Assembly: GCF_022376445.1 (NCBI RefSeq)
Contig: NW_025955031.1
Location: forward strand, 62,001 to 126,000
Length of the DNA stretch: 64,000 nucleotides
Direction of reading: 5' to 3'
DNA from: Fomitopsis serialis
Taxonomy: Eukaryota > Basidiomycota > Agaricomycetes > Polyporales > Fomitopsidaceae
Shown: in pieces, positions 1 through 64,000 of the stretch
Layout of the letters: each line of letters begins with the position of its first letter
Position numbering within the stretch: position 1 is the stretch's first letter
Translations under genes and position numbers: made by a program
Notes under the pieces: model-generated
Databases searched by the model: none
What the model was told of the DNA's origin: nothing
The model's input: only the letters and a program-made list of their open reading frames with translations

Positions 1-759
1 GCGCTGGTCAGCGCGCAGGCCAGCCTGTCGTGGGCGATGCCATGGGCCACATAGTCGGCCCTCTACAACACAGGCCTCGGATGTTCTAACCTTGATTTGC
101 ACTTCGTTAATGAGTCGCTACTGTCGATGATGGACCTCGATTCATGGCGAGAACAACAGTCCCATAGCCATGGGAGCCTCAGATTTTTTCAATCCTGCGC
201 GAGCTCCCATCTCCGAAGCCCTTCGTTAGTGCCTTGAAAATTGCAGGATCCGATCACTGAGCGCGGATGCGGGCCATGTTTCCATATTAACGCTATGTGC
301 TTGCGTGCCGTCTTTGTGTGCGAATACTGAAGGGCGCTCCGTCGACTAGGGTGTCTGTTGCCAGGGGGTTCCATGGCATCTGAGGCTGACACATAAGAAT
401 AGAACTATGTAGCGGAACGGCGCCCATGTCCGGCACCGTACAAACCATCTTGCCAGCCGATAGGTGCACCATGCCCGTAGTGGAAGGTGTTGTTTGTCGG
501 TCAGGTCCGCCGCAGGAAGGTGCAACAATTGCAACCTAGCGTTGATGACCCAGGCCGTGGTACAGACCTCAGGATCCATGTGTTCCTGAAACGATCATGG
601 CAAGACTCGCACCGCAGTGAGAACAGGGATGGAACAGGGTATACGGTCGGATGTTCGATCCATAATCAAGAACTGTGATAGCATCCAGCAAAGTACAGGT
701 AGAAAAACAGCGACGATAGCGTGGAGAGTACGACCATTGCATCCACCGAGGCAGGTAGA
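1..759. other. Left edge, no gene recognised
   Basis: I see no supportable gene here. Short open frames occur on both strands but none has a recognisable motif. The last ~50 bases before K1 resemble the sequence downstream of the other kinase genes (an ACGATAGCGT-like string and a GATCAT string at the stop codon), so the 3' flank of the repeat module reaches into this stretch. No companion-family sequence was found to the left of K1. Confidence 0.5.
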
Positions 760-2094
760 TCATGAAGAGGGAATCGGGATGGGAGGCCGCCGCTTGGCGA
801 CGGACTGCGCTTTCACGAAGAAGTGCATCGTGTCCAGTATGGCACGCACAAAGCCATTTTCACCTCTATGCACTAGCCGCGACCGAAGCTGCCACGACGA
901 CAGGCGGCGATAGCCGTCGTTGAAACGCGTCTCCACCTCAGCAATGGTCGGTCGCTTCCCCGGGTCGGCTTGTACCATGTCTGCCACGAGCTCTTCCATG
1001 AACTCGAATCCGCGGAAGTGCTTGCAGCCAATGTGAGTCAGTGAAGCACAAACGGAACACTGAGAAACGCACATTCAAGAACGTGAGCCGGAAAAGATTG
1101 CCGAGGTAGTATATATCGGTACGGAAGGGATCCGCCGGCGCATCGTAGCCGTCTCCTTGGAACTCCGGGACGCTTTTGTCGCCGCCCAAGATTGGCAGCT
1201 CCCGTGGTGACTCATCTTCCGGCTCGTATTTGCGTGACAATCCAAAGTCAATGTAGAAGTATTTCATCGGTCGCTCGGTACGGCTGAAGTGCTTCGCGCT
1301 TCCGGAGAAGTCGCGAGTATACCTAGGTGATTCAGGATGCCACAACTTCTTTGAGTACAATGGTACTGCGTCCATCATGACGTTCCGAGTTGATATATCC
1401 CTTTGGACCGAGGTGAGATTCGCTACCAAGTCTAATAAGTGGTGCTGTCGCACCGGTGAGCGACAAGATGGTCGTGCATGAAGTGTAGTCCCTAGGGAGT
1501 AGATGAGCGCGGAAGCGAGTCGGAGCGAAGGTAACACGCATACCTTAATCATCTGTATACAGAAAGCGACAGCTTCTCCTACCGTTAAAAACTCTGGCTT
1601 ATGATAGCTCTTGAGGAGAGGCATGACAACTATTGACAGCTTGGAGTCAATCGGATCCTGCAGCACGTCGAGGATGCGCACGCAATGATTCCGAGGATCC
1701 TGTGCTAGTTGCTCAGACGACAGGAATTCTCCAATTTCAACCTCGAACGGATGAACGGCAGTATCGACCCTCTTCAATGTCACCAACAAACCATCGGACT
1801 GTCGAGTGGCATCCAAAATGGTCGGCATCTGAACAGAGTGAGATGACATCCGGGGTCCGCAAAAGACGAGCGTACCAGCGTGCTTTGGCCATCTTCGCAA
1901 TCTCTGTAGAACTTGTCTGTACCCAACCACGAGGGCTTCCAGTCTGGCCTGTATCGTGGGCGTAACATGTATCCCCGCTCCTGGAGCCAAGGTTGCCGAT
2001 CGCGCCAGAACTGCTCGTGCGTTGCAAGACCGCCGTCTGTACGGTCGAGCTGCACAGCCGATATCCCAGCATCGACGGAAGGCTGTACTGTCAT
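760..2094 (-). CDS. K1: fungal protein-kinase-like protein, array copy 1
   Basis: Predicted protein kinase of a family expanded in Agaricomycetes. My model has five exons (2094-1876, 1828-1544, 1491-1454, 1400-1073, 1020-760) and gives 376 residues with all junctions in frame. The N-terminal exon carries the family signature FWRDRQPW...GYMLRPRYRPDWKPSW. Exon 2 starts near LDATRQSDG and holds the probable ATP-site lysine in LVTLKRV. The catalytic loop reads HRDISTRNVMMD once the 38-nt third exon is spliced on. The DFG motif lies in YIDFGLSRKY, and the alpha-F aspartate in DPFRTDIYYLGN. DPGKRPTIAEVE marks the C-lobe. Catalytic residues look complete, so it could be an active kinase. Substrate is unknown. 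It faces C1 across a shared upstream region. Confidence 0.85.
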
Positions 2095-2911
2095 GACGAG
2101 ACAGACTCTACCATGAGCGAGTGGGACACTGAGACGATGTTGCAGCTTATTGCGAGGTCACAGACTCGGTGTATCAGAACACTCTCCTCCACGGCAGTAT
2201 CGTATCAAGCAGCTATTGTTTGTTCAAGCGACCGCGAGCGCCCATGGGATCGGGCGCCTGCGTTTAAGCGCTCAATCCGTGGTTGCCTGACTTTTCGGCG
2301 AAAGAGGCTCCTGCGGCTTCTGCCAGTACTTGTCCCCGAGCGGACGCATGTTCCCGCTCATTTGCGCCTTGACACCCTTGGGGAGACGTGCTCTCTGCCC
2401 ATCTTCACTATGCTCAGCAGCTCGCGGTCACATCGACCCCTCGCCGTGTATGCGACTTCGCCGATCCGAGCCTGAGTCTGCCGTGCAACGTCCATCCAGT
2501 GCGACCTGAGCAACAGCCGCGCAGGACGCTCGTTGGACAAGGAGGGACATATCAAGAAGGACCGTGGCAGTTGTTCTCTGATTTTGTGTCAGAGAAGTTG
2601 ATTGGTGCCATTCTGGGTGCATCATCGCAACAAGAGCTATTGTATCTCGTGGTGCAGAGAACGGTCTGGTAAGCACCAATGCACGCTAAACAGTGAATCG
2701 TTGACGTGATAACCTCGGGTAGTCCGAGGCACACCGTCCCACGTGAAGTATGCAGGTTGTCCGGCTTTTTTTGGTCCATGCGTTATCTGTTACAGCCTCA
2801 GCTATGATTTACTGTATATACGCCCTCCGAATACTTCGATCCCGTCAACAACTCCAGCCACCTAGCGCTTCCTCTCTCATCTGCAAGATGTTGCTGAACA
2901 TTGATTCCACC
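2095..2911. promoter_or_regulatory. Shared divergent upstream region K1/C1
   Basis: The 817 bp between the K1 and C1 start codons must hold both promoters. A kinase-side box ATTGTTTGTTC (reverse GAACAAACAAT) is at 2214-2224, about 120 bp from the K1 start. On the companion side, a TATATA-like string occurs near 2815-2821 and a CCACCTAG string near 2859-2866. Small open frames inside (for example around 2388-2672) are not conserved in the other copies and I do not call them genes. Confidence 0.5.
2214..2224 (-). promoter_or_regulatory. Conserved GAACAA(AC)AATA box upstream of K1
   Basis: Plus strand reads ATTGTTTGTTC. The same short motif occurs 95-150 bp upstream of all six kinase starts. 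Its role is inferred from position and recurrence only. Confidence 0.45.
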
Positions 2912-3969
2912 ATGGCCGACAATGCCAGCCAACTGAGCAACGACTCCACTACCTCGACAACTTCGCCTCTTCGATTCCTACTAACGAAGCTCCCTGCGTC
3001 CATGAGAGTCGCAGGCGTGCTCAAGGAGGGCGATCAGGCCCAGGCTATGACGCTACGTCTGCTCGAAAAGACGCAAGACTTCATGGATAAACCGATCCAC
3101 AACTCTTTGCACGAGCGATACGACGAGTACGACACTTCTCAGCACACTTTCTGTTGGATTTGGCCATTGATATGTTTTCAGCCTTAGGAAAGAGAGACTC
3201 CATATGAAACGCGGGCTTGCATGGCGCACAAAGAAATGGAACAAGATCGTGACGTACAGGGACAACACCGTGGAGCTGAGGCATGCTACGGTGGTATGCA
3301 TCATTCCTTCATAATCACTATTGGCGTGTCATTAACGACGATGCTAGGTCTCTTCAGAGCTTGCGCGAAGCATGGAGATGTGGAAGAGGAAGGCCCAAAC
3401 GTCTGCGCAAGGATCTGGTCACTCAGATCAAGATTGGTCGCTCACTGGCACTTCACAGGAAGGTAGGACTGCACCGCTTTTATTTCCTTACCGTCCACGG
3501 CTCACTGTGAGCTTTGTTAGATGCGCAGTCTCGTCGATCCGCCCTAGACGAGATTGCGTCCGATCTTGGCAATGCTCAATCAATGGAAACAGAAGACAGT
3601 GCAAGTGGCAACCCGCCTACCACGTCCTTAGGTTCGTACCGTCTACAGCTTCTGCCATGCTTCATATGAATCTTGAACATCACCTTGTTGACAGCTGACG
3701 CCCCTGCTGCACCCGAGGCCGAAGAATCATCTGACCCTTCAACTGCACCTCAGGCTGAAGAAGATGTCACAGGTCAAACGCTCTACGGTGCTTTTCAGGT
3801 GGACTCGCAGGGGCAGCTCATCGGGGACACCGGGTCCGTCATCTCGGAGATCGAATTGAAGGCTATGGTCAAAAGCGGACAAGTGAAGATTTCTGACAGG
3901 CTTGATGACGATAATCCTTTTGGGGACGGTAATGCAGTGGCCTCTGCTTCGACAACAACTCCCGCGTGA
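2912..3969 (+). CDS. C1: companion protein of unknown family, array copy 1
   Basis: No known domain recognised. My model is five exons (2912-3126, 3182-3293, 3348-3462, 3521-3631, 3695-3969), 275 residues, all junctions in frame. Exon 1 ends with the family motif KEGDQAQAMTLRLLEK. Exon 2 is basic and aromatic (LRKERLHMKRG, then WNKIVTYR). Exon 3 holds SSELARSMEMWKRK. The tail is acidic and Ala/Glu/Ser-rich, with LYGAFQVDSQG, VISEIELKAM and DDDNPFGDGNAV. No signal peptide or membrane segment is apparent, so it is probably intracellular. The start at 2912 was chosen because the paralogs begin at the equivalent point (MSSDD...); an in-frame ATG at 2888 would add eight residues. It lies head to head with K1. 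Confidence 0.75.
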
Positions 3970-4633
3970 GAGGGCTCAAGGTATGTAATGTGCCTTGCCC
4001 ATCCTTGCTAGTACAAGATTCCGACTTATAAGCTGCAGCACGCAAGGGTCACTCAACCATTAAAGGCTGACCTATGTACGGCTTCATGGTTGAGCACTGC
4101 GTTGTCTTGTAGCCTGCGGACGGACTGAGATACTCGCGCGCGGGCGCGCTATGCATGTGTGACTCGTAATGTACTTCTAATTCTTGTCAATAATAGCTCT
4201 ACACGGGCGTCGCTACGTTCATTGTAATCTTGAAATAGTCGCTCCTTCTGCTTCACGTCATGAGGGTAGTCAACGTCTCCGAGTTGCGGTGCATGCTGGT
4301 AAACTTAACGATGCATTGACAGCACCAAAGCCAGGTCGGCAGCCTGCTGAGTGGGGAGCACGGAAGAGTGTAGCGCGACATCTTTTCCGATGTCCGTGGG
4401 CCAGCGTGAAGGAATTGTATTTGCTGGCCACATCCCGGCTAATTGGTGCCGCGGCCCAGTCAAAAAATGCGAGCTCATGTAGGTAGTGTCTGGCACATGG
4501 ACGCAGTCACAATGGAGCAATATCTGTCAGGCCAGCGACTTGTAGAATGTCATAACTTCCAACAGTAAACTAGATGGACAGCAAGCGAGCAACGATAGCG
4601 TACGTGAGACCAATCAATCCGGCTGCATATGGA
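3970..4633. other. Intergenic C1/K2, no gene
   Basis: Between two converging gene ends. It contains a GC-rich CGCGCGCGGGCGCGC string at about 4136-4150 that has a near copy downstream of C2 (around 7932). Nothing else supportable is seen. Confidence 0.5.
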
Positions 4634-5993
4634 TCATAACGAGGGTATCGGTACGGGAGGCCGCAGCTTCGCGACGAATTTCGCTGTCCGGAAGACGTGC
4701 ACTGTACCAAGCACTGCGCGCACGAAGCCATTTTCAGACTTGCCCACCAGCCTCGTTCGCAGCTTCCACCATGAAAGCTTGCGGTATATCTCGTCGAACC
4801 GAGACTCCACCTCCGCGATAGTCGGGCGTTTCTCTGGATCGTCTTGCACCATGTCCGTCACGAGCTGTTCCATGAACTCGAAGCCACGGTAGCGCTGAGG
4901 GTATCCATAAGGATCAGTGTGACGGAAACACGGTACACCCTATAACGAAGCCACATACATTCAGAAAGGTGCGTCGTATGAGATTGCCAAGGTAGTAGAT
5001 GTCGGTACGGAAGGGATCGGAAGCCACGTTGTAACCTTCACCTTGGAACTCTGGCACGCTCTTGTCGCCGCCAATGATTGGCAACTCCTGCGGTTGTACA
5101 TTTGCAGGGTCGTACTTGCGGGACAAACCGAAGTCGATGTAGAAGTACTTTGGCGGTCGTTCCGTGCGGCTGCAATGCTTTGAGCTCCCAGAGAAGTCAC
5201 GGTTGTATACCGGTGCCTCAGGATGCCATAAAACGGAATACATCGGTATTGCGTCCATCATGACGTTCAAAATCGAAATGTCCCTTAGCAATCTCGGTGA
5301 GCTTCGATCAGGGGCCAATTGAAAACGCGTGCGCACCTATGCGCGACATGCTGATCATGCATGAAGTGTAATCCCTGGGAAGTGAATGAGCTACAAGTCT
5401 ACTGGCGCAAGGCTGATGCACATACTACGATAGCCTGTTTGACGAATGCAACCACTTCTCCTATCGTCAAGAAGTTAGGCTCCCTGAAAGGTTTGAGGAG
5501 AGGCATAACGACTAAAGATATCTTGGGGTCGATCGGATCCTGCAGGACATCGAGGATTCGCGCGCAGTGATTCCGCGGGTCTTGCGCGAGTTGCTCAGAC
5601 GAGAGAAACTGTCCGATTTCTACTTCGAATGGGTGAACGGCAGTATCGACCGCCTTGAGTGTCACCAGCGAACCATCAGACTGTCGAGTGGCGTCTAAGA
5701 TAGTATCCACCTAAAGATAATGAGGGACTATCATATTCGGACACCAGAACCGATCGCACCAACGTGCTATGACCGTCTTCGCACTCTCTGTAGTGTTTCT
5801 TTGTACCAAGCCATGAAGGTTTCCAGTCCGGCCTGTATCGTGGACGCAGCATGTATCCCTGCTCTTGAAGCCAAGACTGGCGATCGCGCCAGAAGTGTTC
5901 ATGGTCCATTAGCCCGCCCTCCAAGTAGTCCAATTGGATGGCAGGGCCTGCAGGCGGCACGCCAGTGTCGACTGCAGTTGCTTGCACCGTCAT
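4634..5993 (-). CDS. K2: fungal protein-kinase-like protein, array copy 2
   Basis: Paralog of K1 with the same five-exon layout. The first exon begins MTVQATAVDTG and contains FWRDRQSWLQEQGYMLRPRY. Exon 2 has ILDATRQSDG, SLVTLKAVD (lysine) and EIGQFLSSEQLAQDPRNHC. The short exon encodes LHFMHDQHVAH, and splicing restores HRDISILNVMMD. YIDFGLSRKYDP (DFG), GGDKSVPEF, DPFRTDIYYLGN and DPEKRPTIAEVE follow. It ends VPIPSL. All catalytic signatures are intact. Its closest relative in the array appears to be K1 (shared SSEQLAQDPRNHC and VLQDPIDSK-type strings). Head to head with C2. Confidence 0.85.
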
Positions 5994-6772
5994 GGTGAAT
6001 CAGTTTCTCCTAAAGAGCGGGAGGAGTATGTCGGCGATCCTGCAGCATACTACGAAGGGACACAACACAGGCGGTCTTCTCAGGGCAGGTTATTGTTTGT
6101 TCGCGTCCCCATTGTTCAAGTTTATCACCGTGACGGCACGGATGTGGGCGTTTGTGCGGCGAGCGCCCGCCGCGTGATCGGGTGGCTGAGTAGGCGCCTA
6201 TGCCGAGTCCCGACGCCCACTCCGCAGGTTGAACATGTTCCATGATGCTTATTTTTCACCGGAGAACCCTGGGCGACGCATTCCGGATTTCCTGCCTCCT
6301 CGTCGCCCTGATACTCGCGAAATCACCTCTTTTGTTTCATTCTGCAGTACGTACATCTCAGGTGGATCTGATCATTACGTTGCCACTGCTCTGGCGGAAC
6401 ATGTGCGGAACTTATGCTAGACAAGGAGAGACAAATTGGGACGAGAAATGATGGTTGTCGCCCAACGTAACGTCTAGAATCTTGTGCAGTACAGTTTGGA
6501 TTGACTAGATTGTCACGACAAGAATCATTGTGTTTTGTGCTTCTGGCAGGGCCGTCTCCATGTACGCGGGACAGCCGACCTTGACGTGATCTTCGGATAC
6601 ACTGGACCGCCGTCCCCTGCACAGGACATAGTATCCAGGACAGTGCCTTATCCATCGTGTTCTATCTCTCATGGTCTCGTCCGCGACTTATTAAGACCGT
6701 AAGTGCACCAGACTCAACACCTCACTCCGACCACCTACCGTTTTGCCTCCTTTCTAGTTTCTACTAGGCACG
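5994..6772. promoter_or_regulatory. Shared divergent upstream region K2/C2
   Basis: About 780 bp with no conserved open frame. It carries the kinase-side TATTGTTTGTTC box at 6091-6102. A pyrimidine-rich stretch with CCACCTACC lies about 45 bp before the C2 ATG; the same CCACCTA string precedes C1 and C3. Confidence 0.5.
6091..6102 (-). promoter_or_regulatory. Conserved GAACAAACAATA box upstream of K2
   Basis: Plus strand TATTGTTTGTTC, about 100 bp upstream of the K2 start. A second ATTGTTC lies just downstream at about 6111-6117. Confidence 0.45.
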
Positions 6773-7748
6773 ATGTCTTCAGACGACGTTCTTTCTACAC
6801 TCGACAACGACGATAAGGCGCGGGCCGACCTGCTGGACAAGCTCACGCTGCTATTTAGCCCCGGCGCCGTGTTGAAGGAGGGCGACGATGCCCAAGCTAT
6901 AACGTTAGAGCTCCTTGAACAGACACAGCCGATAATGGAAGGGAACCTTCACGTTCGCATACATGCAAAATGGAGAACGTACGTGACCAGATCCCCTCTC
7001 TTTATGTAACATGGGTATTGATATGGTTGCAGGCTTAAGCACGAGAGAGCTACAATCAAGCGAGGATTCATAAGGAGGTTGAGACACTGGAACCAGATTG
7101 TAGCGTACAGAGCTGGTTCCCTCAATTTGAAGGACTTTACCGTGGTACGTGACGAGCTCTTTGGCAGTTTTTGAGATCATTGACAAATGTGTGCACTTCG
7201 TCAGGACTCTTCACAACGCGCCCGAAGCAAGGCGATGATGCCGAAAGAAAAAGATACTTCTGTATCAGGGCCTCATCAATCATCGCCCTCCACTTCAATA
7301 GGTAAGCCCTGCATACTAGATGATTTGTATCATCGATGACTGACAAGCGCGAGCCATAGCAGCAGCCCCGTCTGATCATTTCACCGTGGTCAATGCTGGG
7401 TCTGCTTCACCAAATCCAAATATCAGTGGAAACGGTACAAGCGGCGATCTGGCTACCCCGACCGTTGGTATGTGCATTTCTCGACTTCTCTGCGACTGGC
7501 TCTGAGTGTCGTCACGGTATTCCTCCACAGCCAGTCCCACAGTTGACCACGAACAGCACGTCACAGATCAAGTGCTGGTGTATGGCATATTTCCCCTGGA
7601 TTCAGAGGGGCGCGTCACCGAGAATGATCCCGCTGCCGTAATCTCGGAATACGAAATGCAACTGCTGAACGCAGGCCAGCCTGTAGTGCTTCCCCTGAAT
7701 CCCTTTGTAGATAGTGGTGATGCCAATGTCTCACCGACTACTCCGTGA
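6773..7748 (+). CDS. C2: companion protein of unknown family, array copy 2
   Basis: Paralog of C1 with no recognised domain. It starts MSSDDVLSTLDNDD, and exon 1 contains KEGDDAQAITLELLEQ. Exon 2 (after an intron at about 6978-7032) encodes LKHERATIKRG...RHWNQIVAYR and ends in FTV. Exon 3 has DSSQRARSKAM. Exons 4 and 5 are Ser/Thr/Asn/Pro-rich and end in the acidic tail VYGIFPLDSEGR, AVISEYEMQLL and LNPFVDSGDANV. Six exons are likely. The tail aligns in pattern with C1 (Y-G-x-F, V-I-S-E, N-P-F), although overall identity is low. Head to head with K2. Confidence 0.75.
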
Positions 7749-9475
7749 AGAATCGTCATCGAGAGGTGCTAAAGGTATGCGTCCTGTACGTTTCGAGACG
7801 CGGTGTCCTGATAATGCATGAGAATTCCATAGGACACCAGGAAGCATTTGATCACAATGGGGCTTCCGATCAGCACATCATCCTACATCTGGAAGAATGG
7901 GTCCAGACGATGCCATGTTGTATCTGAAAATTCGCGCGCGGGCACGCCAGGGTCGTGAAACTCGTAGAGTACTTGTATCTAATGTACATGGCTGAGTTGA
8001 GTCTCTAAACATACAGAATGACCACTAGTACGCTTACTGTGTCTGAATCAAGGTCGTTCATGTGCAGTAATTTTATATTTGGGACACAGCGGTGCTCCAG
8101 GTTTTGGTCGCATGCTGCTTGGCAGTACACTGTACCAACATACCAGCGAGTAGTGCCTCGTACTTCATCCTGGACAGCCTGGTACGTACGCTAATGCGTC
8201 AGCTCATCAACTACAGCGAGACTCATACATCTGTTTGCAGGGACACGAACGTTGGCCGTTGAACGTAGAGATGGCCGCAATACCGAATGCGCTCGAGAAA
8301 TCGCACCACCACCACCATTGTTCACCAATTCAATATATAACCATGAGCCTGGAAGCGCATGAACCGCAGCGATGATTCTCATTCTAATACGACTTTGGTA
8401 TCAAGTTCTCGCGTAAACACCATGAGCGTCCTCCATTCCGAGTCCCTCGGCACGAAGCTCAAGCTTAGGCGGCATCACCGTTTCCGAGTCGCCGCATCGC
8501 GCCGGGAGCAGCTGCATAGCAGCGCAATGTCATATGTCATCATTAGTACAAATTCTTGCTTTGGGCAGCAACAGGCCAACTTGAAGCGGCTAGCATATAC
8601 CGTACAAGACCTTCCGCAAAAGCCTTGGTACGTCCGTCGCCGGCTGTGGAGCGGTACCGAATAACTTGTGGCGACATGATGGACTGCCATTGCTGTTGCA
8701 TTCGTAGGGATGGAACGAATTCCATGGCAACAGGCCCATCTTGACGGAGCGTGCCTCGGTACCTGCACACAAGGACGGCATGCAGCTTGAGAGCATTGAT
8801 CTCAGAAAGGAAGCAACCACGCGGAGAAGTCGACGCACCGACTGTGACCCTGCATTGTCATCCATTGCAGTGCACAAATCGACTACAAAAAATCACATAC
8901 AGTGCTCGGAGGCCTCATCTGCGCCGCCTCAGGCGCGTGCTATCACGGAGTGATTTACGTGTACGATTCGTCCGCTCCGGCCTACGGCGTTGTGCGCTTG
9001 TGATGAAGTAGGTTGTACTTTCGTCCGCACCCTTGTCCTGGATGCCGTATTTGTGTGCAGCTTCTGAAAAACGCTCCCGTTCATGTTTCCAGGGGTCGAA
9101 TCACTGGTCCATCGCACAGCATTGCATGTTGACATGGGAGCAATGGAATTGCCGCCATGTCGCCGGCTTTGGGTAGCGCGGTCGTGGCTCCACAACCATG
9201 CTTCCGGTAAAAGCTTGCGCGGAAAGTGTTGTATTCCTGTTCGCACGCTGAGCCTAATGCAGGCACGACGGAGCTGTACCTATCCCATCGACGGGTATCG
9301 ATGGCCCGGGGGCGGGTGTAAATGACACTGTGCCTATAACAAGATGACAGGCTACTCAGCGAAGCCTGCGACAAAATAAAGTCCCAAAACCTTGAACGAC
9401 AGCAGACTCGGAAAGCGGCGACAGTGTAGAGGGTATTGTGAGTACATCCAAGCGAGATCGAATCGAGCACGTAGA
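7749..9475. other. Long intergenic region C2/K3 with duplicated block
   Basis: No gene recognised in 1.7 kb. A CGCGCGCGGGCACGC string lies at about 7934, resembling the one downstream of C1. From about 8920 to 9400 the sequence is a diverged direct copy of about 13020-13640, and an inverted copy at about 22810-23185. Open frames here are not preserved between copies, so the block is probably non-coding. Confidence 0.5.
8920..9400. repeat. Intergenic repeat block, copy a
   Basis: Shares many strings with 13020-13640 in direct orientation, for example GGCGCGTGCTATCACGGAGT, CGCTCCCGTT and GTGGCTCCACA, in the same order. It lies between a companion gene end and a kinase gene end in both places, so it moved with the module. 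Confidence 0.65.
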
Positions 9476-10818
9476 TCATGAAGACGGAGTGGGTACAGGA
9501 GGCAACTGCTTCGCGACGTATTTCGCTGTCCGGAAGATGTGTCCTATGCCGTAGATCGCCCGCACAATGAAACTCTCGTTTCTCCGCACCAACCTCGACC
9601 GCAGCTTCCAATCTGAGAGTCCCTGGAAGCTCTCGTCGAATCGGGCTTCCACTTCGGCGATGGTGGGTCGCTTCGCCGGATCGTTTTGCACCATGTCTGC
9701 GACCAGAAGCTGGATGAACTCGAATCCTCGGTATTTCTGTGAGTCGATGGTAGTCAGACGAAACGGGCAGTCTTTGGATGGCTAGGGAGACGTACATCCA
9801 CAAACTTAGTTCGCATGAGATTGCCGAGGTAGTAGACGTCCGTACGGAAAGGATTGGCAGGCTTGTCGTAACCCTCTCCCTGAAATTCAGGGACAGTTTT
9901 GTCGCCGCCAATAATAGGAAGTTCTTCCGGGGGACCAGCACTGGGATCGTACTTGCGCGAAAGCCCGAAGTCGATATAGTAGTATCTGGGTGGTCGCTCT
10001 GTTCGACTATAGTGTTTTGCAATCCCAGAGTAATCGTACTTGTAGCTCGGTACCTGAGGGTGCCATAGGTCAGGATACATCGCGGCCGCGTCCATCATGA
10101 CATTCATGGTAGAAATGTCTCTAACAGTACGTCAGTCTTACGAATGGTCCAAGGCAGCGCATGACTCAGAGTCCTCATACCGGTGGGCGACGTTGTTTTC
10201 ATGCATGACACGCAATCCCTGAACATTGGGCCAAAGCTTAGCATTGCTAGGATTTTCTCCGGAGTTCTAGAACACACCTCAATCAACTGCTTGAAACAAG
10301 CAACCGCCTCTCCAAAGGTCAGAAAGCCCGGATCGTCGAAATCCCTGAGATAAGGCATGACTATGATAGAGACATTGGGTTCGGATGGATCAGTTAGGAC
10401 GTCCAGGACGCGCACGCAGTGATTGCGTGGGTCGGAGGTGATCTGGTCAGACGAGAGAAACTGTCCGATCTCTAGTTCGTGCGGATGAGTGTCGGACTTG
10501 ATTTTCTTCATTGTGACCAAGGATCCATCAGCTACTTTGGTGGCGTCCATGATGGAAGAGACCTAGCAGAGGCATTAGACGAGCACGTCAGACACGTAGG
10601 AGACGCACTAATGACCAGTGACTATCTTCGTGGAATGTGTAGGATTCGTTTGCTCCACTCTCGGACGGTTTCCATCCTGGTCTATATCGCGGGCGCAACA
10701 TGTATCCATGCTCTTCCAACCATGGCTGCCGATCGCGCCAGTATATTTCATGCTTCATCAGGCCGTCCAGGTTGCGCGACGCGGGTGATACATCTGCAGT
10801 CGATGGGTCTGCCGTCAT
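9476..10818 (-). CDS. K3: fungal protein-kinase-like protein, array copy 3
   Basis: Paralog of K1 with a conserved exon layout. The ATG at 10818 is used because the longer frame upstream lacks an ATG. The N-terminus contains YWRDRQPWLEEHGYMLRPRY. IMDATKVADG and LVTMKKIKSD (lysine) follow. The catalytic loop is HRDISTMNVMMD after splicing. The DFG segment is YIDFGLSRKYDPS, with GGDKTVPEFQ, NPFRTDVYYLGN and DPAKRPTIAEVE after it. It ends KQLPPVPTPSS. It belongs with K6 by shared features (SSDQIT, EEHGYMLRPRY, YYYIDFGLSRK). It is predicted catalytically competent, with unknown substrate. Head to head with C3. Confidence 0.85.
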
Positions 10819-11606
10819 CTTGACCGAGACTTGCGAAGCAGTCAAGGGGCACGGGGAGCACTAGAGAGGTCGTAAAGCGTGCAGCATGAGTCGCTCGATG
10901 ACTTGGAGGCGAGGAAACGGGATCAAAGTGGTGTTTATTGTTCACTACGATCATCATGCCACCGTGCGGAAATGCGGCCGCATGGGCGCTCGACGCTCGT
11001 GTTGTGAACACCTGTAGGCGCCTGTCAAGCGCTCATCTGATGTTCCTTGTTCCCGTCAGGATCCCGTGGCAGTAAACAACGGTGAGTACTCTTCCTCACT
11101 CCATGCAACGACGTTTGTCCACGGAACAACAGAATAAAACATATGAAGCTGAAACGGCTATTTTTGCAGTTGCTTGGGATAGCTGGTTCGGACACTGCGC
11201 CATAGTACCCGGGCGGGTCTTTCCGCTAGCAACGCAGAAGATGCAGTCGAATGTGTCAACGATGGTGGGCTGCCGCCGCCTGTGTACGTACAAAGATTAC
11301 CTCATGGGGTTATAAACTTATTTTTGTTCTTGTCTTATGAGGTGAAGAGAGCTTCCGTGACTGGCAGTCCTCAGGTCCAGTAATTGATGCTATGCCTAGG
11401 CTGGCAATTGTTATTGTCCCAACGCGAGGCTAGTCTTCGAAGTCGAGTCTGTCCAACCAAGTTTTCTGGAACTTGAAGCATGTCAACTTAGGCCGTGGGA
11501 CGACGGTCTTCGCACCGCCACCAACCCAAAGCCTGAAATACCGTCGGTGTGTTGCGCCGTCACTCATACACACCACCTACCATTCCTTTTCTGAATTCCG
11601 GTCCAT
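10819..11606. promoter_or_regulatory. Shared divergent upstream region K3/C3
   Basis: About 790 bp without a conserved gene. It holds the kinase-side TATTGTTC box at 10936-10943, followed by ATCATCATGCCACCG, which resembles the sequence after the K6 box. CCACCTACC lies just before C3. Confidence 0.5.
10936..10943 (-). promoter_or_regulatory. Conserved GAACAATA box upstream of K3
   Basis: Plus strand TATTGTTC, about 120 bp upstream of the K3 start. Confidence 0.45.
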
Positions 11607-12644
11607 ATGTCCTCAGATTATACTCCCAGCTTCCCTGCGTGCGACAGCGTCCAAGAACTCAGTGAATCGTACAAGCTATTCATCAAGGTCGTCGGACCCT
11701 TCGTACCCTCGCTTGCACTGCGCCAAGGTGACAAGGCTCAGGCATTGACACTACGCCTACTCGAGGAATCCAAGGAAATCATGGACGAAGACCTTCACGA
11801 TGAGCTTCAGTATCAATACGGGCAGTAAGACTTTCCGTAGCTCCTCACCTTCTGCACAATATTGAATACCGCGCAGGCTTGTTCAAATCCGACGTCATAT
11901 CAAGGGTGGACCCATGGGACGCATGAAACGATATGCAGACGTCTCCCTTTTCTTGCAGCGTGCACTCAGATTAAACGGGAGGACAGTGGTAGGTGGAATC
12001 GCCATTGGTCGTCACGGTCATGCCTGCTCATCAAGCACACAGACTTTATCACGAAATGCGCGCGATCAAGATATGTGGAAAAAGAAGGGAAAGAACGGAT
12101 TCTATCGGCTTACACTCCGGAGAAGGGCGTCTACTACCTCAGGTAAGTACTGACGAGCTCATTAGTATATGTCGACAACTTACTCTTCAATTCCATCCTC
12201 GATCATTCCGCTTGTCGGGTATGTGACTGCAGAACTCACGATCATGACTGCGAAAGAAGGAAGAGGGGACCAGCCTGCACCGCCTTCCCGTGCGTGTCCT
12301 CACAAGTTTGCTGGTCATGGCTGCTAAATGGTGTTCGTTTCTCAGCTAACCTTATCGCCGACTCAGAGTCAGTGGACATCACTGATCAGCCTGAGCAGAC
12401 GGAACCCAGCCGGGCGAGGACACAGACAAAACCTAAGACCCGGATGTGGGAAGCTTACATCCGGCCGTCGGAGATCGATCCCTACCGTGACGGCGAGTCG
12501 ACTGCTCATCTCTCTATCAACTTAGACGCACAATCGGACGACGGAGAGTCCGACGGAGAGGCTGGTGTCAATATCAGCGTCAGGTTCGGGCCAACGGAGG
12601 AAGAAGCTGCCCCATCCGAGTCTGAGCTCGGAGATGATACATGA
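11607..12644 (+). CDS. C3: companion protein of unknown family, array copy 3
   Basis: Paralog of C1. It starts MSSDYTPSFPACDS and has RQGDKAQALTLRLLEES, then an intron in the codon after QYQYG. Exon 2 reads LVQIRRHIKGG...GRMKRY and ends GRTV. Exon 3 has TLSRNARDQDMWKKKGK, parallel to the SS..ARS..LWKK string of C4 and C5. The final exon is acidic and differs from its relatives: ADSESVDITDQ, MWEAYIRPSEID, a run of Asp/Glu with DDGESDGEAG, and ESELGDDT at the end. The middle exons around 12150-12340 are the least certain part of the model. Head to head with K3. Confidence 0.7.
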
Positions 12645-13704
12645 AGGCATCACATCGTAGGTTTGACTTATCATGTCGAAAAGCATATGTGCGCTGACTG
12701 TTCTCAAATGAATGTCATTAGGCTTTGATGAGGAACGTTGATGCCTCCATCGACGGCGCGCTGGTCGCGCTTCGTAAACATGTATTCAGACCAACATGTA
12801 GTCATCCACACTGTCGTTACCCATCTCCGAGTCGTGCATGCTGTAGCGTTTCGACCTCAGATTGACGGGTGTGAACTGTGAGCACTGAATGTCCATACAT
12901 CGTCCCCGCCCGTGGGCCTCACCGAACGCCTCCTCTCGTCACTTCTGTGTCGGCGGGCCTCATCACTGAAGTACTGAAGATTGAAGATTGAATTATTGAA
13001 GGCCGAGTCATCTGTGCACTGTGCCGCCTCGGGCGCGTGCTATCACGGAGTAATCCACATATACTATTCGTCCGCTCCGGCATAGCGCAGATGATGATCG
13101 AAGAGTACTTCAAGACTGTCATGTTGCCATCGAGTAGTATTCTCAGGCCAGGGCTGTCGGTTCGAGTTGATGGTGAGGTCCAGAATAATTGACAAGCTAC
13201 GCGGTCACCACCGCGTCCATTGTCCATCCCAAAGATTGACCATCCCAAAGGGGTGTACAGCACAATGATAGGTTGTATTTTCCCCGCGTCCTTGTGCTGT
13301 CTGCCGTATCTGTGTGCAACTTCCGATGAGCGCTCCCGTTGAAACGTTGATGTTCCGAGCCTAAGGGAGTCTGTCACGTCGCACGTTGACGGAAACGGGA
13401 GCGGTCTCGGTGGCATGTCACTGCACCGGGGGTGGCTCCACAGCCATGCGTCCACAAAAATTTAAGTTGAAGGTGTTGTATTCCTATTCGCACACAGGCC
13501 TGCCGGAGCTAAGCGTACCTAGTCCATCATCAACGCCGCACGGCAGAGACTCTGTGCCTGTAACAAGATGACAAGGCCGCTCAGCGAAGCCAGTGACAAA
13601 CTTATAGTTTTCCGGTACTTAGCCTTAACCAACAGCGGACTCGGAAAATAACAGCGTAGAGGCTCGTAGAGGGTATCGCGAGGACATCCAAGCGAGCGCG
13701 TAGA
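12645..13704. other. Intergenic C3/K4 with duplicated block
   Basis: No gene recognised. It contains copy b of the intergenic repeat (about 13020-13640), and the final ~60 bp before the K4 stop resemble the sequence before the K3 stop (GAGGGTATCG...ACATCCAAGCGAG). Confidence 0.5.
13020..13640. repeat. Intergenic repeat block, copy b
   Basis: Direct, diverged counterpart of 8920-9400. It is somewhat longer because of an insertion around 13085-13265, after the shared GTCCGCTCCGGC string. Confidence 0.6.
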
Positions 13705-15067
13705 TCACGGCGGAAGCGGTACGGGAGGCCGCCGCTTGATAACGTACTTCGCTGTCCGGAAGATGTGCCCTATCCCAAACACAGTCCGTACAAGGGCGTT
13801 CTCATCCTTCTCAACCAACCTCGACCGCAGCTGCCACCAAGAAAGTTGGCAGGATATGCCGTCAAACCGCGATTCCACCTCCTCGATCGTCGGCCGCTTC
13901 TCAGGGTCATTCTGAACCATGTCGGCGACGAGCGGCTGCACGAAGTCAAGTCCACGATACTTCTGGAAGAAATTATTCGAGTTAGACAGGCTGAGATGAC
14001 GCATAGGTCGACCTTTTGCGAGAACGCACATTCAAAAATTGTGTTCGCATGAGATTACCGAGATAGTATATGTCGGTGCGAAAGGGGTTAGCCGGCTTGT
14101 CATAACCTTGCTCCTGGAACTCTGGAACAGTTTTGTCGCCGCCAAGAATGGGAAGCTCTTGAGGCTGCCCGTCGTCAGAGTTGTACTTGCGTGAAAGACC
14201 GAAGTCAATGTAGAAGTACTTCGGGGGACGCTCGGTGCGGCTGAAATGTTTCGCGCGCCCGGAGAAGTCGCGTTTGTATACTGTAGCTTGGGGATGCCAT
14301 AGATCAGGATACATTGGTGTTGCGTCCATCATCACATTCAACATCGATATATCGCTGGCGGAATGGTGAGCTCCTCACGATAGCCCATGCGAAATGGCGC
14401 ACCGATGAGCTACATGCTTCTTGTGCATGAAATGTAACCCCTGCGCGATCGTCGTGAACACGGCCCAGCACGCCGATTCTGTAGTTGTAGACTTACTTCG
14501 ATAATCTGCTTGAAGAACGCGACTGCCTCTCCGATAGTCACGAAGTCGGGGTCGTAAAAGGCTTTGAGAAGAGGCATAGCAATGACCGTTGTATTCGGTT
14601 CGGTAGGATCTGGTAGCACGTCAAGTATGCGTGCACAGTAGTTGCGCGGATTGGATGTCGTCTCCTCGGACGACAGGAACTGGCCAATCTCCACTTCGAA
14701 CGGGTGAACTTGTGTGTTGACCTTTTTCAAAGTCACATGTAAGCCGTCAGAAGTTTTGGTAGCGTCCATGATAACCGGTGACTGCCGACCGAGTGAATGG
14801 GTGCAGATGATACCAGACAAGATGAAGGCGTACTATCGTGCTTCGCCCGTCTTCACAGAACCCGAAGTACTTGTCTGTACCGAGCCAAGACGGTTTCCAG
14901 TCGGTCCTATATCGCGGACGTAGCATGTAACCCCGCTCCTGTAGCCATGGCTGGCGATTGTGCCAATACTGTTCGTGTGGCAGCAGCCCACCATGGAGGT
15001 AGTCTAGCTGTGAGGCTGGCGTGTCGGCCGTAGGTGGCTGGGAGGTCACTGAGCCACCCTCCGTCAT
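13705..15067 (-). CDS. K4: fungal protein-kinase-like protein, array copy 4
   Basis: Paralog of K1. It starts MTEGGSVTSQPP, and the N-terminal signature is YWHNRQPWLQERGYMLRPRY. IMDATKTSDG and LHVTLKKVN (lysine) follow, then EIGQFLSSEETTSNPRNYC. The short exon (LHFMHKKHVAH) splices to give HRDISMLNVMMD. YIDFGLSRKYNS, GGDKTVPEFQE, NPFRTDIYYLGN and DPEKRPTIEEVE are present. It ends RRPPVPLPP. The catalytic set is complete. Its stop codon lies close to a GATCA string, as in the other copies. Head to head with C4. Confidence 0.85.
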
Positions 15068-15799
15068 GGACGCGCGAGGGCAGTCGTGAAGCGATCCTGG
15101 AGCGTGAGTGGGAGCAGACGACAAGGGCGTACCATGGCGAACAAGGGCGAACAAGCTGTCTCTATTGTTCGGGTAATCACCGTGATGCGACCCCGATGCG
15201 ACCGCCGCGGCGGGTCCGCCGGAACTTTTCTAAAACGAGCGCTCGTGTCGTGGGCGTCTACCAGTAGTAGTACCGTTCAACTCGAGCTGTCGACTCATCA
15301 CTTCGTTTCTCATCATCACACCTGGCTCATCCTATGCAGCAACGAGCTTACTTGATGATAAAAAATGCCGCTAACTGTCCTCAGAGTTGCTAACTCCACC
15401 CAACAGTTGTGTACATCAGAAGCATGAGGCCCGGGGGGGGGAGCGCTTGCCAGACAAGGACAACCAGATGAGCCCATCGGATGGTTTATTGTTTTCCGAC
15501 TGATGTCAGGGAAGTCACGAACACGGTGCTTTGGATGTGCGCATTCAGTTGCTCCGAAGCTAGGCAGTAGCGGCAGATGCGTGCATTGGCTGGCAACATT
15601 ATGTCAAGCTGATGTAAGGCCTGGAGTCGCGCAGGAGACTCGCGATGTGTTGTATTTCCAGGGGCTTTGCCTCCCACCGTCAATAGGCTCTTATTTTGGC
15701 ACAGCAAAGGACTATATCAAGGTGACTAGATGGACAAGTCCGAGTTCAAGTCCCCCCCTCGAAACATCTCCCCGGGCTGTCTTATACCTGACTATTGAC
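15068..15799. promoter_or_regulatory. Shared divergent upstream region K4/C4
   Basis: About 730 bp, the shortest of the five. It has the kinase-side TATTGTTC box at 15163-15170, and a run of nine G at about 15432-15440. A long open frame (15503 onward) runs into C4 exon 1, but its N-terminal part has no counterpart in other copies, so I start C4 at 15800. Confidence 0.5.
15163..15170 (-). promoter_or_regulatory. Conserved GAACAATA box upstream of K4
   Basis: Plus strand TATTGTTC, about 96 bp upstream of the K4 start, followed by ATCACCGTGATGCGACC. Confidence 0.45.
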
Positions 15800-16871
15800 A
15801 TGCCCTCGAACGACGTCTTTGCATCACTCGACGACGCGCTGCAGGCCAGCGCGAGTAAGCCATCTATGTACTTTGCTAGGCTTGCGACACCGGTCATACC
15901 CTCACTCGCACTGCGGGAAGGCGATAAAGCTCAGGCCTTGACTCTGCGGCTGCTCGAGAAACATCGGAAAATTATGGATCCACCTCAGCACGATTCTCTA
16001 CACCATGGTTATGAACTGTAAGCTAGACTTCTCTTCGTCTCCAAACCGTGGGCGACTTATCCAGATGTAGGCTTGTCAACTATAGGAAGAATATAAAGGG
16101 CGGATTTTTCCGGGCCATGAAGCATCGGGAAGAAATCTACCAATACAGAAAGGGCTCACTCAACTTAAACTACTCCACTGCGGTGTGTCATCTTCGTCTC
16201 GCTTAAAATAATCGCAGGTAATCATTGAATAACGGTACACGCTACAGACTTCATCTCTAGAGGCACGCAGTAAGGTACTGTGGAAGAAAGCTAAGTCGGC
16301 ACCGTCGACCACCAGCTTAACATCCACGATAGACTCGAGTAAGCCATTTCATGTTGTGCGTCGTCTATATCTGATCTCCTCGTTATCAGCGGCACTCTCT
16401 GGCGTTGATTCTGTCTTGAATGATGCCGAGTCGTTCTTGAGTGCAGTCGACTCTCTTCTAAATGACGACGGAAACAACGATCAATCGACCAGTATGTGTA
16501 CTCCACGGCTTTCCGCTGCAGTGGCTTGATATCGCTTACTATAGCTTGCCCGGAGAATGACGGAGGCAGTGTCCAATCGACGAGTGCGTACGGGCTCCTC
16601 AAATCCATGCATTAGTAGCCTCTCAACATTATATCCTACAGGCTTCCCTTCACCCGAGATCGAGTCTGCAGAAATGGGCGACCAACTATACACCTATATT
16701 GCAAGGCCGCAGACGGGCTCTGTCGATGGCGACAGCGTCCTCGTCGTTGTTTCGAGGCTGAATCTGCATGACGTGGCTCAAGACGGACGGCTTGAGATCA
16801 CCATCAGTCCGTTCGATGATCCTAGCGAGGCAACTGCGGCGACGGTTGCAGTGCGAAGGAACACCGTATGA
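15800..16871 (+). CDS. C4: companion protein of unknown family, array copy 4
   Basis: Paralog of C1. It begins MPSNDVFASLDDALQ; exon 1 carries REGDKAQALTLRLLEK. Exon 2 is LLVNYRKNIKGG...REEIYQYRKGSLNLN. Exon 3 is TSSLEARSKVLWKKAKS. Exon 4 encodes an alternating acidic/hydrophobic stretch (GVDSVLNDAESFLSAVDSLLND) that could form a short amphipathic helix. The last exon has LYTYIARPQTG and ISPFDDPSEA. This copy gives the clearest support for the exon model, since all junctions are phase-consistent. Head to head with K4. Confidence 0.75.
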
Positions 16872-17380
16872 GGTGCCATATGGGATGTGTATAGCACCTG
16901 TACGTCCTAGTGGTATTGAGTATTCATGGTGTCGACCAGGCGGTCCAGGACCACGAGGATAGGAATGTATAAACACTGCTTCGCCCTATCACTATCACAC
17001 TCATTGTCCATTCGAAGACTCCTTGGTTGTACTAAACGGATATCACGGATAATTAACAACGGCTCTGCCTTGGACAAAGGAGACCGTTTTGGTATGTGTC
17101 TGGCAACACGGGAGCTATGCGCGCATACTCGTACGTTTCGGCGCAAGTCTCACGGGCCATACGACAGGATTACATGCTTAAGAATGGAAGACCATCCGCG
17201 GCTCTCCCTAGAGAGAAAGCACGCCGTTTATAGCACATCTGTGACTAAAGACCGAGCAATTACTCGGCAACTAGTATGCACGTCAAAGCGACCTCACCAG
17301 ATCCATGAAATTCACTGACAATCTTGCAGTAGTTCGACGGCACAGAAACAAGGGAATGAATATAGCATGTACGTAGATCA
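16872..17380. other. Intergenic C4/K5, no gene
   Basis: About 510 bp between converging gene ends. Nothing supportable seen. Confidence 0.5.
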
Positions 17381-18722
17381 TCATGAAGGCATGGGGACCG
17401 AAGGGAGTCGCTTGGCGACGTATCTTGCTGTTCGGAAGACATGGCCTATGCCTGAAACAGTGCGTAGAAACCCGGACTCGTCCTGCTCAACCACCCTCGA
17501 CCGAAGCTTCCACCATGGAAGTCGATTGTATATCTTGTCGAACCGTGAATCCACCTCTTCGATTGTCGGTCGCTTGCCGGGGTCGTCTTGCACCATGTCG
17601 TCAACAAGTGATTGCATGAATCCGAACCCGCAATACTTCTGAGCATATAAAATGAAGCAACGGATATGGCACCCAAAAACGGGTTGAGACGCACCTGCAC
17701 GAACTGGGTTCGTATGAGATTGCCGAGGTAATATATATCGGTATGGAAAGGATTGGCCGGCTTGTCATAGCCATCCTCCTGGAATTCCGGCACGGACTTG
17801 TCGCCGCCAAAGATGGGTAGCTCTTGAGGTGGGACGTCCTCAGCGCTGTACTTGCGGGAGAGGCCGTAGTCGATGTATAGATATTTCGGGGGCCGCTCAG
17901 TGCGACTGTAATGTTCTGCTTGACCGGAATAGTCGGGCCTACGCGAGGTAGACTGAGGATGCCACATGTCAGGATACATTGGTCGTGCGTCCATCATCAC
18001 GTTTACTGAGGATATGTCGCTGGTGGATGGAAGTTCCGAGTCAGCAATACAGGCATGTCACACGAGTGTTTCGTACCGATGAGCTACATTATGCTCGTGC
18101 ATGACACGTAGCCCCTAATAGTAGTCGTCAAACAGGATGCTTCGCGTATAAGGTCCTATGCAGACGCACCTCAATCAACTGTTTGAAAAAGGCGACTGCC
18201 TCTCCAACTGTCAGGAACCTTGGGTCGTCGAATCTCCTAAGCAGCGGCATCACGATCATGGAGACCGTTGGTTCCGTTGGTTCTGTCAGTATATCTAAGA
18301 GGGGGACACAGCGACTGCGTGGGTCCGATGTGATCACTTCGGATGACAGGAACTGCCCAATCTCCAATTCGAATGGGTTCACCGTCGTATCAATTCGCTT
18401 CAGTGACACGACCGAACCATCTGACAAGCAGGTAGCGTCCATAACGGCACCGACCTAACAGCGCAAAAAGGTGAGCTTGGCTCACAACTATGCGTGGGTC
18501 GCAACGTACCAGTGGACTAATACCATCCTCGCAAAATCCGAAGTGCTTTCTTGTACCACGCCACGAAGGCTTCCAGTTAGGCCTATATCGCGGGCGAAGC
18601 AGATAGCCGCGCTCTTGCAACCATGGCTGGCGGTCGCGCCAGAAGATCTCGGACGCGAAATATCCACCGTGTAGGTGATCGAGCTGTGCGACCGGCGTGT
18701 CAGCGGACGTAGTGGCAGTCAT
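17381..18722 (-). CDS. K5: fungal protein-kinase-like protein, array copy 5
   Basis: Paralog of K1. It starts MTATTSADTPVAQLDHLHGG and has FWRDRQPWLQERGYLLRPRY, VMDATCLSDG and SVVSLKRIDT (lysine). The catalytic loop spliced from the short exon is HRDISSVNVMMD. YIDYGLSRKY replaces the DFG phenylalanine with tyrosine (DYG), the only intact copy with that change. GGDKSVPEFQE, NPFHTDIYYLGN and DPGKRPTIEEVD follow. It ends KRLPSVPMPS. Still compatible with activity, since DYG occurs in active kinases. Head to head with C5. Confidence 0.85.
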
Positions 18723-19476
18723 CGTGTTTCAAGCTTGGTCAAGCACAAGGATGAACGCAAGGGAGAGGGTCTGGACTCTGGGGCCATATTCAAGTTGACT
18801 GCGTATACATTATGTAGTTGAGGCCGTCAGGACGAACAATACGAACCTATTGTTCATGTTACCATAAGTACATGATGGCGCAAGCGCATGTGGTATGTAA
18901 CAGGCGCCTAAGTACGTACAGGAGCTGTACCATGACAACTCGGAGTGTGATCGCCGCGGCCGATGCCAGATGTCCGACTCTTGACCTTCATGTGAGTGAG
19001 TTCACAACGTTCACGCTGTTCGTTGAAGCTCTTACTTTCTCCATGTCTAGCTCGACATCTTGTAGCCGGCATGACCCGTCATTTCCCTGAAGCTCGTTCC
19101 CATGCAAACAAGGATGGCCTGGAAGCATCATGATGGGTCGTTGTAGTATGCACGTCAAGGTCAGTCAACGTCTTGTCTCGTTGCTTGAGCCTCTCTGACA
19201 TTTGGACAAAGATAAGACTCGGACCTTACGTATGTCGGTGTAGGGCTTCCAAACGTTTGCAGATTATCTTGACGTAAAGCTGATTTTGTATCAGGGCTGG
19301 ATGCAAAACCCGTTGTCCCCGTATCTAGGGTGTCCGGCTCCATGATCTGAGGTATTGTTCTCGCACGGTGTTTAATTACAGGTGGGATCATGCTACGGTG
19401 AGCACGCTACCTCAACTGCCTGCCTACCTATCTTGTCTCTACCGCTACCGTGACTCTGATCTGACCTTCGTCCACT
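18723..19476. promoter_or_regulatory. Shared divergent upstream region K5/C5
   Basis: About 755 bp without a conserved gene. The kinase-side TATTGTTC box is at 18848-18855; a pyrimidine-rich run with CTACCTATC precedes the C5 ATG. Confidence 0.5.
18848..18855 (-). promoter_or_regulatory. Conserved GAACAATA box upstream of K5
   Basis: Plus strand TATTGTTC, about 126 bp upstream of the K5 start. Confidence 0.45.
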
Positions 19477-20630
19477 ATGTCTTCAGACGACGGCTGTACT
19501 TCGTATGATAACCTGATGCAGGTCGGCGAAACGACAGTCAAGGCAACAAATCCGCTTCTACTGCTGGTCAGACTCGCAACCGGATCGTTTCGCGCCTCGT
19601 CTGCTCTTGCTAAAGGGGATAAAGCTCAACTGGTGACCCTACGAGTACTCGAAAAGACACACAACATCATGTCTCGAGACACTCTCAACACTCTGCACGG
19701 ACAGTACGAGGTGTAAGCATGTTGTTCGTCTTCCTCTATCAATGTCTAATTATAGTCATTGTTTACGCAGGCTCGCCATTCACAGAAAAGACATAAGCAG
19801 AGACGTCATGGAGCGCCTGAAGCAATGGGACGATATTATGGATTACAAAAAGCGTTCTGTCGCTTTGAGAGAGCTTACCGTCGTACGTGTACCGTGGTAT
19901 CAGTTGCTGTAGACCCTTTCCTGACAACTTATTCCCAGACTTCCTCACATCAGGCACGGAGTGATCTCTTGTGGAAGAAGGGGGCCAAATCGGGCCGTCC
20001 GAAATCGCACAAACCGGCTGCGCCTAACCCAGGTGAGAGTGCTGAGGCTGAGACTTACTTTGGAGGACTGATCTCCGTTGTCGTTGTCGGTAGGCTCATC
20101 GAATGTGCACACTGGCACTTCAAACGACCGTGACATCTCTGGCAACTCATCTACGAACTCACCTGCTGCGGGCGGTGTAGGCGAACCACACGACCAATCT
20201 ACGCCAGTACCAGGTATGGCTGTAGGCATTTCCCATACCCTGGTATCTGACCACCACGTCGTCAGCAGACGACGCCACGCCTGATCCCGGAGATGTTGGA
20301 GATCAGCGGCTTCTATTGCTTCAACTCAGCGAGTCCGATTCCTCGGATGAAAACCCCTTCAAAGATGGCGCCAATGCTGTTGTCAAGCTGCGATCGCTGA
20401 CATCTGATGAAGAATTCGAACTGTCTGTCCTTTCGTCTGAGGGACCACTGGGCGCAGCCGGATCAGCGCCTGGTTCAAGTTCGCAAACCCAAGATGAATC
20501 AGCGGAGGAAGTAGAAAGAGATTCTACACATGTGCGCGAGTCATCCGTGCGTATTTGTTCGTTTTTGACTGTCAAGCAGAATGCTACTGGGACCGCTCCG
20601 TCGAGTTCGCCTCCCCTCGGGGCTCTCTGA
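19477..20630 (+). CDS. C5: companion protein of unknown family, array copy 5
   Basis: Paralog of C1 and the longest copy. It begins MSSDDGCTSYDNLMQ. Exon 1 contains AKGDKAQLVTLRVLEK, exon 2 LAIHRKDISRD...KQWDDIMDYKK, exon 3 TSSHQARSDLLWKKGAKSG. Exon 4 is Ser/Asn/Gly-rich, with little order expected. The last exon has SESDSSDENPFKDGANAVV, matching the DDNPF.DGNAV string of C1, and then a further acidic/Ser stretch not seen in the shorter copies. Six exons fit in frame. Head to head with K5; its 3' end is only ~255 bp from the end of K6. Confidence 0.75.
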
Positions 20631-20885
20631 CACAATGCTACTCGCGCGTCTCGGATGCGAAAGTGATCTGTACACTACGACTGACTCGTGCATAACTCAG
20701 TAATACTTCGGATCATCTTTTGCTCCTCTGTACTCGCACACAAGGATACTATGCAACTCACAAGGGCACTGATGAGATTATGGATATTCTGGAATTTCAG
20801 GGCGAGCGCATTCCCAATCGCAGCCTGGGGACACAGCAATAGAATAGCGTAAAGGAGTACATCGAGCGAGCATGTAGACCTGGAA

Positions 20886-22227
20886 CTAGGATGGAATCGG
20901 TAAAGGGGGCAGCCTTCTCACGCCGTATTTTGCTGTCCGAAAGATATGCCCGACGCCGTAGATCACTCGCTCGAGAACGACCTCGTCTTTCCGCACCAAC
21001 CTCGACCGTAATTTGCACCTCGAGAGTCCACGGAAGCTCTTGTCGAACCGGGCCGCCTCGCCGGATCGGTTTGCACCATCTCGGCAACGAGCCGTTGCAT
21101 GAAGTCGAACCCATGAAATCTCTGTCGGTCAGTTACGGTGAGAAGACACGGATACATCGCTCGTACTGATAGGGAGACGTACAATCACGAACTCGGTTCG
21201 CATGAGATTACCAAGGTAGTAAATGTCCGTATGGAAAGGATTGGAACAATGGAAGGCTTGTCGTAGCCCTCTCCTCGAAACTCCGGAACGGATTTGTCGC
21301 CGCCGAGAATAGGTAGTTCTTTCGGTGGTCCGTCGGTGGGGTCGTACTTGCGCGAGAGACCGAAGTCAATGTAGTAGTACTTTGGCGGTCGCTCAGTCCG
21401 ACTGTAATGCGTTGCCCACCCTGAATGGTCATACTTGTAGCGCGGGTCATGAGGGTGCCACATGCCAGGATACATCACCGCCGCGTCCATCATGATGTTC
21501 ATGTCGGAGATATCGCTAGCAACATAGTGATCAGTGCCACTAGAACGGTCAGAGATGACCCACAAGCAATAATCGTACCGATGAGCTACGTGGTTCTCAT
21601 GCATGACTCGCAGTCCCTGTGAACCTAATTTTCAGCTTCGTCCTCGTTGATGAGAAGTTTAACTAGCATCGTGAGACGCACCTCGATCAACTGCTTGAGA
21701 CATGTGACAGCCTCCCCGAATGTCAAGAAGTCCGGGTCGTTGAAGGCCTTCAGGTAAGGCATCACTATGATAGAGATATTCTTCTCCGTTGGATCAGGAA
21801 GGACCTCCAGGATGCGTACACAGCGGTTGCGCGGGCCGAAGGTAATCTGGTCAGACGAGAGAAATTGACCAATTTCTAATTCATATGGATGAATGTCGAT
21901 TTCGATCTTCTTCATAGTGACCAGGTAGCCATCCGACAGTCGGGTGGCGTCCATAATGGAGGAAACCTGAGACCTGCATTGGAAAAGGAGTCACATACTC
22001 TCGACGAGTGAACTACGCACCAAGGACCAATGACTATCTTCGCGGAACTTAGTAGTTTCGCCCTCGAATGGCTTCCAGCCCGGCCTATACCGTGGGCGCA
22101 ACATGTAACCGTGCTCCTCCAGCCACGGCTGACGATCACACCAGTAGAGTTCATCCTTCGTTAGGCTGTCCCATCGGTCGCCCTGTGGAGGCAGCGTATC
22201 CCCAGTTGACGGCGAATTTACAGTCAT
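20886..22227 (-). pseudogene. K6: frameshifted kinase-like pseudogene
   Basis: Recognisable over its full length: N-terminal YWCDRQPWLEEHGYMLRPRY, IMDATRLSDG, LVTMKKIEID, HRDISDMNIMMD after splicing, YIDFGLSRKYDP, GGDKSVPEF. Two lesions break the frame relative to the other copies. About 8 extra bases lie near 21245-21252, just after the GEGYDKP-encoding sequence. About 22 bases are missing near 21053, within the segment that encodes KRPTIAEVEARF elsewhere. The two do not compensate. The 3' end is taken from the remnant PLPIPS-stop. There is no companion gene upstream. Errors in the assembly are an alternative explanation for the lesions but less likely for two of this size. Confidence 0.8.
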
Positions 22228-22377
22228 CTCAGAATCCAAGCAACCAGTTTTTCGGAGGACTCGGGGGTAGGTGCTGAGGATGCAGAGGCACGCAACATGA
22301 AGACCAGATATGCAGGGACTGGAGAATCTCAAGATGAACGCACAAAGCCAGAACTAGCCCCAAGCTCTATTGTTTTG

Positions 22378-22384
22378 AGCATCA
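22378..22384 (-). promoter_or_regulatory. Kinase-type box upstream of K6 pseudogene
   Basis: Plus strand TATTGTT (followed by TTGAGC rather than C), about 150 bp upstream of the K6 start. A GCGATGCCACCG string follows, as near the K3 box. Confidence 0.4.
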
Positions 22385-22547
22385 TTGCGATGCCACCGAC
22401 TCGGACGAGGAGGCCGGTGAATCCCGGTGAAAGGGCGCTCGTTGCCGACAAGCGCTTATTGTAGGTCCGCCGACCACCAGCAGCCGTGCGTCTCCCTATC
22501 ACTGTCAGTACCAACCACACATTCATTTCGTCTCACCGTCAGTGACC

Positions 22548-22806
22548 GACAGAATTACCGCGGTCTCGAGTTCATGCGAGACTAGTCGCCGACATGGTAC
22601 AAAGCGATTCGGCGAAGCGACCTACTATCGCCGAAGTGGAGACCTGATTTGACGAGAGCCTGGGCCGCAATTCTCGAAGTGGAAGCTACGGTCGAGGTTG
22701 GTACGGAAAGACGAGCTCCTCCTTGAGTGAGCCATCTACGACGTAGGGCACATCTTGCGAACGGCTAAATACATCGTGAAACGGCTGCCACCCCCATCGT
22801 CACAAT
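22548..22806 (+). pseudogene. K7: inverted kinase-like gene fragment (last exon only)
   Basis: On the plus strand, opposite to all other kinases of the array. It reads as degraded last-exon sequence: LVADMVQSDSAKRPTIAEVE, then an in-frame TGA at 22645-22647, then in shifted frames a remnant of the C-terminal RTAKYIVKRLPPP. Upstream exons are absent. The sequence that follows it (to about 23185) matches the 3' flank of K3 in inverted orientation. Confidence 0.75.
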
Positions 22807-23185
22807 ATTCGTGCTTACTTGGACGTATTCACGACACCCTTCAGTATGCTATCGCTACCTTCCGAGTCTGCTGCCGATTGCGGAGGTTGGAGCACTATGT
22901 TTCTGTCACAATTGTCGCTGAATATCCTTATCATCTTCAAGTGTTGCAGGCCCACAATCATTTCCGCGCCGCGGGGCCAGATTAGCTTGTAAGCTCTGGT
23001 AGACCTTCCACCTGAACGTTGAACACTCACAACTTCCGCACAGACTTTCGCGGAGGCGTGGTTGTGGACGCTCGGGCCAACGCTGGCGTCATGGCACTAG
23101 TTCCATCGCTCCTGTGTCATCATGCGATGTTGCGCGTACCGGGAGCGCTCCTCAGTAGCTATCCACAAACAGAGCACTCGAGTCT
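22807..23185. repeat. Inverted copy of the kinase 3' flank
   Basis: Reads as a diverged reverse complement of about 9080-9470: CTACCTTCCGAGTCTGCTG near 22856, TTTCGCGGAGGCGTGGTTGT near 23046, and GGGAGCGCTCCTCAGTAGC near 23140 all appear in matching order. Together with K7 it defines an inverted partial module at the right edge of the array. Confidence 0.6.
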
Positions 23186-23720
23186 CCGCCGCCCTAAACC
23201 CGGCCCCTAATTAGAGCCTGACGACCCCGTCCGATTGACCGAGAGCTGGCGTGCCGTTTAGTGCGCGTGCCCAGCTGTCGCACAACGCCCCGTTAGATTT
23301 GTTGTCTAGTGGCGCTGTCAGCGCACGGGTCGAACGAACTGTGGATGTGCTCAATTCGTGATGTAAGGTGTCCTAGAATTCCTCCGGGTACAATGCAACT
23401 ACAAGACTGAGTTGATTCGATGGCGATCTCGTGTTGACAACTTGTTGACCACGGTGGGCGCGCCTCAGCGCCTTTCAGTGTCACGATACAACAGTTGCCT
23501 AACCCGGTAGACGCACCCGGCGACGCGTCGTCACTGTCAGCGCTGTTTGACCTCAGCACTGACCGTGACTTCCAACTGAAGGTGTGGTCTACTCACCTGT
23601 CCTACGAAGCTTTGCTGGCTACCCAGAACTTCTTCCTGATTGCACCAACGCGTGCGGAGCAAAAGCATAGGTCCGTTCCTAGACGTTCCTGAGAAGCGCC
23701 CGCATACGCATGCAAGTATC
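23186..23720. other. Junction between array and muskelin
   Basis: No gene recognised. The open frame near 23495-23692 has no motif in common with the companions that I can defend. Some of this stretch must contain the muskelin promoter. Confidence 0.4.
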
Positions 23721-26700
23721 ATGAGCGTGATGGATGAACCGCCAACGGTCCCGCTCCGGTATCACATAGCGGGGTGCTCTGAGCACAGTGGGAAGTACGT
23801 GGCAGAGAACGTTCTCGAAGACAGTCCTCTCGACCAGACCAGTCGATGGAGCGGCGCATATCAATCGCCGAATGTGAAGCAGTGGATGCTCCTGCGTTTA
23901 CAGGACGTAACCGTACTTAGTTGAGTTATAACTGGGACATGCGTCGCGGGAACTAACTTGCGTGTTGTAGAAAGTATCACCTTTGGAAAGGTACGCTCCG
24001 TATTTTCGGCGACGTCACCTTCTCTTGCATATTGAACTGTATCTGAACACTCCTTTGTAGTTCCACAAACGTAAGTCACATCTGACTAGTCTGTGCACCA
24101 TGCTTATTCGACACTTACATAGCACATCCATGTAACATGAAAGAGTTTAAGGTCTACGTTGGTATGTCCGAGGACAGCATGACCGAAGTGAGCACTATGC
24201 GCAGCAAACGATATTCATGGTAGCCTCAGCTATTGATAGGTTCTGCATGCGGGCTTGAGGAACGACTCAACGAAGGAGACCTTCTCGATACGACACTGTA
24301 ATAACGCCGGTGTCTGTTTCCCTACCCGATATGTAAAGGTCTTGCCCTTGTCGTAAGCACAACCGCACATGATGCCGAAGTCTTTGACTCACATCTGACT
24401 GTGAACAGCGCCCATGGACAGAGCTTCCATACATCGATATGGCACATTGCAATGGCAGGCATCATCGACTCGGCTTTCGTCGAGCGAGTCAAAGCACAAC
24501 ATGACGAAGTAGGTCTCGGCACGTGCTTTCAGATGTCTACAGCTGAGCCTTCTATGGAGTATCGTGAAGCCTCTGTATTGCGCTATGTTCTCAAGCACTT
24601 GCGTCAACGGCGATTCTTGACTCCTTTCGCGGACATCCTGTCTCGCTCCGGAGTCCAGTTCGAGCACCCCATCGTCTCCTCGATGTACGAGAGTATCGTA
24701 CTTAAGGGTGACTGGGCTACGGCCGAACAAAGCATCCGTCAAGCCTCTTCCGCTGGACTCTTCGATGCCTATCGGCTCTCTTGCCAGCCTCAAGCACGGT
24801 GGACGCGGTTACACGGCACAGACGCTGACGGAGACATCCCACGTCGACGGGGTGGTCACGCGATGTGTATGGATGAACAGAACGGGTTAATCTATCTCCT
24901 AGGAGGGTGGGATGGCCAACAGAACCTGGACGACCTCTGGGTGTACGACGTGCGCAAAGACACTTGGCGGATGCTGAGCATGGCGACGTCCCGAGAGAAA
25001 AACGGCCCTGGCCCGAGGGCGTGCCACAAGATGGTTTTCGATTCGAAGACAGGCGCTATATACGTCCTTGGAAGACTTGGTGAGGATGCGCTGGAACACA
25101 CTGACGCGAGGGCCGATATTAGCTCTACGACGGCAGCTCCTGCTCCGTCCACTAGTCCCCGACCCTCGGGTGGTACAGCGCCTCCTGCGGAAACGACGAG
25201 ACAGGGCAATGTGACTCCACTTCCGTGGACGGCATACTGTTCGGAATTCTATCGCTACCATACACGAGGATTAGACGAAGGCAAGTGGGATTTGCTCTCG
25301 TTCGATACATCGGTAAGCAAAGTGAAGTGCATCATACGCCAACTAAAATCCTACTCATGTCACCAAAGACATCCGGCGGACCACCTCTCATTTTCGATCA
25401 CCAGATGGTCATGGACTGCGAGGCACAGGTCATCTATATCTCTGGCGGCCGTGTCGTGGATGGAGACTGGGAACTCTGCAAATATTCGGGTCTGTACGCC
25501 TATGACATCCGCACTGGTTCATGGCAGATGCTGCAGTGAGTGTTACTTGCTACGTTGTTCGACGGCGCTTAACACTATCTCAACAGGACCTCCGACGCGA
25601 ATGGACCTAACACAGCGATCACAGCGCGCTTCGGTAAGGAGTCGCCACCTGGATCACCTCCTTGCTGACATCGGGCCTGTCGCCAGGTCACTCTATGGTA
25701 CTAGAGCCGGGGACTCGTACCCTATTGATCTTCGGAGGGCAACGAGACGACAGGTACCTGTCCGATATGTTCGCCTACCATATTCCAAGTGGCACCGTCA
25801 CAGAACTATTCCCGAACTTCACAACTTCCGGTGGGCCCGACGCGTGTTTCACGCAGCGAGCCGTCATCGATCCCGAGTTGCGGGAGATCTATCTGTGAGC
25901 GTGTTCTGTCTCTGACCTGTGTAGATCGGATTGAGCCTGATGAACTGCCCTCTGCTAGGTTTTGCGGACTGACTCGGAGTCCGCACGGCTCGTTGACGGT
26001 CCTCGATAACGAGTCGCCGTACTGGATCTATCGCTACGAACGCCCAGATCGTCCAGGGAGATGGGCTACCATTAAGCCCACTGACTCGTCTCCTGCCCCT
26101 GAGACAGACTCGGAAGCGGCAGGCCCGCAGCCGCGTTACGCCCATCAGGTTGTCTACGACGCGAGCAGCAAGGTCGTGTACATGCATGGGGGCAACTCTG
26201 GTATCATCAGAGATGACGGAAGCGGTGGGTTGCATACAGACGCGGAGACAGGACGTGGACGGGCGATTTTGGACGCGCTGGATGTATCGAAGGAGAACCG
26301 GCTGGACGACTTCTGGAAGATGACACTCGAGCGGTGAGCGATGAGCGCGCTTCGGTTAGTGGTGGAGCTTGATGTTCAGTCGTAGACCCCCGGTGGAGGA
26401 TGTCACGCGTAGAGCGATCTACGAGATCCGCCAGCAGCAGTAAGTCCGCTCGTTTTTGCCATCGTGCACTCTCATAATCTCTGCAGATTCCGTGAGCTCT
26501 GCGAGGACGCACCAGCAGTCAAGGCGCTCGCCTTCTTACAGGCTGAAGTGTCGTCAGTGGTGAACCACGGCAGCACAGAGGAAGCCGAGGCATTCCGAAG
26601 TCTTCTCTCGCACCTCCTCTCCTTGCCGCCTGGGGGAACACCACCCACGGCTAGGACGGCCGAAGCTAGCGCTACGCCTGCGAGCTCGTCCACAAGCACG

Positions 26701-26946
26701 CCTCTTCCCCGTCAGGACGAAGAGATGACAGACTCGACGAGGACGGAGGAATCGCAAAGTGCGAAGCAAGTCGCTGTCATGTATGACGAAGACTCGCAGG
26801 AAGCTACGGACGGCTCGCGACCTTCGCCAGCACGATTCAAACAGCGCACCGAAGTGTTTGAACGGCTACTCGTGTTTGTCAACGCGGACGCAAAGCAGCC
26901 AGACAAGAGTCTGCTGGAGTTGATCAACACCGATGGTGTAGAATGA
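23721..26946 (+). CDS. Muskelin-like protein (discoidin, CTLH, kelch)
   Basis: Homolog of muskelin, a subunit of the CTLH/GID-type ubiquitin ligase. About ten exons can be joined in frame. The N-terminal discoidin-like region carries CSEHSGKYVAENVLED, DQTSRWSG, WMLLRLQDV, then KSITFGKFHKPHPCN across three small exons. A LisH/CTLH-like helical part follows (REASVLRYVLKHLRQR...GDWATAEQSIRQ). Kelch repeats include YLLGGWDGQQNLDDLW, IYISGGRVVDGDWE, LLIFGGQRDDRY, IYLFCGLTRSPHG and VYMHGGNSG. The C-terminal region has RQQQFRELCED and VKALAFLQAEVSSVVNH, typical of the family. A Ser/Thr/Pro/Ala-rich insertion sits within the kelch part near 25110-25215. The ATG at 23721 is followed by a second in frame at 23730. 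It is the first conserved gene to the right of the array. Confidence 0.9.
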
Positions 26947-27557
26947 GTGCTGACCTGACAAACGGGCTGTGATAGATATGGGAGGGGCGTGCTTGCTACA
27001 TAGATGATTTACTACCTATAAGATGGTATTTGGTGAAGTCGTTCCTACCTGTTTGAGTCCTCTGTCATTAGAAGCTTGCCCTCGTACGCAACCCTCAACA
27101 GCGATTACGCTCTGAGGGCCTTGATGTGGCTATGATCGACCGAGTTTCGAACATCGGCTGGACTCGTAACTCGACGATGATTTAGGTTTCCAGTCACCTC
27201 AGACTTGAGCGCGAACATGCATATGACTGTGCGAGATATCACGTCCCCGCATATACTTGTGCGCAATGATTCACTCGACGACAAGCGCGATCAACTTGAC
27301 CACGAGTGAATGCTACTGATAAGTATACAAGTACGAGAGTGATACACCCTGCGAGTTGGAGATGGTTAACCTCCGTTGCCGAACATCAAAGGGCGGGCGA
27401 GTAGTACTAACTTCTACACGGAATGACCGCGAATGAGTCTGCTCTCCGACTCTCATGAACTCGATTTGCCACCGGAGCGGAGCGATGGTGTTTCTTGTGT
27501 GTATTGATACAATTGTGGTATACCTCGAGCGGATTCACGACGGGGACGCATAGTAGT
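26947..27557. other. Intergenic, no gene seen
   Basis: Between two converging gene ends; no supportable feature found. Confidence 0.5.
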
Positions 27558-28173
27558 TCACTCGTCCAGATTGATTGCGCGACCGAACTTGGCGTACAAG
27601 ATGACCTTAAGTCCCTTCATGGTCTTTTCGCACTGCTCTGCACTCTCCGTGAGTGATGAGAGCTCCTTGTTGACTTGCCCTTGATCTCGTTCGAGCTGTT
27701 TCATGGCGCGTCGGTGTGGGAGGTGTATGAACGCTTCGCCTACTTTGTACCTACACCAAGAAGCTGCGATGAGATGGGAATGACGGTGATCAGGGCGTGG
27801 GACGTACAGGACTGGCTGATCCTCATCTGCAAGCTCGAGTTCCATCGCCAGGTCGTCGAGGGCCTCCTTCTCTTGCTGCAAGAAACATGTCAATACGCAC
27901 GCACATACCTCAAGGACATGACGCGTAGTGACCTTCAGCTCTTCCATCTTGCCCTCAATTGCACGTAGACGTGTGTTCAGCTTCGAGAAAGAGTTGATGT
28001 GCTGCTGGTCCTCTGTTCGGTCAGATCAGCTCAACATCTTCGGAATTGGAGACAAGCGTGCAGACCCCAGGTAACCTCGGCATTATCGTCGTTCTCTTCT
28101 TCCTGTGCTAGCTGAGCGTCCATATGTTATACTTCCATCTATCGCTATACGCAAGAACACGTACCATTCGCAT
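27558..28173 (-). CDS. GIM3: Prefoldin subunit 4
   Basis: Subunit of the hexameric prefoldin co-chaperone, which delivers nascent actin and tubulin to the cytosolic chaperonin. Five exons fit: MRM, then LAQEEENDDNAEVTWE, DQQHINSFSKLNTRLRAIE, QEKEALDDLAMELELAD, and a final exon with YKVGEAFIHLP and the C-terminal helix ending LKVILYAKFGRAINLDE. The VTWEDQQ.IN and LYAKFG..INL strings are hallmarks of this subunit, and the long flanking helices give the coiled coil. The very short first coding exon (nine bases) is a prediction based on the donor GTACGTG and acceptor CTCAG. It is transcribed away from the P1 ribosomal gene, with 187 bp between start codons. Confidence 0.9.
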
Positions 28174-28360
28174 CTTGGGCAATTCGACAAGACCTGGCGT
28201 GGTCGGATGCGCGAAGGTCGAGCGATCGAAGAAGCGCCCCCTTGAGCGCTTGTAGTCGGCAGTTGCCGGCTTCACCAGAGTCGCCCTCTCGAGTCTGGCA
28301 TCCACGCAACACATCCACGCCCTCCCCGCCTCGAGACTCTCGTCGTCGCCCACCGCATCA
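28174..28360. promoter_or_regulatory. Bidirectional promoter, prefoldin 4 / ribosomal P1
   Basis: Only 187 bp separate the two divergent start codons of genes both tied to protein production and folding. No TATA box is evident; motifs for ribosomal-protein regulation were not identified by eye. Confidence 0.55.
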
Positions 28361-28953
28361 ATGGTGAGTATTTCTGTGCTGCTGGACTACGGGGTGGATG
28401 TGTTATGCAGCCAATTCCACCTGTTTGTGGGCTGGATGGTGTCACTGGTCTGCAGATGCACCGGAAGCCTCAAGCGCTCTGGTCAAGACTGCATGCTCAT
28501 CCATATTTTGTACTCTAGGCCACCGTCGAACTTGCTGCAACATACGCCGCTCTCATCCTCGCCGACGATGGCGTTGAGATCACCGTCAGTACATCCAGAA
28601 TTCACGATGCTTCAGAGGGGCTAATTCCAAGGGCAGTCTGACAAAATCGTCGCACTGACAACCGCGGCAAATGTTGAGGTCGAGCCAATCTGGGCCACCC
28701 TCCTCGCAAAGGCGCTCGAGGGCAAGAACGTAAAAGACCTCCTTTCCAACGTCGGTGCTGGTGGTGCTGCACCAGCTACTGGTGCATCAGCAGCGGCTGC
28801 GGGTGGTGCTGGTGCCGCAGCGGAGGCACCGAAGGAGGAGGAGAAGAAAGAGGAGGAGAAGGAGGAATCGGACGACGACATGGTGTGTGATGCTGTCATC
28901 GTCCAAGGACTGTCTACTGACGCGTCACTTAGGGCTTCGGTCTCTTCGACTAG
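28361..28953 (+). CDS. RPP1: 60S acidic ribosomal protein P1
   Basis: Component of the ribosomal stalk that recruits translation factors. Four exons: the ATG alone in exon 1, then [22 protein letters not shown], then [19 protein letters not shown] through a long exon, and GFGLFD as the last exon. The alanine/glycine-rich hinge ([12 protein letters not shown]) and the acidic Lys/Glu stretch before ESDDDMGFGLFD are diagnostic of P1/P2 proteins; VEPIW favours P1. Introns directly after the start codon and just before the terminal GFGLFD are notable but credible, since both junctions fit GT/AG. Confidence 0.95.
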
Positions 28954-30227
28954 TGTCTTCTCTTGCATTCGTATCATCATCTGTACCTCTTGTCATGCTG
29001 TAATGACACGCATCCGACCATCCACAGGCGGAGTCCCAGAATGCCTTGGTTCGTTGGTGGAACGCGCCGCTTGACATCTGAGTGAAAATGCGGTGATGTG
29101 ACACGCCCCGCCTTCCGCAATGGTCACTAGGTCGCGATCTTGAACCAAGTTTCATGTTCTACGAGCCATTTCAGGTCTCTCTCCCAAGGCTGATGTATTG
29201 CCTGCCAGGGTTCCGCAGCGACAGCGAATGTCACTACCTGGCGTTTTTCTGACCAGGTGTCATCGCGCTGTTTCACTTGTTCGCCCGGGTCGTGACTAAG
29301 TACTGCTATAAATACTCATGTAAGTCCTTAACTTCCCTGTGACGCCAAGGTGTCGTTTACCATCAAACCGTAGAAATTCTGTTCGACATGCTCCAGCCAT
29401 CTCGCTAGCGGAGCATGGACATACATACGGACACCGTTTCACTGCCACTCTGCTACCCCCTGTGGACACGAGTGGCGCAGCAGCCGCCATTATCGTCCGC
29501 ACGCCGTCAGGCACGTTTGCGAGAGTCTACTTAGTACAGCAACGGGCTGGTGCAGTGAATTCGTTTCATTTAAGACGCAACCTTGTCTACATCAATCCGA
29601 GTCAACCAGTCCGAACGATGGCAGTTTGAAGGTTCTCTCCTATGAGACTGTCCTCCCCCACACAAAGAGGTCGCGTTTCGAGTCTGCCTACGGGAGACTA
29701 GTTCTCTCCGGGCAGTAACACGGAGAGCGTTTGTCTGCCACCTTAACCACCTCAGATTGTGGCCAACGGACCGCGCGCTGTCGGCAGTGGACATCTTGTG
29801 ATACTTCACACGAATCTATCTGTTCATTGACAGCGAACTCAAGGTCGTGTGCGTAGACTCTCTCCTGTTGCCTACTCCCGCACCCGCTCAGTCCGCCGCG
29901 CTTCGCAACGCGAGAAGCATCGAGCCTTGATTGCGCCATGAGTCAGCCACACGGGGCAGAGCAGAGGATCGACCGGTCCCGTACGGTGAGATTGTTCATC
30001 AAGCCATCCATTTGACAGATTGACAGCAATTGACAGCTCGCGAAGTGTGTCGTAGGGATGGTACCGTCCGAGCGTCGTCTTGTCATGCGATGGACCTTCG
30101 GAGGTTTCTTCCTCCCACCGCAGCCGGGGCGCGGTCGCCGTGATCAGTCTCTGCACGCACACTCGAGCGAGGTGTCATAGATGCGTCGGGATGCTGGGGT
30201 TCTTACCAACGTCTTCTCTCCCTCACT
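28954..30227. other. Intergenic, no gene recognised
   Basis: About 1.27 kb. Small open frames exist (for example 29339-29629 plus) but show no motif, signal peptide or credible splicing. I see nothing that I can support. Confidence 0.45.
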
Positions 30228-31820
30228 ATGTCCCAGTATGCTACGGCAGACCTTGTCACTTTGTATCAGCAAAAGTGAGCGTTCGTTCATGATATCTTGG
30301 GTATAATCATGCTGACAGCTCTCTCTTAGTTTTCAGTACGACTGCGCCCAAGCAGCAATCATCGGTGAGTAACAGCTGAGGCCTTGGGGTTTTGTATTCC
30401 GTCCTGATTCTGGCATGAGCTGTTCTCACCTACGAGTACGCAATCACGTTGCAAGATGAGGCTCAGTTTGTTTGGGGAAGGAGGGCGACGTCAACGGGCA
30501 TATGCTGCTTAAATCGTCTGATCATGATTGGTCTTATTGTGGCGAACATGCTAGATATGTACCAATGGACAACGAACGCAGTGAGTACCTGTCACTCTTT
30601 ATCGCCGGACGTCCCTACTGAATAATCGCGATCAGAGGTGATATATAGCATTGTTGACTCGCCGGTGTGCATGAATTGACAGAATCTGCTCGGTTGCTGT
30701 AGTTGCCGGGACGTTTCCCTGTCGTACGTCGCTCTGGAACTTATGACGTACCTAGAGTGGGCGGGTATGTAGGTTGACTTCTACGTTGGTATACCGTCCT
30801 GACTTGGTCGAAACCTAGCTATGTCGGCGCTACGCGTTTATGTTGTCAATCCTCGTAGGTGGTTCGCCGCCGCCATAACCTTGGCCTTCGCTTTGGTTCC
30901 TGTGGCATACAACCTCGTGAGTGGACTCCATGACGATCATATGCGAAGTGATTTACCTTGGGCACAGTTCGCTTGTAGTCGCCTCATATACTTAGCGGTG
31001 GAAATAATACCGGGGCTGACGGTATGCACCCCGGTGAACAAGCTTTCGGTTTCTGTTGAGCGCAAGTAAGTGAATCAATGACAACTCGGAAATGGCTCAC
31101 ACGTAACACAACCTATAAGAGGTGACATTCTACTTTGTTCCCCTATACTAGTCGCTCACAGTCTTAGGTGTGCTTGTCACACGAATATTCGCCATCGCAT
31201 CCGATTTGGTGGTGTTATCGGTCACCATATGGAGATCCTACGACTCTGCGTCTGGGTCTCCGTGCCAGGGGTCGAAGCAAACTCTGATGGGGGTGCTTCT
31301 CAGAGACGGTCAGTCACCGTACGATGTCATGTATCCGACGGCACTCTCAAACGATTCATACAGGGGCGATCTACTTCATGTGCGCTTTCCCTTGGCGACT
31401 TGTTACTTCGTGTTGACTATGTGCACAGAGTGCTGCTATGCCTCAATTGCCTCCAGCTGTTCATGGATTACGTCGCGGTGAGTGTTAAGTGCAGGCTGAT
31501 ATCAGTCCGTAACTGAGAATCACGTCGCTAGTCGATTGATGTCGGCGCAGCATTCATAGTCCCGTCAGTCCTGACATTCTTACTCCGTGTAATGCGTCTG
31601 ACGATCCTGCAGTGCTATGACGATCCTCATATCCCGGTTCATACTCGATATACGCAAGACCGGGTTGTCGCGGGAAAGCGATACGGAGCTCACCACGTAC
31701 ACCGACACAGGGTATCCAGACTCCTCCAGGGGCCTGTTCACGACGAGGGTCGACTTCTACGGTGCAAGAGCAACAGAGTTGGATTCAGATCCAGATCCAA
31801 CGGGCTGCGAGGATGTATGA
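30228..31820 (+). CDS. DUF6533-type integral membrane protein
   Basis: Member of a large Agaricomycete family of multi-span membrane proteins of unknown function. The start MSQYATADLVTLYQQ leads into the DUF6533-like segment FQYDCAQAAIIAVLTYEYAITL, followed by EAQFVWGRRATSTGICCLNR. AMSALRVYVVNPRRW opens the next helix pair (ITLAFALVPVAYNL). Further hydrophobic stretches include VLVTRIFAIASDLVVLSV. The last exon begins TILISRFILDIRK, the usual cytoplasmic start of the tail, and ends in an acidic tail DSDPDPTGCEDV. About eight exons; those between 30,920 and 31,500 are uncertain. Function unknown, although these proteins are often compared to receptors. Confidence 0.75.
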
Positions 31821-33042
31821 AAATGATTTCTACGAAGTGAACGCAGCGCCTCGCACTACACAACGTGCGTGACAAAATGTACACCATACTCTACACCCCT
31901 TACTTCGGTGATACACTACCCGCGGATCATTGAAGTTCAATACGGAAAAGTACGCCATGCCATTCATATAGGGTCTGTATAGCCCAAGATAAATCTGTAT
32001 CAGCCTCTACGTGATCGTTGGTCGTTGCAAGGCACATAGCAAGCATTCGTCGGAGCGGAACAGATCATAACGGCCCGCCGATCAGACAAGTCCTCTTGAT
32101 GCGGGAACGTAGACAGCCCACAGGGGAAGACGTACCTGGACCGATGGAGGGCACGGCCTCCCAGGGTTGGTATCGAGGCCATGCACAACACTGATTACAG
32201 GTGCAGCTGCATGCGATACATGACATGAGTAGCATGCAGAGTGCATGGCCATATGATCAGGCCACTACGATGCACATGCTAGACTGCTCGCACACTCGCA
32301 TCAATCGTTCGGGTGATATCTGGTGATACATGGTGAGTGCCGTGAAAGTTCTCAGTGCACTTCGAGGGCTAGTTAGCAAGAAGAATTGCTCTGCTCGTAG
32401 ATGACGAAGCGTCTAGATCGCGACCAGTCGAGCATGGACCCTCCGCAGAGGTTCGCCATGAACTGCCTTGACCGCAGCGCTGGGTTTTAGTGGAACAAGA
32501 TTAGTGGCTCATCATCATTGCTGTTCTTGATGCGCTTCAAGCTGCCAGGCATATCCTGTGCCCTGCATAACATCAGCGAGGTGTGTCAGAATGACAGATA
32601 CAGCCATGACGACGTTGCGATGATACTGTACTTAGCGGTGCATGTTTATTACGGTGATGTGGCGCCGCTCGACGTCGTGACAAACGTGTCTAGCTCATAC
32701 ACCCGAAGACTGTTTGCCTGTAAGTTGGTACGACAGGTGCTAGTTCTCGTGCCTATCGAGAGAAAGACGCTTCTACTATCGAGCCCACCGAACATGTACT
32801 AACCTATTCAGTCTGGAGTCAATCTAGACGAGGCTGCCGCGAGTCGGCCCGAGAATTTTACATACTTGAGTTATTGCACAGGTGGGACATTCTACTGTCA
32901 TGATAACAACCATGTCACGTTGTCTGAGTATCACTCTGCGTAGCTTGTCAACGATGACTGCTGTTTCTGGATGGCTATGATGGGCCGTCAACATGAGCAA
33001 CATATAAACCCGGTTGGAAGCAGCCGACAGCAGTAACCGACC
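31821..33042. other. Intergenic, no gene recognised
   Basis: About 1.2 kb. An open frame at 32518-32802 has no ATG-proximal signal or family motif that I recognise. A TATAAA box at 33003-33008 belongs to the next gene. Confidence 0.4.
33003..33008 (+). promoter_or_regulatory. TATA box for the small secreted protein at 33043
   Basis: TATAAA 35 bp upstream of the ATG, which implies a very short 5' leader. Confidence 0.5.
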
Positions 33043-33445
33043 ATGATGATCTTCTCCTTCACGTTCGTCCTTCTCTTCATCGCTGGCGCCAGTTCGCTCC
33101 CCCACGGTGATCATGCCATAGCCATGGTAAGTCATTCACCGAGGACCAGACCAAGTCGAAAGTGACTAAGAATGGTGTCGTCAGGAACGTAGAGAAATTG
33201 CCGTAGGCAGAGAGGCCACGCCTCCGACCAGAGTGAAACTGTTTGACGGATATCGTGCGCTGTGTTTATGGTGGTGTGCAGCGGACATGAGGACTGACTC
33301 TCGTTATTCCGGACAGTCAGCGGAAGTTGAGAACTTGAAGCTCAACGGAGTCGTCGAGCGGGAGGGACTCGGGACGAAGGTTAAACAAGTCAGCTTATGC
33401 TCCCATGTCTTATCTTCGTTTCATGGACGTACGGACTGCATATAG
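33043..33445 (+). CDS. Small secreted protein, unknown function
   Basis: Two exons (33043-33126 and 33185-33445), 114 residues, phase-0 intron with GTAAGT donor. The N-terminus MMIFSFTFVLLFIAGASSLP is a clear signal peptide with likely cleavage after ASS or nearby. The mature part starts with HGDHAIAMERRE, which includes a possible dibasic site, and contains four cysteines (LCLWWC, SLC, TDC). No family recognised. It could be an effector-like or cell-surface peptide; that is inference. Confidence 0.6.
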
Positions 33446-34655
33446 GCCGCTCCCTACTAGTGGGAGTACTGGTATACACGGGAGGATGAAGCTTTGAAAG
33501 CTGTATTATAATTTCGCCTCATTTTGGCCACGGCGGCCCGGGCCGGCACACAGAGATCGCATCGGTGACAATATTGCGGCGTAAAATTCATGATAAAAAC
33601 TACACTCCTAGTACATTGCTCTCACTTATGCGTGCTCTGTCTTTGCTCAACTTTTAACGTTCAACGACGATCATCTGTATGTACTAATGTCTGTCTTAGT
33701 TCACAACGGGCGTACTGGCAACTATTGGTCACCGGTACTGCATACCAGTGGCCGCGGCGTGGCACGGCGACGACCCCGGGGGCCAGGACCCACTGTGAAA
33801 TTTCACGATCCCGGCTGTACGACTGGACCATCCTCGCAGCGGCCCACCATGCGGTGCTCAACGTCGCTGAATGTCTCAGTGAAGTCGCGGCCGCACCCTT
33901 ACCAACACATTGTGCGACTGCGTGGAAGCTTGAACCACTCGGCTGCGGCGCTGGCTGTCTAGGGACTATTATAAGCGTTTCCAACTCCTTTCCTTTCCGC
34001 CAGCTGACTCGGGCACATAGCGGCTCAGATAATGGATTTACACAGTTTATGTGCACGGTCCATGCTGGCGTTTCTTCTCGAGAGGAAGGTGAGGTCATCA
34101 TATACCACAAACTCCGTCTTACCACTTCAGAACAATATGCTCAGGCTAATTGCTTCTACTCAGGCTGGAAAGTCGCTGATACCAGTGACACGCCGGCCAT
34201 ACTAGATCAGCTCTACAATTCTACGTGCCACTCGCAGCTACTACCGCAATGCTGTTGACTCCAGCACGCCGTCTTCTGTGCTTCCACTGGCACTGACCAT
34301 GTGGCATCCGGCTCACGGATATTAGAATGGAATCATCGACCCACTCATTCATGTCACTATATTCAGTAAGTTCAATGCAATCACGTTATAAAAACAGCTC
34401 TCCATAACAAGTGGCCGGCGCGCTAGGGGCGGTGGTTCACGCCAAAGGTCCCGCTGCGAAAGCATTGAGCTGTTGACAGCCTCCGAGTCTTGGATCATAC
34501 ACCTCAACTAATCTCTACTCACTTCCCGGACAGCTATCAGACTTCATAGTTCAGCGGCTCACGGGATTCTCAAAACAACTTCCTTTATAAACCACAGACG
34601 AGGCTTGGACCTCCCCTCACCGTCCAGTTCTTCATCGGACTTCGCACCCGAAGAC
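33446..34655. other. Intergenic with one long uncertain ORF
   Basis: Holds an uninterrupted plus-strand open frame of 222 codons (33590-34258) starting at an ATG with a hydrophobic, Cys-rich N-terminus (MIKTTLLVHCSHLCVLCLC). The rest shows no recognisable fold, and a minus-strand frame of 154 codons overlaps it, so I do not call it a gene. Confidence 0.35.
34586..34591 (+). promoter_or_regulatory. TATA box for the small protein at 34656
   Basis: TTTATAAAC, with TATAAA 70 bp upstream of the ATG. Confidence 0.45.
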
Positions 34656-34985
34656 ATGTATCAACTGCTGATACTCACGTCAATCTACCTGCACACCGTT
34701 GTGCTCGGTCTGCCAACCTATACGAGTCCCTGCTCTCCCACGAATGCTGTGACGTTCTGCACGCCGTGGTTGAGTCCGCAGACAATCCATGCCAGTGCCC
34801 ACAATACCCGTGAGGACCACGCGCCTACACGCGACTGTGGTCCGTGGACCATCGCCATCACGCGGGGAGACCACCCCGTCCACGAGGAGCCCACACCCAC
34901 ACCCGACACGTTCGTGGCATACTTCGCCCGCGAAGAACTCGCACCTGTGTCTGACTTGTTCGGAGGGTACTTACATAGCCCGTGA
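34656..34985 (+). CDS. Small probable secreted protein, unknown function
   Basis: Single-exon frame of 109 residues from the first ATG after a TATA box. The N-terminus MYQLLILTSIYLHTVVLGLP looks like a signal peptide. The remainder has paired cysteines early (SPCSP, FCTPW), a single one in RDCGPW, and an acidic, proline-rich second half (PVHEEPTPTPDT). No intron and no family recognised. The open frame extends 17 codons upstream but without an ATG. Moderate confidence only. Confidence 0.45.
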   Translation: MYQLLILTSIYLHTVVLGLPTYTSPCSPTNAVTFCTPWLSPQTIHASAHNTREDHAPTRDCGPWTIAITRGDHPVHEEPTPTPDTFVAYFAREELAPVSDLFGGYLHSP

Positions 34986-35371
34986 GGGCCCCGAACTCAA
35001 CCCGGACGCGTTCAGCGATTACTTCAGAGGATGACTGAAGCCTGGCCCCACCAGCACTTCCCCTTTCACCACCTCTCGAGCCTTACACCTAGCACGTCCT
35101 ACGTATACACACTTCTTTACTGTCGTCACGGTACTTGTCTCGATCACATCGATTGTCATCTCGGAAGACGGACCCACTGGCTTACATAGCCCATAGTGTT
35201 CATATCATATCCTTATGTGATGATCTACTCAATCATTGGTAGCCTTACAGCATCTATCGTGACGCCCATTTCCCAGTTCATGAGATTGGCCTGAGGATCA
35301 TATATGTACGAGGTACGGAGATTGGACGTAGTTACGACCGAGATGTCCAAGTACACACTTCCAGAAAATCT
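34986..35371. other. Intergenic, no gene seen
   Basis: Short stretch between converging genes; no supportable feature. Confidence 0.5.
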
Positions 35372-38143
35372 TCACATGACCGAGAACCTCCTCTGTACCG
35401 ATGGCAAAGATGTGAGTGAACAAAAGTGAACCAAGGTAAGTTGTGTGACATACCCTCAGGTAGGACCCTTTCAGCTGCAATGCAGGCACAATCAAGATAA
35501 AGAGGCCAGTCACGACCGCGGCTTCCACGCCGAAGGTTTGCAACGCCCCGTTCTTCTCCGCCCATGGGACTTGGAAGTAGGCGACCGAGAAACCCCCGAT
35601 TGTACGCGCGAAGTTGATCAGGGCCGATATCTCACCCTGTCATAGCCATGCGAGTCCGGTTAGTGAAATGAATGACCGGGGACGGGCGTTCTCACCTGTC
35701 GCGTGGGGAAGCAGTCATTGCAGTAGGCATCTTGATGTCATAGATCAGTAGAAGGCAAGAAGCTAGTCAAGGGAAGACGTACAGACTGCCACGGTGCAGA
35801 TCATGTTCGATACCATGGCAATACCCCATCCCATGACCAACGCCCCGACGCTCAGCGTCTCTTGTAAGGCTGCGCCTATGGTCACGAAGCCACAGATATA
35901 CAGGGGAATAGCGACGTAAATGGTCCTGAGATAAATTCATTGACTGCTGGCTAGAGAGACAGCAGCACTAGTTACGCACCAGAGTCGCATCTCAGCCTCG
36001 AAGACGCCCTTGTTGCGCCTAGTGCAGAAATTCATTACCCAGTCGTTGAAATATCGACCTAGCAGCTCGCCGATTAGAACACCGACCTAGAAACAAAAAT
36101 GAGTGCAAATTTGCATGATCGGCGGTACGGCCTTCGTTGCGCATGAAGTAATCATAACTCACTATTGGTGTCCCATACGTGCCCGCAATCCCAATCTCGC
36201 TGAACCCGTAACCATTAGGAGGGGGAAGACCTAGAAAGACTACCATAGTCGTCTGACAGCGATGAGAAGAACCAGCATCAAGACACCAGTGCATTGACGT
36301 AAAGAAGAACATCACGCACATTCAGTCCTACACTCGCGAACCCGAATAACATTCCCTAGACATCGATCTGTACCTGACACTGGATATGCCTGTGCAAAGA
36401 ACACGTACCTCCATCAGTAGAACACCAAGCAAGTGCGGCCTCCAAATGAGATCTGCACACGCAAGCACCGCTTCTCGCCAGCTCGCACGGAAACGCGCCA
36501 TCTTAGCGCCTGTGACTCCGATGAGAGTCTCTATTCTCCACTGTAGGCGCGACTTCGGGCGCGGGATTGGGCATGGGTTGCGTAACGTGCGGTCGTACAT
36601 GCTATGCGCAGAAACATTAAGTATAGGACAAATCAGCATCTCTGGTTTGGTAGCACATGATCGGGATACATACGTCTCTTCGCCGAACACCGCGATGAGG
36701 AACACAACGATAGCACTGTACATTGAACCTATCCCGTATGCCCAGCGCCAGCTGTCACAGGTTATGAGCAAACACAATGGGACTGCGCGACGGTACTCAC
36801 CTCGTACGCGCACATAAGAAGCCGAACAGGAATGGCGATAGAAACGGTGATACTAAGAACCCCATGGTCCAGATGTTCAGCTGTATGCGACATGACTCAG
36901 CTGTGGACATCGAACAAGGGACTGGATCTACCTTACGTGCTTGCAGATGGAAGGGGTACATGTCGGTCACAGCGTACAAACCCTGTGATGATACGACAGA
37001 TCCCGGTGAAGCATCTGCAGACAATCACAAGCGCTGACTTACAGATGCTTGCGGACACGTTCTGAGGATAAGTGCGAGTGAATTGGTTGACCTGTGTAGC
37101 AAGTAAAGTCGTAGTACGTACCCGAAGAACGCCGTCAAGCAGCGCATCGCTGTATGTGCACATTTGTGAGCATCCATATGAACCGAACTATTGATCTGCT
37201 TACCGGTGAAGGTTGCTAAGTTTGGAGCGAATGTGCATCCTACCAGAAACCCAAGCGCTAGTACCTAATGGGATATCGATGAATTCGGCTACTCCCATTG
37301 CTATTTCATCTGAACAGACCTGGGACCAGAAAAGTACCGGCAGTCGACCAAAGCGACGGATCAGCATGACAGCAAAGATGGTCCCCCAGGCTAAGTGAGA
37401 TGTCATAAGGCAACTGCTCTCCAGATAGCGACCGAAACATACCGAGTAGAAAGATGCTCCAGCTTTACGGCAGGATGCGATATCAGAACTGAGCGACTAC
37501 GATGGGCACGAGGGAAGCCTCACTTGGACGTCAAGTTATTGATTTGTCCTGTCGTGGTGTCGTATTGACGGGCAAGTCCATAGATAGCCGCCACGCCTGC
37601 AATAGTCGCGGCGCGTCAGAATGGAAATGCCTCCTTGAACAAATACCACACACCTATCCCGGAGTCGAAATCCGGCACGATAGCCGCTAACGTGATGACC
37701 AGTAGCTGGAAGTTCTTGCGTGCAGTACTCCACTGTGACCTCCGTCAGTGTGAACGTTATGGATTGTGAATCCCGACGCACATTTGGGGGTCTTCAGGAT
37801 CATCTGTTGGCTGTGGCCAAAGGACTAAGGTTCCGTCTTCTGACAACTTCAGCTTCTTCGCAACTTCGTCGCCAAACTCTAGTCTCGCTTCCCTGATTGA
37901 AACGGTGCCAAACGTCAGCAACAGATACCCAATCGAGAGGAGACAGGAGGCATACTCTGGATCGATCACGAGGCGTCCGGCATTGCGTTCATGGTACGAG
38001 AACAGTTCGAATGTGCTGATATCGGACGCGGGACGCTCGTACGATGTTGTCTCTAGCTTCAACTCAGTCTCCTTTTCGTTGAGGAGTTGGTCTGGTGGTG
38101 AGTCCGAGCCAAGGGCAGAGCTTATAGCAGGGTGAGAAGCCAT
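35372..38143 (-). CDS. MFS general substrate transporter
   Basis: Plasma- or organelle-membrane secondary transporter. Many short exons reconstruct the fold. A cytoplasmic N-terminus starts MASHPAISSALGSDSPP. A helix pair is followed by the loop motif VMLIRRFGRLPVLFW (counterpart of the conserved G...DR.GRR loop). The central part includes LNIWTMGFLVSPFLSPF and SWRWAYGIGSMYSAIVVFL. The large cytoplasmic loop is basic (PRPKSRLQWR). The second half has GYGFSEIGIAGTYGTPIVGV, LIGELLGRYFNDWVMN and AEMRLWTIYVAIPLYICGF. The last exon gives LRRRFSVM-stop at 35372. About ten exons. The substrate cannot be told from the sequence. The junction after the first exon (near 37790) is the weakest point of the model. 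Confidence 0.8.
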
Positions 38144-40566
38144 GTTGAAGGCTACACAAGAGGACGGGCAAACCCTGGTTCTCGTGGGCAAGACGCGCTT
38201 TATGACACTGGGCGAGCGATACGCAGGCCGAAAGCGCACGACTTGGACTTTTCCTTAAGACCTGTCATCCGGTTTCCCATATGGCTAGACGAGAACCCGA
38301 TCCGTGGAAATAGAGTGCATCGCGCGCCAGAAGGCCCAGGAGTCGCCTTGAAATTCGAGCAGCTATCGTTTCCGTCCAGCTGATTGTCAAGCGATGTGAG
38401 CACAGGGTTTCAGGGCCGCGGGATATACTCACTATCGATTTTGCAGGGCGTCATCTGGCCCCAGTGTCGCTATGTGAAGATGCGCGGGACCAGGATTCGT
38501 CTCCGCACGTCGGTGAGGCCGCTGAGGCGTGGGTGCAGAAGACCTATGCAAGACAACATGAAATCACGTGGAACAAGCGAGCCAATGAAAGGAGACCGAC
38601 CAGAGTCACCAGACGTCACGCGTCACAGTTCATGGACACGATTATGGACACGAGAGGCTAGAGTGTCCACTCTGCATGTCCAGCGCAGTGTACATATACA
38701 CTGACAGCATATGTCCGGCACAGCTTGCCTAGTGCTCAGACACTATCGTAGGCATCACCCGCATGTTGTGCTCTTCACGAATGTTTGTTGCCTGTGCTGT
38801 GCAGTAGCTTCCTCGGAGATCACCCAATTGAAAAAGCGACTTCAAGCACTCGGCTAAGTGACTATCGTAAGTCCGAGAGAAGCGGAACACAGGACCCGCA
38901 ATGCTTAGGCTTACGTTGACATCCTTCGTGAGTAGCCTGCTCAAGTACTTAGTAGCCGTTGTCTTCTGTTGAGTCGTTGGTGTCGGCTTTTGCAGTAGTG
39001 CTGCATGCCCTTGCGCTATGTCTGGAGAATAGACAGCCTGAGCTTCAACGGTTTGCATTGGTCATCGCGCTTCGGCTTACCTTCATTAGCACAGTTACGT
39101 CCATGGATTGACGATGAGCGCGTCTGATAAGTAGCGGATTAGTCCAATGCAGCGGCGGACAGGCGCGTAACACTCGCAGAGATTCGGATACCGCAGAGTT
39201 CTGTCCGTGCCAATCAGACGTTGACTGGAGCGTCCCGTTCAACATCCACTTCGATAGTCTGCACTCCCGGCGCATGAAGAGCACCTGTAATGGTAAGTAA
39301 GGAGAACCCGCCGCTCATCACCAAATGGCGGCGTTCATCGGGATGCAAGTAGACGGGCATTTCGGGATCATGGACTCGATTTTGAAGCACCACTCCTGGA
39401 CTGGCATTCCCGACAGGCTTATGCTGATGTAGTCAGACCAATCTTGCACCAGAGGCGGGTTCGTGTTGACATGATGTTCGCGACAGTCAGGTAAGCCGCT
39501 CCCTGTCAGTGGGAACCCTTGCTTCCTGCAGGCTGCCGCCAGTAATTTGCAACTACAGGAGACTCCAAAGGTGATGAGTCCGGTGCATATTGTATGTGAA
39601 TTGAACTCACTATCTCCATTCATATCAAGGCGGTTGGCCTTCATTGATAAGAAATGGACCATCGTACGTCGCTCTCGTTGTATTAACCCCATGGTCATTG
39701 GTGGACTTCATGTAGTAGAACAGCAGCGCCATCGTGCAGACAATACGAGACAGACTCACAGCGATATTGAAGGCCAGGCAAGATGCTGGATGTGTAAGGG
39801 TCTCTGATTGAGGATGTGCGGGTATATCACACGGGCGCGCGAAGGGAGCCCGCATACCTCCATTAGCGAAAGGGTAGGGCACTATCGGGTCACTAAAAAC
39901 GCCTCCGGTGAGTCAGAAGTCGATGAAGAGCAGACCAGTGGCAGACCTCCGTATGAGTACTTCGGATGTTACTTCAAAGAAGCGACACGGCCACGCCGAC
40001 GACGACATAATCATCATGGTAACAGCGATATTGCGTACCGAGAGATCCCGAACTAGCGAAATTTTCTATGAACTCCTCATGTGTCAGAATTGGCCTCCAA
40101 TGTTAGTGGGTTCTGTTCGGCGTAGTACACCTGCGGCTTCGTGAAGTTGTGTCTGTTCGAACATATGCGTCTCACGCTTAGCGCTAGTTCGCGACATGCT
40201 CCCAAGACATAGCCCCTCAAGCTTCACTCAAGCAGTCCAGAGTAGCACAGAGCACCAAGTGATAAATAGCAGGATCCGAGAGACTGCGGTGAACATTTGG
40301 TGAACATGGACTTCAAATGCGGATACTGGCCCTCGATTCGTGATGCGTGACGCGTAACAATTGATCGATACACGTCACGTCACGGTCCTAGCTACTGTAC
40401 CGTATAAGTTGCATATAATGATCTATTATATAATGTTCTACCGTAATACTCAAAGAGAGACCGTAAGAAGACGTCTCGATGAACGAACGAACGCCCTTTC
40501 ACCATCGCAAATATCAAGTCCAAAATAGTGATCACCGGTGCTACAAGGGAGTACGTCTCGTAGGAC
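38144..40566. other. Intergenic with scattered gene-like fragments
   Basis: 2.4 kb without a complete gene. On the minus strand, fragments at about 39880-39560 (AFNIAVSLSRIVCTMALLFYY, then in another frame MVHFLSMKANRL) and 40070-39990 (LSVRNIAVTMMIM) recall the helices of DUF6534-type membrane proteins but need frameshifts to join. A minus-strand frame at 38729-39058 has protein-like composition without a known motif. I regard the whole as decayed or unrecognised coding sequence. Confidence 0.3.
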
Positions 40567-42699
40567 TTATCGACGGGTTGGGGGCTCCCATGTCTCCAGC
40601 CAGCTCTTCATCGCAGCTAAGCCCTGAGCTTGAACAGCGGCGATTGTCGAATCGACTTCTCCATTCGCGGCGTCCAAATCCGAGCAATGGTAGCCATCAC
40701 CGATGGCGATAGGCCGCGTGCTAGTGCTCTGGAAGTTCGTCCCGTCAGCGGAGATAGTCGCGTCGCGCCATGGGTCCTCTGAACAGGCTTGTATAAGCGA
40801 CAGGCTCGCCGTATAGTCAGACTTCTACTCACTCTCTCCATTCGCGAAGAACAGGCGATCAGCCTTGACGAACCATCCTTGATACGCCGCATTCGTCTCG
40901 TTCACCTTGGCGTTGGTGGAGAGCTGAACGCCTCCGGGAACATAGCATGCATTGGCGCTGAGAGCATGCCTGGTTAGATCCCTCGTGTGGTCACTAAGTA
41001 TACGTGACTAACCTCCCGTAACTTGGCTGGATCAAACGAGAAACAAGAGTCGGCTCGCCATCAGGCGCTGCGTTTGATAGAAGCCCATTTGGTTGCAACT
41101 GTCAAGGTTGTCAGTGCACTGCCTTGTCAACGGTAGTAATCATGGCTGGGCAACAACGTACACGATCCAGTACCATGATCGATCCGCGTTGTTGACAGTA
41201 AGACCAGTGTATACGGGTCGCTTGCATTGTATGTCCCCAAACACGTTCTGCAACGGGAATGTCAGCTAATGCGTTTATGATATGAGCACCTGAACCTGAA
41301 CTGACTCAGCGTCTTGATCACTGCAATCTGCGAGAACACCTCCACTTAACGATGTTTCGCGAAGGATGAACAAGTGAACTTACAGTAAGGATAGTATGTC
41401 TCTTTCCAAATCCCACCCATGCGCCAATGCATTCTCAAGACCCCATCCCTCGACGGTGCAGTCTGATTGTCCTTGACTTCCAACGCGTCACAAAAGGGGA
41501 AGAATAGAGAGTCCGACAGGTTAGACGAGGGTTGGAGACCTTGCCACTCGGAGAGTGGGTTTTGCACTGTGTCGTCAGACGTTCCTCTAGTTCGCTAACG
41601 CATTCTTGAAACCGAGAGGGGAACAACACGCACATGCACTCGCAAAGTCATCGAGGTGTGTAAGATTCATGTCGAAAAGACCCTTGATCTCGTTGATGGC
41701 AGTGTCGTTCCCAGATGTGAATACAGAATCGATATGCCCGATTACCGCCTGTACGTCAGCGGAGCAGTTTTGTGGCATATGCTGTCGAATGATATCGAAG
41801 TAGCCCCAGTAGTTACTAAGATCCTCATCAACAGGACCGAGAGGAGAATGCAGCCAGATAACGTACACAATACTCTCCACGACCCCGATGAGGACCATGC
41901 AGCGTAGAACAGGTCAGGTTTACTACAGGGATGAGAGCGATTGGCATCAGATATCCAAAGGAAGAGTGCAAGGTCACCCACTTGACTTTGGTGAAGCTGG
42001 TTAACGCGCCGGCATAACTCCCCCCAATGAGAATCCACGGTGCCTCGTCCGGTGTAACATGGTCGCCACCAGGCATCGGCAGTTTCACATTGTATGCGAA
42101 GTACTCGAAGTCGTCAATCGCTTGCTGGATCGTGTGATACTGCAGGCTCTCGACGGAAAGGTTATCATATGGGTTCGAATAGCCATAGAATCGGTGCTCC
42201 AGAACGATTGTTGATCCATTCAATTCCTGGGCGATCATCCCATTGATCGTGGAATTCACCAGAGAGCTTTCGTAGCCTATGACGGAATGCGTTCAACACA
42301 GACCCTTCGATTGGTACGAACAAGGACACACACCCTCTGCGTTCCCTTCTCCGGGTGTGGTCAGAATAATTGGCCCGCCTATGCCTCCTTCTTCAGCGAT
42401 GATTCACTGAGTCTCGAAAAGTGCTTACCAGTTTCATAGAACTCCCATGTGTGCCAATATCGCTGTTTGAACGTCCCAAGGCTGGGATTGGTGTGGTCGA
42501 TCAACTGATCAAAGTAGTATGTCGTGTTGAGAGGCGGCAATTCGGTCCCATTGCGATCCACAATTGCTGCGTCCAGTTGTATTTCGCTTCTCTTGACGAA
42601 GTTCCTTCCGAGAGGTCTATGTTTCGTGGACAGAGCACCCGTGCCCACCGCCAACAATGCCAAAAGTAGGAAAGCGCTCGTCCGCAATGCTCCTGTCAT
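40567..42699 (-). CDS. Serine carboxypeptidase family S28
   Basis: Secreted prolyl-type serine peptidase. The start MTGALRTSAFLLLALLAVG is a signal peptide. PPLNTTYYFDQLIDHTNPSLG and FKQRYWHTWEFY are typical of the N-terminal part. The nucleophile lies in WILIGGSYAGALTSF, the acid in DPWRDATISADG, and the histidine in GDGYHCSDLDAANGE. VLEHRFYGYSNPY is conserved also. Several N-glycosylation sequons are visible. The last residues are WEPPTRR. A local oddity: between about 41413 and 41458 the conserved GWGLENALA string is in the +1 frame while the flanks share one frame, which suggests paired indels or an unrecognised junction. About ten exons. A TATA box lies 70 bp upstream. Confidence 0.85.
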
Positions 42700-42767
42700 G
42701 ACCCAAGGCTAGGAGAAAGCGTGGCTATGGAAAAGGACGGGCGGGCGTGGTCCTCCTGCAGAGCTCA

Positions 42768-42775
42768 CTTATATA
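42768..42775 (-). promoter_or_regulatory. TATA box of the S28 peptidase
   Basis: TATATAAG on the minus strand, about 70 bp upstream of the start codon at 42699. Confidence 0.5.
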
Positions 42776-43768
42776 CGTGAAGACTACCCGAGCAATTCAA
42801 TCGGTTGCCATCAGACTTCGGATGAACACATTGCGAGACGGCAGTGAGTAGTGGGTTACGCGAGACCCAGGCGGGACCGCGCAATGTAGTTCGGGAGCGT
42901 GGCTGACAACATGAGACGTCGGTTAGTACGCATCTGTCGTACAGAGACGCGAATGGCTGTACCGGGGATCCCTGAGCGTGACCAAGGCAGCGAACAAATG
43001 TTAAGCGCCTGCGTGGCTGTGAGCAACATTTGTCCTGTGTTCCGACTGCTATGGTCTGTACTTATGTACAGTGGTCGAATACGATCAACAGCACGGCAGT
43101 ACAGCGAAAAGCGGGTGGGACCACACCACGCAGTATGAGCTGCGCGTTGAATGACCCAGATTCTACGACATAGGCTAGCATCTGCTACCGTTCTGGGATG
43201 CTCAGCGGAAGGGCCCATCAGCAATTGTGAACCACGTACCCGAGACTGGCCGCGCATAAAACACGGCGAGTACTTACGTTGGGTATGGGATGTCGGCATC
43301 AGCGCCCGCACAGGCCTCTAGCTGCGCAGCTGCGTACTACATAGTCGAGGCAGCGCTGAGTCCCGCTCCGGTCTCCCTATGCCGCATAGGTACATGTCAA
43401 GTACATGACTTGTACAAGTAATATCAGACTCGAATCCAAAGTAGTCAGACACACCGTAATGATGAAGCGCCAGGAGGCATCTCTTGTCGACCATTTCACT
43501 GTCAGACGCTTTTTGACCTCGGCGTAGCAAGATACTCGCAAAACCGCCAATTATCTGACACCTTCCGGTCGTTCCGACGGCAAACGAGCATCGTTGCTTG
43601 GTGGGAGTCGTAATAAGGCGTACTGTAGCAGCGGAGCCCGACCAACCAAGCTTTTGCGAAAGCCACACATGTCTTGAAGCCGTTTGAATGCAGTTCCGAT
43701 GCCGCCGGTCAGAGCTGTGCGAAAAGCGGGCAAATCGACTGAATAAATGAAATTGCGAGTTACTGCGA
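42776..43768. other. Intergenic, no gene recognised
   Basis: About 1 kb upstream of the S28 peptidase and beyond the end of the Vps3844-like gene. Open frames on both strands lack motifs. Confidence 0.45.
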
Positions 43769-44977
43769 CTAATCCTTTCTTGTCGGTACGACACCACCTG
43801 TCAACGTGCTCGGCAGCTCCTGCTCGCCAATGGCAGTGAGCAACGCGACTGATCCGCCAACGAGCAAGATTAGGGCAATCACTGTCCCAGAAAGCAATAC
43901 AAACGGTCTAACGAGTACCGTCAGCGACGCAATTGCTTTGCCGGACACGATTAGCTCACCCGCTGACATCCTTGCGCTCGCATGCACTCCCAGCCCAATC
44001 CTCTGTTTGGCCCTTCGTATCCTTGGTTGCCGAACAGGCGCAGACGTAGCACGTGCGCCCCTGCTTGCTTGCCTGCACGCATTGTCCGTGCCCGCTGCAT
44101 GAGCTGGTCGAGTTACCGCACGTCTCAGCCGTTGAATAGCACGTGGCAATCGCGTCGATAGGCTCAGCGGGGCCAGGCTTTGGGGGAGGGAAAGGTGTCT
44201 GCGGTGGCTGAAGCGCAGAGCTGACCTGTCTCTTCGCCTGCGATACTGTGGAAGGAAGGGTGACCACAGCAAGCTTGAGGTCGCGTTTCTCCGTTACACT
44301 GGAGAGGAAGCCTCGGATGGTCTCGGCGGCGAGCTTGTACTGCTCACTCTGGCGGCCATGCTCTGTAGCAAGCTCGGAGAGGCCCGTAAGCAGGACGGCC
44401 GCGAACTTGTCGGTAGGAATGTCGTCAGACTCCACAAAGTCGACGAGAGTGGTCATCTGTGACAGGAATGTTTGTGATGCGGAAGAGGGAACAGAGAAGA
44501 TGTCGATTATGCGGGGTGTCTTCTCGGGTAGCGTTTCGGGTGCGAATATGTTGGAGTAGGTATGCCGAGCGCGGTCAAGATACGTGGGAATGAGAGTCGA
44601 GAGAGATGTTGCAGAGAAGTCCGAGGACAGAGAAAATGATTCCTCATACGAAGCTGGGATGGCAGCTGGAGGGCCGTCAACACACGGTCGACTTGCTGCG
44701 GGCTAGGCGACTCACCTTTTGCGTCTTCTTCGTTGACACCGACCAGCAGAGCACTCCCGGGTCCCTTCCCAACGAATGCCTCTTGCCTTCCCAAGCTTTC
44801 TGTCAACTCCAGGTCATCTCCCAGGGCCTCGTGGTACTCAAGCCCGAGATGGCGCGAGAGCGCGGCACCTGCTTGCGACGCACTGCGACTCGAGACTACC
44901 GTACTCGCTGGATGCAAGTAGACATCCACGGCGCCCGTCAGCCCTGCAAGCAGTGCGCATACAGCTATGGCTTTCAT
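43769..44977 (-). CDS. Vps3844-like (DUF3844) membrane protein
   Basis: Type I membrane protein related to fungal Vps3844, linked to vacuolar sorting. The start MKAIAVCALLAGLTGAVDVYL is a signal peptide followed by the conserved DVYLHP. The lumenal part includes SQAGAALSRHLGLEYHEALGD and GSALLVGVNEEDAK. The C-terminal DUF3844 part is a cysteine-rich EGF-like module: ATCYSTAETCGNSTSSCSGHG, CVQASKQGRTCYVCAC, WAGSACERKDVSGP. A transmembrane helix follows (FVLLSGTVIALILLVGGSVAL), with a short tail ending VPTRKD. Three or more introns were joined: one of about 47 bases after DAK, one before MTTLVDFV, and one inside DVSG|PFV. Confidence 0.85.
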
Positions 44978-45404
44978 GAAAGCAGGACCTGCGCAGAGGG
45001 AAAGGTGAGTATGGCGGATGTCGAGAGTTGGTCGTTGCGCGTGGCCACGGTCGTGCGCACGCTCCTGAAGCATGTTCGGCAAAGTCCGTGATGCGACTGG
45101 TGTTCTCGATTAGGCATGTTTGCAAGTTCGGCTTTCGTGGTCAATGTTCGCAGCCAGTCCGCTGGTCATCTCGAGACTCGTGATACCCTCTGCTTGTGTG
45201 CGGTGTCAATTACTAAGGTTTATTTAGGTACCCGTCCGCAACAAGGTCGGACTGGGCCTCCATGCGGTGCACCTCTCGATGAAGCGTTTCCATTGGTCAC
45301 ACAAGTGACTCGGCAAGCGGGCCGCTGCAAATATAAAGCCTCTACGTACTTACCTTCTCTTTGAATCTCTCATACACGCAACTCCTGCCTGACATTGTCT
45401 CCCA
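44978..45404. promoter_or_regulatory. Divergent upstream region, Vps3844-like / GNAT
   Basis: About 430 bp between start codons. A TATAAA at 45332-45337 lies 70 bp upstream of the acetyltransferase ATG. Nothing else recognised. Confidence 0.45.
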
Positions 45405-46244
45405 ATGTCGTACTTTATCCGGAAAGCCACGATTGAGGATGTGGTAGGTGATTTCCCGCCTGCTGCGCCATGATCATTGTATGACCTCACGCTCGAACAG
45501 GACAGCATCTTGCAGCTGATCATCGCACTCGTAAGGGTCTACTGCTATGGTGCACGGACTCATGACTTAGGAGCTCCGTAGGCAACATACGAGAAGGCGT
45601 CTGACTCTGTCAAAGCCACTCCGGAGCTCGTGAGTACCCCGCGAAAGGTCTCTCATCGGGTAATTTGGGAGACTGAATTCACAACAGTTGCGAAAAAATC
45701 TGTTCGATACACCCTATGCGCACACGCTTCTAGCGTTTGCGGGAACGCCGGAGTCGCCAGAAACGGCGATAGGAATGGCGATGTACTTCTTCAACTATTC
45801 GACGTGGACCGGCAGACCGGGTCTTTACGTGAGTACTTCGTGCTGAGCCATACACTGATTGCTGACTGGAGATGCAGCTCGAGGACCTGTTTGTCGATGA
45901 AAGTTATCGTGGAAAGGGCGTAGGAAAGGCACTTTTCGCAGAATTGGCCAAAGTCGCGCAGGAGAAGGTAACGTCGAGTTTGCTGTGCCGTTGAAGAGAG
46001 ATCATAACTTGATGCCTATGTGCAGAATTGTGCGCGTATGGACTGGTCTGTGCTCAAGGTAAGTGGCGCAATGCGCGTAGTGAATTACAGAAAGTGACAA
46101 TCTTGCGTCTGCCAGTGGAACCAGCCCTCAATCGATTTCTACGAGAAGAAGCTGGGCGCAGCAGCCATGTCGGAGTGGATGGGGATGAGGCTCGAAGAAG
46201 ATGGTATCGAAAATTTGAAGAAACTAGCTCCAGGGACGTCATAG
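45405..46244 (+). CDS. GNAT-family N-acetyltransferase (SAT/thialysine type)
   Basis: Acetyl-CoA dependent amine acetyltransferase, similar to diamine or thialysine N-acetyltransferases. Seven exons join in frame into about 170 residues: MSYFIRKATIEDVDSILQLI, ALATYEKASDSVKATPELL, FGTP-type loop as LAFAGTPESPETAIGMAMYF, STWTGRPGLYLEDLFVDESY, the acetyl-CoA loop RGKGVGKALFAELAKVA, CARMDWSVLKWNQPSIDFYEKKLGA, and the C-terminal EWMGMRLEEDG. The RGKGVG string and the W-N-x-x-x-I-x-F-Y-x-x-x-G-A motif are hallmarks. It is probably cytosolic. Substrate (polyamine versus lysine analogue) cannot be resolved here. Confidence 0.92.
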
Positions 46245-47830
46245 AGAGCATACGTTGTCACCGCGTCGCTGCATCGCTCTGTTTGCGAAGTGTGAGTGAA
46301 GCCACTAATTATGACCCATTCAGAGTGTAATACCGGGCTTCGTTTCTGACTACAGTGTACGCTTCAACAAGACATCTAACGGAGGCTGGCAAAACAATCC
46401 GAGATGTGATGACATATGGGACTGTGTCAAACAAAGCAAAACTTGAACCCCAGTGAAAACGCCGAATTTTGAGAGCGGTCCGTGTAGATTGTGTCGCTTA
46501 CCTCACTAATGCTGTCGATTGCTGTCGACGCGCGCGCACTTTAGACGCGGGATCGATTCCCACACTGGTGGACGACTGCTCTGTGCGTGTTCCGGCTGGA
46601 AGTGTTCGATGCACATTCCCTTGCTATCGTTTGCTATCGTTTGTCTCCAAATATCACACTTCGTTGTGGTTGTGCTGCCCGTGCACTCACACGCACTTGT
46701 AGATCGAACCTACCGCGCACCGCAGCCTCATCGGGCTATTCCGTATATGGCAGTAAGTTACATAAGCATGTACTTACTCCCCCGAACGAAAGTCGATTAT
46801 CCTCCGTGTATGCCTCAATCTTCCCTCATGAGCACATCATATACTGATTTTAGTAGGTATGATATCTATGTAGAAACCTATATCAGAGATAAAGTGCGCG
46901 AGGAATGGACAACACATAATGATAGTAGCTATACTGTGGCTGACCCAATGGTAATGCAATTTGGTACAGTATGCAAACGACCGTTTTCCTTATTGCACGT
47001 AGGATCATTTCACCCAGAAAAAATCGCATGATGTTGCTACATGTCACCTTACTATTCTCACAGACGCAAGAGGAGCTACCTGCTTTCTGCAGCCCTGGAA
47101 AAATCGTAAGGTGCGTTTTCGGCGCCTATTTCGCCGCGCCAATTTTGGCGGGCGAAACCAGTCGCTCGTTTTCAGGCATGCAAACAGCATGTCCCCGCCC
47201 TCCGGTTGACCTTGAAATATTCAAGGGTGTGCTCAAGATGTATAAAACTGAGTCTATCAGGCTAAAAGTCGAGGTAGCTTCAAGTTGCGGGTGTAGGACA
47301 GTAATGCAAACACGTTTGCATTACCAGCCACACTGCATCGGCACATCCACCGTAGCACGTGATCTAAGACTTTGACGGAGTTCTTGCGAGCGCGACGTGC
47401 GTCTCCGTGTCGTCTACCGTCTTGTACTATCCTCCTCGTCTTCTTCGCCTCCCATGTCGACTTCAGCACTATCTGCAGCAGCTCCCGCATTGCAACTTAC
47501 CAATCCAAGTCAAGAAGAGCACTTCCTGTGTGGGTGCGCGAATAGAAGAACGACTGCTGGCGAACACGAGCGACTTGGTACAGTACCGGCACATTTCACA
47601 GCGTGATTCTGACATTCGAGCAGGGCACATCCCACCTCCGGACCCTACACTAAGGGCTCCCGCTTGATTTCCGCGTGCAAAGCACACCCGTGGCGAAGAC
47701 CTTGAAGATGCCGATGAAAGGGATGCCCCCGTCTCCCTCCACCAGGGTGACTTGCACACGGCCACAGACGCAGCAACACAACGCATACGCGGAAGATGGA
47801 CACGCACGGTAAAGGCCCCGCGCAACGCAT
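46245..47830. other. Gene-poor stretch, no gene recognised
   Basis: Contains a locally AT-richer segment (about 46740-47060) with a plus-strand open frame to 47031 that has no known motif. No convincing splice-joined coding sequence could be built. Confidence 0.4.
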
Positions 47831-48800
47831 TTGATGAAGACACTGCGGGTCTGGGGCGCAGCGACGAACGGACAGCGGGCGTGGACGACGAGCGGACTGC
47901 GGGGGAGGGCGGGCGGCTGGCGAGGACAAGTAGGGACAAGTGAGGGTGAGCGTGCGCACACGAGAGCCAGCTCGCTATTCGCAGTAACAGGACGCCGCAA
48001 CGTGCAGCGCACGGCCGATGAGTGGAGGCACGGCCGATGAGCGGGCGGTGGGCGGACGGACAAGCGGACAAGCGAGAAGGCGGGCGGACGGCAGTACGCG
48101 TCGATTACGAACGCGCTGGACAAACGCACAGCAATCAAGCAGGTGAGCGGACGGACGGGCAGGCCAGCGGGGCGGGGGCGGGCGTGCGAATGGGCGGGCA
48201 GACAAGCGGGCGACTGGACGAGCGGTAGCAGAAGCGGGCGAGCACTGGCATGGACCAACACCACGCGCACCCCAACCACGAGCGTGATGGGCGAATGCCC
48301 AGCACGCAGACACGGCCGAGGAACAGGTGCTGCGCGCATGAGCGCAGACAAGAGTAGGTGAGTCAGTATTCAGAATAGGTGGACTACCGTGGACGAGCAG
48401 ACGAGCGGGACGCGAGCGAGCAGACGCGCGGGCGGATAGGTGAGCGGACGAGCAAGCTAGCTCATCGCTGCGCAGTGGCAACTACGAGCACGCTGGCCAA
48501 ATGCCCAGCGTGCAGCCACGGCCGACGAAGGCGCACACAGGCGGGCGAACAGGCGGGCGGTAGAGCGGGCGAGCACCCACATCCAGGCGATTCGGACGTC
48601 ACGCGCAGATAAGGTCACCAAGCGCACACGCAGGCGGGAAAACGTACACGACTCGGAGTGGGCGAGCAGGGAAGAGGAACAAAGCGGGATGGCAGACGGA
48701 CGAATGGGTAGGCAGACGGGCGGACCAGCCGGCCAGCTAGCAGGTGGGCGAGCGTGTGTGTGAGTGGACATGGGGTGGGTGCGCAAGCGGGTGCGTGTGG
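47830..48800. repeat. G-rich, purine-skewed low-complexity tract
   Basis: About 1 kb built from imperfect repeats of short units such as GCGGACGAGC, GCGGGCGG and GGACAAGCGG on the plus strand, with few C-runs. The strong strand asymmetry removes stop codons from the minus strand and so creates long spurious minus-strand frames (up to 233 codons, Pro/Arg/Ser/Ala-rich). A stretch with four G-runs lies at 48169-48194. It looks like a degenerate minisatellite. Confidence 0.65.
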
Positions 48801-49567
48801 ACCCTGTGTTACAGATGTGCTGCTCATCTCGGACTTGGTAGGCTCTAAGAGCGAAAACTGCGTGGCTAAGCTGAAGGTATGTATACAAGGTCTCTCATTG
48901 GCGATGCTAGTTGAGTTTAACACGGCATGTTGCCAACAGTGCACCAATGCAAAGGGCAAGGCAAAGGCTCGGTGACTCAGACTCGCGATAGAATGGTCTA
49001 CGAAGACACATATTCTACAGTGAGCCACGAACTAGTACATTGACTAATGGGGTGCAGGTTCTCGTTGCTCAATGCTACTCGATGCTCGCGGCTTGATGCT
49101 ACTAGTACTAGTAGTAGTATACTGTGATGTAGATTGTTACACTGCTACGAATTGCTGAATATACGCCATTCAAAGGGATTATATACTGCTCGAGGAGCAT
49201 GGCCTTGAATGAGTTCTATGACAATCTACCAGAATCGTTGGCTACGATAGCTACGTCGATAAGAGGCGCCTTCTGTCTGTCGGGAGCGAACGACTCAGAA
49301 TCATGGGACCGAGGTCGACCACGATCTATGGAAGTCGACATCGTTCGATGTTTGTCTCATTTTACTTTTGATGTCGATTCTGGTCGAACACCAGCGGTTT
49401 GACACCGGACAATCTACAGGGATCGCTCTGAAACTTCGGCGTTTTCACTGGGCTTGAACCGCCGTCTGTGCCCCCGACATCATATGTGGCATGCAAGTGA
49501 TACAACGGCCCAACCAACGGACAACCGTTCACATGGATCTCGCAGTCCGTCGTTCTTGCTGGAATTG
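48801..49567. other. Intergenic, no gene seen
   Basis: Includes a short ACTAGTACTAGTAGTAGTA simple repeat near 49100-49120. No supportable gene. Confidence 0.45.
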
Positions 49568-51301
49568 TCAAACTTGCGTCCATCTTAGCAGTTTTCTGCT
49601 CGGCCGGTTATCCGCTGTGTCCAGATTTGGAAACAGCCGGTCGAGTATCCTCGTCGTGCGTTCTGAACGGGGCTCATATTCAAATTGAATATAGCGCAGC
49701 CCATGCGACGTCGCCGGGAATGACTCAACAGTTGAGTGCTCGCGATCCATGAGTTCAGGCAAGACGAGCCGAATGAGTAAGGGACAGAGCCGAGCCCAGT
49801 GGGAAAGCGTCTCCACTGGGAGCTGCCAGCCGTTCACGAAACGCAGCACCAGCGTCCTCACCCTGGGCCACGCGTTGGCCATCTCGAGTACGTCCTCGTC
49901 ACGCATATCGAGGCGCGTGCGCTCGATGTCCCAGGAAAAAATGACGCTTTCCAGCTCCAGCAGAGCGAGCAGCGGACGCACGACGCGCAGGAAGCGCAAC
50001 CCACTGCGGCCTTGCTGCGTCGATTCGCAGAATTGGAAGGAGGTCGCGAGGTTGATTTCGCGCAGGGAGCTTTCGAAGCGGGAGGCGATTGCGTCGATCA
50101 TCTTGCACCACTCTTGTTCAAAGTACGGGCCGACGTCCTCTGGCACGTGTTGTACTTGGACAGCCCGGACGTACGGCGAATTGACAGTCGCAATGAGCGC
50201 GAGCACCCTGTCGACCGTGCCTTTGACGTGCAGCCTGCGGAGCGAGGGGAAACCCGAGAAGACGATCGAAGTGCCGCCGTCTGTTTCACCGATCTCAGCC
50301 GAGAGATTGACTAAGGTAGGCAGTGTTGCGAGATGACGAAGGAGGTCCGGAGTGCACGCAGAGCGACATCGTAGAACATCGACGGTGGTCAGCTCCGTGA
50401 AGGCAGACATCGACGCGGCAGACAGCACGCGGGAGGTGGGGAGATGTGGGCCAATGCCCCGGCAAAATATGCGCAGGCACTCGAGGCGTGGAAGCTTCGA
50501 GCTTAGCTTCTCGAGGAGGATATGTGGGACGTCATACACTGGGAAGGGCGGCTGCAGCTGACCAGTTGTGTCGTGCAGCCTGATCTCGAGCCGACGCAGG
50601 GCGGGGGACGTGACCGACACCAACTCCGTGTCGTCGATGTCGTAGTGATTGGGGGTTGCGTGCACTAGTTGAATGTTCCCCCGAAATTCGTCCAGCGCAG
50701 GAAATAACGGGCGGTCACCATTCATATGAAGAAGCTCACGGAAGACCGACGGGCTGATATTCAGCTGTCCTGCATTCGTGAATGCGTGGACACGACCAGC
50801 GTAGACACGGAACCTTCGCCACTCATATTCATGCAGGTCTCCACAGAACATCTGTCAGACACGGTGTGTTAGAATTATACTGCGTTATACAGCGAGATAA
50901 ATTCAGGATCATTTCTGAGACAAAGCCTGTAACGGACAACATCATCCCAGAATCATCCACCCTCATGATTCAATATGGGACCCTGGACCTATCTCGCCAT
51001 CATGGAGAAATAGAAAACTCACATAGGCTGTAGCGTGATACGAGTACGAACTTCGCCGCTCGGGTTCCGGGAGGGGGACCGGCTGGAAGGACGAGAAGAG
51101 AGCCAGAAGAGGGATGGAATCGTCTATGCTTCGCCACAAAATTGACAATGCAGGATCCAGGAACCTCTTGCACGTCAGCGCGGTATTGAGAAGAGCCGGA
51201 CGATCTCTCTGGTCGTCAATGCTCGTCGACGGTGGTAAATGGAAATGGTCGAATATTTCGAGCAAGATGTCGTGAACGAGGACGGCCCGGTGAGGAGCCA
51301 T
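49568..51301 (-). CDS. F-box protein with leucine-rich C-terminal region
   Basis: Probable substrate adaptor of an SCF ubiquitin ligase. Two exons (51301 to about 51027, and 50851 to 49568), about 518 residues. The N-terminus MAPHRAVLVHDILLEIFDHF and ALLNTALTCKRFLDPALSILW fit the F-box pattern of Agaricomycetes. The second exon is a long leucine-rich region with repeats such as SPALRRLEIRL, LPRLECLRIF, LTTVDVLRC, LPTLVNLSAEI, FPSLRRLHVKG and LLIRLVLPEL, spaced as in F-box/LRR proteins. The intron of about 175 bp is longer than usual here. An ATG four codons upstream (51313) is possible. The target cannot be predicted; such genes are often species-specific. Confidence 0.75.
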
Positions 51302-52295
51302 CCGTGGGATCAAATAACGAGCGAAACGGGGGTGATGGGTAGGAGATGGGCGACTCTGTTGACCATGATAGTAAGTTAGCCTGGATGTGAGGAGGTATGA
51401 AGGGAGGTGTTACATCTGTGCCGGACTTGCAGTGACCGCTCTGCTGTGGTAGCTATAGTACTACCACTAAAACACCCGAGACGCGCTCCAGTGGCATAGT
51501 ACTAGTAACTTAGTCTAAGCCGACCACTGGCCGGGGCCACCGATAGCATTCAAACAGTAACTGACTCTGCGGTCAGAGCCATGATCGATATCATTTGGAT
51601 TTTGTCGTAGCATACTGTCTGCCGTCGGTCCTGTCGCATGCAGAAGATCGTCGCCGAGCCACGCAACTTGAAGTGACTCGGGGTGTTGGGCATCAAAGCG
51701 TAGGGTGCTTAGACGGAATTTGTGCTGTGCAATGCCAATCACATACTTAGCACCTGGAACATAGCGAAAGGGGAACCCAGAAGACGTGAACCTCCTGGTG
51801 AGTGAGTTATATTCCGATAGAACGTGCGCCGTGCCGCGCGTACGCCGTGCATACCCTTTTCGTCCGCAGCGCCCGATTGTGGCGCGATATCCGAATCGGA
51901 CTGTCCCGACGTGGCTGGCGCCCTCCTGACTGCCATGTTTGCAACTTGCCTTTGACTTACCTTACCTCGATATACATGACCCAACGCCTTATCGTGAACC
52001 CGGCATCCCCTCTTGCCTCGGGCAGTGCTGCTAGCTGGAGGACAAACCCGTTGTCACGCACATGGAACCTGTTCGTCATACCCACGGAGGAGATGACTCG
52101 GAAGCGAATAAAACGGCTCGAAGGTTGTGCACTAGTCCGCCTGGTCAGTAAGCTCTCGTTCGCTGGCTGCGCATTTATTTGCCTGTGTGTGTGTCTCTGT
52201 CTGCAGGCCAATGTCTCGCGCAATCTTGTGGTCCTCTGGCAGCTCTCCTGCGGCTCACTCGGAGCTCCTCGCTTTACATCCACCCCCTCTCCATA
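51302..52295. other. Intergenic with weak minus-strand coding signs
   Basis: Minus-strand fragments at about 52075-51970 (FHVRDNGFVLQLAALPEARGD, FTIRRWVMYIE) and 51745-51515 (FRLSTLRFDAQHPESLQVAW, ending GPGQWSA) could be exons of one small gene joined by GT/AG introns, but no start exon is convincing. Product unknown; the call is kept below feature level. Confidence 0.3.
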
Positions 52296-53226
52296 CTAAT
52301 CTCCACATTGGTCTTGCTCGTGATCGAGGACGACCGCGTCGAGGTTGTTCGTCGACCACTCAGCCATCGCGGTGTCTATGATCTCGTTCATCAACGAACG
52401 ACTGGTCTCGTCCTCCAATCCGCAGAGCTCGGGAGTTCCAGCCAACGTTGGCAAATCCGGCCCCACGTCGACCGCTGCGTTACCCTCCAAGGGCGGAGCT
52501 GGAGTGCCTTCGGGGATTGCCATTTGAACGTCGAGCGGGGTGGCAACCACCACAGGCGAGTCCATCTCGTCAGGCTCATCTGTTTCCCTGAAGTCCCAGA
52601 ATGCCCACATTTGTGCCTCCTGCCTCCAAGCCTCGACGTAGTCCGCATAAGGCACAGAACCCTCTACGGCCAGCACCGCGTGGTTTATAGCGTGGTCCAT
52701 CGCTTCGCTCCCCAGCGAGCTACCGGTGATTGATGCGTCGTCTGGACTAGCACCGGCAGGTGCATACTCTGGCAAAGGGGTGCCCGCGACATGCATGCCC
52801 TCGTATCGCTCGTCGTACCCCTGGTACCGAAGATGGCTAGTGGGCGAAGACTGGTATAAGAAGCATGATGTGTGAGTACACATTCCACTACGGCTGCAAC
52901 CGTCGACGTCGACTGATGGTTGTCCTTCGTATTGGCTTGTGTATTTGCAGGCATCACCAGCGTGCTCTCGAAGGTTTCCTCATACACCGATCGGATGCCG
53001 TGGATAAGAGAAAGGGGTGGACGTGTGTGAGGATCATGTCCCATTGCTCCGATGTCAATGAATCTGTAACACTCGCACTGTCGACAGTGCTGGGCATTGT
53101 ATCACAGGTACTGAAGCTCTCCCATAAGGGATCAGCATCTTCTGTTGAGATGCTTGATGAGGTCGACATCGATCGGTGGTCAGGAGGTAGCGATGCAAAC
53201 ATAGCAAGGAGCGAGGGGTCCAACAT
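52296..53226 (-). CDS. Acidic hypothetical protein
   Basis: Two exons inferred. The first (from 53226, MLDPSLLAMFASLPPDHRS) ends near RKPSRARC. An intron of about 70 bp (GTGATG...TTGCAG) joins it in frame to a second exon, ending EQDQCGD at 52296. About 290 residues, rich in Ser, Thr, Asp and Glu, with no membrane segment and no domain recognised. It contains WRQEAQMWAFWDFRETDEP and repeated acidic stretches. It could be a transcription-related or disordered protein, but nothing in the sequence decides this. Confidence 0.5.
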
Positions 53227-54366
53227 CGGGATGCGAGACGGATTGGAGAGAAGAACTTAACTGTGGTTAAGTACGTAGATCTTGCCCGGGCGCCTATCCA
53301 CGCTACGCGAGATGCCCGGGCCAAGCCCGAGGTGAGTCTATTACCTCCGTCGCTGAGTTGCACTTATGTACCCATCGACAGTGCCGTAGATACATTATTC
53401 GAGCTGTCCCGCGACGGCGGCGTATGGTTAGGACAACATATCCGACAACCTCAGGATCGTGCTGCCGACCCGCGACGCTCGGGCGCAATTATTCATGCTA
53501 TTAGTTGCACCTTCCTTGCTCACTTCGAACGGTCCATGGCACCGTACTGCGTCGTGACATCGATGGCCGATCTTTACGCCGTTGTTTGCTCAACTAAATG
53601 AGCTGGAAGGTAAGTACACTCAGGAATGCAGTGCTGACACTTGTCAGTGTACATCTCGAGAGTACACCTCAATATCCCAGAGAAACATGGAGCCATATGG
53701 AGGGCACGCACTAATGGGCTTCTCGAGACTCGGACATGAACCAAACTGTCATTCACCGAGCTTCTTGAGTATCATTCCGGACTGGAGTAATAATGTTATA
53801 GACTATCATTTCTCCAAGCGAACTTGCTTCTTCGTTGACGTTACGGCACGGTATGACACGTCGTTGAACGAGGTTCCGGTGTTGAACGTTGAACACCACA
53901 AGTGTGTTAACTTACTAGTCGAGTGAAAGGTTGTGACAGCAATAGCAGGGTAAATGAAACGAGTACTCAATGAAATCGGCACGCATCGCACCTGAGCCAA
54001 GTTCGTTTGGTCTCGTACCCATCCGTGTGGACGCACCGTGTCGGAGCGCTGGTGGGGTGCGTCCACACGGATGGGTACGAGACCAAGTTCGTTGGGGCCG
54101 TCGACTCGGGTGTTTGTAGACACTAGTGGTTGTACACCAGCGGCATAGACATTAGTCTGGTCTCGACAGGTTGAACGCGAACGTATCCAACGCGGATCAG
54201 CAAGCCGGGATAGAACTATCGTGTACAATACATGAGATCCGTACCGCATACTGGAGTACTAGGGCTGAATGTTTGAGGATTCGCAGGCTGCACCAGAGGT
54301 CGCCCGTCTTAGACACGACCTCGCGCGCTCCTGTCTACTGAGGACGACAAACAAGACAGTTATGGA
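53227..54366. other. Intergenic holding a foldback element
   Basis: No gene recognised. The 78-bp inverted-repeat element at 54008-54085 is described separately. Open frames at 53263-53601 and 53582-53926 lack motifs. Confidence 0.45.
54008..54085. mobile_element. 78-bp foldback (MITE-like) element with 8-bp target-site duplication
   Basis: Two 30-base arms, 54008-54037 and 54056-54085, are perfect reverse complements (starting TGGTCTCGTACCCATCCGTG), separated by an 18-base loop containing AGCGCT. Immediately outside, AGTTCGTT occurs at both 54000-54007 and 54086-54093, an exact 8-bp direct repeat as expected for a target-site duplication. Duplications of 8 bp are typical of hAT-type transposition. 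No coding capacity. Confidence 0.8.
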
Positions 54367-56329
54367 CTAACGTCTACTTTTCTTGCCTTTACCATGCGGG
54401 TTTGAGTCTGTCGCTTCCCGGGGCCGCTTTTTGTCTTTCGTGTTCGAAGACGCAGGCTTCATACTCTCCTTTGTCGCTCGCACTTTGTGCAGGGTGCCTC
54501 GTAGAATCCTCTGCTCGCCGATGCGAACAATGATCGCGTGCTTCCTATTAAGCGAGAGACCGTCATTCGCAGACTCAAGGAGCTGCTCGTCCTCCTGATG
54601 CTCATGAGCAAGCATAAAAGGTCAAGGCACATGAAGGCATACCACGAGACTGTTTGGATAATCCTGCATGCGTCTTGCCAGCGTCTTCTCAATAACGGTG
54701 AGCACGCCGAGATCGACTTTTGGTTTCGGAAGTTTTGCCTTCCCGCTCGTCTTCCCCCACTCGTCAAGGGGCATCAGCAGGAGGCGCACAAAAGACACGA
54801 GGTCTTCTGGAAGCTCGCAATCTGTCCCAATCACAAAGGTGCTGCCGCAGGGGACATCGTGAGCTTCTTGGTAACGATAGACTGTGAAACACTCAACTCA
54901 TCGTCGGCGTTTTCGAGCCACCAGTCGACCCGTTCGCCCAAAGATGTAGATTGGCCATCCGTAACGGCCGCAACTGCCAAGTCGCCACGGATTTCGACTA
55001 CGTCTGCAGGATTACCAAGGCCACCAAGGGGCTGCGGAACCGGAACAAGGTCAACATGACCATATCGGCGAAGCAGATCCGAGTTTGGTAGGTCTCCGTA
55101 TGTATTCCACTGAGATGGAATTGATACCTTCAGTCGCTAAAGACGAAGTCGACGTGGTACTTACGATCTGTTCCCCAGCTTTGATAGGCTTCGTAGTGAC
55201 CATGCGCAGATCCTTAGCCTCATGGAACAGCTTGGCCTAAGAGGCAACATCAACGGACGCGCTGCATGATTCGAGGATAACATCGATGCTTACGTTCTCC
55301 GACTCATAACGAGCATTGAGCATGTCTGCCATGGGCACCATTGCGACGACGGCGGAATCCTCAGCGCCTTCATCGTCTGAGTCTGCTGAGTCAACCTCTA
55401 ACGTGTCGTCTGGCGGCCTCTCAGTGTCTCCGATCGCAGTTTCGCCTTGTGTATCTTCTTGTTGGTCCACGTCCATGGCCTGACCTTCTGGGTCGCTATC
55501 CTCGGCCGCTTCATCGTGCTCCTCGTCACCAGACCATGGCTCGACGTGGAAGCTACGAGACAGAATGCGACTTCCCATGATATGGTATCGTTCTAGCGAA
55601 TAATGAAGCTGGCGGGCACCCTCAGGGAATAGCTCGGGACGACCCTGAGCATGCAATGTCAGAATCGAAGCAAAAGCATCGTGAATAACTGTAACCACCT
55701 GTATAGCAGGAATTAATTTCTCCGCGTAATCTCGCTCGGCTTCCTCCTTGCCTATCTTGTCTGTGGAACGCCAGGGAACTGGAGCGTTAGCGCGCTGGGG
55801 GGTGACGAGAGTAATCGAAGACGAACCTACCACTGCAGTCCCCGCGAGCTCTTTTATATCATCATCGGGCCAGAACATGGGCGTATCGAACGCTGAAGGC
55901 AGGGAAGCTAGCGGGAATATATCAATGCATCACTTATGGTTATGCAGTTCGTCGCTCACGACTTACAGAGATACGCGGACCACCTTGATACGCTTCCCTG
56001 TGCTTCCTCCCACATCATGCAAAGAATCAGACCCGCCCAACCCTTGTCCAATCCGAGCCGTTTCCACGCCTCCATGCCGAACAGGGAGGGGAGGGAGGAT
56101 GTACGCGTAGACAGTGTAACGTCGCGCGGGATGGTGAACAGGACATGCCCCTGCTGCATCACTTCACATAGGTAAATTGACTCGTACTGCGATGCGTACG
56201 ACTTACAGGTATGTCCTTCAGAGCGACGGCGCCGCGGCCGCAAGCAGGGTATTCTGCAAATCCCATCGACGATGTGTCGACAGTACCATTTCTGGACTTG
56301 AACCACGCAATCAGGTCATCTGAAGACAT
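54367..56329 (-). CDS. SET-domain lysine N-methyltransferase (SETD6/Rkm4 type)
   Basis: Non-histone protein lysine methyltransferase with a split SET domain and a Rubisco-LSMT-like C-terminal domain. The first exon is MSSDDLIAWFKSRNGTVDTS and FAEYPACGRGAVALKDIP. Then GHVLFTIPRDVTLSTRTSSL, WAGLILCMMWEEAQGS, and FWPDDDIKELAGTAVVG. A long acidic insertion (GDEEHDEAAEDSDPEGQ and more) interrupts the SET domain. VAMVPMADMLNARYESEN and NTYGDLPNSDLLRRYGHVD are the cofactor/substrate core. The C-terminal helical domain has EDLVSFVRLLLMPLDEW, and the tail is basic (KGKKSRR), possibly a nuclear signal. About seven exons. Relatives act on ribosomal proteins or transcription factors. Head to head with the CRAL-TRIO gene. 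Confidence 0.88.
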
Positions 56330-56586
56330 CTTCTCTGAGCTCAGATCGCCTGGACGCGAGCAGGATCCAGCAGTGAATGTGTTTAGAGTGTTGGACTGGG
56401 AGGACGTCGGACGAGCCAGTGGAAAACAACTCGACGCGTATCTCGTGACAGCAGCAGACGCGTACGAGCGCCCGGCGCGTCCGAATCACATGCCTCCAAC
56501 GTGCCAATCAACTCTCCAAGTCGCTGCCGCAGGCAGCAGCGAGTTGACCTCGACTCCAACGAAGTTGAACGGGATAGGCCAGACAC
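56330..56586. promoter_or_regulatory. Divergent upstream region, SETD6-like / CRAL-TRIO
   Basis: 257 bp between start codons of two divergent conserved genes. No clear TATA box on either side. Confidence 0.45.
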
Positions 56587-58161
56587 ATGAAGGTCTACGA
56601 TGGTTTGCGCTGCGAAAAGGAGAAGCTAGATGAGCTGTATCGCAAAGAACTCAACACCGTATTGGATTTGCACGATCTCCTGCTTGACCATGTCATACCA
56701 GACATGGTCGCTGAGCTTGGAGTCGATGAGCGCGGTCGACAAAATTTTGTGGACTGGGCAGCAGACATCCGTGAGTACGAACTGTGGTTGAGGTGTGGTT
56801 ACTGACGTGTCGAAGCCTCTATATTTCGCGTTTTGAAGGTAAGAGAGTTGCTTGCCCGGTTCTACTTCGCCCCAACTGACTTCGAATCATAGCGCCACAA
56901 GTTCGTCGCATCGTTGGCTCTTGAAGATATCCGGCGCATCATGCTCGGCCGCCTGAGCCCTATATCTCGGCCACGAACGGATGTCGCGCAGTTCCTACGC
57001 TGTCTCCCACTCAGCTCAGTTGATTCTTTCGGTCGACCAATCATCGTCATAAGGCCAAAGGGGCTGCAACTCTCGTCACCCGAGCTTCCGTCTATTTTGA
57101 ATACCTCTATGGAATCCTTGCGCGTGCGCCTCCATCAGCTCAACTCCAAGTGCGATGTCAGGGAGCCACCTGTCCTGCAGTACATTGCCCTGTTGGACAT
57201 GGAAGGCGTGTCAATCACCAGCGCTGTACGTCCATGTAATCTTTCAGAAACCAGGCGTTCGAATTCACCGCCTGGACATAGGGACGGATGGATGTCATCT
57301 CAAAATTCGCGCAGCAAATTTTGCCCGCGTTTCCTGGCATGATCGCGGCGGGTGAGTGTCTCTGCCACTAGTACCTGTAGCGCGCCTCGTACATGTGGTT
57401 ACCTTCCGACTGATGGATCGCATCACGCAGTCTTTGTGCTCAACTACGCATGGTCCTTCTCCGGAGCATGGAACTTCGCGAAGCATGTGTTCTCATGAGC
57501 GGCATCGTGTCACCCTTTTTCTGACTATGTTTATCAGACGGCTCCTGCCCCCGAGAGCGCGTTCACGTATCTTCTTCCCCAGCCGCGAAGAGCTCCTGGA
57601 CTACTTGCCGCCAGAATGTCTCCCATCTGGTAAATTCTTCTTGCCTTACGCCGACTGGAAGCTCACCTCTCGTGTGGAGATTTCGGTGGTCTCTTGCCTC
57701 CGTCTTCTGAACTGGAGGATCCCTTGCGGACTTCCCTCAAAACTGCGGATGGAATTGGTCCTCAATGCCATGCTGACGCCGACGCCGGCCCTGCGCGCAA
57801 GAGTGTAGACACCCTATCGGACTCGGAGGCGGCAGATCCTGAAATTCCTATGATGGGAGTCCCCCCATCGCGCCCAGCCCCACAGCACAGCCCCTACTAC
57901 GGATACCCAATTCTTCACGATACCCCCATCCCGACTCTGCGGCACGGCCGCCGACGAAAGCGAGACCTGCTGCGCACACTCGCGTGGCTCTTCTGGGCGC
58001 GCTGGCACATACACCTCGTAACGGCCCTAGCAGCCGTCGTGCTTGTTGCCGTCGTTCGTATATCACGAAGGACACGATTCGCCTTTAGTATGCGTGCACA
58101 GACGTCGAGTTTGACGACGATGCTTCGTGGGTTACTTGGGACCGGCCCAGGCGTACGTTAG
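56587..58161 (+). CDS. CRAL-TRIO (Sec14-like) domain protein with C-terminal membrane anchor
   Basis: Probable phospholipid-binding or transfer protein. The N-terminal part has MKVYDGLRCEKEKLDELYRK. After splicing, ADIPSIFRVLKRHKFVASLAL forms the N-terminal CRAL-TRIO helices. The core includes DSFGRPIIVIRPKGL, LQYIALLDMEGVSI, and FVLNYAWSFSGAWNFAKHVL, which fits the lipid-binding fold. PRSEELLDYLPPECLPSDYGGSLP matches the end of the domain. The C-terminus is Pro/Ser-rich, then basic (GRRRKRDLLR), with one hydrophobic segment (HLVTALAAVVLVAVVRI) near the end that may anchor it. About seven exons; junctions near 57350-57550 are approximate. Head to head with the SET-domain gene. Confidence 0.8.
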
Positions 58162-59368
58162 CCCATCGGCCGGTGGTGGAACCTAGTAGTCACTGACAAG
58201 GGGAAAACCGAGGCTTCGGGCTGTATGGGTCAGCTGTCGGCCTTCTCAAATTTATCACAGCTGAATGGCTTCATGATCTGCATTCATTTACAGCCATGGA
58301 ACCAGTCTGCTCATTGTATTAATAATATTATCCGCGACGATATTTCATTTGCCTAGTGCAATGACCATTTGAACACATTACTCATCGTCTGCGCATGACA
58401 ATATATTCACCAGTGTCCGACCAGATTGACAGACCCAAGCCCCGATCCTGGGAATGCGTAGTCGCGTTCCGCGAAATCTGTACCTCTCTTTACCTCGGCG
58501 TCCGCCGGTTGAATAAGATCTCAGTGTTAAAATCTGCACCACTCCGCTCATATACCCTCATGGAGCGAAGAAGAATTCGTCTTGGGCTGCATCGCCTGGG
58601 CAAGGTCTCAGCGCAGTCACTTCCGACAGAAATAGCTCAGAGACCTCAACCAAGGGGAACACTCTTACCGATCAGTGGCCGACTGCCATCTACTTTGAGT
58701 TGCGAGTTGCGGCCTGTACACGGTCAGAGACGACGTAATGCTAGATATCAACGCGAGGATGCCTGCGACATCCAATATGTATAGGTGACATCCTGGATCC
58801 CCCTCGGCGCCCCTGCCAGAGTCTCCGAGGAGTTTATGCCACGTAAGGCGGGCAAGTACCACGCCAATGCCTGTACAAGCTCCTGTCTGCATGTTGGACA
58901 GCGAAGTGAAGCATGGAGGCACTGTCTATCTCGCTTCTAAGCGTTTACAATTCCATTCCGATGAGGGGGCGGCGGTGGCGTGTCAATCCTACCTCCAGGA
59001 CGGTCCGACATTTGATGTCCGTCGATCCACTTCCGTCGTCTGGGTGTGCGAGCTTGTAGGTGTTTTTGTGAGCTCAAAGGAGAGAGAACAATGCGCGGCA
59101 CGACATACATGAAGCCGTCCTTCGTGATTACGACGGGCAGACAGACATCAGTGACTGACAAAGGAGCGGCCGTCTCATCGGTGAAACACATGGGCAGATG
59201 ATATTACAACGTGCGCATTCGATACAAGCACAGCCGGTGGCTCTATGTATAGATGGACGTGTTGATACAATACTGTTGCACGACGACCGGGTATGAATCC
59301 TAGCATAATTTACAGGAAATACTCAGGCAGCTGGAAGGGCAGGCCACCGTCAGTACCACCACGCCACC
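58162..59368. other. Intergenic, no gene recognised
   Basis: About 1.2 kb. A minus-strand frame at 58937-59191 starts MCFTDETAAPLSVTDVCLPV and could be an exon, but I could not connect it to anything known. Confidence 0.4.
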
Positions 59369-60622
59369 TCAACGAACAGAACGACGCACCTTGCCACCTG
59401 CATTTTGAGCCGCTTGTTGGCTGGGCCCGTCCCGCTCATTCTCCGGCGCTGCGTGGAAGACATTGAAGTACATCGCTTCTCCCGGCCCTACTTCCAATAT
59501 GCTCGCCGAATTGCCGCACCGATAGCAGTAGTTCGGCGCGGACCATACCGTGGAGAGGTGTTTATCGAATAGTGATGAGTAACCTTCCATGCAGAGTTGG
59601 TGTGCGCGCAAGATGTGCGACATGTTATTGGTCTCGAGGAATTTGTAGACGACTCCTGAGCCAAAGGTATAGCCTGCACCGCTGGAACCGCACACTTAAT
59701 CAGTCTTCTGGGGACACTCTACTGCATGGAGCATACCGAGGAGATATTGCAAAGTCCTCCTTCTCTGGGTCCGGGTCAGACCATACCAGGTCCGCCATCG
59801 GGCCTTCATGGGGAATCTCTGGGACAAGTTGAGATGTAGGTAAGGATAGACAACTTAGAAGGACTAACCTCGGAATCTGTCAACGACCTTTATTTGGTCG
59901 ATGGAATGTATGGACGGCGACAAACCTGCATGGTCGCAAACTTAAAGCGTGAAGCAACCTTACTACGTATGATACTGACCGCCGTGGACGCAAAATATTC
60001 GATCATCAATGACCACCGAGAGCGTGAGGAAGTCAAACATGTCGGTGAAGTACGTCCATACGTGGGATGTCCCATATTTGCGGACGCATTCGGTATAGAA
60101 GCCATAAGTCTAGCAAGAGCCCATGAATGTAGGTTCCACACGACTGTAGCTTCACTGACTTGCGTAACGGCACGCGACTCGTGATTCCCTCGAATCAACT
60201 GGACGCGGTCGGGGTATCGTAGCTTGAGACACGTGAGGAGGGATATTGTCTCGACGCTGAAGAGTCCGCGATCGACATAGTCGCCTCGTGGGTGCATGAA
60301 TTTGGAATGTACGCGTTCTGACTAATCATAACATACCGAGGAAGAGGTAGTTCGTGTGAGGTGCAAATCCGCCTATGCGGAAGATTTCAATAAGGTCATA
60401 GAACTGACTTGAGCATGAGTTAGACCTGGCTTACTGCAGGGACGCGGTGACTCACCCATGGATGTCGCCGACCACTGTAACAGGTGCACTAACATGCACC
60501 ACATTGGACTCCCTCATGAGCACCTCTTTCGTCTTCTCGCATATTTCCCGCAGAAGTGCTTCGTGCAGCAGCTGTTTCCGTAGTAGTTGCTCGATACAAG
60601 CGTCGAGATCGAAAGGCGCCAT
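59369..60622 (-). CDS. PPG1: PP2A-like serine/threonine phosphatase, Ppg1 type
   Basis: Metal-dependent phosphatase catalytic subunit of the PPP family. The start [17 protein letters not shown] leads to [19 protein letters not shown] (metal-binding GDxHG). Following exons give [19 protein letters not shown] (GDxxDRG), [13 protein letters not shown] (GNHE), [51 protein letters not shown] and [12 protein letters not shown]. All metal and catalytic signatures are present. Similarity of ESNVVHV..PVTVVGD and the EAPEN-like AAPENE near the end favours Ppg1 over Pph3/PP2A/PP6. The C-terminus lacks the YFL tail of PP2A. About six exons. In yeast, Ppg1 acts with a STRIPAK-like complex; that role here is inferred. 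Confidence 0.9.
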
Positions 60623-62355
60623 GAACCTGGATGTCAGTGCGAGCGTTCTTGACTGGTAAGCGCCTCGGCGCAGCGGCTCGCGAAGGTGGTGTTTGCGTCT
60701 GCTTGCTTCGTTTTCCACAAATGGAAGTCAGGACGTGGTTGCATACATATCAACGCTCAGTCCTTCTATATACACCTGTCTGTGTGGATTCAGTATGACT
60801 TTCGATCTTCCTCTGCCAAGCTCTGTCGTTAGCTGCTGCCACACAGCGTCAATTGAATCTTCTCACTGCGGTGCATGTTAGCAAAGAAAATCTGTCATAT
60901 TGGGGCCTCGGAATCGGCGGAAATCCCTTGGCTCCGACGCGGTGTCGTCTTGGTATCGTATGGTCAAGGTGAGGTAAGTGTCCTTGCACTGCGAAATAGC
61001 TAGCCGACTATCAATAATTTTTTCTCTCTGAAGCAGTGGCCAGGCGATCCTCGTGGTTCGATGATCATTTGCAGACACGGCGGCCAGATTCCTCAAGCTA
61101 TAGAGTATAGACGCTGGTCCGGGGCCACGGCATTTCGCCGTGCAGCTCTTGGCCACCCTCTTATGCTCAATGTGTCTCCCATGCAGCATCGACGTATTCG
61201 GTTGTAGTGTCTTTTGCCAGACCAGGCTAGCTTAGGAGTTGGCCGGAGCACGTTAGCACCGCGCGATGCACATGGACATCGTGACACAGTTCCCCAAGGA
61301 TGATGGCTGTGTGCCTCGGACGACGGAGATGCTTCCAACAACTTATCCTTCAATCCTTACATGGACTAGGAGTGGAGCAAAGCCAGCTCTAAGCCTTTCT
61401 GAACAAATGCCCGTGGTGAGTGTTAGGTTACGCTGCGTGCGCAGAAGCGCCGCGGTCGCAAGCCAGGCCATCGGAAACTTACTCAGGTTCCATCACCACC
61501 CGTCCCCTTAACGTCCTCTTCAGACACAGATGAATTTCACCGGTGCATCAGGACGTGCCTGTCACCTATGTGAAACCAATGGCGCCCGGCTAGTGTCGAA
61601 GCATACGAGCACAATCCAATGGCGATTGGGCCCGGCCGCGGTCCCGCTCGGCGGTCGAATTCGAGGTTCTTGGGCTGCGTCAGGTCCATGCATGGAACGG
61701 ACGTCTCCTTAGTCGGCGAGTAACTCACAACCCACTTACGTAACGGCGATAATACCGAACGATGTGATCCCTGCGTCCCACGACTTCATTCTTCACCTGC
61801 TTTTAGAGAGATTGCATCGGTACAGGACAGCTGCTCTGCCCCGGTGCGAGCCGTGAGCCGTGGCTTTCGGCGTCGCTATGCCTTCTTCCCGACACGCGCG
61901 GAACGTCACAACCAAGTTGCAACACTTGACGCAGCAAACTTGTGCCCCGCGAAGATCGAAGAATCGGAGGATCAGTGCTTTGTACAGTTGGAGTGTCTCC
62001 TCGAGCCGTTTCAGCTGAAGAAAATTGGCAGACTCTTGATCTAACCCCACTGGACAGATCTCCGAGCCGAGTATAGTTATACATCATTGGCCGATATGCA
62101 CGGCAAGTGGACTACCATCGAAGACTGACAACAGTCAGGATTTGAAACCCGGTGTTCAACGCTTCGATTGATCCTGGACATCTCGATGCATGACACCACC
62201 GGTACATACTACGTATGCTATGAACCGAACATGGGAAGGCCCCGTATTAAATCGTCTTCACTGCAAGACGATGATGGACGCCGCGAGTATTCATAAAAGG
62301 TCCAAGCGTATGTCGACAGCGAGATAGACTACCCACCGCGCTGAGTCCACCTAAT
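60623..62355. other. Intergenic, no gene recognised
   Basis: 1.7 kb upstream of both the phosphatase and the zinc-finger gene. A TATATA string near 60766-60772 lies about 145 bp upstream of the phosphatase start on its strand. Several open frames, none with a motif. Long upstream regions are common for regulatory genes such as the zinc-finger gene on the right. Confidence 0.4.
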
Positions 62356-63139
62356 ATGAACCCTTACTACAACTCTTCGCAACCCGGAGGCCAAGATGGC
62401 CAGCACCGGCACTCGTTGTCCTCCACAACCGACATGTCCGCACATTACCAGCAGCCCCACGGGGCAGGCTACCCAGCTTCCGCATTGCCGCAACCCATCG
62501 CCTATGCCCATCCATCCTCGCAGTACGCGGCGTACCCGCCGGCGACCACCAGCCACATGTCAGCCGCCCAGCCTGGCGATCCTCGAGGCGAATATGGCGG
62601 TATGTTCGCTTGTTGCAGCCATTCATTTGGTGTTCCTCATTCTAACCTGTGCTCCAGGACAAGCGTTGCGGAATCTTCCGTTTACGAACGCCCACCATGC
62701 CGGGATGCAACAGCCGCAATTGCAGGCGAACGCCGCATACGCAGGCATGGTGCCACCTGCCAGAGCCTCGTATCCTCCTCACTTCGCCGCAGCGAACGCC
62801 CAGGCGGGATATCACCATGGCTCGGCGCATCATGCCCAGGCTGCCCATCACGACACTCGATACATCCCCACCCCTGCGCAGACGATGCAGACTTACCAGA
62901 CGCAGCATCCCTCCCGCTCCGCGCTTACTCCACCGAAATCCTCCCCCTCCCCCGGCGTCGAGAGGTACGCATGCGACAAGTGCGACCGCACATTCTCTCG
63001 TCCGCACGATCGCAAGCGGCACTACGAGAGTCAGCATTTGCAGACGTCGCATAGCTGCCAATACTGCCGGAAGGAGTTCAGTCGCGCCGATTCGCTGAAG
63101 CGGCATCTCGACAATGGGTGCGACAAGATGCCCATGTGA
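62356..63139 (+). CDS. C2H2 zinc-finger protein, probable transcription factor
   Basis: Two exons (62356-62599, 62658-63139), about 241 residues. The N-terminal part is low-complexity, rich in His, Gln, Tyr, Pro and Ala (YYNSSQPGGQDGQ, HGAGYPASALPQ, AHHAQAAHHDTRY), as in activation or scaffold regions. Two fingers sit at the C-terminus: YACDKCDRTFSRPHDRKRHY..QH with C-x2-C-x12-H-x4-H spacing, and SCQYCRKEFSRADSLKRH with a final cysteine in DNGC in place of the second histidine (C2HC). It ends DKMPM. Paired C-terminal fingers of this kind are common in fungal regulators; the target is unknown. Confidence 0.88.
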
Positions 63140-64000
63140 ACCGGATGTCCGGCGACTTGACGGTTGGTATCTGCCCGTAGCATGTAGCCTATATCCTATT
63201 TTAGCGTAAACCCGACGTGTATTAGCTGTCTTGTATCTTGGAACACTCATTCCACGTCTGTATCACCGCGGCCGACCCCACTGTACTCCATCGCAACCGA
63301 ATAGATCTCCTAGGCCTCACGAGGCGCTTGCGATCCTATTGCCGATTAGAGTGAGCACCGGTGCATTGAAAGAGCGTTCCGTGTAGCTCGTTGCCGAGAT
63401 GTAGTCCCATCGAGGATAGTTGTACGTTGTGTCACCTTGTCAACAGGCCTGGCCGGACCCGTCGCTCGTCGCTGTCGTCTGAAGAATGTATTACTTCGCG
63501 CAGAGACTCGACACACATGGAGGCGGACTATGACAGGAATCTCCGCTGAGCATTCCTCCCCATGGATCAAGCATGGACGATCATGTCACGTCCATGGCTG
63601 CGGCTGGTCGTCCGAAATGAGTACGGTGAGAGTACGTGACCCGATAGAATCGCCGATGGACAGTGCCACCGGCAGACGCCATGCGTTCGTGCGGTTCAGT
63701 TGAAGAAGCAGGCCCGGGGAACAGTGGAGATATCTGCGGAAGGCAGTTGGATTTAGTAAGGACATCCAAGGCATGGCTTCACTTGCCCGACGGTGCAGTT
63801 CCCGTACAGCACACATGCCTCACGGATCCATCACAAATACCGCTCTGACAGACTTCGTGCACAGCTGTGGCCCACGAGAAATCCCTACGACAGGCTTCTT
63901 ATTCGCAATGGCCGGTTGATACATAGCAGAGAACGCCTCGAATCGGCGCCGGTCCCCATGGCCTGCGCTGATCACCGGTATGCCCAAAACAGACACGCTG
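63140..64000. other. Right edge, no gene recognised
   Basis: Contains the 3' flank of the zinc-finger gene; open frames on both strands have no motif. Nothing supportable up to the window end. Confidence 0.45.

Follow-up and report, generated by a model that had tools for sequence, protein, structure and literature searches.

Head-to-head kinase and companion genes in a tandem array of Fomitopsis serialis: a candidate two-gene unit

The genome of Fomitopsis serialis carries a tandem array in which a kinase gene (K) stands head to head with a companion gene (C), the unit having been copied about ten times in total. Both genes are under purifying selection. Five complete pairs, K1-C1 to K5-C5, lie in spliced models inside the window (the whole stretch of DNA analysed, 64,000 nt), each with the kinase on the minus and the companion on the plus strand. 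Tentatively, and with slightly less than even confidence, we read K and C, a linked substrate or adaptor, as a two-gene unit that is duplicated and lost in blocks (birth-and-death turnover). New here are the open kinases that lack a companion on haplotype 2, so that the pair is not obligatory, and the NPFxD motif in the companion tails. The titles and abstract openings listed by literature searches contained no description of the K-C pair.

Layout of the array

The original prediction of a head-to-head pair recurring five times is borne out by seven direct-repeat families (D1-D7, 102-300 nt, equally spaced; six copies in five families and five copies in two) and by the spliced models of K1-K5 and C1-C5. 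The strong divergence that it had claimed among the copies is also seen: identity to the first copy is 61-77% for K and 30-43% for C. The features, as spliced models for all genes and as ATG-to-ATG intervals (no strand) for the 5' regions, are:

760-2094, minus strand: K1, kinase, exons 1876-2094, 1544-1828, 1454-1491, 1073-1400 and 760-1020; kinase profile match
2095-2911, 817 nt: divergent 5' region of K1/C1
2912-3969, plus strand: C1, companion, exons 2912-3126, 3182-3293, 3348-3462, 3521-3631 and 3695-3969 (tail exons less certain)
4634-5993, minus strand: K2, kinase, exons 5760-5993, 5426-5710, 5337-5374, 4959-5283 and 4634-4894
5994-6772, 779 nt: divergent 5' region of K2/C2
6773-7748, plus strand: C2, companion, exons 6773-6978, 7033-7144, 7205-7301, 7363-7467 and 7543-7748 (last exon carried through to its own stop codon, against the gene finder's preferred model)
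9476-10818, minus strand: K3, kinase, five exons
10819-11606, 788 nt: divergent 5' region of K3/C3
11607-12644, plus strand: C3, companion without an NPF motif, exons 11607-11824, 11877-11988, 12043-12142, 12233-12289 and 12346-12644
13705-15067, minus strand: K4, kinase, five exons
15068-15799, 732 nt: divergent 5' region of K4/C4
15800-16871, plus strand: C4, companion, exons 15800-16017 and 16071-16182, with further exons, less certain, up to 16871
17381-18722, minus strand: K5, kinase, five exons, DYG replacing DFG
18723-19476, 754 nt: divergent 5' region of K5/C5
19477-20630, plus strand: C5, companion, exons 19477-19712, 19771-19882, about 19936 or 19954 to 20089, 20181-20213 and 20266-20630 (later exons less certain)
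20886-22227, minus strand: K6, sixth kinase, broken by comparison with its relative K6h; no companion found
22668-22793 (C679:84668-84793), plus strand: 3' piece of a kinase gene with one stop, close to the array's right-hand edge

The array extends upstream of the window, with five further pairs on the same contig (C679); Km3, the kinase of one of these, has no clean reading frame. All 10 companions on this contig are divergent to a kinase, with 732-1350 nt between the ATGs (732-817 nt for the window pairs). This orientation has been kept because the pair was duplicated as one segment, and is in itself no evidence of function. K and C would be co-expressed from one divergent 5' region. The promoter motif AGCGCCCA, chosen post hoc after inspection, lies 142-244 nt from the kinase ATG in 7 of 11 divergent regions (0.24 expected, from the right part of the window); with one mismatch there are 18 matches in 9 of the 11 (6.4 expected).

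Gene models and selection

K1-K5, about 370-380 aa long, have five exons each, of which the second (285 nt) and the third (38 nt) are constant in length. The protein kinase superfamily profile PF00069 matches all five window kinases at E up to 1 (best E 6.1e-10), and K1 scores 36.3 bits, above the curated cut-off of 31.7. All 11 aligned kinases retain the kinase Lys, HRD Asp, catalytic Asn, DFG Asp, PEF Glu and helix-F Asp, the DFG Asp being still present in the DYG of K5. K, a protein kinase, looks active. Counting against the unit reading, the helix-C Glu column tested holds Glu in 9 of the 11, with A instead in Km1 and D in Km4, though the column may be the wrong one. FunK1 (PF17667, Pkinase_fungal) gives a weak match in all five at E up to 1 (best E 0.00028); K1, the sole member with a score shown, reaches 12.2 bits against a curated cut-off of 24.1. 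FunK1 is, like K, a multi-copy fungal kinase family, and the two share what we take to be a common HRDIS..N style of catalytic loop; K differs in that K1 falls under the family cut-off, in its short length and in the linked partner gene.

C1-C5 all share an exon 1 that ends in phase 2 and an exon 2 of 112 nt, and all five are in frame. By its predicted features the companion is a small, fast-evolving, partly helical protein with a tail disordered by composition. Exon 1 of C4 alone is predicted to form helices at residues 5-16, 34-55 and 61-69 (mean pLDDT 69.8). The best 18-residue stretch has a mean hydrophobicity of 0.24-0.71 across 11 companions, starting at residues 20-29 in ten and at residue 4 in Cm3. 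Assignment to a known family failed: Pfam searches with eight companions at E up to 10 yielded just single matches, all below cut-off and none of them to a nuclease or to a known toxin, HeLo, HET or NLR family, and a profile search of PDB sequences gave no match.

Omega is 0.11-0.16 for K and 0.28-0.39 for C in close comparisons, with synonymous distances of about 1 or more and bootstrap limits below 1; a fifth C comparison (omega 0.18) is saturated. In simulations, a neutral 109-codon frame is still open in about 3% of cases at 0.6 substitutions per site. Despite these synonymous distances, most copies conserve exon phases and lengths. We consider it very improbable that the companions are over-read open frames or the copies assembly duplicates. 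The gene models are computational and a few of them carry possible assembly errors; that reading is already contradicted by divergence, exon structure and omega, the pairs differing by 23-48% (K) and 44-82% (C) of amino acids across 11 pairs. Retention of both members in a constant orientation had been taken to indicate a functional unit; purifying selection on both genes bears out the part about the members, whereas orientation does not count.

Distribution, haplotypes and co-divergence

In five genome-wide searches with the companions at E up to 10, the reach of which is limited by a loose first pass, all matches fall on contigs C679, C206 or C400, and none lies outside the kinase array. Within the F. 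serialis genome, neither of the outcomes named beforehand as refuting the unit, widespread companions without an adjacent kinase or K and C trees of unrelated topology, was seen. The converse does not apply, which counts against the unit reading: relatives of K lie elsewhere in the genome without a C match, the C profile finding none in C35 (391500-396500), C799 (36500-42500), C512 (237500-242500) or C120 (6315-9656), and Kp on C679 has an open frame with no adjoining C match.

Contigs C206 and C400 are probably the second haplotype. If C206 is, the copy sets seem to differ between the two assembled haplotypes: over the same stretch there are eight kinases on C679 and five on C206, and pairs 3, 4 and 5 plus the broken K6 of haplotype 1 correspond to the single pair K6h-C6h. 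Relative to K6h on C206, K6 has an 8-nt insertion in exon 4 and a 22-nt deletion in exon 5; no remnant of a lost companion was found beside it with the C profile. On haplotype 2, Cm2 is deleted, C1 is interrupted by a 3022-nt insert whose ends are inverted, and C2 is split by a 2193-nt insert and also partly deleted; the three kinases concerned are open, with no coding indels. The claim that both partners are intact in every complete copy therefore stands for K1-K5 of the window haplotype but not for the other. Pairing is thus not obligatory, and K can do without C at least in the short term. A rule that unpaired kinases decay, as K6 had suggested, fails for Kp and for the kinases of haplotype 2.

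Single-base indels in Km3, Km4h and Cm3h are possibly assembly errors; those in Km3 (C679) and Km4h (C400) lie beside open C exons 1-2, and error and real change cannot be told apart.

Distances among the kinases track those among their companions (Mantel r=0.80, p=5e-5, 11 pairs; r=0.77, p=0.002 for the inner 8 pairs), in line with the predicted co-divergence of the two phylogenies, but the maximum likelihood trees have only 2 of 8 splits in common, which 602 of 20,000 label permutations equal. Joint duplication alone already predicts such a correlation, and this counts against the unit reading. It is possible, though we think it rather unlikely, that K and C are linked but functionally unrelated neighbours, separately useful and co-duplicated, with co-variation and orientation as by-products. 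Linkage alone yields the co-variation, K outlives C on haplotype 2, and K-family genes lack C in the four contig stretches above; however, no C occurs away from K despite synonymous distances between pairs of about 1 or more, and the C frames have stayed open over that divergence.

Under the two-gene unit reading, that so many different pairs are maintained suggests a task in recognition or response and not a housekeeping one. Self/non-self recognition, stress signalling and a selfish pair are themes on which we can only speculate. An unlikely alternative, by our estimate, is a non-self recognition or toxin-antidote module, in which C is the effector or recognised determinant and K a writer or an antidote restraining it; turnover would come from rare-type advantage, or from selfish units gained and then disarmed, C being lost first and K kept. 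The difference in pair sets between haplotypes fits such a module, as do the three companion losses that spare indel-free kinases. Clear C-only losses number 3 and clear K-only losses 0, too small a count to carry weight (one-sided sign test, 0.125); the indels of Km3 and Km4h beside open companion exons would, if real, run the other way. C also shows no positive selection in pairwise gene-wide omega, and in the Pfam searches matches no known toxin, HeLo, HET or NLR family. Nor do the companions surviving on both haplotypes resemble typical balanced recognition alleles: they hardly differ (Cm1; exons 1-2 of Cm4 and Cm5).

Companion tails, known systems and significance

A motif scan of the companion tails gave, all on the plus strand:

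3913-3927: NPFGD, C1 tail
7698-7712: NPFVD, C2 tail
16806: SPFDD replacing NPFxD, C4 tail
20352-20366: NPFKD, C5 tail

NPFxD, likewise chosen post hoc, occurs in 6 of 10 modelled C tails against 0.008 expected from shuffles, and NPF in 7 of 10. The SPFDD of the C4 tail, the NPFHN of the Cm3 tail and the lack of any NPF in C3, in C6h and in every forward frame downstream of Cm5, whose tail lies outside the 10 models, count against the unit reading. In fungi NPFxD is known to serve as an endocytic signal, recognised by the SHD1 domain of Sla1 (PMC7889276), and this domain has one match in the genome (E=8.7e-33). The endocytic cargo Drs2, Dnf1 and DnfA share the motif with C but are membrane proteins according to that source, whereas C has just a moderately hydrophobic 18-residue stretch. 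Under the two-gene unit reading, each K would phosphorylate or bind its own C, and C may dock via NPFxD on the cortical endocytic machinery (a Sla1-type SHD1 protein) under K control.

Three known systems invite comparison. The Spok spore killers of Podospora are like the array in coupling a kinase to another activity at a polymorphic locus with multiple copies, but Spok is a single fused protein with a nuclease domain, and the array has two separate divergent genes without a nuclease match. The Spok kinase domain confers resistance and resistant non-killing alleles exist, as PMC6660238 reports, which favours the recognition or toxin-antidote module. A fungal HeLo/HELL or MLKL-type executioner beside its activator resembles C, which is likewise small and helical, has a hydrophobic stretch near its N-terminus and is encoded next to a kinase gene. 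That likeness, a hunch from the helix pattern, went unsupported: at E up to 10 none of the 8 companions searched matched such a profile (filters drop weak matches), and PDB sequences gave no such match either. Finally, PMC8229728 describes non-self recognition in basidiomycetes as poorly understood and proposes a reader/writer locus based on post-translational modification for their somatic incompatibility, which again favours a recognition module. Like the array, that model places a modifying enzyme and its possible target in linkage where haplotypes differ; its locus is presented as hypothetical.

Polymorphism between nuclei, which the array would have provided C206 is the second haplotype, is a trait of allorecognition loci. 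We hold it improbable that the array governs somatic incompatibility or spore killing, in which case C would be recognised or harmful and K the matching writer or antidote, nuclei with different pair sets would react, and K-only pairs would be resistant types.

A kinase with a dedicated fast-evolving partner, amplified about tenfold and differing between haplotypes, is the type of locus expected of fungal recognition and conflict systems. On a plainer reading, the array offers ten natural kinase-partner pairs usable for specificity tests, and it hints at an unknown protein family acting at the endocytic cortex.

An array of divergent gene pairs

The minus strand of the window carries six copies of a protein kinase gene (K) and the plus strand five copies of a small, fast-evolving companion gene (C), so that the repeated divergent pair described in the original prediction is present in five complete copies (K1-C1 to K5-C5). 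In the spliced models K1 to K5 have five exons apiece, exon 2 always measuring 285 nt and exon 3 always 38 nt, and C1 to C5 end exon 1 in phase 2 and have an exon 2 of 112 nt in every copy; the start codons of K and C lie 732 to 817 nt apart. Compared with its relative K6h on contig C206, the sixth kinase, K6, carries 8 extra nucleotides in exon 4 and lacks 22 in exon 5; a search beside K6 found no companion. On its right, at window 24305-28900, the array is flanked by genes for a Kelch protein (weakly matching muskelin), a prefoldin subunit and a 60S acidic ribosomal protein. A short repeat of ~25-42 nt lies close to kinase 3' ends.

Copies of the short repeat TGCCGT..TTTGTGTGCG...GCGCTCC in the window, found in both orientations
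306-340
8743-8784
9038-9077
13302-13336
20722-20746

The window covers bases 62001-126000 of contig C679 in a 66-Mb assembly of 806 contigs. Short introns and the kinds of genes present agree with a fungal source. Further pairs (Km1 to Km5 with Cm1 to Cm5) lie upstream of the window on C679 at ~25.7/28.3, 32.1/34.3, 35.8/38.1, 52.4/54.5 and 57.8/59.9 kb, which brings C679 to 10 pairs. The two groups are separated by an LRR-nuclease gene, presumably CCR4-like judging by domain order, and a mevalonate diphosphate decarboxylase gene. An open kinase on the plus strand at 19.7 kb (Kp) has no detectable companion, and its counterpart on contig C400 has coding indels. Two fragments are leftovers of further pairs: a kinase 3' end joined to a piece of companion exon 1 (C679:61531-62127, the 61.6-61.9 kb part) and a lone exon 2-like match (C679:29887-30027, 29.9 kb).

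Genome-wide searches with five C queries (E up to 10) gave matches on C679, C206 and C400 alone; companions away from the kinase array, which would have spoken against a functional unit, were thus not found in this genome. Kinase relatives occur elsewhere, on C35, C799, C120, C512, C179, C601, C585 and others, and a C profile gave no match on the examined stretches of C35, C799, C512 and C120. C799 and C120 carry a second cluster, with several relatives of the array kinase and no companion match. A literature search, whose coverage left out most subscription journals, found nothing on this kinase-companion pair.

Turnover between haplotypes

Many kinase matches across the assembly come as near-identical pairs on separate contigs, the pattern that assembly of both haplotypes would produce, and we infer that C206 and C400 represent the second haplotype (copies marked h). 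C206 aligns piecewise to C679 51.2-71.0 kb at 95.6-99.8% identity and picks up again at 85.4-89.0 kb (93%); the intervening C206 29.6-31.5 kb, carrying K6h, matches the K6 region at 86% identity and the K3 region at 77%. C400 aligns to C679 19.2-39.9 kb at 86.5-99.8%. Over the C206 stretch the first haplotype has eight kinases (Km2, Km1, K1-K6) and the second five (Km2h, Km1h, K1h, K2h and K6h, the last with an open reading and a companion, C6h).

The second haplotype lacks a ~2.9 kb stretch containing Cm2, and its C1 and C2 are split by inserts, with ~460 bp of C2 further lost. The inserts resemble each other only over short stretches; both look like non-autonomous DNA transposons sharing one kind of end.

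Inserts with inverted ends beginning CATCAG
C206:18817-21838, 3022 nt, in exon 1 of the second-haplotype C1
C206:25544-27736, 2193 nt, in exon 1 of the second-haplotype C2

The neighbouring kinases Km2h, K1h and K2h have zero coding indels. The observation that every complete copy keeps both partners intact holds for K1-C1 to K5-C5 on the first haplotype but not on the second, so the pair is not obligatory. Three clear cases of C lost with K kept, against none clear in reverse, are suggestive of a recognition or toxin-antidote system. Spok killers, where a kinase is the resistance part, are a precedent (PMC6660238), and for basidiomycete incompatibility a reader/writer locus has been put forward (PMC8229728). 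However, the C-first pattern is statistically weak and two kinases with single-base indels are ambiguous, and we consider such a system improbable. On C679, Km3 has no clean reading and shows two single-base indels relative to its allele. One single-base deletion is seen in Km4h and two in Cm3h; these coding stretches show no more than one substitution, and the indels may be assembly errors.

Selection and co-divergence

Both genes are constrained. For K, omega is 0.11-0.16 in five close comparisons; for C exons 1-2 it is 0.28-0.39 in four (bootstrap limits 0.13 to 0.69), the fifth, C2-Cm2, giving 0.18 with saturation in 45% of replicates. Among eight pairs (28 comparisons), all computable values, 23 for K and 24 for C, are below 0.5. 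A simulated neutral 109-codon frame stays open in 10%, 3% and 0.7% of cases at 0.3, 0.6 and 1.0 substitutions per site.

The suggested comparison of phylogenies had a divided outcome: K and C distances correlate (r=0.80, p=5e-5 for 11 pairs; 0.77, p=0.002 for the inner eight), but the maximum-likelihood trees share just 2/8 splits, {1,2,m1,m2} and {3,6h}, a number reached by 602/20000 label permutations. The co-divergence fits joint descent; linkage alone would give it too, as it would if K and C were unrelated neighbours, a reading we hold to be unlikely.

In the divergent 5' regions, AGCGCCCA is present in 7/11, 142-244 nt from the kinase ATG (0.24 expected), its excess falling to 18 against 6.4 with one mismatch allowed, and TGTTCAAG in 6/11 (0.47 expected); the top 8-mer in 30 shuffled sets reached up to 5/11. 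This recurrence lends slight support to shared control of K and C.

A possible role for the pair

K1 scores above the cut-off of the protein kinase profile, and the main catalytic residues are kept in all 11 aligned K; in the helix-C Glu column as tested, Km1 has A and Km4 has D, which may mean that the wrong Glu was picked. The C N-terminus is variable, with a hydrophobic stretch beginning at residues 20-29 in 10/11 and at residue 4 in Cm3. Invariants among eight C include L37, G40, D41, A43, Q44, T47, L48, L51, E52, T108, S112, A115 and R116 (C1 numbering). The core is predicted to be helical: C4 exon 1 folded alone gives helices at 5-16, 34-55 and 61-69 (mean pLDDT 69.8). The long tail is probably disordered, judging by its make-up.

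The motif NPFxD is kept in 6/10 modelled tails (C1, C2, C5, Cm1, Cm2, Cm4) against 0.008 expected in shuffled tails, an excess that overstates independence because the motif was chosen after sight and the copies are related. Cm3 has NPFHN and C4 SPFDD, and the modelled tails of C3 and C6h have neither NPFxD nor such a variant. The tails are partly hand-joined, and the NPF-bearing reading of C2 and Cm2 was not the gene finder's first choice; Cm5 is outside the count since it has no tail model, and NPF is absent from every forward frame downstream of it. According to PMC7889276, NPFxD is an endocytic signal read by the Sla1 SHD1 domain in yeast and used in Aspergillus; SHD1 has one match in this genome.

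The array, its gene structures, the selection on both genes and the turnover are established; for their function we tentatively favour a kinase plus dedicated partner. K and C would be co-expressed, each K would act on its own C, and C may dock on the endocytic cortex.
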